From positions 62,001-126,000 of the forward strand of contig NZ_JALJRZ010000008.1 in the NCBI RefSeq assembly GCF_024519435.1: a DNA stretch of 64,000 nt. The letters run 5' to 3'. Below the pieces are notes generated by a model. It searched no databases, was not told the DNA's origin, and saw nothing but the letters and a program-made list of their open reading frames with translations. The translations under genes and the position numbers were made by a program. The number at the start of each line of letters is the position of its first letter. Within the stretch, counting starts at the first letter, position 1. Shown here in pieces: positions 1-64,000 of this stretch. Source of the stretch: Terrabacter sp. Ter38. Lineage in GTDB: Bacteria; Actinomycetota; Actinomycetes; Actinomycetales; Dermatophilaceae.

Positions 1-104
1 ATGAACTGGCCGTAGCCGCGCTTGACGAGGTACTTGATGAACAGCGGGGTGCCGAACAACGAGATGAGCAGCGAGATCGATGCTGCGAGAAGGACACCCT
101 TCAC
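1..104 (-). CDS. mraY: MraY, phospho-MurNAc-pentapeptide transferase (N-terminal fragment, cut by window edge)
   Basis: The first ~34 residues of MraY, the membrane enzyme that moves phospho-MurNAc-pentapeptide onto undecaprenyl phosphate to make lipid I. The visible peptide is a hydrophobic helix followed by GTPLFIKYLVKRGYGQF, typical of the actinobacterial MraY N-terminus. The start is GTG at 104 and overlaps the murF stop in a GTGA arrangement, so the two are translationally coupled. The rest of the gene lies left of the window. Identity rests on this short peptide plus its exact position after murF. Confidence 0.92.
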   Translation of the reverse strand, partial: MKGVLLAASISLLISLFGTPLFIKYLVKRGYGQF

Positions 105-1522
105 CGCGAGACCGCCTCTCCGGAGGTCGTGGGGACGGGTGTGGTGGTGCTCGCGCCGCCCTCGGAGGCGAGACGGTCGCCGAGCCAGCGCAGTCCGCTG
201 TCGCGGCTCGACTTGAGCAGGACGACGTCGCCGGCGCGGACGCGCGTGGCGAGCAGGTCGTGGGCAGCGTCGGTGTCGGGCACCCACTCCGAGCCGGGGA
301 CGGCCTCGGCGAGCGGACGGGCGCCCTCGCCGACGGCCACGACGTGCTCGAAACCGCGGGACGCGGCATACGCCCCGACGGCTGCGTGCTCGGCATCGCT
401 GTCGGGCCCGAGCTCGAGCATGCCCCCGAGGACGGCCCAGCGCTCCCCCGTCACGTGCATGGCCGCGACGGCGTCGAGGGCGGCACGCATGGAGTCGGGG
501 TTCGCGTTGTAGGCGTCGTTGACGACGACCACGCCGTCGGGCCGGTCGGTGATCTCCATCCGCCAGCGGCTCACGGCCTCGGCAGCGCCGAGCCCGGCCA
601 CGACCTGGTCGAGCGACAGCCCGAGCTCGAGTGCCGCCGCGGCGACGGCGAGAGAGTTGCCGACGTGGTGGGCACCGCTCTGGCGGAGGGAGACCCGGGC
701 CGAGCCCTGCGGGCTGACGAGGGTGTATGCCGCCCTCCCGCGCTCGTCGAGGGTCACCTCCTCGGCACGCACGTTCGCCTCGGGCGACAGGCCGACGAGC
801 TGGACCCGGGAGGCGACGCCGGAGGCCATGGCGGCCACGACGGTGTCGTCGGCGTTGAGGATCGACAGCCCCTCGGCGGGGACCGCCCGGGGCAGCTCCG
901 ACTTGGCGTGGGCGATGTTCTCGCGCGACCCGAACTCGCCGATGTGGGCGGTGCCGACGTTGAGGACGATGGCGACCTGCGGCGGTGCGATGCGCGTGAG
1001 GTAGTCGATGTGGCCGATGCCACGGGCGCCCATCTCGGCGACGAGGAAGCGGGTGGTCGGGGTGACACGGCACACCGTGAGCGGCACGCCGATCTCGCCG
1101 TTGAGCGAGTTGACCGGCGCGACCGTCTCGGCCACCGACGACAGCACGGACGCGAGGAGGTCCTTGACGCTGGTCTTGCCCGACGACCCGGTGATGCCCA
1201 CGATCCGCAGCTCGGGAGCACGGTCGACGACTCCGCGGGCGATCCGGCCGAAGGCCGTCTGGACGTCGTCGACGACGACGCACGGCACACCGTCGACCGG
1301 ACGCTCGGTGAGGGCTGCGACGGCTCCTGCCGAGACGGCTGCAGCGACGAAGTCGTGCCCGTCGGCGGTCTCGCCGACCCGCGCGACGAAGAGGCTCCCC
1401 GGCCCGCAGTCACGGGAGTCCGTGGTCACGGGGCCGTCGACGACGACGGCCTCAGGCGTGTCGGTGCCGTGGATGGTGCCTCCGGTGAGGTCGCGGATCT
1501 CGTTGAGGGACAAGGCGATCAC
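101..1522 (-). CDS. murF: MurF, UDP-MurNAc-tripeptide D-Ala-D-Ala ligase
   Basis: Cytoplasmic ligase that adds D-Ala-D-Ala to UDP-MurNAc-tripeptide using ATP, the last soluble step before MraY. The protein has 473 aa, normal for MurF. The Mur-ligase P-loop GITGSSGKTS is at about residues 109-118. An N-terminal Mur substrate domain and the central motif NDAYNANPDSM (about residue 330), typical of MurF, are present. It starts with GTG at 1522, overlapping the murE stop (GTGA), and its stop overlaps the mraY start. Expression is presumably as part of the mraZ-led operon. Confidence 0.97.
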   Translation of the reverse strand: MIALSLNEIRDLTGGTIHGTDTPEAVVVDGPVTTDSRDCGPGSLFVARVGETADGHDFVAAAVSAGAVAALTERPVDGVPCVVVDDVQTAFGRIARGVVDRAPELRIVGITGSSGKTSVKDLLASVLSSVAETVAPVNSLNGEIGVPLTVCRVTPTTRFLVAEMGARGIGHIDYLTRIAPPQVAIVLNVGTAHIGEFGSRENIAHAKSELPRAVPAEGLSILNADDTVVAAMASGVASRVQLVGLSPEANVRAEEVTLDERGRAAYTLVSPQGSARVSLRQSGAHHVGNSLAVAAAALELGLSLDQVVAGLGAAEAVSRWRMEITDRPDGVVVVNDAYNANPDSMRAALDAVAAMHVTGERWAVLGGMLELGPDSDAEHAAVGAYAASRGFEHVVAVGEGARPLAEAVPGSEWVPDTDAAHDLLATRVRAGDVVLLKSSRDSGLRWLGDRLASEGGASTTTPVPTTSGEAVSR

Positions 1523-3090
1523 GACGTCACCCCCGACGAGCTGACGGCTGCGAGGGCGGCGCGCACGGCGTCGCGGTCGTCGAACGGGTGCTTCACTCCG
1601 TGGATCTCCTGACCCTTCTCGTGTCCCTTGCCGAGCACCACGACGGTGTCGACTGGGCGGTCCTTCCCCATGCCCACGACCGCGAGGGCGATGGCCTCGG
1701 AGATCGCGCTCGAGCGCGTGCCGCCGTCGATGATCTCGGATGCTCGCGCCGAACCGGCACCGACCTCCTCGCGCGCCCCGGCGATGACGGCCGCACGGAT
1801 CTCGGCGGGGTCCTCGGACCGGGGGTTGTCGTCGGTGACGACGACGACGTCGGCGCGGCGGGCAGCGGCAGCCCCCATGGCCGGTCGCTTGCCCCGGTCC
1901 CGGTCTCCCCCGGCACCGAGGACGGCGATGAGGCGACCGCCGGTCGAGGCACGCAGCGCTGCGAGGGCGGCGTCGACGGCGTCGGGTGTGTGCGCGAAGT
2001 CGACGACGCAGCGGGGCCCTTCAGGGCCGCCGGGCGCGACGACCTCCATGCGGCCCGGCACGTCCGGGGCCACGGACATGGCGGCCTCGACCTCGCTCGG
2101 CTCGAGGCCGATGCGCAGCAGTGCGAGGGCTGCGAGCGCCGTGTTGGCGACGTTGAAGTGACCGGGCAGGTGCGAGACGAGGCGCAGGGCGCGGCCCGTG
2201 GACCGCTCCCGCAGGGTGAACCTGCCGTCGTCGCCCTCCTCGGCGCCCCAGTCGGCGTCACCGGCGCCCTCGGTCGTCGTCGCGAGGGTCGTCATCGGCA
2301 CGGTGGCCTCGACCGCGAGGCGCCGCCCCCAGGCGTCGTCGACGCAGACGACGGCGGCCCGGGAGCGCTGCGGTGTGAAGAGGGAGGCCTTGGCCCCGAA
2401 GTAGTCGTCCATCGAGGCGTGGAAGTCGAGGTGGTCCTGCGAGAGGTTCGTGAAGAGCGCGACGTCGTAGACGACTCCGTCGACCCGGTGCAGCTCGAGG
2501 GCGTGGCTCGAGACCTCCATGATGCAGGCGTCGATGCCCCGCTCCCGCATGAGCCCGAGGAGGGCGTGCAGGTCGGTCGCCTCGGGCGTCGTGCGCACCG
2601 ACTCGAAGAGCTCGTCACCGATGCGCGTCTCGACCGTGCCGATGAGCCCTGTCCGCTGACCGTGCGCCCGCAGCGCCGACTCGACGAGGTAGGCCGTCGT
2701 CGTCTTGCCGTTGGTGCCCGTGACCCCGAGCATCGTCAGCGACTCGGAGGGCCGGCCGTAGACCTGCGCCGCGACGTCTCCGAGCACGCTCCGGGGCTCC
2801 TGCGTGACGACGACGGGCACTGCGAGATCCGTCAGCTCGGCAAGGCCGGCCGTGTCGGTGAGGACCGCGACGGCTCCGGCGGCCACGGCGTCGGCGGCGA
2901 AGCGCGCGCCGTGCACGTTGAAGCCCGGGAGGGCCGCGTACAGGTCGCCCGGGAGCACGGCTCGGCTGTCGAGCGTGACCCCTGTCACGACGGCGTCGAC
3001 GGCTCCGGAAGCAACGTCGGCCCGGATCCAGGGCGTCAGGTCGCAGAGGCGTACACCCGATGTTGCGGGTCGAAGGGGGGAAGGTGACAC
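1519..3090 (-). CDS. murE: MurE, UDP-MurNAc-L-Ala-D-Glu:meso-diaminopimelate ligase
   Basis: Cytoplasmic Mur ligase that adds the third amino acid of the peptidoglycan stem peptide. The protein has 523 aa. The P-loop GVTGTNGKTTT is at about residues 122-132. The substrate-selecting motif DNPRSEDP (about residue 420) has the Asn-Pro-Arg form known from meso-diaminopimelate enzymes, so the stem peptide probably contains meso-DAP rather than lysine. The start is GTG at 3090, 11 nt after the ftsI stop. Its stop overlaps the murF start. Confidence 0.97.
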   Translation of the reverse strand: MSPSPLRPATSGVRLCDLTPWIRADVASGAVDAVVTGVTLDSRAVLPGDLYAALPGFNVHGARFAADAVAAGAVAVLTDTAGLAELTDLAVPVVVTQEPRSVLGDVAAQVYGRPSESLTMLGVTGTNGKTTTAYLVESALRAHGQRTGLIGTVETRIGDELFESVRTTPEATDLHALLGLMRERGIDACIMEVSSHALELHRVDGVVYDVALFTNLSQDHLDFHASMDDYFGAKASLFTPQRSRAAVVCVDDAWGRRLAVEATVPMTTLATTTEGAGDADWGAEEGDDGRFTLRERSTGRALRLVSHLPGHFNVANTALAALALLRIGLEPSEVEAAMSVAPDVPGRMEVVAPGGPEGPRCVVDFAHTPDAVDAALAALRASTGGRLIAVLGAGGDRDRGKRPAMGAAAARRADVVVVTDDNPRSEDPAEIRAAVIAGAREEVGAGSARASEIIDGGTRSSAISEAIALAVVGMGKDRPVDTVVVLGKGHEKGQEIHGVKHPFDDRDAVRAALAAVSSSGVTS

Positions 3091-3101
3091 GTCATCCCAA
3101 C

Positions 3102-5411
3102 TTACAGGCCATCCCGCTTCGCCCGCGCATTGCTGATGACCTCGGGGTCGTCGGACGACAGGGGCTTGTCGGCCCAGACGTGGTAGTCGAGGGCCGACTT
3201 GGGGCTGGGCGGGGCACCGGTGCGCTCGAGCAGGTAGGACATGACCTGGTTGAAGACCGGTCCGGCCAGCGCGCCACCGAACATGCCGGCGCTGGGCTTC
3301 TGGATGAAGACGGCCACGACGTACTTGGGCGCCTCAGCCGGTGCGAACCCGATGAACGAGGCGGTGAAGCCGTTGTAGCGTCCCAGCTTCTCGTCGTAGC
3401 GGTCGGCCGTGCCGGTCTTGCCGGCGACGCGGTAGCCCTTGATGCGGGCCGCGCTCGCGGTGCCGTTCTCGCCGGTGACCTCCTCCATCATCCGCGACAG
3501 CTTGACCGCGGTGTCCTCGGTGACGACCCGGCTCGGCGTCGTCGGTGTGGACGGGATGAGGGTGCCGCTGTCGTTGACGGTGCCCTCGACGAGCGACGGG
3601 GGCACGCGGACACCCTTGTTGGCGATGGTCTGGAAGACGCCGGCCTGCTGGATCGCCGTGACGGCGTAGCCCTGACCGAAGAGGATGGTGTAGCGGCGCG
3701 TCGAGACCCAGTCCTTGGCGCCGGCGAGCAGGCCCGCAGACTCCCCGGGGAAGCCGACCGGGGTCTTCGAGCCGATGCCGAACTTGCGGTAGTAGGCCTC
3801 CATGACGGCCGGCGGGACGCGCTCGCCGATGAGCATGGTCCCCATGTTCGACGACTTCGCGAGCACGCCCGTGGCCGTCATGTTCTCGACGCCGTGCGGC
3901 TCGTTGTCCTTGAAGGACGTGCCGGCCCGGGGCAGGCGCGGGGGCACGATGACCCCGGTGTCGGGCGTGATGACGCCCTGCTCGAGAGCGGCGGCCATCG
4001 TCATGAGCTTGCCCGTCGAGCCGGGCTCGAACGCGTCGTTGAAGGCGTAGTTGCCGAGGGAGGACTTCGAGGCGTCGCCGAGGTCGTTAGGGTCGAACGT
4101 CGGGTAGCTCGCGGCGGCGCGCACCTTGCCCGTGGCCACCTCGAGGACGACCGCGGTGCCGGACTCGGCCCCGACGGCGGTGACCTGCTTCGCGAGGGCG
4201 TTCTGGGCGTACCACTGGAGGTCGGCGTCGATCGTCAGCTTGACGTCGCGCCCGTTGGAGACGGGGGTGTCGACCCGCTGCGATCCCGGGATGATGTAGC
4301 CGTCCCGGGCCCGCTCGGCGACGCTGACTCCGGGGGTTCCCTTGAGCGCCTTGTCGAGCATCTGCTCGATGCCGCCCGCACCGCTCTGGTCGGAGGGGCG
4401 CACGAAGCCGACGAGCTGGCCGAGCGCCATGGAGGTCGGGTAGATCCGCTGGGCCGTGCGCTCCCCCGTGATGCCGGGGATGCCCAGAGCCCGGATCTCA
4501 CGGTAGATGGCGGGGTTGACCTCCTTCTTCACCACGACGTAGCGCGTGTTCGAGCGGGTGAACAGCTTCGTCAGCGCCGACGGCGTCATGCCGAGGAGCG
4601 GCGCGAGGTCAGCAGCGGCGCGGGTGACACCGACCTCCTGCCGCACGCCGTCGATCTTCACGGTGTAGAGCGGGACGATCTTCGGGTCTGCGGCGATGGT
4701 GAAGCGCTCGACGGAGTCGGCGAGGACCTGTCCGTTCGTGTCGAGGATCTGGCCACGCATGGCCGGCGTCGTCGTCTTGACCGACCGCTTGAACAGCGCG
4801 GCCTGCTGGGTGGCCGAGGCGTCGAAGGCCTGGATGCGCAGCAGCTGACCGGCGAAGATCGTGAAGACGAAGAGGATGGCGACGAACATGACGCGCGCCC
4901 GGCGACGCGGGTTGGCGCGCGAGATCTTGAGCGGGCGACGAGGCCCGCGCGGTCCCCGGGGGCCTCGAGGACCCCGAAGTGCCGCGGCACGCTGTGCTGC
5001 GGGCCCGCGACCGCGGCTCGAGGCGGTCTGGGTCCGGGGAGCGCTCGTCCGCGACGCGGCTCGGGCGCTGCCGGACGGGCTGCCACTGCGGCTGCGAGGC
5101 GGCGCTGCGCCCCGCGCCGCCGGGGTCGCGCGCACCGACGTGCTCGCGCGGGCGCTCGCGGACGAGCCCGGCTTCGGGCCCGACCTCTGTCCGGACTTCT
5201 GGCCCTGGGAGCCGGCTGGACCGGTCTGCCGCACGGAGCCCGGCTGGGCGGACCGCCCCTGGCCGGTCCGACCCTGAGGGGGCCGGCCCTGGCCCGCGCG
5301 CGCCTGGCCCGCACGGCTCGTGCCCGTCGCGGAGGAGGCGCCACGGGCGTCCCCCGCGGGCGCAGCACCGCGACCGGTCCGTCGTGGATCGGTCGCTCGG
5401 TTCTGCGTCAC
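3102..5411 (-). CDS. ftsI: FtsI-type class B penicillin-binding protein (septal transpeptidase)
   Basis: Class B PBP that cross-links septal peptidoglycan with FtsW. One membrane anchor lies at about residues 173-198, followed by a dimerisation domain and a transpeptidase domain with all three catalytic motifs: STGK (nucleophile Ser near 465), SSN near 517 and KTGT near 664. At 769 aa it is longer than most FtsI proteins, because about 170 residues of Arg/Ala/Gly/Pro-rich, probably disordered cytoplasmic tail precede the membrane helix. The start is GTG at 5411, 4 nt beyond the ftsL-like stop. No in-frame start nearer the membrane helix is obviously better, but the extreme N-terminus is the least certain part. 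Confidence 0.95.
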   Translation of the reverse strand: MTQNRATDPRRTGRGAAPAGDARGASSATGTSRAGQARAGQGRPPQGRTGQGRSAQPGSVRQTGPAGSQGQKSGQRSGPKPGSSASARASTSVRATPAARGAAPPRSRSGSPSGSARAASRTSAPRTQTASSRGRGPAAQRAAALRGPRGPRGPRGPRRPLKISRANPRRRARVMFVAILFVFTIFAGQLLRIQAFDASATQQAALFKRSVKTTTPAMRGQILDTNGQVLADSVERFTIAADPKIVPLYTVKIDGVRQEVGVTRAAADLAPLLGMTPSALTKLFTRSNTRYVVVKKEVNPAIYREIRALGIPGITGERTAQRIYPTSMALGQLVGFVRPSDQSGAGGIEQMLDKALKGTPGVSVAERARDGYIIPGSQRVDTPVSNGRDVKLTIDADLQWYAQNALAKQVTAVGAESGTAVVLEVATGKVRAAASYPTFDPNDLGDASKSSLGNYAFNDAFEPGSTGKLMTMAAALEQGVITPDTGVIVPPRLPRAGTSFKDNEPHGVENMTATGVLAKSSNMGTMLIGERVPPAVMEAYYRKFGIGSKTPVGFPGESAGLLAGAKDWVSTRRYTILFGQGYAVTAIQQAGVFQTIANKGVRVPPSLVEGTVNDSGTLIPSTPTTPSRVVTEDTAVKLSRMMEEVTGENGTASAARIKGYRVAGKTGTADRYDEKLGRYNGFTASFIGFAPAEAPKYVVAVFIQKPSAGMFGGALAGPVFNQVMSYLLERTGAPPSPKSALDYHVWADKPLSSDDPEVISNARAKRDGL

Positions 5412-5415
5412 GGGG

Positions 5416-6075
5416 TCACCTCACCGTCGTGTGCTGGGCCTGCCCTGCCTGGCCCGCCCCGGTGCCCGTGGCCTGCCCGGACGCTCCGGGCGTCGTGCCC
5501 AGTGTGGGTGCTGCGGGGGTCTCCGGCGTGGCACCGGGCGTCGTCGGCGTGGCGGCCTCGGACGGGGTGGCGGCCGTGGCCGAGGCCGCCTTGCTGGCCT
5601 TCGTCGCCGAGGACAGGACCTTCTTGACCTTGGCCGTCACGGCGGGCGGCGTCGGGCTGGTGACGATCGGGAAGGCGTTGTTCTTCGTCGCCGGCTCCGG
5701 CTCGCCCGACACGGTACCCGTGGAGAGGTCGATGTAGCCGCGGGTGTTCATCCGCACCATGCCGATCTCGGCGGCGCTGCGGGCGAGCGCGCCCGTGGCC
5801 GAGGCGCGGTCGATGTCCTCCTGGAGGTTGCCGGCCGTGTCGCTGAGGCGCGCGGACTCGCGCTGGAGGTCGCCGACCGCCAGCGAGCCCTGGGCGAGTG
5901 CCGTGTTGAGCAGGAGCAGGGCGATGAGCCCGGCCGTGAGCAGCCCGATGCAGATCGTCACGAAGGCGCCGTTGCCGGTGCGCGCGATGCTGCTCGGGAT
6001 GACCCGGAGCGGCGTGGGGGCAGGGCCGCGCCGCGGCGCGCGGAGCGGCCGGGCCGTGGCGGTCATCTGGCTCAT
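5416..6075 (-). CDS. FtsL-like cell division protein
   Basis: A 219-aa bitopic membrane protein in the ftsL position between rsmH and ftsI. It has a short basic cytoplasmic N-terminus, one membrane helix at about residues 39-60, then a short coiled-coil-like stretch (about 65-95) ending in a region resembling the septum-formation-initiator fold ([13 protein letters not shown]). The remaining ~100 residues are a Pro/Thr/Ala-rich extracytoplasmic tail not found in short FtsL proteins. FtsL sequences diverge so much that position and topology carry the call. The ATG at 6075 overlaps the rsmH stop (ATGA). Confidence 0.82.
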
Positions 6076-7082
6076 CGGGTGGGTCCCTTCCTGGTCCTGC
6101 TGGCTGAGGTGTGCGTGGAGGTGTCGCGCACGCGCTCTGCGACGCGAAGTCGGGCCGAGGCGGCCCGCGGGTTCGTGGTGACCTCGTCGTCGCCGGGCGC
6201 CTCGGCGCCGCGGGTGACGAGGGAGAGGTATGCCGCATGCTCGGCGAGCTCGACCGGCAGGCCTGCCGGGGTGCTGGAGGTGGCGCCGGCCGCGAAGGCC
6301 CGCTTCGTCGCCCGGTCCTCGAGCGAGTGGTACGAGAGGACCGCGATCCGGCCGCCGACCGCGAGGACGTCGATCGCCTCGTCGATGGCGCGGCGCCAGA
6401 CCTCGAGCTCGTCGTTGACCTCGATCCGCAGGGCCTGGAAGGTGCGCTTGGCCGGGTGGCCGCTCTGTCGCTGCGAGGCGGCCGGGATGACGCGACGCAG
6501 CATGTCGACGAGGCGACCGGACGAGGTGTAGGGCTCGATCGCGCGGTCCTGCACGACGGCCTTGGCGATCTTGCGCGCGTAGCGCTCCTCGCCGTAGTCG
6601 CGCAGGATCCGCGTGAGGTCATCGGCCGAGTAGGTGTTGAGCACGTCGGCGGCGGTCTGCCCCGTCGACTGGTCCATCCGCATGTCGAGCGGCGCGTCGA
6701 CGCGGTAGGCGAAGCCACGGTCGGCCTCGTCGAGCTGGAGCGAGCTGACGCCGAGGTCGAAGAGGATGCCGTCGACCGCGGGCACGTCGAGGTCGCCGAC
6801 GACGTCCTTGATGTCGTCGTAGACGGCGTGCACCGGGCGGAAGCGGTCGCCGAACCGGGCGAGTCGCTCCCCCGCGAGAGCCAGGGCCTCACGGTCGCGG
6901 TCGATGCCGACCACGGTGCAGTCGCGGAAGCGCTCGAGGACGCCCTCGGCGTGGCCACCCATGCCGAGCGTGCCGTCGATGTGCACCGCCCCCGGCCGCT
7001 CCAGCGCGGGGGCGAGCAGCTCGAGGATCCGGTCGCGCATGACGGGGACGTGACGCTCCTGCGCCTGTCCTCGATCGCTCAT
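6072..7082 (-). CDS. rsmH: RsmH (MraW), 16S rRNA m4C1402 methyltransferase
   Basis: SAM-dependent methyltransferase that N4-methylates C1402 of 16S rRNA in the ribosomal P site. The 336-aa protein has the family N-terminus ([13 protein letters not shown]) and a glycine-rich SAM loop [14 protein letters not shown] at about residues 36-49. A further conserved motif is [11 protein letters not shown]. The start is ATG at 7082 with an AGAGGGA ribosome-binding site about 8 nt upstream. It is the first gene after the long mraZ leader gap, and its stop overlaps the ftsL-like start. Confidence 0.97.
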
Positions 7083-7462
7083 GGTGCGTCCCTCTCACGC
7101 TCGTGCTGCGGGCCCTGAGTGGTGCGCCTGTGGCGTACGGGGCTGGTGTGACTCGTGTGACCTGTCGGCGGATAGAGATCCGCCGTGTCGGTGATGCGGT
7201 GGTGGTGGCCGGTCGGCCGGAATGGCAGCGAACAGGTGGAGGGAGCTGGTCGCGTGCCGGTCGGACGTCGTGCGGTCGGTGCTGCTCTGCGGGTGCCCGT
7301 CGACCTGGGCGCGGGTCCCCATCCGCTGCCTCGCCCGGGACGGGGGAAGTCGTCCCGGGTGTGGAGCGGCTGGAGGCCGGCGCTCAGGTGCTGGTCGGTC
7401 GTGGTGCGGCTGGTGTGGGTGATGCCGTCTCGGTCGTCGTCGGCGATGGTGGTCGTCCGGAC
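7083..7462. other. 380-bp gap between mraZ and rsmH
   Basis: No convincing gene on either strand; reading frames here are shadows. The part nearest rsmH (about 7140-7190) holds a perfect hairpin described separately. The remainder is G/T-rich on the plus strand (repeated GTGGT/GGTCGG words) with no clear promoter. A long mraZ-rsmH spacer is common in actinobacteria, and an rsmH leader RNA would start inside it. Confidence 0.6.
7140..7190 (-). ncRNA. Candidate mraW-type leader RNA hairpin upstream of rsmH
   Basis: On the minus strand, CGGCGGAT-CTCT-ATCCGCCG (7185-7166) is a perfect 8-bp stem with a 4-nt loop. It is followed by ACAGGTCACACGAGTCACAC, about 85-120 nt before the rsmH start. A structured mraW RNA motif is known from the leaders of actinobacterial rsmH genes. 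Position, stem and the CTCT loop are compatible with it, but I matched from memory and not with a covariance model. It could instead be a processing or attenuation element. Confidence 0.45.
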
Positions 7463-7894
7463 TCAGAAGAGCCCGGGGATCACCTCCTCCGCCGTGTCGG
7501 CGAAGCTCTGCTCGGTCTGCTCGAGGTAGGCGTTCCAGACCGCGCTGTCCCAGACCTCGAGGCGCGCACCAGCACCGATGACCGTGACCTCGCGGTCGAG
7601 GCCCGCGTACTGGCGCAGGTTGGCCGGGATCGTGAACCGGCCCTGCTTGTCGGGGATCTCGTCGGACGCACCGGAGAGGAAGACGCGCATGTAGTCGCGG
7701 GCGACCTTGCTCGTCGTAGGGGCCTGGCGCATCTGGTCGGCGACCTTGACGAACTCGTCCATCGGGTAGATGAACAGGCTGCGCTCCTGGCCGCGCGTGA
7801 CGACGAGGCCGCCGGCCATCCGCTCGCGGAACTTCGCGGGCAGGAAGAGCCGACCCTTCTCGTCGAGCCGGGGCGTGTGCGTCCCGAGAAACAT
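7463..7894 (-). CDS. mraZ: MraZ, transcriptional regulator of the dcw operon
   Basis: A 143-aa DNA-binding protein made of two AbrB-like repeats. Each carries the family motif: [14 protein letters not shown] at about residues 10-24 and [13 protein letters not shown] at about 82-94. MraZ represses its own operon by binding repeated boxes in the promoter. The start chosen is ATG at 7894 because a strong GGGAGGTGG site lies just upstream and the protein then begins [15 protein letters not shown], as in the family. The frame stays open upstream to 8203, but that part reads through the promoter. See the adjacent operator. Confidence 0.96.
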
Positions 7895-7949
7895 GGTCCG
7901 CCACCTCCCCTTTGTCGACCCGAAGGCGTCCCCATTCCCTACCTTGTGG

Positions 7950-7981
7950 CTCCACGATACTCCACTTTGCTCCACCGTCAA
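7950..7981 (-). promoter_or_regulatory. mraZ promoter with three-repeat MraZ box
   Basis: On the minus strand, GTGGAG occurs three times at exactly 10-bp intervals (7975-7970, 7965-7960, 7955-7950). A TTGACG hexamer (7981-7976) and TATCGT (7959-7954), 16 nt apart, bracket them like -35 and -10 boxes. The boxes therefore fill the promoter spacer and overlap the -10. MraZ proteins bind three direct repeats with a 10-bp period, so this is very likely the autoregulatory operator. It lies about 56-80 bp upstream of the mraZ start. Confidence 0.8.
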
Positions 7982-8036
7982 CGAACCTTGACCCTTTTTG
8001 GTCCGGCGCGTCCCGCGTTTGTGCAGGTCAGACGCA

Positions 8037-8052
8037 GTGGAGTGAAGTGGAG
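8037..8052 (+). promoter_or_regulatory. Second GTGGAG pair (possible divergent MraZ box)
   Basis: GTGGAGTGAAGTGGAG on the plus strand: two GTGGAG repeats with the same 10-bp period as the mraZ operator but pointing toward the moxR operon. A third repeat is not preserved. It may be a weaker MraZ site for divergent control. Confidence 0.45.
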
Positions 8053-8217
8053 TAGATGGCGCACCACCGCCCTGTCGGACGCCCCACGGGCGGTGGGACG
8101 ACGCCGGCCGGGCCATCCGGCCCACGCCGGCGTTCCTGCGGATCGTGCTCGGCAGCGGGTTCCGCACCACCGGGAGCACCACGAAACCGAACCGAACGGC
8201 CACCCCGGACGTCGGTG

Positions 8218-8233
8218 GTGGAGGAAAGTGGAG
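8218..8233 (+). promoter_or_regulatory. Third GTGGAG pair upstream of moxR
   Basis: GTGGAGGAAAGTGGAG on the plus strand, again two GTGGAG units 10 bp apart, about 185 bp before the moxR start. The spacer AAA matches the spacing style of the mraZ box. Binding by MraZ is an inference. Confidence 0.4.
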
Positions 8234-8415
8234 GTGGTGCCGGGAGCCCTCCCGGGGCCGTCGACCAACATGCCCACGGCCAAGGTCTCCATCCGGTCAC
8301 GACCGGGGCAGCCCTACCGGTGTCGAGGGTCCATGGGAGAAGATCACCTGACGGTGTGCACAGCCCGCCACGAGCAGCGCTGCGCCACGACATGGGGACG
8401 ACGACGGAGGACAGT

Positions 8416-9444
8416 GTGACGACGACGGACACGGGGCTCGGGACCACCGCATCGCCGGGCGCGGGCGCGGGCGCGACCTCGACCACGGGGGCGGCCGACC
8501 TCGACCTCATCCACGACGTGGCGGAGCGGCTCATGGGCGCCATGACGAGCGTCATCGAGGGCAAGCCTGAGGTCGTCCGCACGACCGTGACGGTCCTCTT
8601 CGCCGGTGGTCACCTGCTCATCGAGGACGTGCCCGGCGTCGGCAAGACGATGCTCGCCAAGACACTCGCCCGATCGATCGACGCGACGGTGCGCCGCATC
8701 CAGTTCACCCCTGACCTGTTGCCGAGTGACGTCACGGGCGTCAGCATCTTCAACCAGGACGCCCGCCGCTTCGAGTTCCGGCCGGGCGCCATCTTCGCCA
8801 ACGTCGTCGTCGGCGACGAGATCAACCGCGCGTCCCCGAAGACGCAGTCGGCCCTGCTCGAGTCGATGGAGGAGCGTCAGGTCACCGTCGATGGGACGAC
8901 CTACACGCTGCAGGCCCCGTTCATCGTCATGGCGACCCAGAACCCCATCGAGATGGAGGGCACCTATCCTCTCCCCGAGGCCCAGCGTGACCGCTTCATG
9001 GCCCGTATCTCGATGGGCTATCCGGCACCCAGCGCCGAGCTCGACCTGCTCGAGACGCACGGTTCGAGCTCACCGCTCGATGCCCTGACCCCCGTGACCG
9101 ACGCGGAGACGATCAACCGCGTCGTGCACGCCGTCAGCCAGGTCCACGCGAGTCCCGCCATCCGCCAGTACATCGTCGACCTCGTGACGCGGTCCCGGTC
9201 GACGACCGCGTTGCGGCTCGGAGCGTCGCCGCGGGCCGCCTTGCACCTGCTGCGTGCGTCCCGCGCCTTTGCCGCGCTCGAGGGTCGCGACCACGTGATC
9301 CCCGACGACGTCCAGGTGCTCGCGGGGCCGGTCCTCGCCCACCGTCTCATGCCGTCGAGCGAGACCCAGCTCGCCCGCCGCACCACCGCCGAGGTGGTCA
9401 CCGACCTGCTGCGCCAGGTGCCGGTGCCGCCCGCAGCGCGCTGA
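8416..9444 (+). CDS. MoxR-family AAA+ ATPase
   Basis: A 342-aa chaperone-like AAA+ ATPase of the MoxR/RavA group. Walker A DVPGVGKTMLAK is near residues 72-82, Walker B/Arg region GDEINRAS near 132, and sensor ATQNPIEMEGTYPLPEAQRDRF-type motif near 172. MoxR proteins next to DUF58 and transglutaminase genes are thought to assist assembly or activation of membrane or secreted partners. The start is GTG at 8416 because GGAGG stands 5 nt upstream. An in-frame ATG at 8392 has no such site. It is the first gene of a three-gene operon divergent from the dcw operon. Confidence 0.93.
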   Translation: MTTTDTGLGTTASPGAGAGATSTTGAADLDLIHDVAERLMGAMTSVIEGKPEVVRTTVTVLFAGGHLLIEDVPGVGKTMLAKTLARSIDATVRRIQFTPDLLPSDVTGVSIFNQDARRFEFRPGAIFANVVVGDEINRASPKTQSALLESMEERQVTVDGTTYTLQAPFIVMATQNPIEMEGTYPLPEAQRDRFMARISMGYPAPSAELDLLETHGSSSPLDALTPVTDAETINRVVHAVSQVHASPAIRQYIVDLVTRSRSTTALRLGASPRAALHLLRASRAFAALEGRDHVIPDDVQVLAGPVLAHRLMPSSETQLARRTTAEVVTDLLRQVPVPPAAR

Positions 9445-9460
9445 GCGGGAGCAGGCGCCC

Positions 9461-10705
9461 ATGCGCTCGCTGCGCAGTGTCCTGACGACGAGGGGTAGGG
9501 CCTTCATGGGCTCGGGCGCGGTCCTCGTCCTCGCCGGTGTCATCTTCGGGTTCCGCGACCTCACCCGCTTCGGGGTGCTCCTCGTCGCGCTCCCCCTCAT
9601 CTCCGCCGTCCTCGTGCGCACCCGCAAGACGCGGATGCGCATCGAGCGGCACAGCCACCCCGAGCGCATCAGCGTCGGCCAGGACGCACACGTCACGTTG
9701 TCGTTCGAGAACGTCTCGACGAACACGACGCCGATCTTCCTCGCCGAGGAGCGGCTCGACTACGTCCTCGGCGACCGGCCGCGCTTCGTCGTCGGCCGGA
9801 TCCCGCCGGGCCGCGTCCGCGCCATCGACTACGCCGTCCGCTCGCACCTGCGCGGACGCCACCACCTCGGGCCCCTCGGGGTCCAGGTGCAGGACCCGTT
9901 CGGCCTCGCCAACCGCAACGCGGTGCTCGAGGGCACCGCCGACCTCGTCGTGCTGCCGGCCGTGCACCCGCTGTCGTCGAACCGCCAGCCGAGCGCGGGC
10001 GTCGGCTCCGAGGGCGAACAGGCTCATCTCATCGCGCTGCACGGCGAGGACGACGTCACGATCCGCGAGTACCGCGACGGCGACGACCTGCGCCGCATCC
10101 ACTGGCCCGCGACCGCACGCACCGGCGACCTCATGGTGCGCCAGGAGGACCGCCCCGCGCAGCGTCGGGCCGTCGTGCTCATCGACCCGCGGCCCTCCGC
10201 GCACGGTGGCACGGGAGTGAGCAGCTCGTTCGAGTGGGCGATCACCGCGGCTGCGTCCGTCGCCGTGCACCTGTGCGACTCGGGGTATGCCGTGCACCTC
10301 GTCTGCGCCGAGACGGTCGAGACCTCCCGCGCAGCCGAGACCATGACGCCCGAGGAGATCCTCGACGTCCTCGCCGTGGCGACACCGCGCGACGACACGG
10401 GCGAGGACGAGATCCTGCGCGCCGGCCAGGCCCTCGCCGCCGCCGGCGGCTTCCTCGTGGCCCTCGTCGGACCGTCAGGACGCGACATCACGTCCCGGCT
10501 TGCGAGCCTGCGCCAGCCGGGCACCACCGGCCTGGCGCTCGTCCTCGACGCCCGCAGCTTCGGCACGACCGATGCCGAGGAGGCCGGCCCGCACGTCGAC
10601 ACGCTGCGCCTCGCGGGGTGGCGTGCCGTCTCGGTCCAGCGCGACGAGGACGTCGCGCACGTCTGGGCCGTCCTGACGGCCGCCACCGTGGGAGGCAGCC
10701 GATGA
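9461..10705 (+). CDS. DUF58 (VWA-like) membrane protein
   Basis: A 414-aa protein with two membrane helices near the N-terminus (about residues 16-52) and a DUF58 domain whose signature EYRDGDDLRRIHWPATART lies near residue 200. DUF58 proteins usually accompany MoxR ATPases. Their biochemical role is not established, but a von Willebrand-type binding domain is suspected. It starts 16 nt after moxR with GGGAGCAGG upstream, and its stop overlaps the next start (ATGA), so the three proteins are probably made in coordinated amounts. Confidence 0.9.
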   Translation: MRSLRSVLTTRGRAFMGSGAVLVLAGVIFGFRDLTRFGVLLVALPLISAVLVRTRKTRMRIERHSHPERISVGQDAHVTLSFENVSTNTTPIFLAEERLDYVLGDRPRFVVGRIPPGRVRAIDYAVRSHLRGRHHLGPLGVQVQDPFGLANRNAVLEGTADLVVLPAVHPLSSNRQPSAGVGSEGEQAHLIALHGEDDVTIREYRDGDDLRRIHWPATARTGDLMVRQEDRPAQRRAVVLIDPRPSAHGGTGVSSSFEWAITAAASVAVHLCDSGYAVHLVCAETVETSRAAETMTPEEILDVLAVATPRDDTGEDEILRAGQALAAAGGFLVALVGPSGRDITSRLASLRQPGTTGLALVLDARSFGTTDAEEAGPHVDTLRLAGWRAVSVQRDEDVAHVWAVLTAATVGGSR

Positions 10706-13011
10706 CCCGCCGTCGCTGGAGGATCACCCTCCTGGGCGCCCTCGCCACCCTGGCCGCGGTCTACCCCATCACGAGCCTCTTCGTCGAGACCACCTGGCTG
10801 CCTCAGGCGGCCTTCGTCGTCGCCCTCGTCGCCGGCCTCGGCCTCGTCGCCCGTGGCCTCACCCGCTCGCGCGGACTCGTCGTCATGGTCCAGGTGCTCG
10901 TGACGGCCTACGTCATCCTCGCCCGCTACACCGGTGAGTCGTTCACCCTGTTCGTGCCGACACCCGCGACGCTCGAAGCGGCCAACAGTCTTGGTCTGCA
11001 GGCCCTCGAGACGATCAACCGCTACTCGGCCCCCGCGCCGATCAACGACGGCATCACGTTCTGTCTCATCATCGCCGTCGCTCTCGTCGCCATCGCGGTC
11101 GACGCCATGGCCGCCACCTGGCGGAGCCCGGCTGCCGCGGGACTGCCACTGCTGACGGCATACCTCATCACGGCGGCCAACGGCGATGCCGCGCTCGCGC
11201 TGCGCTTCTTCGTCGTGCCGGTCGTGCTCTGGCTCGTCATGCTGCACACGACCGCCCGGGCCCAGTTCGGGCGCTGGGGCACGGCCAGCGCGGCCGACGA
11301 GAGCGAGATCGACGAGGCGGCCCACGACCGCGACGCCCTGCGCTCGTTCACGGCGGGGGCGCTCAAGCTCGGCGCCGTCGGCGTGGTCGTCGCCCTCCTC
11401 GTGCCGGCCGTCATCCCGCACTTCCCACCGCGCTACCTCACCGAGGGGCTCGGCAGGTCGGGCGGCGGCGCCGGCGAGGGGTCCGTCGGGTTCAACGACA
11501 CGCTCGACCTCTCACGCAGCCTGAACAACCAGGACCAGTCGCCCGTCCTGACGTACACGACGACGGCCTTCACGCGGTCTCCACTGCGAGTGCTCGCGAC
11601 CTCGTACTACTCCCGCGGGCAGTGGAGCGTCGCCGGAGCCACCGGCGATCGACCCGACAACCCGTCTCCCCTGCCGCCGCTGGACAAGCGACGCGACTAC
11701 GTCATCACTGTCACGGACAACACCCTCGCCGCGCCCCGCATCGCGGCGCCCTACCCCGTCGTCGCCGTCGCGATGGAGGGCACGCCGTGGAGCATCGACC
11801 CCGTCACGCGCGACGTGCGCGTCGACCGCGCGGTGAGCAGCTACCGGGTGACGTATGCCGATCTCGCGCCCTCCCCGCCGGAGCTGCGCGAGTCGGGAGC
11901 CCCGGACTCGCCGGACATCACCGACGACGACCTCAGCATCCCGGACCGGTCGCGCGACCTGATCCAGCAGTGGTCCGACCAGGTGACCCGCGGTGCGGAC
12001 AACCCGCTCGACAAGGCGATCGCGATCCAGGACCACCTGCGCGACCCGAGCCGCTACACCTACTCCCTCGACCTCGGAGAGCAGCTGCGCGACAGCCAAG
12101 GGCGCCTGCTCGAGCCGATCCAGAACTTCTACCAGACCCGTCGCGGCTACTGCGTCCAGTTCGCGACGGCGATGATCATGCTCGCTCGGGCCCAGGGGAT
12201 CCCGGCCCGCATGGCGATCGGCTTCCTGCCCGGCCAGCTCTCGGGCGAGCGCTACATCGTCCGCGCCAGTGACGCCCACGCGTGGCCCGAGCTCTACTTC
12301 CAGGGCTACGGCTGGCTGCGCTTCGAGCCGACCCCGGGTGCCCGGGCCGGCTCGCCGCCACCGTATGCCGTCCTCGGTGCGGGCTCGGGCCCGACGGGCG
12401 GCGGGCGCGCGGTGAGCGAGACGAACACCGCGAGCGGCACGGCCTCGGCCACGAGCTCGACCACGGCGGCGACGGCGGCCCCCGTGCAGACGGAGCAGAC
12501 GTTCCTCGACTCCGTCGGGCACGTGTTCAGCGTGCGCAACGTCGTGCTGGCCCTCGCGCTGGTGCTCGGCCTGCTCGCGGCGTTCGCGATGCCGATCACC
12601 GCGTGGCTGCTCCGGCTGCGTCGCCGACGCGCCGCCGTGACCCAGCAGGATCTCATCGAGGCCGAGTGGGACGACCTCACCTCGCACTTCGGCGACCTCG
12701 GGCTCAGTGCGCCCGAGGGCGTCACCCTGCGCCAGCTGCGCGAGCGCTACGTCGTCGACGGCCACCTCGACGAGGAGAACACCACCGCCATGCGACGGGT
12801 CACGGCGACTCTCGAGAAGTCCCGTTACGACCGGCCCGAGCGCACGACGCCGCAGGAGGCCTTCCGGCTGCACCACGACATCCGGTCGATCCGGCGTCAG
12901 GTCGGCCGCACCCGGGCGTGGCAGGCCCGGGCACGGTCCTTCTTCTGGCCCGAGGCGGGCGTCTCGTTCTGGCGATCCCTCCCGGACCGCCTGCTCCCCC
13001 GGCGCCGCTGA
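10702..13011 (+). CDS. TgpA-like transglutaminase-domain membrane protein
   Basis: A 769-aa protein. About seven membrane helices in the first 250 residues (DUF3488-type) precede an extracytoplasmic transglutaminase/papain-fold domain. That domain has a candidate Cys in GYCVQFATAMIML (near residue 484) and a His in SDAHAWPELYF (near 524). One more helix (about 613-635) leads to a cytoplasmic DUF4129-like tail. The fold suggests amidase, peptidase or crosslinking activity on envelope material. The substrate is unknown. The start is the ATG at 10702 that overlaps the DUF58 stop; the longer open frame upstream is a shadow of DUF58. Confidence 0.9.
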   Translation: MTRRRWRITLLGALATLAAVYPITSLFVETTWLPQAAFVVALVAGLGLVARGLTRSRGLVVMVQVLVTAYVILARYTGESFTLFVPTPATLEAANSLGLQALETINRYSAPAPINDGITFCLIIAVALVAIAVDAMAATWRSPAAAGLPLLTAYLITAANGDAALALRFFVVPVVLWLVMLHTTARAQFGRWGTASAADESEIDEAAHDRDALRSFTAGALKLGAVGVVVALLVPAVIPHFPPRYLTEGLGRSGGGAGEGSVGFNDTLDLSRSLNNQDQSPVLTYTTTAFTRSPLRVLATSYYSRGQWSVAGATGDRPDNPSPLPPLDKRRDYVITVTDNTLAAPRIAAPYPVVAVAMEGTPWSIDPVTRDVRVDRAVSSYRVTYADLAPSPPELRESGAPDSPDITDDDLSIPDRSRDLIQQWSDQVTRGADNPLDKAIAIQDHLRDPSRYTYSLDLGEQLRDSQGRLLEPIQNFYQTRRGYCVQFATAMIMLARAQGIPARMAIGFLPGQLSGERYIVRASDAHAWPELYFQGYGWLRFEPTPGARAGSPPPYAVLGAGSGPTGGGRAVSETNTASGTASATSSTTAATAAPVQTEQTFLDSVGHVFSVRNVVLALALVLGLLAAFAMPITAWLLRLRRRRAAVTQQDLIEAEWDDLTSHFGDLGLSAPEGVTLRQLRERYVVDGHLDEENTTAMRRVTATLEKSRYDRPERTTPQEAFRLHHDIRSIRRQVGRTRAWQARARSFFWPEAGVSFWRSLPDRLLPRRR

Positions 13012-13220
13012 GCCCGGCACACGGCATACGCAGGAACGGGGACACCGCAACGCGAAGGGAGCCCACGGCGACGGTCCTGCGGCGCTACGACGTCCCCGCA
13101 CAGCTCGGGACACGTTTGTGGGCTTGCCCGGATTCACCGTGCCCGAAGTGGCCGTGCGGTCTCAGCGGTCAGGACGGCGAGCCGGCTGCCCTCGGCATCA
13201 GGACCGCACGCGCACCCACG

Positions 13221-14636
13221 TCACGAGGCCGGCCGGATGTTCTGGTTGACGTGGAAGAGGTTCGCGGGGTCGTAGGTCGCCTTGACCCTGGTCAGCCGAT
13301 CGTAGTTGCCGCGGTATGAGGCCTGGATCCGGTCGTCGCCCTCGTCGTCCATCATGAAGTTGACGTAGGCTCCGCCGGCGGAGGTCGGGTGCAGTGCCTG
13401 CCAGTAACGTCGCGCCCACTCGGTCATGACCGGAATGTTGGCGGGATCCGGATCGATCCCGACGATGACGCCGGCCCAGCCGCCGTCGCGGTAGGCGAAT
13501 GCCGTGTCCGACTGACCGACACGCATCGCCGCCCCGTCGATGGGGTAGAGGTGCATCGTCGAGGCGGCCGTCGGCAGCTGGCTGCCGAACGTGACGTGCG
13601 TCTCGATGGCGGCGTCAGTGATCTCCGTGAAGAAGTCTGCCTTCCAATACCAGTGCAGCCCGGCGGGGAACAGCGCATCAAACGCCTGCTGGAGCACGCT
13701 GAACGGCATGGGCCCGAGCCCGACGAGCAACGGCGAACCGAAGGCCTTGACCGGTGCGAGCACGTCGTCGGCCTGGGCATGCGGCCCGGTGTAGCACCAC
13801 ACGATCGCGCACGCCTTTTTGCCCCAGAGGTCCTCGGGGAACGGCGGCCCACCGGGGACGGTGATCAGGCCGAACCACCCGGACAGCTCCTCGGGAAGGG
13901 ACGGCAGCAGCGCGCGATACCACTCGAGCACCTTCGTCGTGTCGGCGATGTCATAGATCACCGGCCCGCCGATCACGGTGCCGTGCTCGCCGATGTCGTG
14001 GCACGCGAACGTGAACGACGTGACGACCCCGAAGTTGCCGCCGCCGCCGCGCAACCCCCAGAAGAGGTCGGGGTGCGAGTCGGCGCTGGCCGTGACGAAC
14101 CTGCCGTCGGCGAGCACCACATCGGCGCTCAACAGGTTGTCCACGGTGAGCCCGAAGCGTCGAGTCAGGTACCCGATACCGCCTCCGAGGGTCAGTCCGC
14201 CGACCCCCGTCGAGGACAGGAACCCGGATGGGGTGGCCATCCCGAACGCGACCGTGGCGTGGTCGATGTCGCCCCACGTGCAGCCCCCGTCGGCCCGCAC
14301 CGTGTGCGCTCCGGGGTCGACCGTCGTGCTCCGCAGGCCGGAGAGGTCGATGACGAGCCCGTCGTCGACCACTCCCAGCCCGCCGGCGTTGTGGCCCCCG
14401 CTGCGGACGGCCAGGTCGACGCCGTGCTCGCGGGCGAAGTTGACGCACGCGATGACGTCGGCGACGTCGGCGACCCGGGCCATTGCGGCGGGGTGGCGGT
14501 CGATCATCCCGTTGTACACGGCACGCGCCGAGTCGTATCCCGGGTCTCCGGGTCTCGTCAGCGGCCCCCGCAGCGCTCCCGCGAGGTCCTCGTACGGGGC
14601 CGCCGTCGTGGCGGACCTGGTGATGGTGTCGGACAT
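13221..14636 (-). CDS. FAD-linked oxidase of the berberine-bridge (PCMH/BBE) type
   Basis: A 471-aa oxidoreductase with an N-terminal PCMH FAD-binding domain and a C-terminal BBE element (YRGNYDRLTRVKATYDPANLF). His82 in RSGGHNAGG is the usual site of covalent 8-alpha FAD attachment. The cysteine that makes a second covalent bond in bicovalent enzymes is replaced by leucine (residue 140, SGFLSSTGVGG), so FAD should be held by His only. Such enzymes oxidise alcohols, sugars or alkaloid-like metabolites; the substrate cannot be read from sequence. AGGAGG stands 5 nt before the ATG at 14636. It lies downstream of a SARP regulator and behind a SARP-like operator. Confidence 0.88.
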   Translation of the reverse strand: MSDTITRSATTAAPYEDLAGALRGPLTRPGDPGYDSARAVYNGMIDRHPAAMARVADVADVIACVNFAREHGVDLAVRSGGHNAGGLGVVDDGLVIDLSGLRSTTVDPGAHTVRADGGCTWGDIDHATVAFGMATPSGFLSSTGVGGLTLGGGIGYLTRRFGLTVDNLLSADVVLADGRFVTASADSHPDLFWGLRGGGGNFGVVTSFTFACHDIGEHGTVIGGPVIYDIADTTKVLEWYRALLPSLPEELSGWFGLITVPGGPPFPEDLWGKKACAIVWCYTGPHAQADDVLAPVKAFGSPLLVGLGPMPFSVLQQAFDALFPAGLHWYWKADFFTEITDAAIETHVTFGSQLPTAASTMHLYPIDGAAMRVGQSDTAFAYRDGGWAGVIVGIDPDPANIPVMTEWARRYWQALHPTSAGGAYVNFMMDDEGDDRIQASYRGNYDRLTRVKATYDPANLFHVNQNIRPAS

Positions 14637-14669
14637 CGTCCCTCCTCAGGTGAAACGTCGAATGGAAGG

Positions 14670-14702
14670 ACGCTAGGCAGTCGAGCGTTCGCGAACCGTT
14701 CG
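14670..14702 (-). promoter_or_regulatory. SARP-type direct repeats and -10 box of the FAD oxidase promoter
   Basis: On the minus strand, heptamers CGAACGG (14702-14696) and CGAACGC (14691-14685) are direct repeats with an 11-bp period (7-bp units, 4-bp gap). A TAGCGT -10 box (14675-14670) follows after 9 nt. SARP activators classically bind heptamer repeats of this period about 8 bp before the -10. The same bases contain the 10-bp palindrome GTTCGCGAAC (14687-14696). The transcript would start about 27 nt before the oxidase ATG. Confidence 0.6.
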
Positions 14703-14706
14703 GCGC

Positions 14707-17700
14707 TCAGCGCTCGGCGAGGTCGTGCTCAGAGCGCTGTGCCAGTGCCTCCGCGCCCTGACGCCGCGCGAGCTCGAGGGCCGCCAGCAGCTTGTCGGTG
14801 CCTCGCTCGCTCGGGTCGAGGGCCGCGCTCATCCGGAGCACCTCGGGCAGCCACCACATGTCCTCCCGCGCATAGGCGTACGCCTCTGCCGCGCCGAGCA
14901 CAGCCGCTGCCGCCCCGCGCGAGCCGGTGCGAGCGAGCACATCGGCCTCGAGAGAGAGCCAGAACGGTGTGCGCGCCCGGGACCCTCGCGCGGCGAGCCG
15001 GGCGATCGCGCCGTGGATGCGGCGTGCCCCGGCAGCGTCCTGCTGCGCCCACCCGCGGAGCATCTCGGCCCACTCGCCGTAGTAGGCGAACCGATGCCGC
15101 TCGACCAGGTCAGCCAGCTCGGAGGCGGCGTCGAGCAGGGCGGGGACGTCGCCGAGCAGGTGCTGGGTCAGACCGTCGTAGGCCAGCGCGACCGCGAGCG
15201 AGTACGGGTGGTCACGGGTCCGGGCGCGCTCCACCGCTGCGGCGGCTTCCGAGCGGGCGTCGTCGGCACGACCCATGAGCCACAGCGCGTGGGCGAGCCA
15301 GGCCTGAGCGTGCACCTCGGGTCGGGTGCCGACCATGAGCGACAGGGGTGCGTCCTGCGTCAGGGCGACGGCCGCACGGAGGTGCGTGGCTCCGACGCGC
15401 GGCCGCCCTGCCGAGAGCTCGACGCTGCCCATGGCGAAGTGGGCCTGGCCGGCCAGCGGGGTACCGGGTCGGGCCAGTGCCAGCGCCCTGACCGCGGGCT
15501 CCCTGCTTCGCGCCTGCTCTCCCTGGACGTACTTGACGGCCCAGAGCCCTACGAGGCTCTGGACGAGGGTTTCCTCCTCGCCCAGCCGTTTCGCGAGGGA
15601 GATGGTGCGCTCGAGCATGCTCTCGAGGCGTTTCGAGGAGTACCCGAAGGCGGCGTTGAGCGGTGGCGCCAGTGTCACGAGCAGGTCGAGCACCTCGCGG
15701 TCGCGGCTGCGTGTGTCTGGGCCGGCCTCGACGATCGCGAGCGCGCGCTCGTAGTGCCGGACCGCGTCGGTGTTCGCGAACACCGACGCCTCGGTCGCCG
15801 CCGCCCGCAGGTAGTGCTCGATGGCCCGATCGGGCTGACCGCCACGCTCGTACTGTTCCGCCAGCTGGGCGGCGATCACGTCGAGCGTGTTTCCTGTCGA
15901 CTGCTCGAGGCCTTGGGCGATCCGCCGGTGGGTGAGCCAGCGTCTAGGTGGTGTCACCCGTGCGTAGGCCGCATCGCGGAGCAGGTCGTGCGTGAAGTCG
16001 TAGCCCGCCCGCTGCTCGCGGACGATCCGGTGCTGCCAGAGCTCGTCGACCGCGCTCACGACGGTGTCCGCGTCGAGGTCGCTTGCCCGGGTGAGAAGGT
16101 CCAGGGTGAAGTCGCGCCCGACGGCGGCCGCGAGACCAGCGACCTCGCGTGCCGTGGGAGACAGCTGGGCGAGTCGGTCGTCCAGGACCTTGCCGACCCT
16201 GGCCGCCTCAATGGACGGATATGCGCCGGCGGCGAGTGTCGCCTGGATGACGAAGAAGGGCAAGCCGGCCGTCGTGTCGTTGAGGAGGGAGCGTTCACCG
16301 GCCGCAAGGTGGCGCCCGAGCAGCGCCTCGGCGAGAGCGATGGTCTCTTGTGGTGGCAGGGGCAGGAGTGCCACCTCGAGCAGGGCCTTCCACGACCTGA
16401 TCCCACGGACCAGTTCGAGCACCACCGCGTTCTCGCTCAGCTCCTCGGCCCGGGCCGTGCACACGACGAGGACGGGTTCGGTGCGCGCGAGCTGGAGGAA
16501 GAAGGCCAGCCACGTCGCCGTCTCGTCGTCGCACCACTGCATGTCGTCGAGCACGAGCAGCGTGGGCCGGCCGGTATTGAGGACGGCTCGAGAGAGACCC
16601 TCGTAGAACCGGTGTCGGCGCCAGGACTCGACGACGGCGTCCCCGGGACTGATCTGCCGGGCAGGGAGGCCACCGCGAGCACGCCCCGGCAGCAGACGCG
16701 CCACCTCCGACTGCCACACCGGGTCCAGGCCGCCGAGCGCGCCCTGTCGGTCGAGCTCTCGGAGCCAGTCCGCGACCGGCGCCAAGGCCACCCGGGCGGA
16801 CTGGCCGAAACAGCGCGTCGACACGACGACGCACCCCTGCGCACGGACCGTGCTCGCGAGCTCACGGACGAGGCGCGACTTGCCCACACCTGACTCTCCG
16901 AGGACCAGGGCCAGCCCGCTCTCGCCCGCTGCCGCCTCGTGCCATCGGGACGTGATGGCCTCCATCTCCGTTCCGCGGCCGGTGAAGGGCGCCCCCCGAG
17001 CGCGGTCTCGGCGCACGGCGTTGAGGCCGTCGCGCTCGCGACCTGGCACCAGGTCCTCGATGAGCGACGTCGTCGCGTCGTCCGGTGCCACCCCGAGCTC
17101 GTGGTCGAGCGTCTCGACGCAGCGGTGGTACGTCGTCAGTGCTGAGGCGCGATCCCCCGCCTCGAGCTCGAGCGCGATGAGAGCCTGGTAGCCGACCTCC
17201 TCCAGCGGGGCCAGATGGACGCGCCGACGGGCGACCGTGCGAGCGGCCTCCAGCTCCCCCGCCTCCCGAAGGCCTTGCGCTGCAACGTCGCAGAGCTCGA
17301 CACAGTCACGGTGCAGGTCACCCCTCGGGCCGACGACACACTCGTCGAAGATCCCGGGAAGGAGCTCCCCGACGTAGGCTGCGAGAGCCCCGAGGGCGTG
17401 CTGGACGGCCTGTGCGACCTCGCCGGCCGCGAGTGCCGCGCGGGCCGCGTCCCTCTCGTGGTAGAAGATCCGCAGGTCCACCAGACACACGGGGTTGTCC
17501 TCCCAGGTCAACGTCCGGTTGCCGACCACGAGGGCCGGACAGTCCAGCTGCAGCCGCAGGTCGTGGAGCTCACGACGGAGGTTGGTTCGCGCTTGGCTGT
17601 CCGTGGATGTCGGCCAGAGTGCTGCCGCGAGCCGCTCCCGGGGCTGGGGGACACCGGCCTGGATCACGAGCAGGGCGAGGAGCTCGAGGCACCGCACGGA

Positions 17701-17769
17701 GACCGGTCGGGCACTCCGGTCGGAGGTGTTCAGAAGGCGACGGTCACCGAGGAGATGGAGTTCCCACAT
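14707..17769 (-). CDS. SARP-family transcriptional activator with AAA ATPase and TPR-like domains
   Basis: A 1020-aa regulator. A winged-helix DNA-binding domain occupies about residues 1-95 (CLELLALLVIQAGVPQPRERL, RTNLRRELHDLR), followed by a bacterial transcriptional-activation (BTAD) helical domain (about 100-240). A STAND/AAA_16 ATPase follows, with Walker A LGESGVGKSRLV near 285-296 and Walker B LLVLDDMQW near 402-411. The C-terminal half is helical and repeat-like. This is the large SARP layout of AfsR-type regulators. The start is ATG at 17769 with GGAAGGAG upstream; the frame is open further but without a site. It probably activates the adjacent FAD oxidase, whose promoter has SARP-type repeats. 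Confidence 0.9.
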   Translation of the reverse strand: MWELHLLGDRRLLNTSDRSARPVSVRCLELLALLVIQAGVPQPRERLAAALWPTSTDSQARTNLRRELHDLRLQLDCPALVVGNRTLTWEDNPVCLVDLRIFYHERDAARAALAAGEVAQAVQHALGALAAYVGELLPGIFDECVVGPRGDLHRDCVELCDVAAQGLREAGELEAARTVARRRVHLAPLEEVGYQALIALELEAGDRASALTTYHRCVETLDHELGVAPDDATTSLIEDLVPGRERDGLNAVRRDRARGAPFTGRGTEMEAITSRWHEAAAGESGLALVLGESGVGKSRLVRELASTVRAQGCVVVSTRCFGQSARVALAPVADWLRELDRQGALGGLDPVWQSEVARLLPGRARGGLPARQISPGDAVVESWRRHRFYEGLSRAVLNTGRPTLLVLDDMQWCDDETATWLAFFLQLARTEPVLVVCTARAEELSENAVVLELVRGIRSWKALLEVALLPLPPQETIALAEALLGRHLAAGERSLLNDTTAGLPFFVIQATLAAGAYPSIEAARVGKVLDDRLAQLSPTAREVAGLAAAVGRDFTLDLLTRASDLDADTVVSAVDELWQHRIVREQRAGYDFTHDLLRDAAYARVTPPRRWLTHRRIAQGLEQSTGNTLDVIAAQLAEQYERGGQPDRAIEHYLRAAATEASVFANTDAVRHYERALAIVEAGPDTRSRDREVLDLLVTLAPPLNAAFGYSSKRLESMLERTISLAKRLGEEETLVQSLVGLWAVKYVQGEQARSREPAVRALALARPGTPLAGQAHFAMGSVELSAGRPRVGATHLRAAVALTQDAPLSLMVGTRPEVHAQAWLAHALWLMGRADDARSEAAAAVERARTRDHPYSLAVALAYDGLTQHLLGDVPALLDAASELADLVERHRFAYYGEWAEMLRGWAQQDAAGARRIHGAIARLAARGSRARTPFWLSLEADVLARTGSRGAAAAVLGAAEAYAYAREDMWWLPEVLRMSAALDPSERGTDKLLAALELARRQGAEALAQRSEHDLAER

Positions 17770-17935
17770 CCGCGCTCCTTCCGACGTCGGGCACCGCTCT
17801 GATCCAGTCTGGCCCCGTCGGGCGGGAGCGCCATGGTGAGCGACGAATGTGCCCTTCGTCCGGTGGTGTCCGCGCGTCCCTGCCTGGCGGCACGGCCACG
17901 TGCGCACAGCGCCCGGAAACCACCCCGGGAACGAC

Positions 17936-17972
17936 GAAGTGGGGTCCCTCCGGCCAGAGAGGACCCCACTTC
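17936..17972 (-). terminator. Hairpin terminator after rpoD
   Basis: GAAGTGGGGTCC ... GGACCCCACTTC: a perfect 12-bp stem with a 13-nt loop, 31 nt beyond the rpoD stop. No clear U-run follows, as is usual for actinobacterial terminators. Confidence 0.75.
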
Positions 17973-18003
17973 ACCCTGCCCACGTGACAGGAACGCCTAT
18001 CTG

Positions 18004-19686
<1,683 letters not shown>

Positions 19687-19853
19687 GGATGCAGTCGCCT
19701 TTCGTCGCAGGTCTCGTCAGATGGTCGACCCGAATCCGGGCATGCACCATCACAACGAACGAGAGTGGGGGTTGGTGCCGGAAGAGCTTGGCCTGTCGGA
19801 GTCGATCCCTGTTTCGAGCTCTCGGTGCGCCTCGTGCGATCCGGTACTCGGAC

Positions 19854-19859
19854 ATTATA
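19854..19859 (-). promoter_or_regulatory. Candidate rpoD promoter -10 box
   Basis: TATAAT on the minus strand within TTTTATAATG, a perfect -10 hexamer in an otherwise GC-rich region, about 168 bp before the rpoD start. No good -35 is visible at 16-18 bp. The transcript would have a leader of about 160 nt. Confidence 0.5.
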
Positions 19860-19916
19860 AAACGGCGCACGCCCTCCGGGCGAACGCGCGTCCAACCCCG
19901 CGTGCCGCGCACGGTC

Positions 19917-19943
19917 GTCCGGCCCGCACGAACCGGGCCGGAC
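19917..19943 (-). terminator. Hairpin terminator after the UspA gene
   Basis: GTCCGGCCC - 9-nt loop - GGGCCGGAC, a perfect 9-bp stem 17 nt past the UspA stop codon. Confidence 0.7.
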
Positions 19944-19959
19944 GAAGGGCCGGAAGGGC

Positions 19960-20358
19960 TCAGTCGCCCTTGACCGCGAGCACCGGACAGCTCGCGTCGA
20001 GCAGGATGCGCTGCGCGTTGGACCCGAGGATGAGCTTGCCGACAGGGCTGCGGCGACGCAGGCCGATGACGATGAAGTCGGCCTTCTCCTCCTCGGCGAC
20101 GGAGATGAGGTCCTCGGCGGGGTCGTTGCCCCGGACGAGCTGGCGCACCTCGTGCTCCAGACCCTGCTCCTCGAGGAGCGTCTGGACCCGGGCGAGCTCG
20201 CTCTCGAACTGGCTGGCCTCGTTCGCGTCGAAGTCCTTGCCGCCCCGGTGGGAGCTGATGACGACGAGCTTCGCTCCACGCAGGACGCACTCCTCGGCGG
20301 CTCGCTTGAGCGCCGCACGACCTTCTTTGGTGGCGACATAACCAACGACGATGGCCAC
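19960..20358 (-). CDS. Universal stress protein, single UspA domain
   Basis: A 132-aa UspA-fold protein beginning with beta-strand VAIVVGYVATKEG and ending with the nucleotide-binding signature (VGKLILGSNAQRILLDASCPVLAV, pattern G-x2-G-x9-G-S). It is therefore likely to bind ATP. Usp proteins help survival under stress or growth arrest, but specific partners are unknown. The start chosen is GTG at 20358 because a perfect AAGGAGGT lies 9 nt upstream. It is monocistronic, flanked by its own terminator. Confidence 0.88.
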   Translation of the reverse strand: MAIVVGYVATKEGRAALKRAAEECVLRGAKLVVISSHRGGKDFDANEASQFESELARVQTLLEEQGLEHEVRQLVRGNDPAEDLISVAEEEKADFIVIGLRRRSPVGKLILGSNAQRILLDASCPVLAVKGD

Positions 20359-20492
20359 TTTCCCGGACCTCCTTGGGACGGAAACAACCAGTGCTCGCAC
20401 CGTACCCGATTACCAGGCCTCCGGCTCGTCCCGAGCGAAGTATCGGCGCGACGTCGGCGACGCGGACGACGACCCCCGACAGCACCGAGGAC

Positions 20493-20515
20493 CGGCGAGC
20501 CTCCCCGGCTCGCCG
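20493..20515 (-). terminator. Hairpin terminator after metX
   Basis: CGGCGAGCC - TCCCC - GGCTCGCCG, a perfect 9-bp stem with a 5-nt loop, 7 nt after the metX stop. Confidence 0.75.
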
Positions 20516-20521
20516 ACGGGC

Positions 20522-21781
20522 TCAGTCCAGACGCCGCTCGAGCGCGTCGCGGACGATGCGACCCACCTGGTCCTCCTCGATGAGGAAGCCGTCGTGCCCG
20601 AACTCCGAGGTGATGTGCGCACGCCGGGAATGCGGCAGGGCGGCGTGCAGCTCGTCGGAGAGCCGGGGCGGGTAGAGGCGGTCGGTGTCGACCGAGACGA
20701 TGGTGCACTCGGCGCGGACGCGTTGCAGGGCGGCCTCGAGCCCACCGCGGTCGCGCCCGACGTCGTGCGAGTTCATCGCCTCGGTCAGCACGACGTAGGA
20801 GTTGGCGTCGAAGCGCCGGGCCAGCTTGCCCGCGTGGTGGTCGAGGTAGGACTCGACCGCGAAGCGGCCGCGGTCGCCGGAGCGCAGCGGGTCCTCACCG
20901 AGCTGGGGCTCGCGTCCGAAGCGGGTGCCGAGCTCGGTCTCGGTGCGGTACGTGATGTGGGCGATCCGGCGGGCCAGGCCCAACCCGGTGTCGGGACGCG
21001 TGTGGCCCTCGTAGTAGTCGCCGCCCGCGAAGTCGGGGTCGTTGCGGATCGCCAGCAGCTGCGGCTGGCACCAGGCGATCTGGTCGGCGGTCGCGTACGC
21101 CGTCGACGCGAGCACGATGCAGCGGTCGACGTCGTCGGGGTGGGTCACGGCCCATTCCACCGCACGCATCCCACCCATCGAGCCCCCGACGACGGCCGCG
21201 AGGCGGCGGATGCCGAGCCCGTCGAGGAGGCGTCGCTCGACGGCGACCTGGTCGCGGACCGTGACGTAGGGGAAACGGCTGCCCCAGGGACGACCGTCGG
21301 GCGCAGGGCTCGCGGGGCCGGTGCTGCCCTGGCACCCGCCGAGGACGTTGGACGCGATGACGAACCACCGCTCCGGGTCGACCGGTCCGCCGGGCCCGAT
21401 GAGGGCGTTCCACCAGCCGGGCGAGGCGTGTCCGTCGTCGGCCTCACCGATGACGTGGCTGTCGCCGGTCAGCGCGTGTTCGACGAGGATGACGTTGTCG
21501 CCGGCCTCGTTGAGCCGGCCCCACGTCTCGTAGGCGATGCGGACGTCGGGCAGCACTCCCCCGCGCTCGAGCTCGACGTCCCCGATGTGGGCGAACTGCC
21601 GCCGGCCGACCGGGTCGCCGTCACGCCAGGCGCCGTCGGGCCGGCGGGTCCCCGGCGTCGTCGGGTCGACGTGGCTCGTCACCGCGCGGTCCCTCGTCGC
21701 CGTGTCGCCGGTCTGGCCCGGGCCAGCGGTCCCGGGCCGCGGACGGCGGCGGGTGCTCTGCGTCCGGTGGGTGACGGTCAT
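20522..21781 (-). CDS. metX: MetX, homoserine O-acetyltransferase
   Basis: Alpha/beta-hydrolase-fold acyltransferase, 419 aa, that activates L-homoserine with acetyl-CoA for methionine synthesis. The nucleophile elbow GGSMGGM (Ser near 201) is visible. The acid Asp in VDTDRLYPP and the His in EFGHDGFL near the C-terminus complete the triad. The start is ATG at 21781 with GAGGAG about 8 nt upstream; the first ~60 residues are a variable Thr/Arg/Pro-rich extension. No metY is next to it. A SAM-IV riboswitch directly upstream means high SAM should reduce expression. Some family members use succinyl-CoA; sequence alone does not decide this. Confidence 0.93.
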   Translation of the reverse strand: MTVTHRTQSTRRRPRPGTAGPGQTGDTATRDRAVTSHVDPTTPGTRRPDGAWRDGDPVGRRQFAHIGDVELERGGVLPDVRIAYETWGRLNEAGDNVILVEHALTGDSHVIGEADDGHASPGWWNALIGPGGPVDPERWFVIASNVLGGCQGSTGPASPAPDGRPWGSRFPYVTVRDQVAVERRLLDGLGIRRLAAVVGGSMGGMRAVEWAVTHPDDVDRCIVLASTAYATADQIAWCQPQLLAIRNDPDFAGGDYYEGHTRPDTGLGLARRIAHITYRTETELGTRFGREPQLGEDPLRSGDRGRFAVESYLDHHAGKLARRFDANSYVVLTEAMNSHDVGRDRGGLEAALQRVRAECTIVSVDTDRLYPPRLSDELHAALPHSRRAHITSEFGHDGFLIEEDQVGRIVRDALERRLD

Positions 21782-21794
21782 CGGGGTACTCCTC

Positions 21795-21911
21795 GGTCCT
21801 CGCGCTTGCACGCACCCGGGGACGGGGCGGCCTGGTCTTCACCCGGGGCACCCCACCGCGAAGGAGGGTTGCCGACCAGCGAGCCGGGGCTTGTCGCTGG
21901 TACTCATGACC
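21795..21911 (-). ncRNA. SAM-IV riboswitch in the metX leader
   Basis: The leader RNA starts GGTCATGAGTACCAGCGACA and contains AAGCCCCGGCTCGCTGG, CGGCAACCCTCC and CGCGGTGGGGTGCCCCGGGT. It then runs GAAGACCAGG and later GCAAGCGCGAGGACC. Order and wording match the actinobacterial SAM-IV aptamer as I know it: P1 GGTC/GACC, the CGGCAACC junction and the P3/P4 pseudoknot region. The element ends about 14 nt before the metX start and covers up to its ribosome-binding site. SAM binding is expected to lower metX translation or transcription. Confidence 0.9.
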
Positions 21912-21918
21912 TGCTCCA

Positions 21919-21924
21919 ACCATA
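21919..21924 (-). promoter_or_regulatory. metX promoter -10 box
   Basis: TATGGT on the minus strand, 7-8 nt before the 5' end of the SAM-IV aptamer. The riboswitch would thus begin right at the transcript start. No clear -35 is seen. Confidence 0.55.
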
Positions 21925-21949
21925 CGCGAGGCCTCACGGAGAGGCCGCG
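21925..21949 (-). terminator. Hairpin after the DUF4192 gene
   Basis: CGCGGCCTC - TCCGT - GAGGCCTCGCG on the minus strand: a 9-bp stem with a 2-nt bulge, between the DUF4192 stop (21994) and the metX promoter. It probably insulates metX from readthrough. Confidence 0.55.
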
Positions 21950-21993
21950 GGCCGTTCCACGACATGGACTGGCGGAGCCGCCGCCCGAGACGC

Positions 21994-23694
21994 TCAGGCG
22001 CATTTCCGGGGCCGGAGTCCGACGTCGAGGGCCTGCCGCAGCAGCCGCCCGAGCCCGTCCTCGGGCTCCAGCTCGAGCGCACGGTCGACCGCGACCCCGG
22101 CCCGCGCACCGTCGCCGCACCACCACGCGACCGACGCGAGGAGCGAGAGGAGGGGGGCCGCCTGATCCGCAGGAGTGAGGCGGCAGACCTGCTCGAGGCG
22201 GGACAGGACGAGTCGTGGCGTCGCGGCGTCGTCCCACTCCTCCCAGCCGCTCGGCACGGCGTCGTCGCCGGGCCACGACCCGGGAGCCGCGTCAGGGGCT
22301 GCGGCGGGGACGGCCCCAAGGTCGTGCGAGCCCTGGTCGTCCCGGTCAACCGACGCCCCGAGCGCCTCCAGGATCCCCACGGCGTCCAGCTCGTCGAGCA
22401 GACGTCGTGCCTCGAACACGTCGCGCGGCAGCTCGTCGTCGGCCTCGTCGTCGCCGTCGGCGTTGGCGTCGTCGTCCTCGTTGTCGTCGTCGTCCTCGTC
22501 GTCCTCGTCGTCCTCGTCGTCCTCGTCGTCCTCGTCGTCCTCGTCGTCGGCCTCGCCCGGGACAGACGAGGGCGGTCCCGCAGCCAGCAGCCGGAGCAGG
22601 GCCCGGAGCGCGTCGGGGTCGCCGTCCTCGAGGTGTTCCTGCACCGCGGTCCCCGACCCCTCGTCGGGGTCGGGGTCGCCCGGGTCCTCTCGTGGTCCCC
22701 GGGAGCGACCCGGCTCGGTGACGTCGGGCGTCCGGACGCCGGCCGCCTCGCGCTCGCCCGCGGCGGGGGCGAGCCGGAGGTCAGGACCGAGCAGGACCCC
22801 GAGGGGTGCCGCGAGGTCGTCGGACAGGACGTCGGCCGGGGCCATCCCGGGGCAGAGCCACGCCAGCAGGGCGTCATGGAAGCGCGGGTCGCGGAGCGGA
22901 CCGACGAGGGACGGGAGCCAGTGCTCGACGCCGTACCCCTCGATCTCGCCGTGCAGCACCCCTCCCCAGGCCACGAGGGAGTCGTGGACGAGGAACTGGC
23001 GGGCCGTCGGGTCGCCGCCGTCGAGGACTCCGAGCGCCGCGCCGGGACGGCGCGCCCGTCGTGCCGGTCGGCGACGCCCCACCCGGCCGTGCTGCCCGTC
23101 CGTGAGGCTCACCCGGCCGGCCGGCCTCCTGAGAGACCCGCCGGCTGCGACGTAGCGGCGTTGCCAGTCCTCGATCGCGGCTACCGCGAGGTCGTGCCGG
23201 GGCTCCGTGGGGGCGAGCGGCTCGACGAGCCGCTCCAGCCCCTCTCGGTCCGGCAGGACGGAGTGCCCGAGGGCCACGTAGCACGCGACGGCCGGCACGT
23301 CCGCCTGCTCCGGGAGGAGCCAGCCCTCCGAGGGGCAGCAGTCGCACCCGACCGAGCGCCAGCGGCCCTCGAGGACCGCGAGTCGCTCCCGCACGACGAC
23401 CCTGTGGTCCTCGACGCCCATGGCGAGAGCCTCGAGCAGCGGCAGCGATTCGTCGCGCACCTGCTCGAAACCCACGAGCGCCACCGAGGACGGGGAACCC
23501 TGGAGCAGGGTCGGCACCGTCTGGGCGGCGGCCTCGGCGGCCAGGGTCTCGTCGACGAGGTCGAGCCGCGCGACGAGCCCGAGCCGTTTGCCGTGGAAGC
23601 ACACCACGACGACGCTGCGCTCCGGCTGGAAGCCCAGGTGGAAGGGGATGATGGTCAGCAGCTCGGCCGGCCCGGACAGTGAGATCTTCGGCAT
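21994..23694 (-). CDS. DUF4192 domain protein with acidic tandem repeat
   Basis: A 566-aa protein starting MPKISLSGPAELLTIIPFHLGFQP, the actinobacterial DUF4192 N-terminus (ISLSGPAELLAxVPxLLGFxP). The DUF4192 domain covers roughly the first 330 residues, with the central motif GCDCCPSEGW. A linker of about 30 nearly pure Asp/Glu residues follows, encoded by a six-copy 9-nt repeat, then a helical C-terminal part. The function of DUF4192 is unknown. There is no signal peptide or membrane helix, so it is probably cytoplasmic. The ATG at 23694 has no strong ribosome-binding site. It is transcribed alone between DUF1232 and metX. Confidence 0.85.
   Translation of the reverse strand: MPKISLSGPAELLTIIPFHLGFQPERSVVVVCFHGKRLGLVARLDLVDETLAAEAAAQTVPTLLQGSPSSVALVGFEQVRDESLPLLEALAMGVEDHRVVVRERLAVLEGRWRSVGCDCCPSEGWLLPEQADVPAVACYVALGHSVLPDREGLERLVEPLAPTEPRHDLAVAAIEDWQRRYVAAGGSLRRPAGRVSLTDGQHGRVGRRRPARRARRPGAALGVLDGGDPTARQFLVHDSLVAWGGVLHGEIEGYGVEHWLPSLVGPLRDPRFHDALLAWLCPGMAPADVLSDDLAAPLGVLLGPDLRLAPAAGEREAAGVRTPDVTEPGRSRGPREDPGDPDPDEGSGTAVQEHLEDGDPDALRALLRLLAAGPPSSVPGEADDEDDEDDEDDEDDEDDEDDDDNEDDDANADGDDEADDELPRDVFEARRLLDELDAVGILEALGASVDRDDQGSHDLGAVPAAAPDAAPGSWPGDDAVPSGWEEWDDAATPRLVLSRLEQVCRLTPADQAAPLLSLLASVAWWCGDGARAGVAVDRALELEPEDGLGRLLRQALDVGLRPRKCA
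22492..22545 (-). repeat. Six perfect copies of a 9-nt repeat in the DUF4192 gene
   Basis: GTCCTCGTC repeated six times head to tail on the plus strand (GACGAGGAC in the gene), encoding Asp-Glu-Asp units. Being in frame, copy-number change would lengthen or shorten the acidic linker without a frameshift. Confidence 0.9.
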
Positions 23695-23844
23695 GTCCCG
23701 AGACTCGCCGTACGCACCGGGGACCGGGAGACCCCGATCGGCACCTGTGGAACGAGTGCCTGTCGGGTCAGGGGGTGTGGATCGCGGACCCAGCGACGGG
23801 GTCCCTCACGCAGCAGGACGCCGTGCGGCCGGCGAGGGCCGGGC

Positions 23845-24519
23845 TCAGCGCTCGAGGCGCTTGCGCACCGACTCGAGCACGTAGTCGGTCGCGGCCTGGC
23901 GCGTCCCTTCCGGGAGTCGAGCACGGTCGTCCGAACCGGAGTCGCCGGTGGCGGACCTGCCCCTGACGCGCGTGACCCGACTGACGAAGCGGCCCGGTGC
24001 GGCAGCGCCCGTGGCGTCACGGTCGCGGCGCAGCCCGTCCTCCGCCCCTCCGGCCCACGTAGAGGTCGCCGGATCGCGCGGCACGGCGACCGGCTCACCC
24101 CGCACCGTCGTGCGCGACGCCTCGGTCGCGCGGTCTCCAGTCGGCGCCCGGCTCGCAGAGTCACGCCGGGGCCGCGGGCGGTGCCGACCCTCACCGACCT
24201 CCCAGGCGATGAAGCGCTCGGTCTCCTCGAAGAAGGCCTTGACAGCCCACGAGATGACGACGGCGTCGTCGGCCGCACCGATGACCGGCAGGACCGCCTC
24301 GGGCAGCAGATCGACGGGCGACGCGACGTAGGCGACCGCGCCGGCGACGAGGCCGAGGCGCTTGAGGGTCGTGCCGGCATACGTCCCGTCCACCGTGGCG
24401 CGCACGAGGCGCGGCACGGCCTGCAGCCGCTCCGGCAGGCTGGGCGAGCCGGGGCGCGTGGAGGCGCGCACGACCGACGCGACGGTCGCGGCCATCTTGA
24501 TCCGGGATGCGGGCTTCAT
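23845..24519 (-). CDS. DUF1232 (YkvA-like) protein with long basic tail
   Basis: A 224-aa protein. The DUF1232 domain (about residues 25-105) has the family signature VAYVASPVDLLPEAV followed by GAADDAVVISWAVKAF. Two hydrophobic helices are likely. The last 110 residues are Arg-rich and low-complexity. The role of YkvA proteins is unknown. The start ATG at 24519 lacks a good ribosome-binding site; a GTG or a later ATG is possible. Confidence 0.8.
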   Translation of the reverse strand: MKPASRIKMAATVASVVRASTRPGSPSLPERLQAVPRLVRATVDGTYAGTTLKRLGLVAGAVAYVASPVDLLPEAVLPVIGAADDAVVISWAVKAFFEETERFIAWEVGEGRHRPRPRRDSASRAPTGDRATEASRTTVRGEPVAVPRDPATSTWAGGAEDGLRRDRDATGAAAPGRFVSRVTRVRGRSATGDSGSDDRARLPEGTRQAATDYVLESVRKRLER

Positions 24520-24623
24520 GCCCGGCCCAACGAACGGGCGTGGCGTGCGATTCCCCGGTCCGGTCGGCGACGCGCGACGGTGATCTGCGTGTTCCCCACG
24601 GTCAGCCCTGCCCAGCCGGTCGG

Positions 24624-25379
24624 TCAGCGACCGAACGTCTCGACGGGTGGGAACTCCTTGGCCGCCTGCTTGCCGATGCGGTTCAGCATGTAGACGTCGA
24701 CCACGGCGCCGATGAGGCCCCCGACCACGGGCACGAGGCGCCCGAGCCGGGCGAAGGTCCCCTGCCCGATGCGCCCGAGCAGGCGGAAGCCGACGGCCTT
24801 GTTGAGCACCATGAGCGCCGGGGCGGGCAGCCGGTCGAAGGCGACGGACGACAGCTTGCCTCCGCCTGCCTGCAGACCGGCCTTCTTGAGGAGGTCGTCG
24901 CTGTCGGCGCCGGCGAGGGTCAGCAGGATCGCGGAACGGATCTCGGGCTGGTCGATGTCGTAGCCGCGCACCTTGGCCGTCGCCGCCGTCATGCGGGTGG
25001 CCAGCAGGTAGAACTCGAGCACGTTGGCCGGCAGGGACAGGGGCATCGTGAAGAAGCCACCGAGGCCGGTGACGAAGCCGCCGATGGCGCCGAGCTGCCG
25101 GTGGTCGCGGACGATGATCCGCAGCGCCTGGTCGCTGTCGCCCCTGGCGTGCTTGAGCGCGTTGGCGGCGATCTCGTGGGCGGGGTCGAACGGTCCCTTG
25201 CCGTCGATGCCGACGTCGAGGAGACGCTCGACGAGTCGGGTCGCGGCTCCCGTGAGACCTCCCTCGGCCGGCATGGCAGCCCGCTCGAGCGCGCCGGCGT
25301 CCTTGGCCGTGCGCAGCTTCACCGCGGTCGCGTCCGATGCCTCGACGGTCTCGTCCCTGCCGTAACCCAAGATGCCCAC
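24624..25379 (-). CDS. EcsC-family protein
   Basis: A 251-aa protein homologous to the EcsC family, with glycine-rich hydrophobic stretches (LGAIGGFVTGLGGFFTMPLSL near residue 100 and GRLVPVVGGLIGAVVDVYML near 215) separated by amphipathic helices. EcsC was named from the Bacillus Ecs ABC-transporter operon, but no transporter genes are adjacent and its role is unknown. The start is taken as GTG at 25379 (MGILGYGRDE) because GGTGGAG precedes it by 4-5 nt. The frame is open further upstream without support. Confidence 0.8.
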   Translation of the reverse strand: MGILGYGRDETVEASDATAVKLRTAKDAGALERAAMPAEGGLTGAATRLVERLLDVGIDGKGPFDPAHEIAANALKHARGDSDQALRIIVRDHRQLGAIGGFVTGLGGFFTMPLSLPANVLEFYLLATRMTAATAKVRGYDIDQPEIRSAILLTLAGADSDDLLKKAGLQAGGGKLSSVAFDRLPAPALMVLNKAVGFRLLGRIGQGTFARLGRLVPVVGGLIGAVVDVYMLNRIGKQAAKEFPPVETFGR

Positions 25380-25526
25380 CGGCTCCACCCCTTCGTCCGT
25401 CGTCCCTGCGTGGCGGCTGTCGGTTCGCCGCCGACGACACCGTATGCCGCCCGGGTCGCTCGTGGCACTCACGTACCCAGTCGAGCCGGCCGGGGGACCC
25501 CGGGAGACGACGTCGCCCCCCTCTCG

Positions 25527-25532
25527 TAGGGT
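25527..25532 (+). promoter_or_regulatory. Leaderless-type -10 box of the aminotransferase gene
   Basis: TAGGGT ends 7 nt before the ATG at 25540, the distance expected if transcription starts at the A of the start codon. No ribosome-binding site is present. Confidence 0.6.
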
Positions 25533-25539
25533 CGCTCCC

Positions 25540-26706
25540 ATGGGTGAGAGGCACGAAGACAGCGCGACGATCCTCGGTGTCCCGCTGGCCGACCTCCGGC
25601 GCGACCGCACGTCGGTGAAGTGGGGGCGCTACGAGCCCGACGTCATCCCGATGTGGATCGCCGAGATGGACTGCGCGCCGTGCCCCGCCGTCGTGGACGC
25701 CGTGAGCGCCGCCGTGGCCCGGGGCGACACGGGCTACGCCCTGACGCAGGAGTATGCCGCCGAGGTCGCCGCGTTCGCCGACGCCGAGTGGGACTGGCGC
25801 TTCGACCACGACCGCACGACCCGCGTGGCCGACGTGCTGACCGGCGTGACCCACCTGCTCGGGCTCCTCACCGACCCCGGTGGCCCGGTGGTCGTCAGCC
25901 CGCCCGTCTACAACGCCTTCTACGAGGTCATCGAGGCGTGTGGACGGCGGGTCATCGAGGCGCCGCTCGGTCCAGACCACCGGCTCGACCTCGACCGCCT
26001 CGCCGACGTCTTCGCCGAGGTGACCGCTAGGGGCGACCGCGCGGCATACCTGCTCTCCAACCCGCACAACCCGACCGGCACGGTGCACACCCGCGACGAG
26101 CTGGCGGCCCTCGCCCGGGTCGCCGACGAGCACGGCGTCCGGGTCGTCTCCGACGAGATCCACGGTCCACTCGTGCTGCCGACGAGCACGTTCACGCCCT
26201 ACCTCTCCGTCGCGGGGACCGAGCGCGGCATCACCGTGACATCGGCCTCCAAGGCGTGGAACCTCGCAGGACTCAAGGCCGCGATCATCGTCCCGGGGGA
26301 CGATGCCGTCGACGACGTGCGCCACCTCCACCCCTGGGTCACGTTCGGCGCGAGCCAACTGGGCGTCATCGCGCAGACGGCTGCCTTCCGCGACGGGCGC
26401 GAGTGGGTGCACCGCCTCGTCCGCGAGCTCGACTCCAACCGGCGTCTGCTCGCCGAGCTCGTCGCAGCGCAGCTGCCCGGAGCCCGTCTCGTCGTGCCCG
26501 AGGCGACCTACCTCGCGTGGATCGACCTCTCCGGGCTGGGCCTCGGCGACGACCCCACCGGCGAGGTGCTGCGCCGCGCACGCGTCGCGCTCTCCCCCGG
26601 TCCGATCTTCGGCTCCGGCGGCGCGGGGCACGCGAGGCTCAACTACGCGACCTCCCCCGACATCCTCCGCGAGGCCATCGAGCGGATCGCGGGCTGCCTT
26701 GACTGA
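25540..26706 (+). CDS. PatB/MalY-type PLP-dependent C-S lyase (aminotransferase fold)
   Basis: A 388-aa fold-type I PLP enzyme. The early motif KWGRYEPDVIPMWIAEMD is characteristic of the MalY/PatB cystathionine beta-lyase group. Other visible motifs are SNPHNPTG (Asn contacting PLP), SDEIHGPL and the Schiff-base lysine in TSASKAWNLAG (near residue 239). It probably cleaves cystathionine or related cysteine conjugates; a true aminotransferase activity cannot be excluded. It may feed methionine synthesis together with metX nearby, although they are not in one operon. Its end overlaps the start of the DNA polymerase gene. Confidence 0.88.
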   Translation: MGERHEDSATILGVPLADLRRDRTSVKWGRYEPDVIPMWIAEMDCAPCPAVVDAVSAAVARGDTGYALTQEYAAEVAAFADAEWDWRFDHDRTTRVADVLTGVTHLLGLLTDPGGPVVVSPPVYNAFYEVIEACGRRVIEAPLGPDHRLDLDRLADVFAEVTARGDRAAYLLSNPHNPTGTVHTRDELAALARVADEHGVRVVSDEIHGPLVLPTSTFTPYLSVAGTERGITVTSASKAWNLAGLKAAIIVPGDDAVDDVRHLHPWVTFGASQLGVIAQTAAFRDGREWVHRLVRELDSNRRLLAELVAAQLPGARLVVPEATYLAWIDLSGLGLGDDPTGEVLRRARVALSPGPIFGSGGAGHARLNYATSPDILREAIERIAGCLD

Positions 26707-28450
26707 CAAGGCTTCCGGTCCACCGCTCGTCGCGCTCGTGGTCGGCTCCCGAGGGGCGTATGCCGTCGGGCCGGACGTCGACGAGGCGTGGCCGCTCGGC
26801 GACGTGGTGCGCCGGTTCGTCGACACGACGACCAGGCTCGGTCCGCGCTGGGTCGTGTGGTCGGCCGCCTCGACCCTGCGGCCCGTCGTCGGGGCCGGTG
26901 TCGACGTCTCCCGCACGTGGGACCTCGCCGAGGCCCACCGCATCGTCCACGGCGGCTGGTGGGCGACGCCCGGTCATGTCGTGGCCGGGTGCCTCGGGCT
27001 CGACGAGGCCGAGGTGCCCGCACCACGCGCGCCGCGGCTGAGCGGCTTCGACGGCGATCTCTTCGACGTCGTTGCCGGCGAGGACGCGTCCCTGCTGACG
27101 GATGCGGGTCACCTCCGTGCGGACGCCCTCGCGTGGGCGACCGACGAGGCTCGGCTGCGGGAGCTGGCGGTGCTGGCCCTCGACTGCCGGTCGGCGCAGC
27201 TCGAGGCCCTCCTGCGCATCGGCGGCGCCCACGCGAACCGCCTCGAGCGCACCGTGTGGTCCGAGTCCGCCGCGGCCGTGCTCTGCCTCGAGCTCGAGCG
27301 CGACGGGCTCCCCGTCGACCGGCCCGCCGCCGAGGACCTCATCGCGGCGTCCGCCGGTGCGCGACCCCGCGACGAGGCCGACGCGGCGCACATCCGGGCC
27401 GAGCGCGACGCCGCCGTGCTGCGCCTCGCCCCGGGCCGTGAGCGCACCGACCTGCGCAACCCGGGCCAGGTGCGCGACCTGCTCCTCTCGGTCGGTGTCG
27501 ACGTCCCCAACACGCGAGCCTGGGTGCTCGAGCCCTACCGGCACACCCACCCCCTCGTCGACGCACTGCTCCGGTGGCGCAAGGACGAGCGGATCGCGAC
27601 GACCTACGGCTACCGCTGGCTCGACGACCACGTCGGCGCCGACGACCGGCTCCGTGGCGGGTGGACGGCGTGCGACGGAGCGGCCGGGCGCATGACCGCT
27701 CAGAACGGGCTCCACAACCTGCCGGCTCCCCTGCGGCCGGCCATCTGCGCTGCCCCCGGCCACGTCTTCGTCCGCGCCGACCTCGGCCAGATCGAGCCAC
27801 GCGTGCTCGCCGTCGTCAGCGCCGACCGGGCGTTCGCCGAGGCCACCCGTGCCGACGACCTCTACGCTCCCGTCGCCGCCAAGCTCGGCGCCGACCGGCC
27901 CAAGGCGAAGGTGGCGGTACTCGCCGCGATGTACGGCCAGCGGTCGGGCGCTGCGGGCGAGGCCCTCAAGGACCTCGAGCGCGCCTACCCCGTGGCCATG
28001 GGGTTGCTCGACCGGGCGTACGCCGACGGGGTCGCCCGCCGGCCGGTGCGGACGTGGGGCGGGCGGCTGATCCGCTTCGGCGGCGTGCCCGTGCCCGCCC
28101 TCGAGCCCGGTGCGCCGGAGCCCTCCGGGAGCGCCGAGTTCTCGGCGACGGGCGCCGACGGCGCCCGCGGCCGTTACGCCCGCAACGCCATCATCCAGGG
28201 CTCGGCGGCCGAGCTCTTCAAGGCCTGGGCGGCAACGGTCCGGCACGCGGTGCGACCGCTCGGCGGCCAGATCGTCCTGTGCCTGCACGACGAGCTGCTC
28301 GTCCACGTGCCCGAGGAGCACGCCGCGGCCGCGGCCGCCGCCGTCGAGGGCACCCTGTCGAGCGCCGCTCGCACATGGGCGGGCACCGACGAGGTCCGCT
28401 TCGTCGCTGACACCTCGGTCGTGCGGCGCTGGAGCGAGGCCAAGGCCTGA
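26699..28450 (+). CDS. Family A DNA polymerase, PolA-related accessory enzyme
   Basis: A 583-aa protein with the C-terminal polymerase domain of family A: motif A VRADLGQIEPRVLAVVS (Asp near 361), motif B KAKVAVLAAMYGQ (near 401-413) and motif C LCLHDELLV (near 527-535). Actinobacterial genomes often carry this shorter PolA relative, annotated as bifunctional 3'-5' exonuclease/polymerase. I see no convincing DEDD exonuclease motifs in the first 200 residues, and no 5' nuclease domain, so proofreading is doubtful. The proposed start is TTG at 26699, overlapping the upstream stop by 8 nt; a GTG near 26738 is an alternative. Likely role: repair or bypass synthesis. Confidence 0.85.
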   Translation: MTDKASGPPLVALVVGSRGAYAVGPDVDEAWPLGDVVRRFVDTTTRLGPRWVVWSAASTLRPVVGAGVDVSRTWDLAEAHRIVHGGWWATPGHVVAGCLGLDEAEVPAPRAPRLSGFDGDLFDVVAGEDASLLTDAGHLRADALAWATDEARLRELAVLALDCRSAQLEALLRIGGAHANRLERTVWSESAAAVLCLELERDGLPVDRPAAEDLIAASAGARPRDEADAAHIRAERDAAVLRLAPGRERTDLRNPGQVRDLLLSVGVDVPNTRAWVLEPYRHTHPLVDALLRWRKDERIATTYGYRWLDDHVGADDRLRGGWTACDGAAGRMTAQNGLHNLPAPLRPAICAAPGHVFVRADLGQIEPRVLAVVSADRAFAEATRADDLYAPVAAKLGADRPKAKVAVLAAMYGQRSGAAGEALKDLERAYPVAMGLLDRAYADGVARRPVRTWGGRLIRFGGVPVPALEPGAPEPSGSAEFSATGADGARGRYARNAIIQGSAAELFKAWAATVRHAVRPLGGQIVLCLHDELLVHVPEEHAAAAAAAVEGTLSSAARTWAGTDEVRFVADTSVVRRWSEAKA

Positions 28451-28458
28451 CCCGAGAA

Positions 28459-28487
28459 GGCGGGCCCGAGGAGTGCTCGGACCCGCC
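28459..28487. terminator. Bidirectional terminator between the polymerase and PAC2 genes
   Basis: GGCGGGCCCGAG - GAGTG - CTCGGACCCGCC: a 12-bp stem with one G-U type pair, placed between convergent stops at 28450 and 28502. Confidence 0.75.
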
Positions 28488-28501
28488 GTGGTCAGCGTGG
28501 T

Positions 28502-29440
28502 TCAGCCGCGGTCGTCGCCCGGCTCGTCCTCGGTGACGTCCTTGAGGAACGCCTCGAACTCGGCGCCGATCTCGTCGGCCGTCGGCAGGTCAGAAAGGTC
28601 CGTGGCGAGCAGGTTGCGCTGCTGTCGACCCTCGAGGAACGTGTCGTACTGCTGCTCGAGCGCGTGCACCACCGCGGAGATCTCGTCGGACTCCTCCATC
28701 TGGCGGGTGATCTCGGCCCGGTTGAGTCCGGCCGTCGCGGCGAGCTCGCGCAGGTCGAGGTCGAGCCCCGTCGCTGCGCGCACCCGCTCGAGTCCGAGCA
28801 CGGCCGCATCGGCGAACTCGCTCTGACCGAGGTAGTGCGGCACGTGGACGGCGAAACCGATGGCGTCGAGACCCGCCTCGCCGAGCCGCAGCTCGAGCAG
28901 CGACGAGAAGCTCGCCGGCACCTGGATCGTGCCGAACGCCGGGTCGTTGCCGGTCACGAGGCGCGGATTCGTTCCGTGAGCGGTCACGCCGAGCGGTCGG
29001 GTGTGCGGGACGGCCATGGGGATACCGTGGACGCTCACGGTGAGGTCGACGCCGAACGCCTTGACGAGCATCGTGGTCGCCTCGACCATCCGGTTCCACT
29101 GGTAGTCGGGCTCGGGGCCGACGAGGAGCAGGAACGGCACCCCCTCCTTGTCCACGACGCGGTGCAGCAGCAGGCTCGGGTCGTCGTAGCTGCTCCAGTG
29201 GTCGCGGTCGAAGACCATGACGGGACGGCGGCCGCGGTAGTCGAGCAGCTGGTCGACGTCGAAGGAGGCGATGACGCGCGACTCGTGCGTCTCGAGGATG
29301 TGGTCGGCCATGAGTCGCTGGGTGTGGCCGGCGTCGATGAATCCGCCGAGGGCGACCACGAGCACCGACGCCTGCAGCTGCTGGAGCTGGCTCGGTGAGG
29401 TGTCGCTCTCGAACTGGAAGAGCTCGGTCGGGTCCTGCAC
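28502..29440 (-). CDS. PAC2-family protein
   Basis: A 312-aa protein of the PAC2 (proteasome assembly chaperone 2-like) family. It has VLVVALGGFIDAGHTQRLMADHIL near residue 28, then FDVDQLLDYRGRRPVM and the LLLVGPEPDYQWNRM region. The last 60 residues are acidic and helical, resembling a coiled tail. In actinobacteria this family is widespread, and its function is not settled. The start is GTG at 29440 with GAAAGG about 8 nt upstream. It is monocistronic. Confidence 0.87.
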   Translation of the reverse strand: MQDPTELFQFESDTSPSQLQQLQASVLVVALGGFIDAGHTQRLMADHILETHESRVIASFDVDQLLDYRGRRPVMVFDRDHWSSYDDPSLLLHRVVDKEGVPFLLLVGPEPDYQWNRMVEATTMLVKAFGVDLTVSVHGIPMAVPHTRPLGVTAHGTNPRLVTGNDPAFGTIQVPASFSSLLELRLGEAGLDAIGFAVHVPHYLGQSEFADAAVLGLERVRAATGLDLDLRELAATAGLNRAEITRQMEESDEISAVVHALEQQYDTFLEGRQQRNLLATDLSDLPTADEIGAEFEAFLKDVTEDEPGDDRG

Positions 29441-29523
29441 GGGTCTGGCCTTTCGTCGTACGGGGTCCTTCGTGCAACGCCCGGCTTCGTCCCATGATTC
29501 CCCACGTCCGGGCGCGGCAGGGG

Positions 29524-32500
29524 TCAGGCGTCCACCTTGGCGATCGCCTTGAGGATGCGCTGCGGCGAGACGCTGTATGCCGTCCCGACCGTCTGCGCGA
29601 AGAGCGAGACCCGCAGCTCCTCGATCATCCAGCCGATGTCGACGACGTCGGCGGCGCCGCGCTGGGCAGGCCGCAGCGTGTCGAGCAGATCGGCGTACCG
29701 TCCCTCGACGAGGTCGACCTGTTCGAGGGCCTGGGCGTCGCGCGCCAGGTTGGCCGGCGCCTTGTCGAGGCGGTGCGTGATGCCCCGCAGGTAGCGGTCG
29801 AGGTCGGGCAGGCGGCGCAGCCCGGTGTCGGCGACGAAGCCGGGGCGCACCAGCTCGCGCAGCTGCGCCCGGACGTCGGCGAGCATCGGCCGGATGGCCG
29901 GGTTGCTCGACCGGTCGAGCTCGGCGAGCCGGTTCGTCAGGGCCAGGTGCTTGGCGAGGATCGGCTCGACGAGCCCCACGACCTGCACGACCTTGGCGGT
30001 CGTGTGGGTGCGCACGGCAGACAGGGCCCACTCGAAGTCCTCGCGGGTGCGCACCGTGTGGTCCGCCCGGTCGGTGACGGCGTCGTCGCGGATCGCGTCG
30101 ACGGCCGCGGCGAGGCAGTCGTCGAGCAGCGCCGGAACGCTGCCGTGCGGGTTGTGGCCGAGGGCGAGCTTCTGGGTGTTCGTCAGGCGGGCGAGGATCT
30201 GCTTCCACGGAGGCGAGATGCCGAGCAGGAGGAGTCGCCGGACCCCGAGCCGATGCTCGGCGTCGGCCTCGGCGCGCGTCGGGAGCACCCGGACGTCGAC
30301 GGCCGCGCCCGTGTCGACGAGGGCGGGGTAGCCGTGGACGCCCTGCGCGCTCTCGAACGACTCGGCCACGCCTTCGTCGGGGAACGACGTGAGGCCTGCT
30401 CGCTCGAGTCCGGAGCCGGCGCGGCTGACCTGACGGCGCAGCTGCGGCGCAGCGGTGTCACGGACCGCCTCGAGGTCCTTGCCGGTGGCGACCGGTCGGC
30501 CGTCGGCGCCGTCGACGCTGAAGGTCACCTGCAGGTGCGGCGGGATGCGCTCGACGTCGAAGTCCGCAGGACTGACGGCGACACCCGCCCGGCGCCGCAG
30601 GACGGTCGCGAGCGCCACGAGGAGCGGTCCCGACGTCGGCTCGAGCTCGGGCAGCACGGCCCGGGCGTGGTCGGGCGCCGGAACGAGGTGGCGGCGGATC
30701 CCCTTGGGCAGGCTGCGGATCAGCGCGGTGACCAGCTCCTCGCGGAAGCCCGGGACCTGCCAGTCGAAGCCGTCGGGTGTCACCTGGTTGAGTCGCTCGA
30801 CGGGGATGTGCACGGTCACGCCGTCCTGTGCCGATCCCGGCTCGAACTGGTAGGTCACCGACAGGACGTTCTCGCCCTGGGTCCATGTCGTCGGGTGGTC
30901 CTCGTCGGCGATGCTGCCCGCGCTCTCGCGCAGGAGCAGCTCCTCGGTGAAGGTCAGCAGGTCCGGTGTCTGGCGCCGTGCCTTTCTCCACCACGAGTCG
31001 AAGTGACGTCCCGAGACGACGTCGGCGGGAATCCGCTTGTCGTAGAAAGCGATCAAGGTGCTGTCGTCGACGACGATGTCGCGGCGCCGGGTGCGGGCCT
31101 CGAGCTCGCCGAGGCGCTCGACGAGGGCGGCGTTCTCGCGCAGGAAGGCGTGCTCGGTGTGCCAGTCGCCCTCGACGAGCGCGTGCCGGACGAAGAGGTC
31201 GCGGGCGAGCTCGGGGTCGATGCGGCCGAGGCCGACGACGCGCCCGACGACGAGCGGCACGCCGTAAAGCGTGACCCGCTCGGTCGCCACGGCCGAGCCC
31301 CGCTTGCCCGACCATCGCGGCTCGGAGTACTGCCGCTTCACGAGGTGCTCGCCGAGCTGTTCGGCCCAGATGGGGTCGATGCGGGCGTTGACCCGGGCCC
31401 ACAGGCGGCTCGTCTCGACGAGCTCCTCGGCCATGACGAACTGGGGCTGCTTGCGGAAGAGCGCCGACCCCGGACTGATGCCGAAACGCGTGCCGCGCGC
31501 ACCGGCATACTCCCGCTTCTGCTCGTCCCGGACGCCGACGTGCGAGAGGAGTCCGGCGAGCAGCGACTGGTGGATCGCGTCGACGTCGATCTCGCCCTGG
31601 GCCACGTGGGTGCTCCCGCGGCTCAGGTCGAGACCGGCCTGCTTGGCCGCCTGCTTGACCTGGCTGTGGAGGTCCTGCCACTCACGGATGCGCAGGTAGT
31701 GGAGGAACTCGGCCTTGCAGAGGCGGCGGAAGGCGCTGCTGCTCAGCTCGTGCTGCTGCTCCCTGAGGTAGGCCCAGAGGTTGAGCCACGTGACGAAGTC
31801 ACTCGTCTCGTCCGCGAAGCGCTTGTGCGAGGCGTTGGCGAGCTCCTGCTTGTCCTGCGGTCGCTCTCGCGGGTCCTGGATCGAGAGGGCCGCGACGATG
31901 ACGAGCACCTCGCGGAGCACGCCACGCTGGTCGGCCTCGATGACCATGCGCGCGTGCCGCGGGTCGATCGGCAGCGTCGCGATGGTGCGGCCGTATGCCG
32001 TCAGGCGGCGTCCCGGACGTCTCCTCCCCCGGGCGGCCGGCTCGTCGTCCTCGGGGGCGAAGGCCTGGAGCTCCTCGAGGAGCCGGACGCCGTCGGTGAT
32101 CTGGCGGCTGTCCGGCGGGTCGACGAAGGGAAAGCGTGCGATGTCACCGAGCCCGAGGCTCGTCATCTGGAGGATGACCGAGGCGAGGTTGGTGCGCAGG
32201 ATCTCGGGGTCGGTGAACTCGGGGCGGCTGTCGTAGTCGTCCTCGGAGTAGAGGCGGATGGCGATGCCGTCGGAGACGCGCCCGCAGCGACCGGACCGCT
32301 GGTTGGCGGACGCCTGGCTGACCGGTTCGATGGGCAGGCGCTGGACCTTGGTGCGCTGGCTGTAGCGGCTGATGCGCGCCGTGCCGGTGTCGATGACGTA
32401 GCGGATGCCCGGGACGGTCAGCGAGGTCTCGGCGACGTTGGTGGCCAGCACGATCCGGCGGCCGGTGTGCGGCGAGAAGACGCGGTGCTGCTCCGCCGCG

Positions 32501-33624
32501 GAGAGCCGTCCGTAGAGCGGGACGACCTCGGTCACGGGCAGCTTCAGGCCATTGAGCGCGTCGGCGGCGTCGCGGATCTCCCGCTCGCCGGAGAAGAAGA
32601 CGAGGATGTCGCTGCTCGTGCCGGAGTGGCGCTCGGTCCACAGCTCCTCGACGGCCTCGCAGACGCCCGTCACCATGTCGCGCTCCTCGGCGTCGGGGCG
32701 GTCGGGGTCGACGAGGGGTCGGTAGCGGATCTCGACGGGGAAGGTGCGGCCCGAGACCTCGATGATCGGGGCTGGCTCGCCCGTCGCCGGGTCGGCGAAG
32801 TGCTCGGCGAAGCGCTGCGGGTCGATCGTCGCCGAGGTGATGATGACCTTGAGGTCGGGGCGCCGAGGCAGCAGCTGCTTGAGGTAGCCGAGGATGAAGT
32901 CGATGTTGAGGCTGCGCTCGTGGGCCTCGTCGATGATGATCGTGTCGTAGCGGCGCAGCTCGCGGTCACGCTGCATCTCGGCGAGCAGAATGCCGTCGGT
33001 CATGACCTTGACGAGCGTGTCGCGGCTGCTCTGGTCGGTGAAGCGCACCTGGTAGCCGACAGCGGTGCCCAGCTCGACGGCGAGCTCCTCGGAGAGCCGC
33101 TCGGCAACGGCTCGCGCCGCGATGCGTCGCGGTTGGGTGTGCCCGATGACGCCGTCGAGGCCGCGACCGAGCTCGAGGCAGATCTTCGGGATCTGGGTCG
33201 TCTTGCCCGACCCCGTCTCACCGGCGATGACGACGACCTGATGGTCCCGGATCGCCGCGGCGATGTCGTCGCGGCGCTCGACGACCGGCAGGTGCTCCGG
33301 ATAGGTGATGGTCGGGACGGTCGCCGCCCGGGCGGCGCGGCGGGCTTCCCGCTGCTCGGGTGTCAGGGTGCGGCCGCCCTGACGGCGCGCCGGCGTCGTG
33401 CGGCCGTGGTCGCGCCGATCACGCTCCGTTGTCCTCTCGCGCTGGGGCGGCCGGTCGGTCGGGCCCTGGGCGGCTGGGGGCGTCGAGGGTGCGGTGGTGG
33501 CCGGGGGCGCGGTGGTGGCCGAGGGGGTCTGCGCCGAAGACGACTCGGTGCCTGCCGGCCGACGACGTCCGCGTCGACGGGGTGGCCGCGAGCGCGCGGG
33601 TGCGTTCGCAGGCTCGTCGGACAT
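29524..33624 (-). CDS. hrpA: HrpA-like DEAH-box ATP-dependent helicase
   Basis: A 1366-aa superfamily 2 helicase. A ~110-residue disordered Arg/Pro/Thr-rich N-terminus precedes Walker A GETGSGKTTQIPK (near 131-143), the DEAH motif IIDEAHERS (near 229-237), SATID, and helicase C motifs (RSGRCGRVSDG). HA2, OB-like and the long DUF3418 C-terminal domains of bacterial HrpA follow. HrpA acts on RNA; in E. coli it has been linked to mRNA processing and to rescue of stalled ribosomes. Length matches the family (about 1300). The start ATG at 33624 lacks a ribosome-binding site but sits 7 nt after a TATCCT box, consistent with leaderless expression. Confidence 0.95.
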   Translation of the reverse strand: MSDEPANAPARSRPPRRRGRRRPAGTESSSAQTPSATTAPPATTAPSTPPAAQGPTDRPPQRERTTERDRRDHGRTTPARRQGGRTLTPEQREARRAARAATVPTITYPEHLPVVERRDDIAAAIRDHQVVVIAGETGSGKTTQIPKICLELGRGLDGVIGHTQPRRIAARAVAERLSEELAVELGTAVGYQVRFTDQSSRDTLVKVMTDGILLAEMQRDRELRRYDTIIIDEAHERSLNIDFILGYLKQLLPRRPDLKVIITSATIDPQRFAEHFADPATGEPAPIIEVSGRTFPVEIRYRPLVDPDRPDAEERDMVTGVCEAVEELWTERHSGTSSDILVFFSGEREIRDAADALNGLKLPVTEVVPLYGRLSAAEQHRVFSPHTGRRIVLATNVAETSLTVPGIRYVIDTGTARISRYSQRTKVQRLPIEPVSQASANQRSGRCGRVSDGIAIRLYSEDDYDSRPEFTDPEILRTNLASVILQMTSLGLGDIARFPFVDPPDSRQITDGVRLLEELQAFAPEDDEPAARGRRRPGRRLTAYGRTIATLPIDPRHARMVIEADQRGVLREVLVIVAALSIQDPRERPQDKQELANASHKRFADETSDFVTWLNLWAYLREQQHELSSSAFRRLCKAEFLHYLRIREWQDLHSQVKQAAKQAGLDLSRGSTHVAQGEIDVDAIHQSLLAGLLSHVGVRDEQKREYAGARGTRFGISPGSALFRKQPQFVMAEELVETSRLWARVNARIDPIWAEQLGEHLVKRQYSEPRWSGKRGSAVATERVTLYGVPLVVGRVVGLGRIDPELARDLFVRHALVEGDWHTEHAFLRENAALVERLGELEARTRRRDIVVDDSTLIAFYDKRIPADVVSGRHFDSWWRKARRQTPDLLTFTEELLLRESAGSIADEDHPTTWTQGENVLSVTYQFEPGSAQDGVTVHIPVERLNQVTPDGFDWQVPGFREELVTALIRSLPKGIRRHLVPAPDHARAVLPELEPTSGPLLVALATVLRRRAGVAVSPADFDVERIPPHLQVTFSVDGADGRPVATGKDLEAVRDTAAPQLRRQVSRAGSGLERAGLTSFPDEGVAESFESAQGVHGYPALVDTGAAVDVRVLPTRAEADAEHRLGVRRLLLLGISPPWKQILARLTNTQKLALGHNPHGSVPALLDDCLAAAVDAIRDDAVTDRADHTVRTREDFEWALSAVRTHTTAKVVQVVGLVEPILAKHLALTNRLAELDRSSNPAIRPMLADVRAQLRELVRPGFVADTGLRRLPDLDRYLRGITHRLDKAPANLARDAQALEQVDLVEGRYADLLDTLRPAQRGAADVVDIGWMIEELRVSLFAQTVGTAYSVSPQRILKAIAKVDA

Positions 33625-33631
33625 GCTCGAC

Positions 33632-33637
33632 AGGATA
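33632..33637 (-). promoter_or_regulatory. Leaderless-type -10 box of hrpA
   Basis: TATCCT on the minus strand, 7 nt before the hrpA ATG. Confidence 0.55.
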
Positions 33638-33748
33638 GGCGGGCGGCGAGGATGACTCCGAACGGATATCCCCGGCCGCCCCGTGCGGTGTCGGTGAAGA
33701 CCTCGTCGAGGTCTCGCGGGGCTCGGGTCGACGCACCCGTGACTCGCC

Positions 33749-33754
33749 TAGCGT
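33749..33754 (+). promoter_or_regulatory. Leaderless-type -10 box of the DUF4232 gene
   Basis: TAGCGT, 6 nt before the ATG at 33761. It lies about 110 bp from the divergent hrpA box, so the two promoters share a short intergenic region. Confidence 0.6.
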
Positions 33755-33760
33755 GGAGCC

Positions 33761-34459
33761 ATGAGGGGAACGGGCGTGCACAACGAGGCCGGCAGGACGC
33801 GGACCGGGTCCGTCGTGTCCGCCGCATCCCTTGCGCTCCTCGCCCTCCTCGCCGGCGGCTGCGCGAGCCCGCCACCTGACTCCATCACCGATGCGGACGT
33901 CCCACCGGCCTCGTCGGCCCCGACCGAGCAGACGCCGACGGCTCTGCCCACCGAACCTCCGCTCGTGCTGCCGCCCAGTCGGAACGCCGGGACGCCGACG
34001 GGGCCGGTCGACCCGGCGGCGCCGCTCTTCCCGGACGGACCGTGCCAGCCGAGCCAGCTGGACGTCTCGGCGAGCCCGGTCGACCCCGCACTGGGCTACC
34101 GGCAGATGCGGGTGCGGGTCACCAACTCCAGCCGGGTCCCGTGCGTGCTCACCGGGTATGCCGTGGTGTCCGCCCGAGGACCCTCTGGGACCGTGTTCGC
34201 CAACCCTCGCGGTCGCCTGCACGATCCGGAGACCTCGAGCGCGCGGACGGTGCCCCTCGATCCCGGTGACATCGCCCATGTCGACCTCGGGTGGCGGGGC
34301 GACCTCGCCGCCGCCGGTGTCGAGCAGACCGCGTCGATGACGATCGTCGTGAGCGAGGGGTCGTCACCGGTGGCCGTCCCGCTGGACCCGACCTCGCCGG
34401 TCGACATCGTCGACGGCACCGAGATCCGGGTCGGCGGTTGGCGGCCCGGTGCCGACTGA
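33761..34459 (+). CDS. DUF4232 lipoprotein
   Basis: A 232-aa secreted lipoprotein. The signal peptide has basic residues and the hydrophobic core VVSAASLALLALLAGGC, with lipobox LAGGC placing the lipidated Cys near residue 34. A Pro/Thr-rich spacer (about 35-85) precedes a DUF4232 beta-sandwich domain (PCQPSQLDVSASP ... RVTNSSRVPCVLTGYAVV) with two conserved cysteines that could pair. DUF4232 has no assigned function but is common on actinobacterial surfaces. Confidence 0.88.
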   Translation: MRGTGVHNEAGRTRTGSVVSAASLALLALLAGGCASPPPDSITDADVPPASSAPTEQTPTALPTEPPLVLPPSRNAGTPTGPVDPAAPLFPDGPCQPSQLDVSASPVDPALGYRQMRVRVTNSSRVPCVLTGYAVVSARGPSGTVFANPRGRLHDPETSSARTVPLDPGDIAHVDLGWRGDLAAAGVEQTASMTIVVSEGSSPVAVPLDPTSPVDIVDGTEIRVGGWRPGAD

Positions 34460-34524
34460 CGGCTCCGGGTGGGTCACCCGTCCGTCGACCGCTCCCCGAC
34501 CCACTGGACGTGGAGCCGTGTCCG

Positions 34525-34567
34525 CCGAGCCCGAGCCCGGGCCCAAGGCTCCCGGGTCGGGACTCGG
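34525..34567 (+). terminator. Possible hairpin terminator after the DUF4232 gene
   Basis: Inner stem CCCGGG/CCCGGG with a 9-nt loop and an outer CCGAG/CTCGG pairing around an internal mismatch loop, 66 nt after the stop. Moderate support only. Confidence 0.35.
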
Positions 34568-34667
34568 CAGCTGCACGGAACGCGCCGAGGCCCGGGACGG
34601 TCAGAGGTGCGACGACTGCGGCACTCGAGGACCTACCGTGGTCCCACCCGTCTGAAGCGAGGCATCG

Positions 34668-35486
34668 TTGTCCGATCCCGACCACACGCGCCCGGCCCTC
34701 CCGGACCCCCAGCGGGACCGGCACGTCTCCTTCCCGGACGACGCGCCCGGCGCCGGCCCCGCACCGTCGGGGCCGTCCCTGCCCCCGGAGGCATGGGCGC
34801 CTCGGTCGTCGGCCACCGCTGCGCCGTCACCGGCGCCGTCCTCGTGGCAGGCCCCCGTGCCGCCGGTCCTCACCACCTCGCCGGTCCGGCGACCGCCCCG
34901 GCGACGCCTGCCCGGCTGGGCCGCGTTCTTCCTCGTCGGACCGCTGCTCCTCGGTCTCTCGAACCACGACGCCGCCGCCGAGAGCTACGAGTGCTGGACC
35001 TACGACTCGGGCGCAGGACCTGGCGTCCAGGACTGCGACAGCACGATGGACGGGACGCTCGACGGCACGTCCGACGGGACGTCCGACGGCAGCGCAGACG
35101 CCCCCGGATCCGTGATCGGCGTCTACGCCCGGGACATCACGGCCTCCACGGCCTTCGCCCCGATGCTCGGTGGGACGCCCGAGGTGTTCCCGGTGCCGGC
35201 GGACGCCACCTCACTGACCGTCGAGGTGGTGTCGACGCCGAGCTCGCCCGGTGCGGGGCTCGTCGCGGGCGTCGACATCACCTCGGGCGGCGACGTCCTC
35301 GACGGGCACCAGGGGCCCGGCCCATACGCCGCCAGGATCAGGCTCGACACGCGGCCGTCCGAGCTGCGGGTCACGGCGACCGTGATGACCGGGCTGGGCA
35401 CGATCCAGTGCCGGGTCTACGCCGGCCGGCAGCTCGTGGCCGTCGACACCTCCGATCATCAGGTCGTGTGCAGCCCCTCCCTGTGA
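34668..35486 (+). CDS. Anchored secreted protein with MmpS-like C-terminal domain (first of a pair)
   Basis: A 272-aa bitopic protein. A Pro-rich cytoplasmic N-terminus (1-80) precedes one membrane helix near residues 84-100 (LPGWAAFFLVGPLLLGLS). A DGTSDGTSDGS linker follows, then a C-terminal beta-rich domain ending TIQCRVYAGRQLVAVDTSD...VVC. Two Cys in that ending and its wording resemble MmpS-type domains. The next gene has the same layout, so the two look like divergent duplicates. The start is TTG at 34668 with GCGAGG upstream. Function unknown. Confidence 0.7.
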   Translation: MSDPDHTRPALPDPQRDRHVSFPDDAPGAGPAPSGPSLPPEAWAPRSSATAAPSPAPSSWQAPVPPVLTTSPVRRPPRRRLPGWAAFFLVGPLLLGLSNHDAAAESYECWTYDSGAGPGVQDCDSTMDGTLDGTSDGTSDGSADAPGSVIGVYARDITASTAFAPMLGGTPEVFPVPADATSLTVEVVSTPSSPGAGLVAGVDITSGGDVLDGHQGPGPYAARIRLDTRPSELRVTATVMTGLGTIQCRVYAGRQLVAVDTSDHQVVCSPSL

Positions 35487-35547
35487 CCGGGGTCAGGGAT
35501 GGTCAGCCGCACTAGATTGGGCCGAACGCACGAGACGAGGGGACTGC

Positions 35548-36525
35548 GTGTCCGAGACTCCGCCGCACCAGCCCGACCCGACCCGCGACACGACGGGAGA
35601 TCGGACACCCGGGCCGACCGACCCTTCGGCCGGGTGGACCGGCGCCGGCGGCATCGACCAGGTCGGGTCCGTCGACCCCACAGACCTGCCCACCGGGGCC
35701 GGGGCGCCCGCGGACACGACGGCATACGACACGACGTTCGGTCTCGAGCCACCGCCGGCGACGAGCTGGGTGCCGCAGAAGGTCGGGGCCGGCCACGCGA
35801 CGCCGCCACCGCCGCCGGCCGCTCCCACCCCTCCCCCAGTAACCGAGCGGCTGCGGACCGTGACCCTGCCGGGGGCCGCGGGACGCTCGCTCGGCGGGCG
35901 CCTCCGGGCCTGGCACGTCGTGGCGATCCTCGTCGGGCTGCTCGTCCCCCTCGGGTTCTGGGCGTCGACGAGCCTCGTCGACGATCTCGACCCGGTCGCC
36001 CGACCTGCCATCAGCATCACCCGCAACCGGCCCGTCGTGACCCGCACGCTCCAGGCCCCGACGATCACGCCCGTGGCGCCCGGCGCCAGCCCGACCCCGT
36101 CGGTCCCCGGTGCGACCGCGAAGCCGACCGCCCCGACCCGCGGCGTCCTGACCTCGCCCCCCACGCTCCTCCCGGTCCCGGCCGTCCCCGTGACCCCCGT
36201 ACCTTCGGACGCCCGGACCATCCGCTTCGAGGCGTATGCCGAGACGGGCGCCCGCATCGAGGTGTCCCTGTCGGACGCGACGCACCAGCGCTACGACTAC
36301 CCCGCGCAGATCGCGCCGCTCGCCTTCGAGGTGCCGGTCAGGCCGGGCGCGACGAGCAACGACTACTTCAGCCTCCGGGTGCGCACGAGCGACCCGACCG
36401 GGTCAGGTGTCCGCGGCGCCGTGTCGTGCCGGGTGCTCGTCGACGGGATCGTCGTCACGGCGCAGCAGGGGCAGGGCTATGCCACCTGCTACATCAGCCC
36501 GTACTTCGACATCCAGCGCCGCTGA
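35548..36525 (+). CDS. Anchored secreted protein with MmpS-like C-terminal domain (second of a pair)
   Basis: A 325-aa protein with the same order as its neighbour. It has a disordered Pro/Thr-rich cytoplasmic part (1-115), a membrane helix near 121-142 (WHVVAILVGLLVPLGFWAS), a Pro/Thr linker, then a beta-rich domain ending AVSCRVLVDGIVVTAQQGQ with a second Cys (ATC). MmpS proteins in mycobacteria support lipid-transporting MmpL pumps, but no MmpL gene is adjacent, so a shared fold does not prove that job. The start is GTG at 35548 with GACGAGGGG upstream. A TAGATT box at 35512-35517 may be its own -10. Confidence 0.7.
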   Translation: MSETPPHQPDPTRDTTGDRTPGPTDPSAGWTGAGGIDQVGSVDPTDLPTGAGAPADTTAYDTTFGLEPPPATSWVPQKVGAGHATPPPPPAAPTPPPVTERLRTVTLPGAAGRSLGGRLRAWHVVAILVGLLVPLGFWASTSLVDDLDPVARPAISITRNRPVVTRTLQAPTITPVAPGASPTPSVPGATAKPTAPTRGVLTSPPTLLPVPAVPVTPVPSDARTIRFEAYAETGARIEVSLSDATHQRYDYPAQIAPLAFEVPVRPGATSNDYFSLRVRTSDPTGSGVRGAVSCRVLVDGIVVTAQQGQGYATCYISPYFDIQRR

Positions 36526-36559
36526 GCCGCGGTCGGCGGGCCACTCACACCGCGGTCGG

Positions 36560-37801
36560 TCAGATGTCGGCGGCGTCGGCCGAGGCGCGGGCCGCCTTGC
36601 GGCGCTTGTTGATCGCGATCCGGGCAGCCATGGCCTTCTCGAAGGCGAGGTGCCAGAACCTGCTGATGACGAGCTCGCGCTCCCCCACCATCTCGACGAC
36701 GTCGGCGCCGGCGCCGAGCTTGAAGAGCAGCAGGCCAGTGAGCGGGCTCGTGGCACCGAGGGAGGTGTTGAAACCCCTGAAGTCATAGGACTCGCACCCG
36801 GCCGCGGCGGCGTCACGCATCGCCTGCCACTGCAGCGCGTTGGAGGCCCGGGCGTCGCGGTTGCGCTCGGTCGAACCGCCGTAGAGGTAGGAGAACGTCC
36901 GACCGAAGCGGATCATCAGCGCCGAGGCGAGCACGTCGCCGTCGACGTGGGCCTCGTAGAAGCGCGCCGACACCGGGCCGTCACCGTCCGTGCCGTCCGA
37001 CGCGAACGAGCGGGCCATGACGTCGAAGTACGCCTTGGGTCGGGGCAGGAAGTTGTCGCGGTCGGCCGACTCGACGTAGAGCGCGTGGAAGGTGTCGAGC
37101 CCCTCGGGCCCGACCGCGCGCACCTGGACGCCGGCCTTCTCGGCCTTCTTGACGTTGCGCCGCCACTGCTGGTTCATGCCCTTGAGCAGCTCGGCGTCGG
37201 AGCGGCCACGCAGGTCGACGATGCAGAGCAGGCGGGGCTGACCCACCGCGACGCCGTCGGCGCCGAGCGGGAGCCAGTGGTTGCGGTCGAGCCACGCCTC
37301 GAGGGTGCGGGCGGCCGGGTTGTCGACCGCCGCGGGGAGGGTGGTGAAACTGAGCAGGCCGTTGTCGACGACCTGCTTCTTGACCGGCTCGCGGTCCCAG
37401 ACGCGGGAGACGACGGGGTAGCCGAGCCGGAGCGCGAACGCCTTGTTGGCCCTGGCCCAGGCGACGAGCGGGTCGAGCCACGCCGCCGGGTCGGTCGCCA
37501 CGACGTCCCACGGCAGGCCCGGGCCCTCGGGCAGGTAGGCGTAGGACCGGGACAGGCGCGGGATGGTCCGCGAGAGGACGAGACCGGCACCGATGCGGGC
37601 CCCGGAGGCGTCGAACCAGCCTAGGTGCGTGCGCCGCCAGCCTGCCTTGGCCCGTCCCCAGGCGGGCGTCTGGAGGAAGCTGCCCCCGACCTCGAGGAGC
37701 GTCTCGACGGCCTCGTCGGCGCTGATCTCGCGCACCGTCAGCGGGCCGGCGGCCGGGGTCACCGGTGGGGTCGGCGCAGGGGCAGGGGTCTGCTCGGTCA
37801 T
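36560..37801 (-). CDS. FemAB/FemX-type peptidoglycan aminoacyltransferase
   Basis: A 413-aa protein with two GNAT-like domains and no membrane segment, matching the FemABX family that transfers an amino acid from aminoacyl-tRNA to a lipid-linked peptidoglycan precursor. Typical wording includes FLQTPAWGRAK near the N-terminus, MNQQWRRNVKKAEKAGV in the middle and LYGGSTERNRDARASNALQWQAM near 300. MurE here looks meso-DAP specific, so the added residue and its position are open. The ATG at 37801 has no ribosome-binding site; a TAGGGT box 7 nt upstream suggests a leaderless mRNA. Confidence 0.88.
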   Translation of the reverse strand: MTEQTPAPAPTPPVTPAAGPLTVREISADEAVETLLEVGGSFLQTPAWGRAKAGWRRTHLGWFDASGARIGAGLVLSRTIPRLSRSYAYLPEGPGLPWDVVATDPAAWLDPLVAWARANKAFALRLGYPVVSRVWDREPVKKQVVDNGLLSFTTLPAAVDNPAARTLEAWLDRNHWLPLGADGVAVGQPRLLCIVDLRGRSDAELLKGMNQQWRRNVKKAEKAGVQVRAVGPEGLDTFHALYVESADRDNFLPRPKAYFDVMARSFASDGTDGDGPVSARFYEAHVDGDVLASALMIRFGRTFSYLYGGSTERNRDARASNALQWQAMRDAAAAGCESYDFRGFNTSLGATSPLTGLLLFKLGAGADVVEMVGERELVISRFWHLAFEKAMAARIAINKRRKAARASADAADI

Positions 37802-37808
37802 GGCGGCA

Positions 37809-37814
37809 ACCCTA
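37809..37814 (-). promoter_or_regulatory. Leaderless-type -10 box of the FemX-like gene
   Basis: TAGGGT on the minus strand, 7 nt before the ATG at 37801. Confidence 0.55.
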
Positions 37815-37825
37815 TCGGCGGCGCG

Positions 37826-38308
37826 TCACTCCACCGACCGCGCCACCTCGGCGTCGGAGGCGGCGGTGGCCCGGGCCGTGCGACGGATCCACCACAGGCC
37901 GACGAGCGGGAGCACGAGTGGGACGTAGCCGTAGCCTGCACCGAAGTGGGACCAGACGGTCTTCTCGGGGAACGCCTCCGGCCGCAGGACGCTCCAGGTC
38001 CCGACCACGAGCACGCCCACGAGCTCGACCGTGAGGGCGAGGGTCGCGAGGCGCACGGACGCCCGGTCGCCGCGGGCCAGGCCGATGGTCGCCACGAGGT
38101 AGATGAGCGCCGCGAGCGCCGAGAGGAGGAACGGGACGGGGGCCCGGTCGAAGTACTCGGTGATCTGCAGGATCGACCGTCCCGTCGCGGCGAGGGCGAG
38201 GAGACCGTAGACGGCGACGAGCACGCGACCGAAGCCGTGCCCGGTGTGCGGCCGCTCCGTGACCGGCGGCTCCGACGAGGTCGCAGGGGTGGGTGGTGGC
38301 TCAGACAT
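37826..38308 (-). CDS. Small four-helix membrane protein (unknown)
   Basis: A 160-aa integral membrane protein I cannot name. After a Pro/Thr-rich cytoplasmic stretch it has four hydrophobic helices: VLVAVYGLLALAATG, PFLLSALAALIYLVATIGLA, LATLALTVELVGVLVVGTWS and YVPLVLPLVGLWWIR. The loop FPEKTVWSHFGAGYGYVP between helices 3 and 4 is a candidate conserved signature. The start ATG at 38308 overlaps the stop of the upstream membrane gene by 8 nt, so the two probably act together. Confidence 0.75.
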   Translation of the reverse strand: MSEPPPTPATSSEPPVTERPHTGHGFGRVLVAVYGLLALAATGRSILQITEYFDRAPVPFLLSALAALIYLVATIGLARGDRASVRLATLALTVELVGVLVVGTWSVLRPEAFPEKTVWSHFGAGYGYVPLVLPLVGLWWIRRTARATAASDAEVARSVE

Positions 38309-38663
38309 TGAGGCTCCAGACCTGCTGCAGGCGGGCGACGAGGATCGCGACCACGAGGGCGCCACCGAGTACGACGGCCATGGCCCACTGCGTCTTCTCC
38401 TTGACGGCGATGACGATCGTCGCGGGGATGACGAGCAGGACGGTGAAGAGGTAGGCGATGAAGGTGGCCCGCTCGGCGCCGTCGTCGATCGCGGACGCCT
38501 TCGTGAGCCCGACGACGAGCTGCACGACGAGCGCGAGCTCGATGGCGGCGCCCACGATGATGAGCGGGTCGTCGACGAGATGGCCCCGGAGCAGGTGGTG
38601 GGCGGCCAGCAGGCCGAGCAGGCCGCTCGCGACGAGCAGCACGACGGTCAGGGGTTGGAGCAC
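38301..38663 (-). CDS. Small four-helix membrane protein (unknown), first of pair
   Basis: A 120-aa protein with four membrane helices and almost no soluble parts: LTVVLLVASGLLGLLAAHHL, LIIVGAAIELALVVQLVVGL, TFIAYLFTVLLVIPATIVIAV and WAMAVVLGGALVVAILVA. I do not recognise a function. The start is GTG at 38663, 6 nt after a TAGGCT box (leaderless). It overlaps the next membrane gene by 8 nt. Confidence 0.75.
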   Translation of the reverse strand: MLQPLTVVLLVASGLLGLLAAHHLLRGHLVDDPLIIVGAAIELALVVQLVVGLTKASAIDDGAERATFIAYLFTVLLVIPATIVIAVKEKTQWAMAVVLGGALVVAILVARLQQVWSLNV

Positions 38664-38669
38664 GCGAGA

Positions 38670-38675
38670 AGCCTA
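38670..38675 (-). promoter_or_regulatory. Leaderless-type -10 box of the membrane-protein pair
   Basis: TAGGCT on the minus strand, 6 nt before the GTG start at 38663. Confidence 0.55.
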
Positions 38676-38785
38676 CGGCGTCCATCCGTGCCCCCGACGC
38701 GGCACCGACGGTTGGACCGGGCGGTCAGCCGTGCCGGCGCGGACGGTAGTTTCGTCCCGAAGCACCCACCGCACCGCCCCGAGCG

Positions 38786-38819
38786 TCCAGACCTCCAGAC
38801 CCTCCAGACCCGTCCAGAA
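38786..38819 (+). repeat. Four TCCAGA direct repeats before the ARH-phosphatase gene
   Basis: TCCAGA begins at 38786, 38794, 38803 and 38813 (spacings 8, 9, 10); three copies continue as TCCAGAC. The last copy runs into the AAGGAG ribosome-binding site. It may be an operator, a translational control element or simple slippage. Confidence 0.7.
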
Positions 38820-38828
38820 GGAGCCGTC

Positions 38829-40274
38829 GTGTTGATCCGCCCCATCGCCGTCGACCGCGCGGCGGGGGTGCTGCTCGGCGAGGCTTGCGGCGACGCCCTC
38901 GGCGTGCCCTACGAGATGGCGGCGCCCCCGGTCGGCGAGGCCGTCATGAAGGGCGGTGGCCTCGGGCCGTACGAGCCGGGTGAATGGAGCGATGACACCC
39001 AGATGACGCTCTGCGTCGCGCGCATCGCTGCCCAGGGCATCGACCTCGCCTCGCCCGAGGGCCTCGACGGCGTGGCCGACGCGTTCACGGCCTGGCTCGA
39101 CGGCGGCGCCACGGACGTCGGCATCCAGACGCACTCGGTGCTCACCGAGGCGAAGGAGCTGACCGGACGCTCCCACGAACGCCTGACCCGGGCGAGCGAG
39201 GCGCTGCACGCCCGCACCGGGCTGACTGCCGGCAACGGCGCGTTGATGCGGACACCCATCGTCGGCCTGTCGGCGCTCGACGACCGAGACGCGACGGCCC
39301 GCGCGGCGCGCGCCATCGCCCTGCTCACCCACGCCGACCCGCTCGCCGGCGACTCGGCGGTGCTGTGGTCGGAGGCCATCCGCGTCGCCGTCACCGAGGG
39401 GCGTCTCGACCTCGCGGCCGGTCTCGACCTCGTGAGCGCCGCGCACGTCGGGCGCTGGGGTGACTGGATCGAGGCGGCGACCGGCGCCGAGCCGGGGCAG
39501 TTCGGCAACAACGGCTTCACGGTGACGGCGCTACAGGACGCCTGGGCCGCCATCACGACGACCGACCGAGGCGACGGCTCGGCGATGCATCTCCAGCGGG
39601 GACTGCAGGCTGCCGTCCGGGCGGGCCACGACACCGACACGGTGGCCGCCATCGCGGGCTCGCTGCTCGGCGCCCGCTACGGCGCGTCCGCGGTGCCGAC
39701 CCAGTGGCGTCGCATGGTGCACGGGTGGCCGGGGCTCCGCGCCCACGACCTCGTCGAGCTCGCCGTGTCGACCTCGGCAGGCGGACGGCGCGTCGGCGAG
39801 TGGCCGTCGGTCGTCACGATGGGCGATGCGCGGATCCCGACGTTGGGCATCCCTCACCCCATCGACCCCGACATCGTGCTGGGCACCATCAGCGACCTCG
39901 GACGCGTGCCCGAGCTCGACGTGCAGGCGATCGTCTCCCTCTGCGCCCTCGGCCTGGAGGACATCCCCGCCGGCGGCATGACGGCCCGCGACCACATCGA
40001 GTTCTGGATCAACGACGAGGAGCAGGAGGAGAGCAACCCCCACCTCGACTTCGTCCTCGACGACGCCTCGTCAGCGCTGCGACAGTTCCGTGCCGAGGGC
40101 AAGCGGGTGCTCGTCCACTGCCGACAGGGGGTTCAGCGCACCCCGGCGGTCGCACTGCGGTATGCCGTCGACCTCGGTGTCGCTCCCGAGCTCGCCGAGC
40201 GGTCGATCCGGGACGCCCTCCCGGGCATCCGCGGGGAGGGACGGCTCTGGGACGTCGCCGCCCACGGGGCCTGA
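38829..40274 (+). CDS. ADP-ribosylglycohydrolase fused to a dual-specificity phosphatase domain
   Basis: A 481-aa two-domain enzyme. Residues 1 to about 320 are a DraG/ARH-type ADP-ribosylglycohydrolase with both Mg-binding signatures: EWSDDTQMT (near 52-60) and GHDTDTVAAIAGSLLGARYG (near 266-285). Residues about 345-481 form a cysteine phosphatase domain with the complete HCX5R loop HCRQGVQRT (near 430-438). The first domain should remove ADP-ribose from proteins, nucleic acids or small molecules. The second should remove phosphate from protein, or perhaps from a phosphorylated ADP-ribose product. The start is GTG at 38829 with AAGGAG 5 nt upstream. The frame is open to 38244 without support. 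Confidence 0.88.
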   Translation: MLIRPIAVDRAAGVLLGEACGDALGVPYEMAAPPVGEAVMKGGGLGPYEPGEWSDDTQMTLCVARIAAQGIDLASPEGLDGVADAFTAWLDGGATDVGIQTHSVLTEAKELTGRSHERLTRASEALHARTGLTAGNGALMRTPIVGLSALDDRDATARAARAIALLTHADPLAGDSAVLWSEAIRVAVTEGRLDLAAGLDLVSAAHVGRWGDWIEAATGAEPGQFGNNGFTVTALQDAWAAITTTDRGDGSAMHLQRGLQAAVRAGHDTDTVAAIAGSLLGARYGASAVPTQWRRMVHGWPGLRAHDLVELAVSTSAGGRRVGEWPSVVTMGDARIPTLGIPHPIDPDIVLGTISDLGRVPELDVQAIVSLCALGLEDIPAGGMTARDHIEFWINDEEQEESNPHLDFVLDDASSALRQFRAEGKRVLVHCRQGVQRTPAVALRYAVDLGVAPELAERSIRDALPGIRGEGRLWDVAAHGA

Positions 40275-40294
40275 ACCCGGACCGGGCCGCGGTC

Positions 40295-40300
40295 TACAGT
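40295..40300 (+). promoter_or_regulatory. Leaderless-type -10 box
   Basis: TACAGT, 6 nt before the ATG at 40307. Confidence 0.5.
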
Positions 40301-40306
40301 GCCGCC

Positions 40307-40762
40307 ATGAGCGAGCTCGACCACCGCCGCCTCGGCGTGGACCTCTACAACGCGACATGGGAGCTGCTCGAGCAGACCGAGCGGTCGCCGGAGGACGACG
40401 ACGAGATGCTGGCCCGCGCGCATGCGTCGATGTACCACTGGGGGAGGTTCGAGGGGGTGCAGCCGGAGAACATGGGCCGGGGTCACTGGCTCGTCTCCCG
40501 CGTGCATGCCGTGCTCGGGCAACCCGATGCCGCTGCGTACCATGCACGGCGGTACGTCACGATCGCGCGCGCCGGTGCCGGCGAGGGCTGGGACCTCGCG
40601 GCCGCCCTCGAGGCATCCGCGCGGGCTGCGGCGGTCGGCGGCGACTTCGACGCCGCCGAGCGCTTCGAGGCCGAGGCCCGCGAGGTGCTCGCCACGATGG
40701 ACGACCCGGAGGACCGCGCGGTCGTCGAGAAGGACCTCGCCTCGCTCCCTCGCCGCGTCTGA
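40307..40762 (+). CDS. Conserved hypothetical helical protein
   Basis: A 151-aa soluble, acidic, all-helical protein that looks like a small TPR-type repeat fold: LYNATWELLEQTERS, ASMYHWGRFEGVQPENMGRGHWLVSRVHAVLG, DAAAYHARRYVTIARAG, WDLAAALEASARAAAVGGD. The pattern of paired helices with small residues supports that reading. I do not know a function. It follows the ARH-phosphatase gene by 32 nt but has its own leaderless-type -10 box. Confidence 0.75.
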   Translation: MSELDHRRLGVDLYNATWELLEQTERSPEDDDEMLARAHASMYHWGRFEGVQPENMGRGHWLVSRVHAVLGQPDAAAYHARRYVTIARAGAGEGWDLAAALEASARAAAVGGDFDAAERFEAEAREVLATMDDPEDRAVVEKDLASLPRRV

Positions 40763-40772
40763 CGCCCGAGGC

Positions 40773-40803
40773 GCGGGGTCGCTGCGATCGACGCAGGCCC
40801 CGC
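40773..40803. terminator. Bidirectional hairpin between convergent genes
   Basis: GCGGGG ... CCCCGC outer stem and CTGCG - ATCGA - CGCAG inner stem with a small internal loop, between stops at 40762 and 40835. Confidence 0.6.
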
Positions 40804-40834
40804 ACCGGTCGCCACAGGGCCGCGGGCTCACGGC

Positions 40835-43800
40835 TCAGACGCTCTTGGCCTCGTCGACGTAGCGGCACAGCGCGTTGACGGCGCGCAGCTCCTCCGGCGT
40901 GTGGACCTCGGCGTCGGTGAGCAGGGGGCTCCCCACGATGACCGCCATCGCCTTGGCGCGGGAGATGGCGACGTTGAGCCGGTGCAGGTCGTAGAGGAAC
41001 GACACGCCACGCGGCGCGAGAGCCGCCGTGGTGCTCGCCATCGAGTAGATGACGACCGCGCCCTGCTGGCCCTGGAACTTGTCGACCGTGCCGACCCGGG
41101 CGCCGTCGGGCAGCTCGGCCGCGAGGGTCGCGACGTGCGCGTTGTAGGGCGCGACGACGAGGACGTCGGCGAGACCGATCGGACGTGAGTCGCCGTCTGC
41201 GGTGGTCCAGCTTCCGCGCAGCAGGTCGTCGACGAGGGCACGGACGACCCGCGCCTCCTGGAGGCTCGACTGTTCGCACAGCGTGTCGTGCTCGACGGGG
41301 ACCCAGCGCAGCCCGTCGCCCGACAGGGCGCCGGGCGCCTCGACGCGGAGCTGATCGCGACCGGGCGCCGACTCGAGCCGGCCTTCGTAGGCGAGCTGCG
41401 AGACGAATGCCGTCAGGCTCGGGTGCATCCGGTGCGTACGGTCGAGGAAGACACCGCGCTCGGCCGGGATGACGTCGTGGACGAGCCCGTCGTCACCGGC
41501 GCGGAGGTGGTCGAGCGCCGAGACACCGGAGCCGTAGGGGTGGACCGCCTTGGTGGGCTGGGTCAGCTGTTGCGGGTCACCGAGCAGGACGAGCGAGCGC
41601 GCGGCCGGGGCGACGGCCACGGCGTTGGCCAGCGAGAACTGACCGGCCTCGTCGATGACGAGCACGTCGACGGCATCGACCATGTCGTCGCGCGACCAGA
41701 GCCAGGCGGTGCCCCCGACGAGGGTCGCCTCCCCGCTGACGAGCGCGGCCGCGATGGCGGCGTTGTCGGACGTGTGGCGGATGAGGGTGTTCGGGTCGTC
41801 CGGCTCGTCGCCCTCCTCGACGTTGGTGCCGTCCTTGTGCCAGGCGGGACGGGCCACCTCGTCGAGGAGGTTGAGCACGACGGCATGGGACTGCGCGGTG
41901 ACGCCGACGCGCAGGCCGGCGTCGAGCAGCTCGCGGATCAGCGCCGACCCGGCATACGTCTTGCCGGTGCCGGGGGGCCCCTGGACGGCCAGTACCTCGC
42001 CGCGCAGGCTGCGACCGACGCGGACGACGACGTCTTTCGGCGACTCTCCGGCACGGGGCGCGAGCAGGTCGGTGGCCGGGACGACCCGCTCGACGAGCCG
42101 CGTCGCGAGGTTGGACCCCCCGGCCAGCGCAATCTCGCCGGTGCGGGCGATGCTGGCCCGGAGCGCCTGGTCCATGACCGGCCCGGGTCCGCCGAGGCCG
42201 CGCGGACGCGGCGGCTCCAGCGACTTCTTCATCGACAGCTCGACCCAGCCCTCGATCGGGTCGAGGTCGACGACCTTGCCGACGGGTGCGTGGGTGTCGA
42301 CATCGGGGACGTACTTGCCGACCGACACCTTGCAGTCCTGAGGCGGGAAGGGGTAGCGCCAGACCTTGGAGAGCTTGACGATCCGCATCTCCTCGGGCTC
42401 GCCGAGATCGCCGATCGCGGTGCCGTCCTCGACGAGCTCGGCCGTCTCGAGCTCCTTGTAGCGGAAGAAGTCCCACCACTCCGGGCGCTTCTCGCGCCGG
42501 TGCCACCCGGCGAGGCCTGCGAGGAGCAGGTGACCGTCGGCGACCAGCCGCTCGGAGAGCGCGATCTCAGCACGCTCCTCGTCGCTGATCTCGCGCAGCT
42601 GCTCGGGAACGGGTCGGCTCAGCGTGTGCCCCGCTCGGGCGAGCTCGGCGCGTCGCTCCTCGAGCCACTCGTGCAGCGCGAGCGTCGAGCGGACGTCCTC
42701 CTCGTTGTAGCGCCGGATGTCGTCGAGGATCGCCTGGTCGGCCGACCCGTCGTCGCGACCGGCGAGCCAGCGTTCGTACTCGACGACCGACGAGAGACCG
42801 TCGGCGACACCGGCGCCGTCGGCGGATCGCGTGTGGCCCCAGTAGAACTCCTCGAGCTTCTTGATGGAGTAGGAGCCCTTGCTGATGCGCACGCCCTGGC
42901 GCACGACGGCGTAGAGGTCGACGAAGACCTCGTGGCGCAGCAGCTGGTCGAGCTCGGCCTCGCGCGTCGCGTGCTGGCCGACGAGCCTCTTGAGAGCGGT
43001 CGTCTCGTAGGGGGCGTAGTGGTAGACGTGGAGGCCCGGGAAGCGCCGCCACCGCTCCGTGAGCCAGTCGACGAGATCGGTCGTCAGGCGCCCTTCCTCG
43101 GCGAGGTCGTGGGCCCAGAACTCGACGAACTCCCCCTGCCGTGTCCAGATGCCCGCGAGGTACTCGCGCCCCCCACCGCCCTCGGCCCACGGGTCCCCCT
43201 CGAAGTCGAGGTAGACGTCGCCCTCGTCGGGCTCGGGCAGCATCTGCAGACCCCGGGCCGGCTCGGGGTCGAGCAGCTCGTACTGCGCCTGGCCCGTCTC
43301 GCGCTCGGCGAGCTGGAGGCGGGCCTGCTGCAGCAACCGACGCCGGCTGGCGATGGACAGGGCCGGGGCCAGCCGCTCCTCGCTGGACTCGGCCAGCGAA
43401 CGAAGGGTCGGGATGCCGAGGTCGATGAGCGCGGCGCGGTGGTCGGCGCGCATGCCCGCGACCTGGATGAGGTCGTCGCGGTCGAGCCACTCCTGGGCAC
43501 ACCGCTCCTTCCAGCGGCACTGACCGCAGTGCTGGACGCGCGCGGACTCCGTCTGTCGCGGGTTGGCGATGGCGTCGAGCAGCTCGGCACGGCGTCGGCG
43601 GGCGTAGGGGGCCACGTCGACGAGCCGCCACGGGTGCGACTCGGTGTCGCCGGTGACGACGGTCAGCCACTGGGGCGGGACGCCCTGGAGCAGCTCGAGC
43701 CGGGCGGCATACGTCGCCATCTGGAGCAGCGCGGGGACCTTGAGCCGCCGCGCCAGCTTGGTGTCGGCGATGTCGTAGCGCCACGGGCCGAGGTCGCTCG

Positions 43801-44185
43801 GCTCGTCGACGCGCAGGAGGAAGTCCGCCAGCCCCACCCAGTGCCCGTCGAAGAACGTCGCCTGGTAGATGACGTCGACGCCCCGGCGCATGGCCTCGAG
43901 CGTCGCCGCCTCGGCCTCGACACCCCGGACCCCCAGGGCCGCGATGTCCTCGACGACGTGTCCCTCGGCGACGAGACGCTCGAGGTAGGCGCGCTCGTGC
44001 TCGAGCCCCTTGGCGAAGACGAGGTTGAGCGAGTCGTCGGCGCCGCTCGCCGCGCCGCCGGTCCCGGCGCTCGTCCCGTGGCCGGCGTCGAGGGCCTCGA
44101 GGTCGAGCGTCGTGATGTGCGCACAGGCCACGTGCTTCGTCAGGTCCGTGGGACTCAGGACGAGGTGACCGTCGATGCGCTGCAT
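40835..44185 (-). CDS. TM0106-type fusion: RecB/Cas4-like nuclease, RNase H-like domain, SF1 helicase
   Basis: A 1116-aa three-part protein. The N-terminal PD-(D/E)xK nuclease has the RecB-type motifs VGLADF (near 117) and DTK (near 140). Four cysteines fit an Fe-S cluster as in Cas4/AddB: Cys21 plus C-x2-C-x5-C in HCGQCRWKERC (near 219-229). The middle part holds an RNase H-like exonuclease domain (VYLDFEGDPW near 325). The C-terminal UPF1-like helicase has Walker A QGPPGTGKTYAG (near 734-745) and DEAG near 842. Likely role: DNA end processing or repair. The start ATG at 44185 has no ribosome-binding site but sits 7 nt after CATACT. Confidence 0.88.
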   Translation of the reverse strand: MQRIDGHLVLSPTDLTKHVACAHITTLDLEALDAGHGTSAGTGGAASGADDSLNLVFAKGLEHERAYLERLVAEGHVVEDIAALGVRGVEAEAATLEAMRRGVDVIYQATFFDGHWVGLADFLLRVDEPSDLGPWRYDIADTKLARRLKVPALLQMATYAARLELLQGVPPQWLTVVTGDTESHPWRLVDVAPYARRRRAELLDAIANPRQTESARVQHCGQCRWKERCAQEWLDRDDLIQVAGMRADHRAALIDLGIPTLRSLAESSEERLAPALSIASRRRLLQQARLQLAERETGQAQYELLDPEPARGLQMLPEPDEGDVYLDFEGDPWAEGGGGREYLAGIWTRQGEFVEFWAHDLAEEGRLTTDLVDWLTERWRRFPGLHVYHYAPYETTALKRLVGQHATREAELDQLLRHEVFVDLYAVVRQGVRISKGSYSIKKLEEFYWGHTRSADGAGVADGLSSVVEYERWLAGRDDGSADQAILDDIRRYNEEDVRSTLALHEWLEERRAELARAGHTLSRPVPEQLREISDEERAEIALSERLVADGHLLLAGLAGWHRREKRPEWWDFFRYKELETAELVEDGTAIGDLGEPEEMRIVKLSKVWRYPFPPQDCKVSVGKYVPDVDTHAPVGKVVDLDPIEGWVELSMKKSLEPPRPRGLGGPGPVMDQALRASIARTGEIALAGGSNLATRLVERVVPATDLLAPRAGESPKDVVVRVGRSLRGEVLAVQGPPGTGKTYAGSALIRELLDAGLRVGVTAQSHAVVLNLLDEVARPAWHKDGTNVEEGDEPDDPNTLIRHTSDNAAIAAALVSGEATLVGGTAWLWSRDDMVDAVDVLVIDEAGQFSLANAVAVAPAARSLVLLGDPQQLTQPTKAVHPYGSGVSALDHLRAGDDGLVHDVIPAERGVFLDRTHRMHPSLTAFVSQLAYEGRLESAPGRDQLRVEAPGALSGDGLRWVPVEHDTLCEQSSLQEARVVRALVDDLLRGSWTTADGDSRPIGLADVLVVAPYNAHVATLAAELPDGARVGTVDKFQGQQGAVVIYSMASTTAALAPRGVSFLYDLHRLNVAISRAKAMAVIVGSPLLTDAEVHTPEELRAVNALCRYVDEAKSV

Positions 44186-44192
44186 GGCGCCG

Positions 44193-44198
44193 AGTATG
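44193..44198 (-). promoter_or_regulatory. Possible leaderless -10 box of the nuclease-helicase gene
   Basis: CATACT on the minus strand, 7 nt before the ATG. It overlaps a copy of the GTATGCCG octamer (44194-44201). Confidence 0.4.
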
Positions 44199-44374
44199 CC
44201 GTCCGGCACCGACACCCTCGACACCCCGCGAATCAGTTTGCCCGGAATGCGCACCAGCGGCTCGAACGGGGATAGGTTGCATCCGGCGTGGCAGGCAAGT
44301 TCGGGGGCGAGCGTCCCTGCGCCCGCGGTGCGCAGGTGCATCGCGGGCGAATGGAGCCACGCAAGGAGGATCAG

Positions 44375-47300
44375 TTGTCCGACAACACTCGGGGACCATG
44401 GCGCTCGCGCCGTGGCGTGATGAGCTCGGTGAGCGCAGGAGCCATCGCGGCCCTGGCCGCCACCACCCTCGGGGCCACGCCGGTGTCGGCGAGCCCTGAC
44501 CCGTCCGTCAAGCACCGCAGCAACGCCTCGGTGCCCGACGGCCTCACGAGCGCCGGCTCCCTCGGCCTCGGCACCCAGCGCGTGGCCGCTGGCGACAAGG
44601 TGGACGCCGGCCTGCGCAAGGCCACCGGCCCCGTCGACGTCATGATCGAGCTCGACGCCGCGCCCGCGACGACGGCGTTCGGCCAGGCTCGCGGACGCGG
44701 CCTCGCTGCCGCCAAGAGCGCGGCACGCACCCAGACCTCGACGGTCAAGGCAGCCCAGAAGGGCGTCGAGTCCCGTTTCGCGGCCACGGCGACGAAGGCA
44801 CGGACGCTCTACAAGGTGCACGCGGCCTACGCCGGAATCGCGGTTCGTACCGACGCGACGAAGCTCACGGCCCTCGCCGGGCTCCCCGGTGTCAAGGCGA
44901 TCCACCGGCTGACGCCCAAGGCGCCGACCAACTCCTCGTCCGTGCCGCTCATCGGCGCGCCGAAGGTGTGGCAGGCGATGTCGCAGACGGGCAAGGGCGT
45001 CCGCGTCGGCATCATCGACACCGGCATCGACTACACCCACGCCGACTTCGGCGGCCCCGGCACGGTCGACGCGTTCACGGCTGCCGGCGCCTCCAACACC
45101 TTCACGCCGACCGCCAAGGTGGTCGGTGGCTACGACTTCGCGGGCGACGCCTACAACGCCGACCCGGCCTCGGACACCTACGACCCGAACCCGCAGCCCG
45201 ACCCCAACCCGCTCGACTGCAACGGCCACGGCTCGCACGTCGCCGGCACGACCGCCGGGTTCGGCGTCGCGTCCGACGGCACGACGTGGACGGGTGGCTA
45301 CAGCTCGAACATCGACCCGTCCAGCCTCGACATCGGCCCCGGTGTCGCCCCCGAGGCGAGCCTCTACGCCCTCAAGGTCTTCGGCTGCGACGGCTCGACC
45401 AACGTCGTCGGGGAGGCCCTCGACTGGGCGGCCGACCCCAACGGTGACGGTGACCTGTCCGACCGCCTCGACGTCGTCAACATGTCGCTCGGCAGCTCCT
45501 ACGGCTCGCCCGAGGACCCCGACGCCGTGGCCGCGAACAACCTCGCCGCGCTCGGCACCGTCGTCGTCGCCTCGATGGGCAACTCCGGCGACGTCTACGA
45601 GGTCGGCGGCTCCCCGGGCGACGCGCCCCGCGTGCTCGCGGTCGCCGCGTCCGACGACGGCAACGACGTCGTCGACGGCCTCAAGGTCGACTCCCCCGCC
45701 GGCATCGAGCCGGCCGACACCGTCGACGGCACACAGGACAACGTCTTCGCGGCCCTCAAGTCCGTCGCCTACGACTGGACCTCCAAGCCCGGCGTCACGA
45801 ATGTCCCCGTCGTCACCGTCGGCGACTGGTCCCAGGACCCCGACGCCGCCAACAACACCGACGGCTGCTCGCCCTACTCCGTGTCCGACCAGGCCAAGGT
45901 GACCGGCAAGGTCGTCATGCAGATGTGGCTCGACGGCACGGGCCGCCGCTGCGGCTCGGCCGCACGCGCCCAGCGCGCGCAGGACGCGGGCGCCGTCGGC
46001 GTCATCTACGGCAGCGACGTCAACGCGTTCTCGGCCGGTGTCACCGGCGACGCCGACATCCCCGCGATGCTCACCGTCAACCAGGCGACGGTCGCCATCA
46101 AGGCGCAGCTCGACGCCTCACACGAGGTCCGCGTCACGATGACGAACGACCTCCGCAACGGCGTCTCCATCCGCAACCCCAAGGCGATCGACCAGCTCGC
46201 CGGCTTCTCGTCGCGAGGCGTCGGGGTGGCCGGTGGCGTCAAGCCCGACGTCGCGGCTCCCGGTGTCACGACCTTCTCCGCGGCCGTCGGCACGGGCAAC
46301 GAGGGCGTCGCCGAGAGCGGCACCTCGATGGCCTCACCGCACGTGGCGGGTGAGGCCGCGCTCGTGCGCGGCTCGCACCCGACGTGGACGGTCGAGGAGG
46401 TCAAGGCCTCGATCATGAACACCGCGACCCAGGACGTCTTCGTCGGTCCGAACCACACGGGCGACGTCTACGGTCCCGAGCGCGTGGGTGCCGGTCGCGT
46501 CGTCGCCGATGCCGCCGTCGGCACGAGCACCCTCGCGTACGTCACCGACGACAAGGGCGCCGTCAGCGTCTCGTTCGGTCCTGTCGCCGTCACGGCGCCG
46601 ACGCAGACCCTGACGAAGACCGTGCGCATCGTCAACAAGCGCCCGGTCACGTCGGCGGCCTACGTGCTGTCCTACGACGCGGCGCACCCGACGCCGGGTG
46701 TGACGTACTCGTTCAGCCCGTCCCAGGTCCGCGTGCCGGCCAACGGCTCCGTCGACGTCTTGGTCACGGCGACCTTCACGCGTTCGGCGCTGCGCGCCGT
46801 CACCGACCCGACGACGGTCGCCGACCCGCTCGAGATCGGCATCCAGCGCAGCTACCGCGCCGACGCCAGCGGCCGCATGCTCCTCGAGCCGGTCCAGGGG
46901 ACGTCCGGCGGCACGCTGCGTGTGCCGGTCTGGTCCGCTCCGCGCGCGGCGTCGACGATGTCGTCGCCGTCGAGCACGACGGTGACCAGGCAGTCCGGCC
47001 TCCCGGCCGGCATCGCCACCTCGATGCTCCCGCTCACGGGCACCGGCATCGACCAGGGCAGTGGCACCACGTCGTACGTCTCCACGGTCTCGACGTTCGA
47101 GCTGCAGGGCACGAGCCCGCGCCGCGCGGACTGCTCGTCGACCCGCGTCGTCGACTGCAACGCGACCGCCGACGACCGGGGGGCCGACCTGCGCTACGTC
47201 GGCGCGGCCTCCGATGCCCCGATCGTGCCGAGCCTCGACCAGGCGATGCTGACGTTCGGGATGAACACCCACGGCCCGTGGCGCACGCCGGCCACGTCCA

Positions 47301-48394
47301 CGGAGTTCGACGTCTTCCTCGACACGAACGCCGACGGCACGGCTGACGCGGTGGTCTTCAACGCGCGGATCTCGACGACCGACGACTTCGACTACTTCGT
47401 GGCCGATCTCGTCGACCTGCGGGCGGGCGCCGGCTTCGGTCACACGCTCGACCAGCAGCTCGTCAACGGTGTCGACGGGTCGTTCGACACGAACGTCTTC
47501 AACAGCGACTCGCTCGTCATGCCGATCTCGGTCGGGGTCCTCAAGGACGCCGGGCTCGTGACGGGTGCCGCGCCGAAGGTCCGTTACTGGGTCAGCTCGT
47601 ACGCCCAGGGCGCCTCCGTCGACGCCGTCGGCTCTGCCGCGAAGCCGATGACGATCAGCCTCGCGTCCCCCGGCCTGTCGGCGTACGGCGACTTCGGGAC
47701 CCTCCTCAACAGCGACCTCCCGGGCGAGAAGCTCGAGGTCCGTCGCGACGAGGCCACGGCTGCGGTCGACAAGCCGCAGGGTCTGCTCCTGCTGCACCAC
47801 CTCAACACCAACGGCTCGCGGGCCAAGGTCGTCACGGTGCGCACGAGCTCGACCACGAAGCTGACGGCCAGCCCGTCGAGCTTCACCCAGGGCGGCAAGA
47901 CGGTGCTCACGGCGACGGTGTCCCCGTCGAGCGGCACCGGCACCGTGAGGTTCGACTGGAACGGCAAGGCGCTCCGGACGGTTGCGGTCTCTGGCGGCAA
48001 GGCGGTCCTGCCGGTCACCGGCCTGCCGCGAGGCACGCAGACGTTCGTCGCGCACTACTCAGGTGACGCCACGACCCTCGCCAGCACGTCGGCGGCGGTC
48101 AAGGTGACCGTCAAGGGCGTGGCGTCGGCGACGGCGCTCGCGTCGAGCAGCACGAGCTACCGCTACGGCGGCCGCCCGACGCTGACCGCGACCCTCTCAC
48201 CGTCGACCGCCACGGGCACCGTCACCTTCCGTGACGGCACCCGGGTCCTGGGCACGTCGACCGTCTCGAAGGGCAAGGCGTCGCTCAAGGCGCCGGTGCT
48301 CTCGCGCGGCACGCACTGGGTGACGGCCACCTACAACGGGTCCGGACGCTACTACCCGTCCGCCTCGTCGAAGGTGACGCTCCGCGTGGGCTGA
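44375..48394 (+). CDS. Large secreted subtilisin-family (S8) serine protease
   Basis: A 1339-aa exported protease. A signal peptide (RSRRGVMSSVSAGAIAALAA ... VSASP) is followed by an I9-like inhibitor propeptide (to about 190). The catalytic triad is complete: Asp in IIDTGIDYTHADF (near 216), His in NGHGSHVAGTTAG (near 286) and Ser in SGTSMASPHVAG (near 650). A PA domain is inserted between His and Ser (about 455-600). A beta-rich region follows, then two bacterial Ig-like repeats at about 1158-1250 and 1251-1339 that probably bind the surface or substrate. The start is TTG at 44375, chosen because AAGGAGG is 5 nt upstream. The earlier ATG in frame (44351) lacks a site. Confidence 0.93.
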   Translation: MSDNTRGPWRSRRGVMSSVSAGAIAALAATTLGATPVSASPDPSVKHRSNASVPDGLTSAGSLGLGTQRVAAGDKVDAGLRKATGPVDVMIELDAAPATTAFGQARGRGLAAAKSAARTQTSTVKAAQKGVESRFAATATKARTLYKVHAAYAGIAVRTDATKLTALAGLPGVKAIHRLTPKAPTNSSSVPLIGAPKVWQAMSQTGKGVRVGIIDTGIDYTHADFGGPGTVDAFTAAGASNTFTPTAKVVGGYDFAGDAYNADPASDTYDPNPQPDPNPLDCNGHGSHVAGTTAGFGVASDGTTWTGGYSSNIDPSSLDIGPGVAPEASLYALKVFGCDGSTNVVGEALDWAADPNGDGDLSDRLDVVNMSLGSSYGSPEDPDAVAANNLAALGTVVVASMGNSGDVYEVGGSPGDAPRVLAVAASDDGNDVVDGLKVDSPAGIEPADTVDGTQDNVFAALKSVAYDWTSKPGVTNVPVVTVGDWSQDPDAANNTDGCSPYSVSDQAKVTGKVVMQMWLDGTGRRCGSAARAQRAQDAGAVGVIYGSDVNAFSAGVTGDADIPAMLTVNQATVAIKAQLDASHEVRVTMTNDLRNGVSIRNPKAIDQLAGFSSRGVGVAGGVKPDVAAPGVTTFSAAVGTGNEGVAESGTSMASPHVAGEAALVRGSHPTWTVEEVKASIMNTATQDVFVGPNHTGDVYGPERVGAGRVVADAAVGTSTLAYVTDDKGAVSVSFGPVAVTAPTQTLTKTVRIVNKRPVTSAAYVLSYDAAHPTPGVTYSFSPSQVRVPANGSVDVLVTATFTRSALRAVTDPTTVADPLEIGIQRSYRADASGRMLLEPVQGTSGGTLRVPVWSAPRAASTMSSPSSTTVTRQSGLPAGIATSMLPLTGTGIDQGSGTTSYVSTVSTFELQGTSPRRADCSSTRVVDCNATADDRGADLRYVGAASDAPIVPSLDQAMLTFGMNTHGPWRTPATSTEFDVFLDTNADGTADAVVFNARISTTDDFDYFVADLVDLRAGAGFGHTLDQQLVNGVDGSFDTNVFNSDSLVMPISVGVLKDAGLVTGAAPKVRYWVSSYAQGASVDAVGSAAKPMTISLASPGLSAYGDFGTLLNSDLPGEKLEVRRDEATAAVDKPQGLLLLHHLNTNGSRAKVVTVRTSSTTKLTASPSSFTQGGKTVLTATVSPSSGTGTVRFDWNGKALRTVAVSGGKAVLPVTGLPRGTQTFVAHYSGDATTLASTSAAVKVTVKGVASATALASSSTSYRYGGRPTLTATLSPSTATGTVTFRDGTRVLGTSTVSKGKASLKAPVLSRGTHWVTATYNGSGRYYPSASSKVTLRVG

Positions 48395-48418
48395 GCGGTC
48401 ACCTCGCACCATCCCGAC

Positions 48419-48459
48419 GACGTATGCCGTCCGGCCACCTCGGCCGGGCGGCATACGTC
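48419..48459. terminator. Long hairpin built from inverted GTATGCCG copies
   Basis: GACGTATGCCGTCCGGCC - ACCTC - GGCCGGGCGGCATACGTC: an 18-bp stem with a single G-T type mismatch, between the convergent subtilase and DoxX genes. Each arm carries one copy of the dispersed octamer. Confidence 0.8.
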
Positions 48460-48598
48460 TGTGCCCGGCGGCAGGAGGTTGCTCGCGCGCGCTCGCTGCG
48501 CGCAGCAGGAAGGCGGCCCTCCGAGGAGGACCGCCTCGCTGCTCGGGCCCGAAGGTCCGTGCTGGTGGCCGCATCAGGGACGCGGCCACCGACCCGAC

Positions 48599-49186
48599 TC
48601 ACCGCAGGAGGCCGTTACCGACGTGGCGGCCCCACCACTTGCCAAGGCCCCAGGTGTCCCCGGCGAGCGTCGTGGCGAGAACCGCGACGCCCAGTGCCTC
48701 GATCCAGTGGCTGTCGATGAGCGGGTTGGTGTAGACGCCGGTGGTGCCGAGGGGGAACTCGGCGAGGTACATCAGCGCCAGGAGGAGTGCAGCGGTCCAG
48801 GCGGCGATCTTGAGGCCGGCGCCGGCGAGGAGGGCGATACCGATGCCGAGGAGGCCGGCCATGAACAGCCAGTCGGCCCACGGGCCGGCGATGTTGTTGA
48901 AGAAGGAGGCGAACGGGCCCTCGGCGTGCTTCATGAAGCCCTGGGCGGGCGTGCCGCCGTGGATCCACGCCTTGGCCGACGGGGTCATGTAGCCGAGCCC
49001 GAACAGCTTGTCGAGGAAGGGCCAGAGGAAGGTGAAGCCGAGCACGATGCGCAGACCAGCGAGGAACTTGCGGGCCACGGCCGAGCGGACCACCTCCTCC
49101 TGGAAGGTGACGACGCCCTGGGTGGGGTCGTGCGTGGTGACCGGCGCACTACCTTCGGTGTGCGTGTCGCGCGGGATGGTGCCCAT
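48599..49186 (-). CDS. DoxX-family membrane protein
   Basis: A 195-aa protein with four membrane helices of DoxX/DoxD type: FLAGLRIVLGFTFLWPFLDK, WLFMAGLLGIGIALLAGAG, KIAAWTAALLLALMYLAEF and WIEALGVAVLATTLAG. The first helix ends in the family-like LDKLFGLGY. DoxX proteins are linked to thiosulfate:quinone oxidoreductase or oxidative-stress membrane complexes; no partner gene is adjacent. The ATG at 49186 is preceded by GGAG at 9 nt; a TTG three codons upstream is possible. An inverted repeat upstream may be its operator. Confidence 0.85.
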   Translation of the reverse strand: MGTIPRDTHTEGSAPVTTHDPTQGVVTFQEEVVRSAVARKFLAGLRIVLGFTFLWPFLDKLFGLGYMTPSAKAWIHGGTPAQGFMKHAEGPFASFFNNIAGPWADWLFMAGLLGIGIALLAGAGLKIAAWTAALLLALMYLAEFPLGTTGVYTNPLIDSHWIEALGVAVLATTLAGDTWGLGKWWGRHVGNGLLR

Positions 49187-49235
49187 GGAACTCAACTCCA
49201 GAACTCGGTGTGTGTTCCGGCAGCTTCTCTGTCGG

Positions 49236-49252
49236 TACTACACAGCGTAGTA
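49236..49252 (-). promoter_or_regulatory. Inverted repeat upstream of the DoxX gene
   Basis: TACTAC - ACAGC - GTAGTA, a perfect 6-bp inverted repeat about 50-66 bp before the start codon. On the minus strand it lies next to TACGCT, a possible -10. It looks like a repressor operator. TAC/GTA half-sites of this form are used by BlaI/CopY-type repressors among others, but no regulator gene is nearby. Confidence 0.45.
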
Positions 49253-49341
49253 GTAGTTGGGTCACAAGGATCCCTCATCCTGGTGTGATCTGGCGGACAC
49301 CGTTCTGCTGCCGTAGGTTTCCGCGTCCCGAGGCGGCAGAG

Positions 49342-49361
49342 CGCGCCGCGTCAGCGGCGCG
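49342..49361 (-). terminator. Hairpin spanning the mcrC stop codon
   Basis: CGCGCCGC - TGAC - GCGGCGCG on the minus strand: a perfect 8-bp stem whose 4-nt loop contains the TGA stop of mcrC. It is a likely terminator for the mcrBC operon. Confidence 0.6.
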
Positions 49362-50583
49362 AGCGGATGAGGGTCGGGACCTCGAGCTCTCCTGGGGCGT
49401 CGGCGAGCTCGCGCACCAGCTCGGCGAGCGCGTCGAGCGAACGGCACACGGCGGCATACGACCCGTCGAGACGGATCGGACGGCAGAGGATCCGGGTGCC
49501 CGCGTTGCGGATGACGATCTCCGACTCCGGCGCGCGGTCGCTGTTGCAGTGGATGAGCAGGCCGGTCGGCAGACCCATCGCCGTGGTGTAGGCGACGAGC
49601 TCGAGGTAGTCCCGCGAGGCCATGTAGCCGTCGGCACCCATCGAGTACTTCGCGTCGCCGACGAGGACGACCTCGCTGCCGCGGCGCACGACGAGGTCGG
49701 GGGCCATCGTGACGGCCCGGCCCTCGTCGAGCCAGACGTCCTCGTCGCGCTCGATGCGCATCTCCGGGGCGAGGCGCAGGTCCAGCTCCTGGGCGATCCA
49801 GCGTTGGAAGAGGTCGTCCATGTCGACCATGAGGCTGTTGGCCTGCTGGTCACCGGCTTCGTGGCTCAACGACATCGCTTGCAGGACAAGGCGACTGAGC
49901 CGCATCGCGTCCTCGTAGTGCTCGTTGAGGCGTGTGATCGGCAGCGGTGCCGCGTGCTTCGTCGCCGGGGTGTCGGCCACGCCGTCGAATCGGCCGAGCA
50001 CGCGCAGGGCCTCTCGGCGGACGTGCGGCGCGAGCTGGGGCCACGACAGCATCGCCTGAAGCGTGCAGCGGAAGAGCTGGTTCTCGACGATGTCGGCCGT
50101 GAAGTCGTCGAAGCGGCACTGCGGCTCGGCGGCGCTCCACGGACGGCGCGCGAACTCCTCGACGAGCAGTCGGCCCCGGATGGTGCGCATCCGCTCCTCG
50201 CGCGGGACGTAGCCGTGCACGAGACCACGCATCGTCGATGAGTCGATGAGCCGGATCGCGAAGTAGGCGACGCCGTCGATGAGCTCGTCGGTGTCGCTCC
50301 ACGTCACGTGCTCGTGGTCGAACGCGTCGGGCGAGACGCCCGCGCCGAGCATCGCGAAGAAGTTCGTGACCGAGACCTTCGGCGTGACGCGCACGACGAG
50401 GCCGGGCACGGCGAGCGCGCCCACCCAGCTCGTCGCACCGATCGTGACGACGTCGGGGTCGGCGGTCGCGTGGATGACGAGCCGCTCCCCCGCTGCCGCG
50501 ACGAGAGCCGCTCGGGTCTCGCGGGACAGGCGGACCGGAGCCGAGCGTCCGTGCTCGGGGATCGGGGCCAGCTCGATGGTCAT
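49351..50583 (-). CDS. mcrC: McrC-like nuclease subunit of a type IV restriction system
   Basis: A 410-aa McrC-family protein. The N-terminal beta-rich domain carries VPGLVVRVTPKVSVTNFFAML. The C-terminal PD-(D/E)xK nuclease has MAPDLVV (Asp near 293) and VGDAKYS (near 306-312), followed by LELVAYTTAMG. McrC supplies DNA cleavage to the McrB NTP-driven motor; known systems cut DNA with modified bases. It begins 19 nt after mcrB stops, in the usual mcrB-mcrC order. Confidence 0.9.
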   Translation of the reverse strand: MTIELAPIPEHGRSAPVRLSRETRAALVAAAGERLVIHATADPDVVTIGATSWVGALAVPGLVVRVTPKVSVTNFFAMLGAGVSPDAFDHEHVTWSDTDELIDGVAYFAIRLIDSSTMRGLVHGYVPREERMRTIRGRLLVEEFARRPWSAAEPQCRFDDFTADIVENQLFRCTLQAMLSWPQLAPHVRREALRVLGRFDGVADTPATKHAAPLPITRLNEHYEDAMRLSRLVLQAMSLSHEAGDQQANSLMVDMDDLFQRWIAQELDLRLAPEMRIERDEDVWLDEGRAVTMAPDLVVRRGSEVVLVGDAKYSMGADGYMASRDYLELVAYTTAMGLPTGLLIHCNSDRAPESEIVIRNAGTRILCRPIRLDGSYAAVCRSLDALAELVRELADAPGELEVPTLIRSRR

Positions 50584-50602
50584 CGGCGCGTCGACTCCAC
50601 GG

Positions 50603-53419
50603 TCACGGCCTCGTCAGGTCGAACTGGCCGTAGCGGGCTCGGACGTTCTCCCAGCGGAACTGGGCCAGCTCGTGCTCGCGCCCGTAGAGCTGGTCCTCGA
50701 TGAACGGGTAGACGTTGTAGTCCCAGATGCGGCGCAGGGTCGCCTCGTCGCCGTCGAGCCCGGGGCGCATGAAGTAGCTGTGGCCGATCTGCAGGTGCGG
50801 GCCGCGCAGGGCCCGGCGCAGGTCCTCGTTGACGCGGTCGACGAGCTCGGCCACCCACACCGGCCCGTCGTGGACCTCGAGCCACCGGCGCAGCAGGCCC
50901 TCCATCGGCCCGTCGTGCGGCATGAACGGCACGAAGTCGAAGCGCCGGCGCAGGGCCGCGTCGACGAGCGCGATGGACCGGTCGGCGGTGTTCATGGTGC
51001 CGATGAAGTAGAGGTTGGGCGGCAGCTCGAAGCCCTCGTCGGGGCGGTAGCTCGTCTTGACCGAGTGCGAGCGGTACTCGAGCAGGAAGAGCAGCTCGCC
51101 GAAGACGCGCGGGAGGTTCGCGCGGTTGATCTCGTCGATGATCATGATGTGCGGCGTCAGCGGGTCGGCCTCGGCCGCCTCGGCGAGGAGGGCGAGCGGA
51201 CCCTTGCGCAGCTCGTAGACCATCTGGCCCTGGTGGTCGATCTGCGGCCGGAAGCCCTCGAAGAAGTCCTCGTAGCTGCTGCTCGGGTGGAACTGGACGA
51301 TGTCGCGCTTGGCCGGGTCGGGCTGCAGGGCCTGCGCGAACCGCTGGGCGAGGTAGGTCTTGCCTGTGCCGGGAGGCCCGTAGAAGATGACCTGCTTCTT
51401 CTCCTCGAGCAGGCCCTGGATCTCGCGGAGGAAGTCCTCCTCGATGAGCAGCTCCGCGGCGGCCTCGCCGAGGGCGTCGTGGTCGGGCATGAGCGCCTTG
51501 TCGGAGCGGCGCATGAGCCAGTAGGCGAGCTGCGCCTGACCCCAGGGGTCGTCCGGCAGCAGCGCGTCGAGCGTCTGCTTGAGCAGGGCGTTGGTCTCGA
51601 CGTGCGTGCGGCCGCGGGACTTGCCCTCGGTCCAGCGCGCCGGTCCGCCGAGGCGGCCGAGCATCGCGATCTTGCCGGAGTCCCCGCCCAGGGCGAAGAG
51701 CGGGAGCCAGTGCTCGGGGTGGGCGATGGCGAAGAGCTTGAGCACGACGCTCTCGCCGAAGCCCTGCACCGGGACGTCGTCGGAGCCGAGGACGCGGTTG
51801 ATCCGCTCCTCGTCACGCCCCTCGCCCCAGAGCAGGTCGCGCACCATGACACGCAGCTCGTCGATACCGGCGGCGTCCAGGGCGTTGATGCTGCTGATGA
51901 GGACGGACTGCGCGCCGATGTCGCCGTAGCCGCGCGTCGACACGATCCGCTTGAAGGTCGGCAGATCGAAGGCCTCGAGACCCTCACGCGACAGGCAGGC
52001 GGCGAAGACGCGGCGCTGCTCCTGGTGCCAGGCGTCGCGCTCGCTCGGGTAGGGCCGCTCGGACTTGAAGATCTCGACCTCGCTGTCGAGGTCGACGATG
52101 GAGGCGAGCTCGAGGCTGGGGTCGTCGAGGGGGCCGCGCTGGCTGGACGTCATGAAGCGCAGCAGCGGCGTCAGCGCCCGTGCGGTCGCGATGACGTCGT
52201 CGGCGAAGTCGGCGCGTCCGACCGCCTCGTCGCCCTTCCACCAACGGCCGACGAAGGCCTCGCCGCCGGGGTACTCGCGCCCGACGGGCTCGAGCCGGTC
52301 GGTGCGGCCGTCCTCGTGGACGCGCAGGAAGCTGAGGCCGCGCGGGAGGTGCTCCTGGACGATGGTGCCGACCTCGCGGTGCTGCTGGTCGCTCTCGCCC
52401 TCCCAGCCGCCGTGCAGTCCGAACGCGACGCCCGACGGGGTGACCCAGAGGCGGAAGCCGGGGGCGCCGGCGCCTCCGACGAGGATCCACGCGGCATACA
52501 GGTCGGAGCGGTAGGCGGCGTCCTCGCCCGTGTGCTGCTGCAACGCGAGGGTCGGGGCCTCGAGGTAGAGGCCCGTCTCGGCGGAGAGGCGGTCGATGAG
52601 GCTGTCGCTGATGTGGTCGGCCTCGCCGCGCAGCTGGCGCGCGAGATCGGCCGCACGCTCCTCTCGGCGGCTGTCGCCGTAGCCGGTGGACGGGCGGAAG
52701 TCCGCCGCGATCTCGGCCGCCTCAACACAGACGTCGAGCACCTTGGGCGCTATCCCGACGAACGCCTCGGTCTCCTTGAGGTACCAGAGGATGCGGGCGG
52801 CGTACTTCGGGTCCTCGGGCCGCAGGGCTGCGCAGAGGTCGGCGAAGGCGACGTAGCGCTCCGCGTGGCTCAGGCCGCGCTCGAGCCAGCCGAGCCGCTG
52901 GAGCATGTGCGGGGCGTTCTCCCACATGAGCGGCCACTCGCCGCCGTCGTCGGTGGACCAGAACAGCGAGAGCACGTATGCCGTGTGGCCCGGTCCGGGG
53001 GCGCGCTGTCCGCGCGAGCCACCGCGGGCGAGGAAGGCCTCCATGGCCTGGAGCTTGTCGCCGGCGTCCTGCGGGGAGGCCGGGGTCTGGAGGGTGAGCT
53101 TGAGCAGGCCGACGACCTCGGCGTACTCCTCCTCGGAGCGGCGCATGAGCGAGGCGAGCCACGGGCCGCCGATGGGGCCGAAGCCGACGTAGGGACCGTC
53201 CTTGCGGGTCCACTGGTTCATCGCCTCCTTGAAGGCGACGAGGTCGCTGGAGGCCACGAGGTCGGCGAGGATCTCGCGCAGCTCGCCGTTGCGGGCAGCC
53301 CGTTCGGAGTCGAGCTCGGCGAAGAGGGCCTGGGCGTCCTTGTCCGCCTCGGCAGCGCGCTCGATGAGGCCGTACTTGGCGCGCCAACGCTTGACGTCGA
53401 CGGTGTCGGTGCGAGACAT
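50603..53419 (-). CDS. mcrB: McrB-like AAA+ motor subunit with unusually large N-terminal region
   Basis: A 938-aa protein. The C-terminal ~270 residues are an McrB-type AAA+ domain with Walker A YGPPGTGKTYLAQ (near 680-692), Walker B IIDEINRANLPRVFGELL (near 758-775) and the diagnostic GTMNTADRSIALVDAALRRRF (near 806). E. coli McrB (about 460 aa) has a ~160-residue recognition domain; here about 650 residues precede the motor. I recognise no standard 5mC-reader domain in them, so the target may differ. The start is ATG at 53419 with AAGGGAG about 5 nt upstream. No methyltransferase is nearby, as expected for type IV. Confidence 0.9.
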   Translation of the reverse strand: MSRTDTVDVKRWRAKYGLIERAAEADKDAQALFAELDSERAARNGELREILADLVASSDLVAFKEAMNQWTRKDGPYVGFGPIGGPWLASLMRRSEEEYAEVVGLLKLTLQTPASPQDAGDKLQAMEAFLARGGSRGQRAPGPGHTAYVLSLFWSTDDGGEWPLMWENAPHMLQRLGWLERGLSHAERYVAFADLCAALRPEDPKYAARILWYLKETEAFVGIAPKVLDVCVEAAEIAADFRPSTGYGDSRREERAADLARQLRGEADHISDSLIDRLSAETGLYLEAPTLALQQHTGEDAAYRSDLYAAWILVGGAGAPGFRLWVTPSGVAFGLHGGWEGESDQQHREVGTIVQEHLPRGLSFLRVHEDGRTDRLEPVGREYPGGEAFVGRWWKGDEAVGRADFADDVIATARALTPLLRFMTSSQRGPLDDPSLELASIVDLDSEVEIFKSERPYPSERDAWHQEQRRVFAACLSREGLEAFDLPTFKRIVSTRGYGDIGAQSVLISSINALDAAGIDELRVMVRDLLWGEGRDEERINRVLGSDDVPVQGFGESVVLKLFAIAHPEHWLPLFALGGDSGKIAMLGRLGGPARWTEGKSRGRTHVETNALLKQTLDALLPDDPWGQAQLAYWLMRRSDKALMPDHDALGEAAAELLIEEDFLREIQGLLEEKKQVIFYGPPGTGKTYLAQRFAQALQPDPAKRDIVQFHPSSSYEDFFEGFRPQIDHQGQMVYELRKGPLALLAEAAEADPLTPHIMIIDEINRANLPRVFGELLFLLEYRSHSVKTSYRPDEGFELPPNLYFIGTMNTADRSIALVDAALRRRFDFVPFMPHDGPMEGLLRRWLEVHDGPVWVAELVDRVNEDLRRALRGPHLQIGHSYFMRPGLDGDEATLRRIWDYNVYPFIEDQLYGREHELAQFRWENVRARYGQFDLTRP

Positions 53420-53769
53420 GGGGCTCCCTTGCACGCCCACTTCCAGGGCGCATAGCTACTGCGCACGTGGAGGTGCGCGCAGGACCGCGAAAAGGTTACC
53501 TGCCGGTCGCCCATGCTCCGAACTCGTGGGTGTGTCGCCGGTGAGACCCAAGTAATCGCAGCGTCGAGCGGCCCCTGACGGCAGCGAATCGCCACCATTG
53601 TCACCCGAGCACCCCGGCGCTGCGCACCCGGGGTGCCTGTGGATGACGGACGGGCCTCGGCGTGCGGGTGCGGGACGATCGTCGTAGGTTGCCGTCGTGG
53701 AACACCGGGTGCACAACGCACCTCAGACGACGCAACCGCACGATGATCGACGATCGACAGGGGACGCCG
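53420..53769. other. 350-bp divergent region between mcrB and the DUF6318 gene
   Basis: No gene seen. Near mcrB there is a short inverted repeat GCGCAC - GTGGAG - GTGCGC (53461-53478), 42-59 bp before the mcrB start, that could be an operator or hairpin. On the plus strand TAGGTT (53685-53690) is a plausible -10 for the DUF6318 gene, giving a leader of about 75 nt. Confidence 0.5.
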
Positions 53770-54399
53770 ATGACCGCCGCCGCACGCCCGCACCGACACC
53801 GCCCGCTCCTTGCGTATGCCGTCGTCCCCGTCGCGCTCGCTGTCCTGGGTGCGTGCACGGGCAGCGACCCTGGTCCTGCGGTGACGACTCCCTCGTCGAG
53901 TTCGGCCGTCACCAGCTCCCCCACCCCCACGGCCACCACCACGTCCGCCTCGAGCCCCACGGCGACGGTCGACCCCGTGATCGCCAAGATCCCCGCCGCC
54001 GCCCGCGCGAATGACAAATCGGGCGGAGTGGCCTTCAGTCGCTTCTACTTCGGCACCCTCAACAGTGCTTTCAAAACGGGCGACAGTGAACTGCTTGCCG
54101 CGCTTGCCTCACCACGCTGTCCGACTTGCATGGCGTTCGTAGACGGGGTCGAGCAACTGAACGAACAGGAACGAAGGTACGGCGGGGACCTGGTGAGTGT
54201 GACGAGCGCAAGCGCGCTCAACTTCAGCACCAACAACAAGCAGGTGTTGTTGGAAATTGATCAGAAGTCCGTGCCTGTGTTGAACGAGGTGAACGACCAT
54301 GTCGGCACGACACCCGCAGGAAAAGCCTCCTTCATCGCCACGCTCGGATTTAAAGCGGGACGGTGGAGCATCGAGCGGCTGCAAAAGGTCGCATCGTGA
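53770..54399 (+). CDS. DUF6318-type lipoprotein
   Basis: A 209-aa lipoprotein. The signal peptide ends in lipobox VLGAC (Cys near 32), followed by a Ser/Thr/Pro-rich linker (33-70). The globular domain begins IPAAARANDKSGGVAFSRF and carries a CPTC pair (near 118). The pattern fits DUF6318, a family of unknown function seen in Micrococcales. The start is ATG at 53770 (GGGGACG upstream). From about position 54010 the gene has clearly lower GC and more A/T-ending codons than its first third, suggesting a recombined allele. It overlaps the next start by one base. Confidence 0.8.
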   Translation: MTAAARPHRHRPLLAYAVVPVALAVLGACTGSDPGPAVTTPSSSSAVTSSPTPTATTTSASSPTATVDPVIAKIPAAARANDKSGGVAFSRFYFGTLNSAFKTGDSELLAALASPRCPTCMAFVDGVEQLNEQERRYGGDLVSVTSASALNFSTNNKQVLLEIDQKSVPVLNEVNDHVGTTPAGKASFIATLGFKAGRWSIERLQKVAS

Positions 54400-54840
54400 T
54401 GGGTACCAAGGCCGCGGCCACCCTTGGCGTGAGCCTAGCGATGTTCACGGCCTTAACCGCAGATGCCACGGACGCGAAACCCGGCGGACCGTGTGGCCTA
54501 GTGGTTCAGTGCGACATAGACAACACCTCCGCAAATGCAGAGCTCATGCCGCGATCCGAGGTTCTCGCACTCGAGAAGTTTCCGGGAGATCAAGGCGGAC
54601 AGGTCGTAAAGGACCGCCCCGCGAACGCGCCTGTGTATGACTACATGTCGTTGAACGACTGCGCGCCAGCGCGGCCCGGAACGTCCACCGAGCAGGTCAC
54701 GTGCAGCCACGCGCTCCGTGACTGCCCGCCAGACGAACTCGGTCCGCTTCTGCGCATCTGGCGCCGCACGTTGCAGGGCGCCAAAGTTATAGAGCCATGG
54801 GCCACCCGGGGTCTCACGTGCGCCTCCGATGTAGCGCCAG
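54020..54840. other. Lower-GC patch crossing two genes
   Basis: Sixty-base blocks here run from about 48% to 65% GC by hand count, against about 70-75% on either side. The patch begins inside the DUF6318 gene and ends inside the PKD-protein gene, keeping both frames open. Confidence 0.75.
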
Positions 54841-55313
54841 GATCCAGGCCGACGTTGACGATGGCGGACGTCAAGGCGGCGTTCATGCGGACGCCGTGGT
54901 CGAAGCCGCAGATCTCCAGCCAGCCGGCTGGCAACACGACGCTCGTCAACCTCCGCACCTTCTACAAGGTCAACTGGACGATGCAGGGCTTTCAGCCCGG
55001 GGAGGTCGACCGGTCCGTCCTGCGCGGCATCCCGGTCCAGATCCGTCCGAAGCTGGTCGGTTTCACCTACGTGTTCGGCGACGGCTCGAGCACAGGCCCC
55101 ACCACGTCGACCGGGGGCGTCTACCCGGACGGGGACGTCACGCACCTCTACCGCGCCACGGGCGAGTACCCGGTTCGCGTCGACACCACGTTCGGTGCCG
55201 ACTTCAGCCTCGATGGTTCGATGTGGGACGAGATCCCTTCGACCGTCACCGTGCCCGGCCCCTCCACGACGGTGACGGTCCGTGAGGCGAAGGGTGTGCT
55301 CGTCAACCACTGA
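54399..55313 (+). CDS. Secreted protein with PKD-like domain
   Basis: A 304-aa exported protein with an N-terminal signal peptide (MGTKAAATLGVSLAMFTALT). A Cys-containing region follows (six cysteines, likely disulfide-bonded). The C-terminal PKD-like beta-sandwich is marked by YVFGDGSSTGP and HLYRATGEYPVRVDT, the typical GDG ... HxYxxxGxYxV pattern. PKD domains mediate surface or protein contacts. The ATG overlaps the stop of the lipoprotein gene (TGATG), so the two are co-translated. An in-frame GTG one codon earlier is an alternative. The first half is in the lower-GC patch. Confidence 0.8.
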   Translation: MGTKAAATLGVSLAMFTALTADATDAKPGGPCGLVVQCDIDNTSANAELMPRSEVLALEKFPGDQGGQVVKDRPANAPVYDYMSLNDCAPARPGTSTEQVTCSHALRDCPPDELGPLLRIWRRTLQGAKVIEPWATRGLTCASDVAPGSRPTLTMADVKAAFMRTPWSKPQISSQPAGNTTLVNLRTFYKVNWTMQGFQPGEVDRSVLRGIPVQIRPKLVGFTYVFGDGSSTGPTTSTGGVYPDGDVTHLYRATGEYPVRVDTTFGADFSLDGSMWDEIPSTVTVPGPSTTVTVREAKGVLVNH

Positions 55314-55410
55314 CGTGAGGCCGGAGATCACGCCCCGACGGTGTGTGCAGCGAGCGTTGCCAGGGCGCCGTTCAGTGCACACAGGGTCCTGGGACGAGGG
55401 TGGGCCCGGG

Positions 55411-56286
55411 TCAGGGCTTCTCCTCCGGAGGGACGGAGTCATCGGGCTCGTCGAAGGTGAGCTCGCCCTGTGTCGGCCGTTCCCCGGGTCCACCGACCCC
55501 GGCCACGTCGCCCGTCGGAGTGGCGTCGGCGACATGCGCGACGTTGACGGCCGGCTCCTCCGACACGTCCGCGTCGAGGTCGTCCTCCGGGCTCGGCTCG
55601 ACGTCCGGCACCTCGGCCGCCCACGACGCCGCGTCGTCGGCCTCGACCGCCTCGTCGAGTGCTGCCACCACGACCGGCTCACCGACGCCGGCCACGTCGC
55701 CGTTCGGGGTCGCGTCGACGACCGGCGCGACGTCTGCGACCCCATCGCGGTGCGGGGTCGCGTCGACACCAGGCGCGGAGTCGTCCAGCTCCGTCGAAGA
55801 CTCGGTCAGCAGCGCGTCCTCGTCCTCGGCATCTCGGTCCCACGACTCCGCCGCACCCCGAGGCACGGAGAGCGGCGTTTGGGCCCCACCGAATCCGGTC
55901 CCGTCCGCGTCCTCCGCCTCGTCGACGTCCGCCCTGGCGGCCGCGTCGACGTCGTCCGCCTCGTCCTGCGAACCAGCATCCGGAGCGGCTTCAGCCGTCT
56001 CGGCGCCCAGGGCCCCTGCACCCGCCGCGGCGGCGAGATCGGCGCCTCCGGCAATGCCCACGGCACCCGCCACCGGCTCGCCCGCCGAGACCACGGGCGT
56101 GAGCTCGGGCCCCGTGGGGTCGGCGTCAGCCTCCACGCCGGAGCCGGCCTGCTCGCTCGCCGCAGCGGCAGGCGATGCACCCGCGCGCGCGCCTGCCTGG
56201 ACCGTCCGGCTCGCGCGCCTGACGGTGAGGAACCACGTGATCGCCGCGCCGAGGACGAACGCCAGCACGAGGAGCAGCCACGTCAT
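55411..56286 (-). CDS. Acidic bitopic membrane protein with DATPxGDVAGVG repeats
   Basis: A 291-aa protein: one membrane helix at the very N-terminus (MTWLLLVLAFVLGAAITWFL), then a basic patch (TVRRASR) and about 260 residues of Ala/Asp/Glu-rich, probably disordered cytoplasmic sequence. Within it DATPNGDVAGVG and DATPTGDVAGVG are near-identical repeats, with a degenerate DATPHRDGVADV. I do not recognise a function. The ATG at 56286 overlaps the stop of the upstream 93-aa membrane gene (ATGA). Confidence 0.75.
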   Translation of the reverse strand: MTWLLLVLAFVLGAAITWFLTVRRASRTVQAGARAGASPAAAASEQAGSGVEADADPTGPELTPVVSAGEPVAGAVGIAGGADLAAAAGAGALGAETAEAAPDAGSQDEADDVDAAARADVDEAEDADGTGFGGAQTPLSVPRGAAESWDRDAEDEDALLTESSTELDDSAPGVDATPHRDGVADVAPVVDATPNGDVAGVGEPVVVAALDEAVEADDAASWAAEVPDVEPSPEDDLDADVSEEPAVNVAHVADATPTGDVAGVGGPGERPTQGELTFDEPDDSVPPEEKP

Positions 56287-56564
56287 CGCGTGACCTCCGA
56301 ACCGCTCGCCGCGCCGAGATCGGCGAACGCCTCGTCCTCGGAGCGCGCCGGCACGAGCCGTCCGGCCACCGCGATGGCGACGAGCGAGCCAACGACGAAA
56401 CCGACGATGCTCCACAGGAAGCCGCTCCAGAAGCCGCTGTCGCTACGACCGAGGAAGCCGAGCAGCACCGTCACGACGACGAGAGCCGTCCACCAGGTGC
56501 CACCGACACCGGTGCGGTACAAACGGGTTACGGTGTTCCCACTGCTGTGGGCCTGCTGGGCCAT
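56283..56564 (-). CDS. Small two-helix membrane protein
   Basis: A 93-aa protein with two membrane helices (WWTALVVVTVLLGFLG and FLWSIVGFVVGSLVAIAVAG) joined by a Gly/Ser loop. The start ATG at 56564 has GGAGG 4 nt upstream. It is translationally coupled to the acidic membrane protein that follows. Function unknown; nothing in the sequence suggests catalysis. Confidence 0.75.
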   Translation of the reverse strand: MAQQAHSSGNTVTRLYRTGVGGTWWTALVVVTVLLGFLGRSDSGFWSGFLWSIVGFVVGSLVAIAVAGRLVPARSEDEAFADLGAASGSEVTR

Positions 56565-56680
56565 CGGTCCTCCACGGGTCGGGCGTCGCGCGGTCGCGAC
56601 GACGCTACCTCGCCGGCGCCCGAGGACGCAGGGAACGCCTCGGCGTCCTTCACCACTCCGTGGCTGCCCGACGGTCCGTC

Positions 56681-57115
56681 TCAGGCCGCGGCGCAGCCAC
56701 CCTCCGCCGGCAGCACCGCGACGGCGTCCGGAGCAGCGATCGCGACGGCGTGCAGGGTGAACCCAGCCGTCCGGCAGGCACCTTCGAAAGCCGCACGCAG
56801 GTCGAGATCGCGAGGGGTGGGTGCCGCCCGGCCGGGCCGGGCGATCACCATGACGACGTCGTGCACCTCGTGCCGCGCCATCTCGGAGAGCAGCATCCCG
56901 ACGCCCTCGAGGACCTGGCCTACATCGACGCGCCGTGGCTCGTCGGGCAGGCAGATCGGCTGGAGCAGGCGGCCGTTGTCGTGCATGAGCAACAGGTAGG
57001 TCGCTCCATCGGATCTCGTCTGCTCGGTGACGATGAGGTCGACCACCCCCTCGAAGACGTCGGGGTCGGTGATCGGTCGCTGGGCCCAGTCTCGAGGAAG
57101 CTCGTCGAAGCGCAT
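56681..57115 (-). CDS. Conserved hypothetical protein
   Basis: A 144-aa soluble protein beginning MRFDELPRDWAQRPITDPDVFEGVVDLIV, with alternating strands and helices (ATYLLLMHDNGRLLQPICL, VHDVVMVIARPGRAAPTPRDL, FTLHAVAIAAPDAVAVLP). The layout resembles a small alpha/beta fold with a conserved ARPGRxxPTPRD-like loop. I cannot assign a function. The ATG at 57115 lacks a clear ribosome-binding site, and it is divergent from the amidase gene. Confidence 0.7.
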   Translation of the reverse strand: MRFDELPRDWAQRPITDPDVFEGVVDLIVTEQTRSDGATYLLLMHDNGRLLQPICLPDEPRRVDVGQVLEGVGMLLSEMARHEVHDVVMVIARPGRAAPTPRDLDLRAAFEGACRTAGFTLHAVAIAAPDAVAVLPAEGGCAAA

Positions 57116-57271
57116 GACAAGAGCATGGCGGCCACCGGTGACAGTCGGCCGGCGTTGTCCACACGCCCGGACGACGCCTCGCCGCGAGAGGTAGCGTTCT
57201 GACACCAGGTCCGATGCCACGATCTCCTCGCCAGCAGGCGGCGCGAGGTCGACCGCCGCGGAAGGACGCCC

Positions 57272-58702
57272 ATGCCGCACACGTCTGGTCGACCGGCCAG
57301 CCTCACCGCCACCGAGCTCGTCGCTGCGTACGCCTCGGGAGACCTCTCGCCCGTCGACGTGCTGCACGATGTCGCCGACGTCATCGAGACCCGTGAGCCT
57401 CTGCTCAACGCGTTCTGGCGGCTCGACCTCGAGGGGGCCGAGGCCGCCGCCCGCGACAGCGAGGCCCGTTGGCGCAGGAGTGAACCCGCGGGGCCGATCG
57501 ACGGCGTCCCGGTGACGGTCAAGGAGAACCTCGGTCGCGCCGGCATCCCGATGCCCTTCGGCAACGCCGGCGTCGAGCCCCTCGTCCCGACACGGGACAG
57601 CCCGGTCGTCGAGCGGATCGAGGAGTCCGGCGGCGTCGTGCTCGGTTCCACGGTGATGCCCGACTGGGGCATGCTCAGCTCGGGCGTCTCGAGCCTGCAC
57701 GGCATCACCCGTTCGCCGTGGGACCCCTCCCTGACGACGGGGGGCTCGTCCTCGGGCGCCGGTGCCGCCGCCGCCGGCGGCTACGGGCCGCTGCACGTCG
57801 GTACCGACATCGGCGGCTCGATCCGCCTGCCGGGCACCTGGCTCGGCCTGACGACCCTCAAGCCGAGCGCCGGACGCGTCCCGCTCGACGCCCCGTACCT
57901 CGGTCGAGTGGCCGGCCCGCTCGTCCGGTCGGCCGCAGACGCGGCGCTGCTGCTCTCGGTGATCAGCCGCCCCGACCCCCGCGACTGGACGAGCCTGCCG
58001 CCGGCCGACCTCGCCGCCGTGCTGCCCCACGACCCTCTCGACGTCTCCCGTCTGCGCATCGGCGTGCTGCTCGATGCCGGGTGCGGGCTGCCGGTGGACC
58101 CTGTCGTGGCGCACGCGGTCGAGGCTGCTGCCGCTCTCTTCGCCCACTCCGGGGCGGAGGTGGTGCCCGTGGCCCCGTTCATGACGCCGATGATGCTGCG
58201 GGACCTCGACGAGTTCTGGCGGATGCGTTCGCTCACCGACTTCCAGGCCCTGACGCCGGAGGCCCGCGATCGAGTGCTCCCGTTCATCCGGCGGTGGGTG
58301 CTCGCCGTACGCGATGTGGACGGCCCGTCCGTCATGCGCGACTACGCGAGCATCATGTCCCTCCAGCAGGCCACGATCGCCGCCACCGAGCCTTTCGACC
58401 TCGTGCTCTCCCCCGTCGCGCCGATGACAGCATTTCCTGCCGCGTGGCCGATGCCGTGGGGCGACGACGACGAAGGCATGGCCCACATCGGCTTCACCGC
58501 GCCCTACAACACGTCCGGTCAGCCCGCGGCATCGGTGAACTGCGGGTTCACCCCCGACGGGCGCACCATCGGGCTGCAGGTGTCCGGCCGACGCTTCGAC
58601 GACCTCGGGGTGCTCCGCGCCGTCGACTGGTACGAGCGCCACCGGGACAGCTCGGCAACGCCTCGCTGGCCCATCCCGGAGCGAGGGACGAGGGGCGCCT
58701 GA
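57272..58702 (+). CDS. Amidase-signature family hydrolase
   Basis: A 476-aa amidase of the Ser-cisSer-Lys class. The catalytic Lys is in VTVKENLG (near 83). The glycine/serine signature GGSSSGAGAAAA (near 157) supplies the cis-Ser and GTDIGGSIRLPG (near 177) the nucleophile. There is no signal peptide, so it is cytoplasmic. The family covers indole-acetamide, aryl-amide and other amidases as well as GatA; there are no GatB/C neighbours, so a tRNA-linked role is unlikely. The ATG at 57272 follows GGAAGGA. Confidence 0.9.
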   Translation: MPHTSGRPASLTATELVAAYASGDLSPVDVLHDVADVIETREPLLNAFWRLDLEGAEAAARDSEARWRRSEPAGPIDGVPVTVKENLGRAGIPMPFGNAGVEPLVPTRDSPVVERIEESGGVVLGSTVMPDWGMLSSGVSSLHGITRSPWDPSLTTGGSSSGAGAAAAGGYGPLHVGTDIGGSIRLPGTWLGLTTLKPSAGRVPLDAPYLGRVAGPLVRSAADAALLLSVISRPDPRDWTSLPPADLAAVLPHDPLDVSRLRIGVLLDAGCGLPVDPVVAHAVEAAAALFAHSGAEVVPVAPFMTPMMLRDLDEFWRMRSLTDFQALTPEARDRVLPFIRRWVLAVRDVDGPSVMRDYASIMSLQQATIAATEPFDLVLSPVAPMTAFPAAWPMPWGDDDEGMAHIGFTAPYNTSGQPAASVNCGFTPDGRTIGLQVSGRRFDDLGVLRAVDWYERHRDSSATPRWPIPERGTRGA

Positions 58703-58805
58703 CACCCCACAACCCGGAACGAGCAGGGCCGCCCGAGGGGCGACCGCGCTCGCACGGCAGAATGCGTGATCTCGGTGTTCGTCGACGTCAAGGAGTTCAG
58801 CCCCC

Positions 58806-61184
58806 GTGAACGTGCAGGTGAAGGTGCCGTCCATCGAACGTCGCATCGCAGAGGAGCTCGGCGTCCGCGATGGACAGGTGACCGCGGCCGTGGGCCTGCT
58901 CGACGGCGGCTCGACCGTCCCCTTCGTGGCGCGCTACCGCAAGGAGGTGACGGGCGGCCTCGACGACACCCAGCTGCGCACGCTCGAGGAGCGTCTCGGC
59001 TACCTCCGCGAGCTCGAGGAGCGCCGCGCTGCCGTGCTCGCCTCCGTCGAGGAGCAGGGCAAGCTCGACGAGACCCTGCGCGCGCAGATCCTCGCCGCGG
59101 AGACCAAGGCGCGCCTCGAGGACATCTATCTCCCGTTCAAGCCGAAGCGCCGCACCAAGGCGCAGATCGCCCGCGAGGCAGGACTCGAGCCCCTCGCCGA
59201 GCTGCTGCTCGGCGACCCCGGCACCGATCCCGCCACCGCTGCAACGCGTTTCGTCGACGCCGAGCGTGAGGTCGCCGACGCCGCGGCCGCCCTCGACGGC
59301 GCCCGCGCCATCCTCGTCGAGCGCTTCGCCGAGGATGCAGACCTGATCGGTGACCTGCGCGAGCGCGTCTGGAAGCAGGGCCACCTCGGCTCGCGCGTAC
59401 GCTCCGGCAAGGAGGAGGAGGGCGCGAAGTTCTCCGACTACTTCGACTTCACCGAGCCCCTCGCCAAGCTCCCCTCGCACCGCATCCTCGCCCTCTTCCG
59501 CGGCGAGAAGGAGGACGTTCTCTCGCTCGAGATCAACCCCGAGGACCCAGCGGCCGAGCAGCAGCCCGGCCCGACGGCATACGAACGCGCCATTGCTCGG
59601 CGGTTCGGCATCGAGAACACCGGGCGCCCCGCCGACCAGTGGCTCGCCGACACCGTCCGTTGGGCCTGGCGCACGAAGATCCTCGTCCACCTCGGCATCG
59701 ACGCCCGGATGCAGCTGCGCCGGGCCGCCGAGGAGGAGGCCGTACGCGTGTTCGCGGCCAACCTGCGCGACCTGCTGCTCGCCGCTCCCGCCGGAGCGCG
59801 CGCGACCATGGGCCTCGACCCGGGCTTCCGCACGGGCGTCAAGGTCGCCGTCGTCGACGGCACCGGCCGGGTCGTCGCGACTGAGGTCATCTACCCGCAC
59901 GTCCCACAGCACCAGTGGGACCGCTCGCTCGCGACCCTCGCACGGCTCGCCGAGGAGCACTCGGTCGACCTCATCGCCATCGGCAACGGCACCGCGTCGC
60001 GCGAGACCGACCGCCTCGCCGGCGACCTCATCAAGGCACACCCCGAGCTGAAGCTGACGTCGGCCGTCGTCTCCGAGGCCGGCGCCTCGGTCTACTCCGC
60101 GTCGGCGTTCGCGTCGCAGGAGCTGCCCGGCATGGACGTCTCGCTGCGCGGCGCCGTCTCGATCGCCCGCCGCCTGCAGGACCCGCTCGCCGAGCTCGTC
60201 AAGATCGACCCGAAGTCGATCGGCGTCGGTCAGTACCAGCACGACATCAGCCAGACGGCACTCTCGCGCTCGCTCGACGCGGTCGTCGAGGACTGCGTCA
60301 ACGCCGTCGGCGTCGACGTCAACACGGCGTCGGCTCCCCTGCTCACCCGCGTCTCGGGCATCACCCCCGGTCTCGCCGAGAGCATCGTCGCGCACCGCGA
60401 CGCGACTGGCCCGTTCCGCACGCGCAAGGCCCTCAAGGACGTGCCGCGCCTCGGGCCGAAGGCGTTCGAGCAGGCGGCCGGCTTCCTCCGGATCCCAGGA
60501 GGGGACGACCCGCTGGATGCGTCGGCCGTTCACCCCGAGGCCTATCCCGTCGTCCGGCGCATGCTCGAGTCGACCGGGCAGAAGCTGACCTCCCTCATCG
60601 GCAACACCGTTGCGCTGCAGTCGATCCGGCCCGCCGACTACGTCGACGACAGCTTCGGCCTGCCGACCGTCACCGACATCATCAGCGAGCTCGACAAGCC
60701 CGGGCGCGACCCGCGACCGACCTTCAAGACGGCGACCTTCAAGGACGGCGTCGAGGAGATCAAGCACCTCAAGCCGGGGATGACGCTCGAGGGCGTCGTG
60801 ACGAACGTCGCGGCGTTCGGTGCGTTCATCGACATCGGCGTCCACCAGGACGGCCTGGCCCACGTCTCGGCGCTCTCCAGGAGCTTCGTGCGCGACCCGC
60901 ACGACGTCGTGAAGTCCGGCGACGTCGTCATGGTCAAGGTCCTCGAGGTCGACGTGCCCCGCAAGCGGATCTCGCTGACCCTGCGCCTCGACGACGAGGT
61001 GACCCCCGGCGCCCCGAAGGAGCGAACGGGTCAGGGGCAGGGAGGCCAGCAGCGCGGTGGTCAGGGCCGCGGCGGCCAGGGCCGTGGTCAGAGCCAGATG
61101 GGCCACGGCAACCGCCCCCGGAAAGAGGCTCCTGCCGACAGCGCCATGGCCGACGCCCTGCGCCGCGCCGGTTTCACCGGCTGA
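58806..61184 (+). CDS. tex: Tex-like S1 RNA-binding protein
   Basis: A 792-aa protein with the full Tex layout: helical N-terminus ([27 protein letters not shown]), a YqgF/RNase H-like domain around [21 protein letters not shown] (near 337), and tandem helix-hairpin-helix motifs ([25 protein letters not shown] near 538). The S1 domain [24 protein letters not shown] is near 655-725, followed by a Gly/Gln/Arg-rich tail. Tex binds nucleic acid and affects transcription; its exact role varies among species. The start is GTG at 58806 with AAGGAG 10 nt upstream. Confidence 0.95.
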
Positions 61185-61202
61185 TCGCGCGGTGACGGCG
61201 CC

Positions 61203-61583
61203 TCAGGCGTCGGGCGCGGCTCCGTGGAAGACCGCCTCGACGTTGTTGCCGTCGGGGTCGCGCACGAACGCGCCGTAGTAGCCGGGGTGGTACTCCGGCC
61301 ACAGGCGCGGCTCGTGCAGCGACTCGGCGCCGAGCTCGAGCGCCGTGGCGTGGAAGGCGCGCACCGCGTCGACGCCGTCCGCCTGGAACGCGCAGTGCAT
61401 CTCGCGGTTGGGCTCGGTCCCCTGCCATCGGCTGATCCAGAAGTCGGGGTGCCCCACGGTGCCGTAGCCGATGGCCACGCCGACGTCCATCTGTCGGCTG
61501 TAGCCGAGGACGCCGAGCACCGCGTCGTAGAAGCGGGCGCTGGCCTCGAGGTCGGAGCAGTTGATGCCGAAGTGGTCGATCAT
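61203..61583 (-). CDS. VOC-family (glyoxalase-like) protein
   Basis: A 126-aa single-domain vicinal-oxygen-chelate protein: MIDHFGINCSDLEASARFYDAVLGVLGY at the start and YYGAFVRDPDGNNVEAVFH at the end, the typical beta-alpha-beta-beta-beta ends with His and Glu as likely metal ligands. It would act as a dimer on a small metabolite; substrate unknown. The ATG at 61583 sits 6 nt after a TAGCCT box and has no ribosome-binding site. Confidence 0.87.
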   Translation of the reverse strand: MIDHFGINCSDLEASARFYDAVLGVLGYSRQMDVGVAIGYGTVGHPDFWISRWQGTEPNREMHCAFQADGVDAVRAFHATALELGAESLHEPRLWPEYHPGYYGAFVRDPDGNNVEAVFHGAAPDA

Positions 61584-61589
61584 GCACCG

Positions 61590-61595
61590 AGGCTA
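61590..61595 (-). promoter_or_regulatory. Leaderless-type -10 box of the VOC gene
   Basis: TAGCCT on the minus strand, 6 nt before the ATG at 61583. Confidence 0.55.
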
Positions 61596-61723
61596 GGACG
61601 GATGCTCGTCGAGCGGCGCCGAAGAGCCGGCCCGACCCATTGTCTTCCGGGCCAGTCTTTGGTCGACTGTCTGTGGTGGGTCCGGCCCATCAGGAGGCCG
61701 GTCCGAACGATCCGGAGGTGCCC

Positions 61724-62158
61724 ATGAGCAGTTCAACGCAGTCGATCCCCGAGAACGCAGAGGATGCCGAGCTCGAAGGATCTCCCGCGGGCGTGCACTC
61801 GAGCCTCACCGTCGGCGCGCCCGTCGACCGGGTGTGGCAGCACCTCATCAGCGCCCGCGGCACCGAGGCGCTTTTCGGCCCCGGCGTCACGCTCGGCAAC
61901 AAGGGCGAGTCGTGGCACAGCTCCGAGGGCCCGCACGGCGTCGTGCGCAGCTACCACCCGATGGAGCAGGTACGCGTGTCGTGGCACCCCCATGCGGATG
62001 GCCCCCTCAGCATCGTCGACCTCCAGCTGAAGCCGGACGGTGACGGCACGCGCGTCGACCTCTACCACGAGGGCCAGGGCATCGCCGATGACGGCGCCGG
62101 CGACAAGTCCCGCTGGGACCACGCCCTCGACCGCTTCGCGCAGGCCCTCGACGCCTGA
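61724..62158 (+). CDS. SRPBCC/AHSA1-type protein
   Basis: A 144-aa protein with an SRPBCC hydrophobic-pocket fold: SSLTVGAPVDRVWQHLISARGTEALFG (strand, then the START-type helix), YHPMEQVRVSWHP, SIVDLQLKPDGDGTRVDLYHEG and the long C-terminal helix KSRWDHALDRFAQALD. Members bind hydrophobic ligands or interact with partner proteins; none is evident here. The ATG at 61724 follows GGAGGTG at 4 nt. Confidence 0.82.
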   Translation: MSSSTQSIPENAEDAELEGSPAGVHSSLTVGAPVDRVWQHLISARGTEALFGPGVTLGNKGESWHSSEGPHGVVRSYHPMEQVRVSWHPHADGPLSIVDLQLKPDGDGTRVDLYHEGQGIADDGAGDKSRWDHALDRFAQALDA

Positions 62159-62217
62159 GCCCAACACCCGGCCCGGAGAGCCCCGGGACCTCACGCGGAC
62201 GACGCCGTCTCGGCCGT

Positions 62218-63141
62218 TCAGCGGACGACCATGACGGGGCAGGCCGCGTCGTGGATGGCGCGGTGGCTGACCGACCCGAGCAGCATGCCCGCGAACCCGC
62301 CGTGGCCCCGCGAGCCGACGACGATCATCCCTGCCGTCGCGCCCAGGTCGGCGAGCGACTGGCCCGGGTCTCCGTAGAGCACCTCCGTCGTGACGATGAC
62401 CTTCGGGTGCCGCGCCCGCACACGCTCGGCCGCCCGCAGCACCGACTGCTCGGCGTTGTCGCGGATGGCGTGCGTCTCCTCCGTCCCGCCCTTGGCGGTC
62501 TCGACGTACGTCCACGCCTCCATCGACAGCGAGTGCGCGACGCGCACGATGTGGAGCACGGCACCCTCGCGCTCGGCGACCTCGACGGCCGTCTCGACGG
62601 CCCGCATCGCGGCGTCCGAGTCGTCGATGCCGACGACGACGTCGTGCCCGCGCCCGGGACGGGGTGGCATCGGCACGTCGTCGGAGGTCTTGCCCTCCGG
62701 CCCGCGCACGACGACGACGGGGCAGTGTGCGTGCGCCGCGACGGCATACGAGGTCGAGCCGAGCAGCCCGGCCAGGATGCGTCCGCGCCCACGGCTGCCG
62801 ACGACGACGAGGTCGGCGTCCTTCGACATGTCCACGAGCTGCGCCGCGGGGCTGCCGAGCCAGTACTGCGTCGTCACCTGGGAGGCGTCGAGCGTGGCGC
62901 CGGCGCGGACCGCACCTTCGTCGACGATCGCCTTGGCGGCGTGCTCGAGCGAGGGCTCGATCTCGGAGAGGTCCATCGCCGGGAACGCGGGGGTGGCGGC
63001 CAGGTTGACGCTGTGCACCAGGGTCAGGTGCTTGCCCTGCTGGCGAGCCGTCTCCGCGGCCCACTCGAGCGCGAGCTGTGATGATGCCGAACCGTCGTAG
63101 GCGACGACGATCCCGTTCGCCGTCCGCACCTGGCCGTTCAT
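62218..63141 (-). CDS. Universal stress protein, two UspA domains
   Basis: A 307-aa tandem UspA protein. Each half ends with the ATP-binding signature: VVGSRGRGRILAGLLGS (near 122) and VVGSRGHGGFAGMLLGS (near 275), pattern G-x2-G-x9-G-S. Tandem Usp proteins of this length are typical of actinobacteria and are often induced by hypoxia or stasis. The start is ATG at 63141 with AAGGGGAG about 5 nt upstream. No promoter motif was recognised. Confidence 0.9.
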   Translation of the reverse strand: MNGQVRTANGIVVAYDGSASSQLALEWAAETARQQGKHLTLVHSVNLAATPAFPAMDLSEIEPSLEHAAKAIVDEGAVRAGATLDASQVTTQYWLGSPAAQLVDMSKDADLVVVGSRGRGRILAGLLGSTSYAVAAHAHCPVVVVRGPEGKTSDDVPMPPRPGRGHDVVVGIDDSDAAMRAVETAVEVAEREGAVLHIVRVAHSLSMEAWTYVETAKGGTEETHAIRDNAEQSVLRAAERVRARHPKVIVTTEVLYGDPGQSLADLGATAGMIVVGSRGHGGFAGMLLGSVSHRAIHDAACPVMVVR

Positions 63142-63267
63142 GATGCTCCCCTTCTCTCGTTCGCCTGGCCGGGCGTCTGCTCCGTCCACCTCCATCGTCC
63201 CGCCGGCCCCGGGCTGCGCTGCTCCTTTGTGACCACTCAGACAGCGCCGGGGTCCCCGATGGCGTAT

Positions 63268-63303
63268 GCCGCCGGGCCGGGTCGCGAGACCCGGCCCGGC
63301 GGC
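63268..63303 (-). terminator. Strong hairpin terminator of the 3' subtilase gene
   Basis: GCCGCCGGGCCGGGTC - GCGA - GACCCGGCCCGGCGGC, a perfect 16-bp stem, 12 nt after the subtilase stop. Its left foot overlaps a GTATGCCG octamer (63264-63271). Confidence 0.8.
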
Positions 63304-63315
63304 CTGTGGGGTGGG

Positions 63316-64000
63316 TCAGCCGACGGCCTTGAGCGCGTCCACTTCCCCAGAGCCGAACCAGCCGTTCTGGCCGCGGCCGCCCTGGCACCGCTGCGCTGCG
63401 CCGTCGTCGACGCCCGGGAAGAAGGCGTACGGCGAGACGTCGGCCGGGCACGGCATCGGGTTGACGGCGTTCTGCAGGGCCGCCGAGAGCGCCCCTCCCG
63501 TCTTGCCGGTCACACTGGCGATGAGGGCTGCGACGCCTGCTGCGTGCGGCGAGGCCATCGAGGTGCCCTGCTGGTAGCAGTACGTCGCTCCGCTCGCGTC
63601 GACGACCCGGCGTGAGGCGAGGCACGTCACCGCGAGCAGGGACGCGGGCCAGGTCGAGAGCACCCGTCCGTTGGCGGCGGCTGCGGTCAGCTGGAGGACG
63701 GAGTCGCCTCCCGGCGCGGCGACGTCGACGGCGGAGATGCCGTAGGACGAGTAGAACGACTTCATCTCCTTGTTGCCGGTGGCGCTGACCCCGACGACGC
63801 CCGGGACCTCGGTCGGCACGACGGCACATGCGTTGCTGATCGCCCGGAGCACCGGGTTCGTGTCGTCGGGACTCGTCGCGTCCAGGGTCGGGTGCGACAG
63901 GTCGTCGGCCTGGTTGCCCTCGGCTGCGACGACGAGCACACCCTTGTTCTGGGCGTACCTGATGGCGCGACGCTCGGCGGTCCAGATGGCTCGCTGCTCG
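63316..64000 (-). CDS. Subtilisin-family (S8) protease, C-terminal part (start lies outside the window)
   Basis: About 228 C-terminal residues of an S8 peptidase, read continuously to the right edge (upstream peptide ...RRAIRYAQNKGVLVVAAEGN). It has the oxyanion-hole Asn region VVAAEGNQADDL, the conserved SSYG ... VDVAAPGG block and the catalytic Ser in GTSMASPHAAGVAAL. Asp and His of the triad would be further right. Four cysteines suggest export and disulfides. It is not a copy of the 44375 protease; the two differ in sequence and size of the C-terminal part. Confidence 0.9.
   Translation of the reverse strand, partial: EQRAIWTAERRAIRYAQNKGVLVVAAEGNQADDLSHPTLDATSPDDTNPVLRAISNACAVVPTEVPGVVGVSATGNKEMKSFYSSYGISAVDVAAPGGDSVLQLTAAAANGRVLSTWPASLLAVTCLASRRVVDASGATYCYQQGTSMASPHAAGVAALIASVTGKTGGALSAALQNAVNPMPCPADVSPYAFFPGVDDGAAQRCQGGRGQNGWFGSGEVDALKAVG

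What the first reader, a model, noticed from the sequence alone, without database searches (positions are those of the whole stretch)
364..63271. GTATGCCG/CGGCATAC octamer is strongly over-represented and placed like a DNA uptake or genome-tag sequence
I count 32 copies (18 plus, 14 minus), about one per 2 kb. With 72% GC and independent bases about 2 copies are expected on both strands. TATGCC occurs almost only inside this octamer (one exception seen, near 36478). The word is kept in both orientations inside genes at the cost of uncommon codons (TAT for Tyr, GCA for Ala), so codon choice or a peptide motif does not explain it. An inverted pair forms the 18-bp terminator-like hairpin at 48419-48459, and one copy is at the foot of the 63268-63303 hairpin. 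Dispersed, strand-neutral, coding and used as inverted pairs in terminators is the pattern of Neisseria/Pasteurellaceae uptake sequences. Other explanations are a methylation or repair bias, a nucleoid-protein site, or a chromosome-segregation site.
Basis: partly seen in the sequence, partly recalled or inferred. Interest (0 to 1): 0.78.

Follow-up and report, generated by a model that had tools for sequence, protein, structure and literature searches.

The report
DNA self-tag word in soil bacteria
A family of soil actinobacteria has filled its genomes with thousands of copies of one eight-letter DNA word, and sister genera use one-letter variants of it, much as two families of Gram-negative bacteria do to recognise and take up DNA of their own kind; if uptake is confirmed, this would be a third, independent invention of such a tag, in a different phylum.

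Summary
GTATGCCG occurs 32 times in the window (0.68 expected) and 2,069 times in the 4.83 Mb genome (reversed-word control 210), evenly on both strands. The genome is Terrabacter-like (Dermatophilaceae/Intrasporangiaceae). Synonymous-codon shuffles give 12.8 where 148 are observed; density is almost threefold higher between genes; convergent pairs form hairpins. The word is confined to this family: all 9 genomes of the genus and 13 of 27 other genera carry it in bulk, against none of 386 genomes elsewhere in the class. Five more genera carry a one-letter variant instead (GGATGCCG, GTACGCCG, GTATGCGG), and some word-bearing genera add or favour another (GTATGACG, GAATGCCG); dialects largely follow phylogeny. 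This is the signature of Neisseriaceae DUS dialects. ComEC was found in 36 of 36 family genomes, and ComEA and a Tad/Flp pilus cluster in nearly all loci checked: the kind of apparatus that serves transformation in Micrococcus luteus. Wordless genera have it too. Best explanation: a convergent DNA-uptake word read by a Tad-pilus-linked receptor. Uptake and receptor are not shown. A 2025 paper calls Neisseriaceae and Pasteurellaceae the only families known to do this.

The parts
364..371 (-). copy of GTATGCCG (in predicted gene 101-1522, Mur ligase)
725..732 (+). copy of GTATGCCG (same Mur ligase gene)
6228..6235 (+). copy of GTATGCCG
10285..10292 (+). copy of GTATGCCG
11156..11163 (-). copy of GTATGCCG (transglutaminase/TgpA_N gene 10702-13011)
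11853..11860 (+). copy of GTATGCCG
12363..12370 (+). copy of GTATGCCG
13022..13029 (-). copy of GTATGCCG, outside predicted genes
24375..24382 (-). copy of GTATGCCG
25442..25449 (+). copy of GTATGCCG, outside predicted genes
25752..25759 (+). copy of GTATGCCG
26042..26049 (-). copy of GTATGCCG
26758..26765 (+). copy of GTATGCCG
29575..29582 (+). copy of GTATGCCG (helicase gene 29524-33624)
31503..31510 (-). copy of GTATGCCG
31993..32000 (+). copy of GTATGCCG
34156..34163 (+). copy of GTATGCCG
35720..35727 (-). copy of GTATGCCG, outside predicted genes
36234..36241 (+). copy of GTATGCCG
40160..40167 (+). copy of GTATGCCG
41950..41957 (-). copy of GTATGCCG (AAA/RNase_H_2 gene 40835-44209)
43705..43712 (-). 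copy of GTATGCCG
44194..44201 (+). copy of GTATGCCG
48419..48459 (.). convergent pair (48422-48429 plus, 48449-48456 minus) forming a hairpin between the convergent predicted genes 44420-48394 (+) and 48599-49186 (-)
49452..49459 (-). copy of GTATGCCG
52492..52499 (-). copy of GTATGCCG (AAA ATPase gene 50603-53419)
52976..52983 (+). copy of GTATGCCG
53814..53821 (+). copy of GTATGCCG, outside predicted genes
59575..59582 (-). copy of GTATGCCG (Tex gene 58806-61184)
62742..62749 (-). copy of GTATGCCG
63264..63303 (+). copy 63264-63271 at the foot of a strong hairpin outside predicted genes

Best explanation
GTATGCCG is the uptake word of a self-DNA recognition system for natural transformation, evolved in the actinobacterial family Dermatophilaceae/Intrasporangiaceae independently of Neisseria and Haemophilus. 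Proposed mechanism: a surface receptor, probably a minor pilin of the Tad/Flp pilus or a protein docked on it, binds the word in free double-stranded DNA; the pilus or ComEA draws the DNA in; one strand enters through ComEC; homologous recombination replaces the resident allele. DNA that carries the word is taken up more often, so copies spread by biased recombination wherever they cost little: between genes, in terminator-like hairpins, and at synonymous sites. When receptor specificity drifts, the word drifts by one letter, giving genus dialects. Shown here: over-representation, synonymous cost, placement, conservation, dialects, their clustering on a tree, presence of ComEC, ComEA and Tad genes. 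Inferred: that uptake is word-dependent, that the Tad pilus carries it, that hairpins terminate transcription, and the spread by biased transformation.
For: Density: 2,069 copies in 4.83 Mb, strands 1036:1033, reversed control 210. Synonymous shuffles 148 vs 12.8; 89 of 169 TAT codons in the sampled genes lie inside the word. Density 0.37/kb in predicted genes and 1.07/kb between them. Convergent pairs with spacer 8-38 in G000: 32, chance 6.9; divergent 9. Sites kept in relatives: 77 of 84 in the eight closest of 13 loci, control 8-mers predict about 43. Family restriction: 5 of 8 family genomes rich, 0 of 386 others. Dialects genome-wide, copies: GGATGCCG 3816 and 3949 in G024 and G034; GTATGACG 1954, 1557 and 834 in G035, G011 and G012 (own genome 26); GTACGCCG 2216 and 1359 in G031 and G032; GAATGCCG (G020) and GTATGCGG (G028) from samples only. 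Dialect labels cluster on a ComEC+TadA tree: 9 changes, shuffled mean 15.9, 0 of 200 as low. An integrative pSAM2-like element has none in 15.9 kb, 6.8 expected. ComEC in 36 of 36 family genomes; Tad ATPase family in 36 of 36, 34 over the cut-off; ComEA in 35 of 35 ComEC loci scanned (33 genomes), Flp and TadE in 25 of 27 Tad loci. In M. luteus comEC is required for transformation and Flp pili are part of the apparatus (PMC4322843, passages).
Against: No uptake experiment exists. No receptor was found. The apparatus is also present in genera without a detectable word, so its presence does not predict the word. In other word-bearing genera the convergent excess is weak or absent (20 genomes: 682 convergent, 359 divergent; G015 75:75, G012 15:27). 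Dialects share no contiguous invariant core: positions 1, 3, 5 and 8 are constant. The two GTACGCCG genera do not cluster on the tree (2 changes, 500 of 500 shuffles as low), nor do the three GTATGMCG genera form one group (2 changes); G032 is the weakest dialect. The mobile-element depletion rests on one element whose limits I set by eye, and one 18.9-kb word-free stretch appears to hold ordinary chromosomal genes. DprA was not looked for.
Confidence: 0.78

Rival explanations
1. A Chi-like recombination hotspot: a RecBCD/AddAB/AdnAB-type enzyme recognises the word during end resection, and selection for repair keeps it frequent.
For: Chi words are short, non-palindromic, over-represented and differ between taxa (recalled). 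The word is conserved in place.
Against: Chi is usually strand-skewed with replication (recalled); here stretches of 194, 124 and 60 kb have 48:59, 34:27 and 8:12 on the two strands and the genome 1036:1033; the replication origin was not located. About 20-fold excess over an order-3 model, kept at synonymous cost, an almost threefold excess between genes and convergent hairpins are not Chi features that I know of.
Confidence: 0.09
2. A DNA-modification, repair-bias or DNA-binding-protein site (methyltransferase motif, very-short-patch-like repair, nucleoid or segregation protein) whose biochemistry enriches the word.
For: Modification specificities also change by single letters between relatives (recalled). 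Cyanobacterial HIP1 shows that a word can be enriched without a proven uptake role (recalled).
Against: Restriction normally depletes sites (recalled). Segregation words such as KOPS are strand-polar (recalled); this is not. A mutational bias should not depend on eight exact letters: the best one-letter neighbours in the same genome are only about twofold up (56 vs 25.5 and 88 vs 48, printed before that script stopped). Convergent hairpins are not predicted.
Confidence: 0.07
3. A selfish dispersed repeat (REP/MITE-like hairpin) that spread and decayed to its most conserved part.
For: In G023 most listed convergent pairs share one stereotyped palindrome; two identical hairpins lie at C1:7161 and C1:12580.
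Against: Most copies are single, with little information outside 8 bp, and 148 of 214 sampled copies sit inside predicted genes, 126 of them in two frames. A transposed element would not vanish outside 8 bp and fit 148 coding sites.
Confidence: 0.03
4. Composition or codon-usage artefact.
For: Order-6 Markov predicts 209 of 214.
Against: That model is circular (214 of 241 TATGCC are inside the word). Order-3 gives 9.8 and synonymous shuffles 12.8 of 148. Six of the nine wordless genera (G009, G014, G016, G017, G018, G021) carry about 5-20 copies per Mb against 428; the other three, of lower G+C, 24-81.
Confidence: 0.005

Closest known systems
DNA uptake sequence (DUS) and its dialects in Neisseriaceae (PMC3630211, passages seen)
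   Same: Thousands of copies of one short word, in and between genes, inverted pairs in terminator-like hairpins; several dialects that differ by one or a few letters and follow family phylogeny; one genome with two dialects; some family members without any.
   Different: 8-letter GC-rich word unrelated in sequence; other phylum and envelope; Tad/Flp cluster rather than type IVa pilus (no PilM in the window's genome); no ComP-like receptor known; no contiguous invariant core; function untested.
Uptake signal sequence (USS) of Pasteurellaceae (PMC12616744, passages seen)
   Same: Very frequent short word that marks self DNA for uptake; two types within a family.
   Different: 9-letter word unrelated in sequence; type IV pilus; uptake bias measured, which is missing here.
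Flp/Tad-pilus natural transformation of Micrococcus luteus (PMC4322843, passages seen)
   Same: comEA/comEC plus tad clusters, same phylum; the same kinds of gene are found here.
   Different: No uptake sequence is mentioned: the term has 0 occurrences in that paper and in PMC8467076.
Chi sites; HIP1 of cyanobacteria (both recalled)
   Same: Over-represented short words that differ between lineages.
   Different: Chi is strand-skewed and tied to end resection; HIP1 is a palindrome of unsettled function.

Membership tests
DUS/USS-type uptake word (functional class) | One short word hugely over-represented genome-wide on both strands | tested here: met
   2,069 copies, 1036:1033, control 210; best 8-mer of 458 kb, 214 vs 9.8
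DUS/USS-type uptake word (functional class) | Kept inside genes at synonymous cost and enriched in permissive intergenic DNA | tested here: met
   148 vs 12.8 in synonymous shuffles; 1.07 vs 0.37 per kb
DUS/USS-type uptake word (functional class) | Inverted pairs forming terminator-like hairpins | tested here: met
   G000: 32 convergent (chance 6.9), 9 divergent; eight of the nine genomes of the genus 309 vs 79; but some other genera show no excess. Termination itself was not tested
DUS/USS-type uptake word (functional class) | Dialects within a family, congruent with phylogeny | tested here: met
   tree (all labels together clustered; GTACGCCG genera not)
DUS/USS-type uptake word (functional class) | Contiguous inner core invariant across dialects (CTG in DUS, GCGG in USS) | tested here: not met
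   Positions 2, 4, 6 and 7 all vary between dialects; 1, 3, 5 and 8 are constant
DUS/USS-type uptake word (functional class) | Scarce in recently acquired mobile DNA | tested here: inconclusive
   One pSAM2-like element: 0 in 15.9 kb, 6.8 expected, P 0.001; only one element examined, limits set by eye
DUS/USS-type uptake word (functional class) | Competence apparatus present | tested here: met
   ComEC 36/36, Tad ATPase 36/36 with 34 over cut-off, ComEA in 35 of 35 loci, Flp and TadE in 25 of 27 loci, Flp weak in G016 and G019; DprA not looked for
DUS/USS-type uptake word (functional class) | DNA with the word is bound or taken up better | not testable with these tools
   needs a transformation or uptake assay
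Neisseriaceae DUS/ComP system (by descent) | Type IVa pilus with ComP minor pilin | tested here: not met
   PilM_2 not found in G000, and not found in 34 of 36 family genomes in all; ComP itself was not searched
Chi site | Strand skew with replication | tested here: not met
   48:59, 34:27 and 8:12 in three contiguous stretches; replication origin not located
Restriction-modification motif | Modified base at the word | not testable with these tools
   no modification data

The most novel reading that the evidence does not exclude
A third, independently evolved family-wide DNA-uptake language, in actinobacteria, read by a sequence-specific receptor on a Tad/Flp pilus, with at least six genus dialects (GTATGCCG, GTATGACG/GTATGGCG, GAATGCCG, GGATGCCG, GTACGCCG, GTATGCGG). 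It would show that self-DNA recognition is a recurrent outcome of natural transformation, not a peculiarity of two proteobacterial families, and that Tad pilins can read DNA sequence.
Probability: 0.7. Interest if true: 0.93.

Novelty: new variant of a known kind. Interest (0 to 1): 0.88.

Why it matters
Uptake words are known from two proteobacterial families only, as a 2025 paper states (PMC12616744, passage). A third case in another phylum, with a different pilus and a series of dialects in over a dozen sequenced genera, gives a natural experiment on how receptor and word co-evolve. It makes an old question directly testable: do such words evolve to restrict foreign DNA, or are they by-products of receptor bias? 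It would also give a way to find the DNA receptor of actinobacterial competence.

Tried and rejected
Machinery presence as an explanation of who has the word: rejected, because ComEC, ComEA and the Tad cluster are found in word-bearing and wordless genera alike. A second Tad ATPase class (about 330 bits, own genome C1:94804) was considered as the dedicated apparatus; several word-bearing genera (G011, G024, G034, G035) show no such hit, so it cannot be required. A third class (about 240-260 bits, own genome C3:109023) appears in most genomes and was not examined. Type IVa pili: PilM found in 2 of 36 genomes. Spacing more even than random: not found, CV 1.02 after merging pairs. A longer consensus: flanks carry little information beyond a soft C before and T/C after. 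Dialect-receptor covariation in Flp/TadE was only looked at by eye and gave nothing to report. Searching the word itself in papers: 643 papers hold the letters, 15 were listed, none on this subject by title. Paper searches for uptake words in actinobacteria: searches returned no paper; some searches returned 3, 9 and 4, none of which by title or start of abstract describes such a word; only the open-licence PMC library was searched. No structure prediction or fold search was run.

Limits: genes come from my own codon-score gene finder, not from a curated annotation. Genus samples (27 of 27 other genera, 40-80 kb each) come from contig starts and from Tad/ComEC loci, not from random places. G014 has 40 kb only and is not in the tree; the first G010 fetch held no readable base and G010 was judged on 40 kb fetched later; G022 and G029 enter the tree with TadA alone, G012 with a partial TadA. 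The ComEA, Flp and TadE labels are mine, from sequence and gene order; no family search was run on these proteins. The 18.9-kb word-free stretch (C53:34146-53026) stays unexplained: 0.03 such gaps expected.
Full report
WHAT IS THERE. The window holds exactly 32 copies of GTATGCCG, 18 on the plus and 14 on the minus strand, against 0.68 expected. The word is the most over-represented 8-mer of the window. The window is part of a 4.83 Mb genome (C53:62001-126000) with 2,069 copies, 1036 forward and 1033 reverse; the same word read backwards occurs 210 times. A 938-residue window protein is 94-99% identical (best segment) to its relatives in eight of 13 loci found, mostly Terrabacter, and 86-91% in the other five, so the host is a Terrabacter-like member of the Dermatophilaceae/Intrasporangiaceae.

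NOT COMPOSITION, NOT CODON USE. Over 458 kb of this genome (window plus 394 kb) the word occurs 214 times against 9.8 by an order-3 model. Models of order 4, 5 and 6 predict 52, 154 and 209, but these learn the word from itself: 214 of 241 TATGCC lie inside it. Shuffling synonymous codons within 369 genes, which keeps each protein and its codon usage, gives 12.8 +- 3.4, never above 26 in 200 shuffles, against 148 observed. In predicted genes of the same 458 kb 89 of 169 TAT codons sit inside the word; in the context xxG-Tyr-Ala-Gxx the pair TAT GCC is used 89 times and TAC GCC 33 times, although TAC outnumbers TAT 2213 to 169 overall.

PLACEMENT. Density is 0.37 per kb in predicted genes and 1.07 per kb between them. 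In genes it sits mostly in two frames, 89 same-strand and 37 antisense, out of 148. In the 458 kb, 10 of 12 neighbouring pairs within 120 bp are convergent, as in a hairpin. Genome-wide with spacer 8-38, this genome has 32 convergent and 9 divergent pairs where chance gives about 6.9 of each; eight of the nine genomes of the genus (the incomplete G002 was not given) sum to 309 and 79. Over all 20 genomes given to those calls the sums are 682 and 359, and some genera show no convergent excess (G015 75:75, G012 15:27), so the hairpin habit is strong in this genus and variable elsewhere. The two window hairpins fold far better than shuffles. Spacing is close to random (CV 1.02).

CONSERVATION. 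Aligning the window to 13 orthologous loci, in the eight closest (seven named records and one family MAG) 77 of 84 word sites are intact, where 8-mers of like composition predict about 43. In the other five, Humibacillus keeps 6 of 7 in both loci and Intrasporangium oryzae 5 of 7, while I. flavum and I. calvum keep 1 of 6 each.

A FAMILY LANGUAGE WITH DIALECTS. Among 36 family genomes all 9 of the genus and 13 of 27 other genera carry more than about 220 copies per Mb; the other 14 carry fewer than 90. Stretches of all 27 genera, 40-80 kb each, searched without prior word, show that five of the 14 are rich in a one-letter variant: GGATGCCG in G024 and G034, GTACGCCG in G031 and, more weakly, G032 (there the 7-mer GTACGCC stands out), GTATGCGG in G028. 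Three of the 13 mix GTATGCCG with GTATGACG/GTATGGCG (G011, G012, G035), and G020 mixes it with more frequent GAATGCCG. Whole-genome counts over 28 genomes support three variants: GGATGCCG 3816 and 3949 copies in G024 and G034, 260-1336 elsewhere, the 1336 in G009; GTATGACG 1954, 1557 and 834 in G035, G011 and G012, also 597 in G019, 347 in G013 and 344 in G026, 26 in the window's genome; GTACGCCG 2216 and 1359 in G031 and G032, 752 in G027, 601 in the window's genome. GAATGCCG and GTATGCGG rest on samples (35 vs 3.0 and 19 vs 1.6). No clear dialect was found in G009, G010, G014, G016, G017, G018, G021, G022 and G027, apart from the mild excesses of GGATGCCG in G009 and of GTACGCCG in G027, the sister of G032. 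On a ComEC+TadA tree of 35 genomes the dialect labels need 9 changes against 15.9 for shuffled labels, 0 of 200 as low; the two GGATGCCG genera form one supported group (99) beside GTATGCCG genera. Taken singly, the two GTACGCCG genera do not cluster (2 changes) and the three GTATGMCG genera need 2 changes. Near-identical Terrabacter rows help the overall statistic.

RESTRICTION TO THE FAMILY. In 394 genomes drawn from the class, 5 of 8 family members are rich (1,192-2,476 copies). None of the other 386 is: the largest count I read there is 386 in a 7.5 Mb genome whose control is 176. Only GTATGCCG was counted, so other words in other families would not show.

MACHINERY. ComEC is found in 36 of 36 family genomes and the Tad ATPase family TIGR03819 in 36 of 36, 34 over the cut-off. 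In the window's genome comEC and, just upstream, a helix-hairpin-helix protein that I read as ComEA lie on the window's contig at about C53:167-170 kb, and a cluster that I read as CpaE-TadA-TadB-TadC-Flp-TadE lies at C1:120055-124729 (labels other than TadA from recalled gene order). ComEA was found in 35 of 35 ComEC loci given to (33 genomes), and Flp and TadE in 25 of 27 Tad loci, Flp only weakly in G016 and G019; of the other two loci one ends at a contig edge (G032) and one holds only a partial ATPase (G012). PilM of type IVa pili was not found in 34 of 36. [quoted passage not shown] The same apparatus exists in genera without a word, so its presence is not what decides; receptor specificity is the natural candidate. 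Some Neisseriaceae genomes also lack an obvious DUS (PMC3630211, passages).

MOBILE DNA. Contig C5:1 to about 15.9 kb carries an integrative element of pSAM2 type (RepSA, FtsK-like, two tyrosine integrases); its limits are my reading. It has no copy of the word, 6.8 expected, P 0.001. An 18.9-kb word-free stretch at C53:34146-53026 appears to be ordinary chromosome and is unexplained. The 11.3-kb gap in the window (13029-24375), which includes a sigma-70 gene, is within what random spacing allows.

HOW IT MOST LIKELY WORKS. The pattern is what biased uptake would produce: DNA with the word enters more often and is recombined into homologous places, so the word accumulates where it is cheap, stays in place, is equal on both strands, is missing from newly arrived DNA, and changes letter by letter when receptor specificity changes. 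The uptake step, the role of the Tad pilus and the receptor are inferences. Chi-like and modification explanations do not predict the hairpins, the intergenic excess or the strand balance.

COMPARISON AND NOVELTY. It works like the DUS of Neisseriaceae down to dialects, two-dialect genomes and hairpins. It is not a member by descent: the word, phylum and pilus differ, and the dialects lack a contiguous invariant core. [quoted passage not shown] My searches of the held open-licence library found no report of an actinobacterial uptake word; subscription papers were not searched.

Noticed in passing
G023, whole genome; sample loci L073, L074, L179: Most listed convergent pairs share one stereotyped palindrome GTATGCCGCTGAGC..GCTCAGCGGCATAC, and the 35 divergent pairs mostly have lengths of 26 or 29 bases: the word seems built into larger repeated units there.
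   Followed up: no
G351 (another family of the class): 170 copies of GTATGCCG against 27 of the reversed word, an outlier among its family mates, which mostly have 10-60 copies; possibly an unrelated or borrowed use.
   Followed up: no
L042 (G000:C5:1-15900): Integrative element of the pSAM2 type with RepSA, FtsK-like protein and two tyrosine integrases, free of the word.
   Followed up: partly
L034:14146 to L035:13026 (G000:C53:34146-53026): 18.9 kb of apparently ordinary chromosomal genes without a single copy; 0.03 such gaps expected.
   Followed up: partly
L050-L051 (G018) and L053-L054 (G022): Other enriched palindromes in wordless genera: GGACGTCC 24 vs 3.5, CGGTACCG 12 vs 1.2, ATCGCGAT 12 vs 1.4 in 40 kb (both strands counted, so palindromes count twice); in the larger, dispersed count only GGACGTCC is still among the top six (11 vs 2.4).
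   Followed up: partly
L055-L056 (G031:C1:1-40000): A locally repeated long unit (about 27-37 copies of its 8- to 10-mers, CAGTTCGACGGTCACGG-like) dominates the k-mer table; not related to the word.
   Followed up: no
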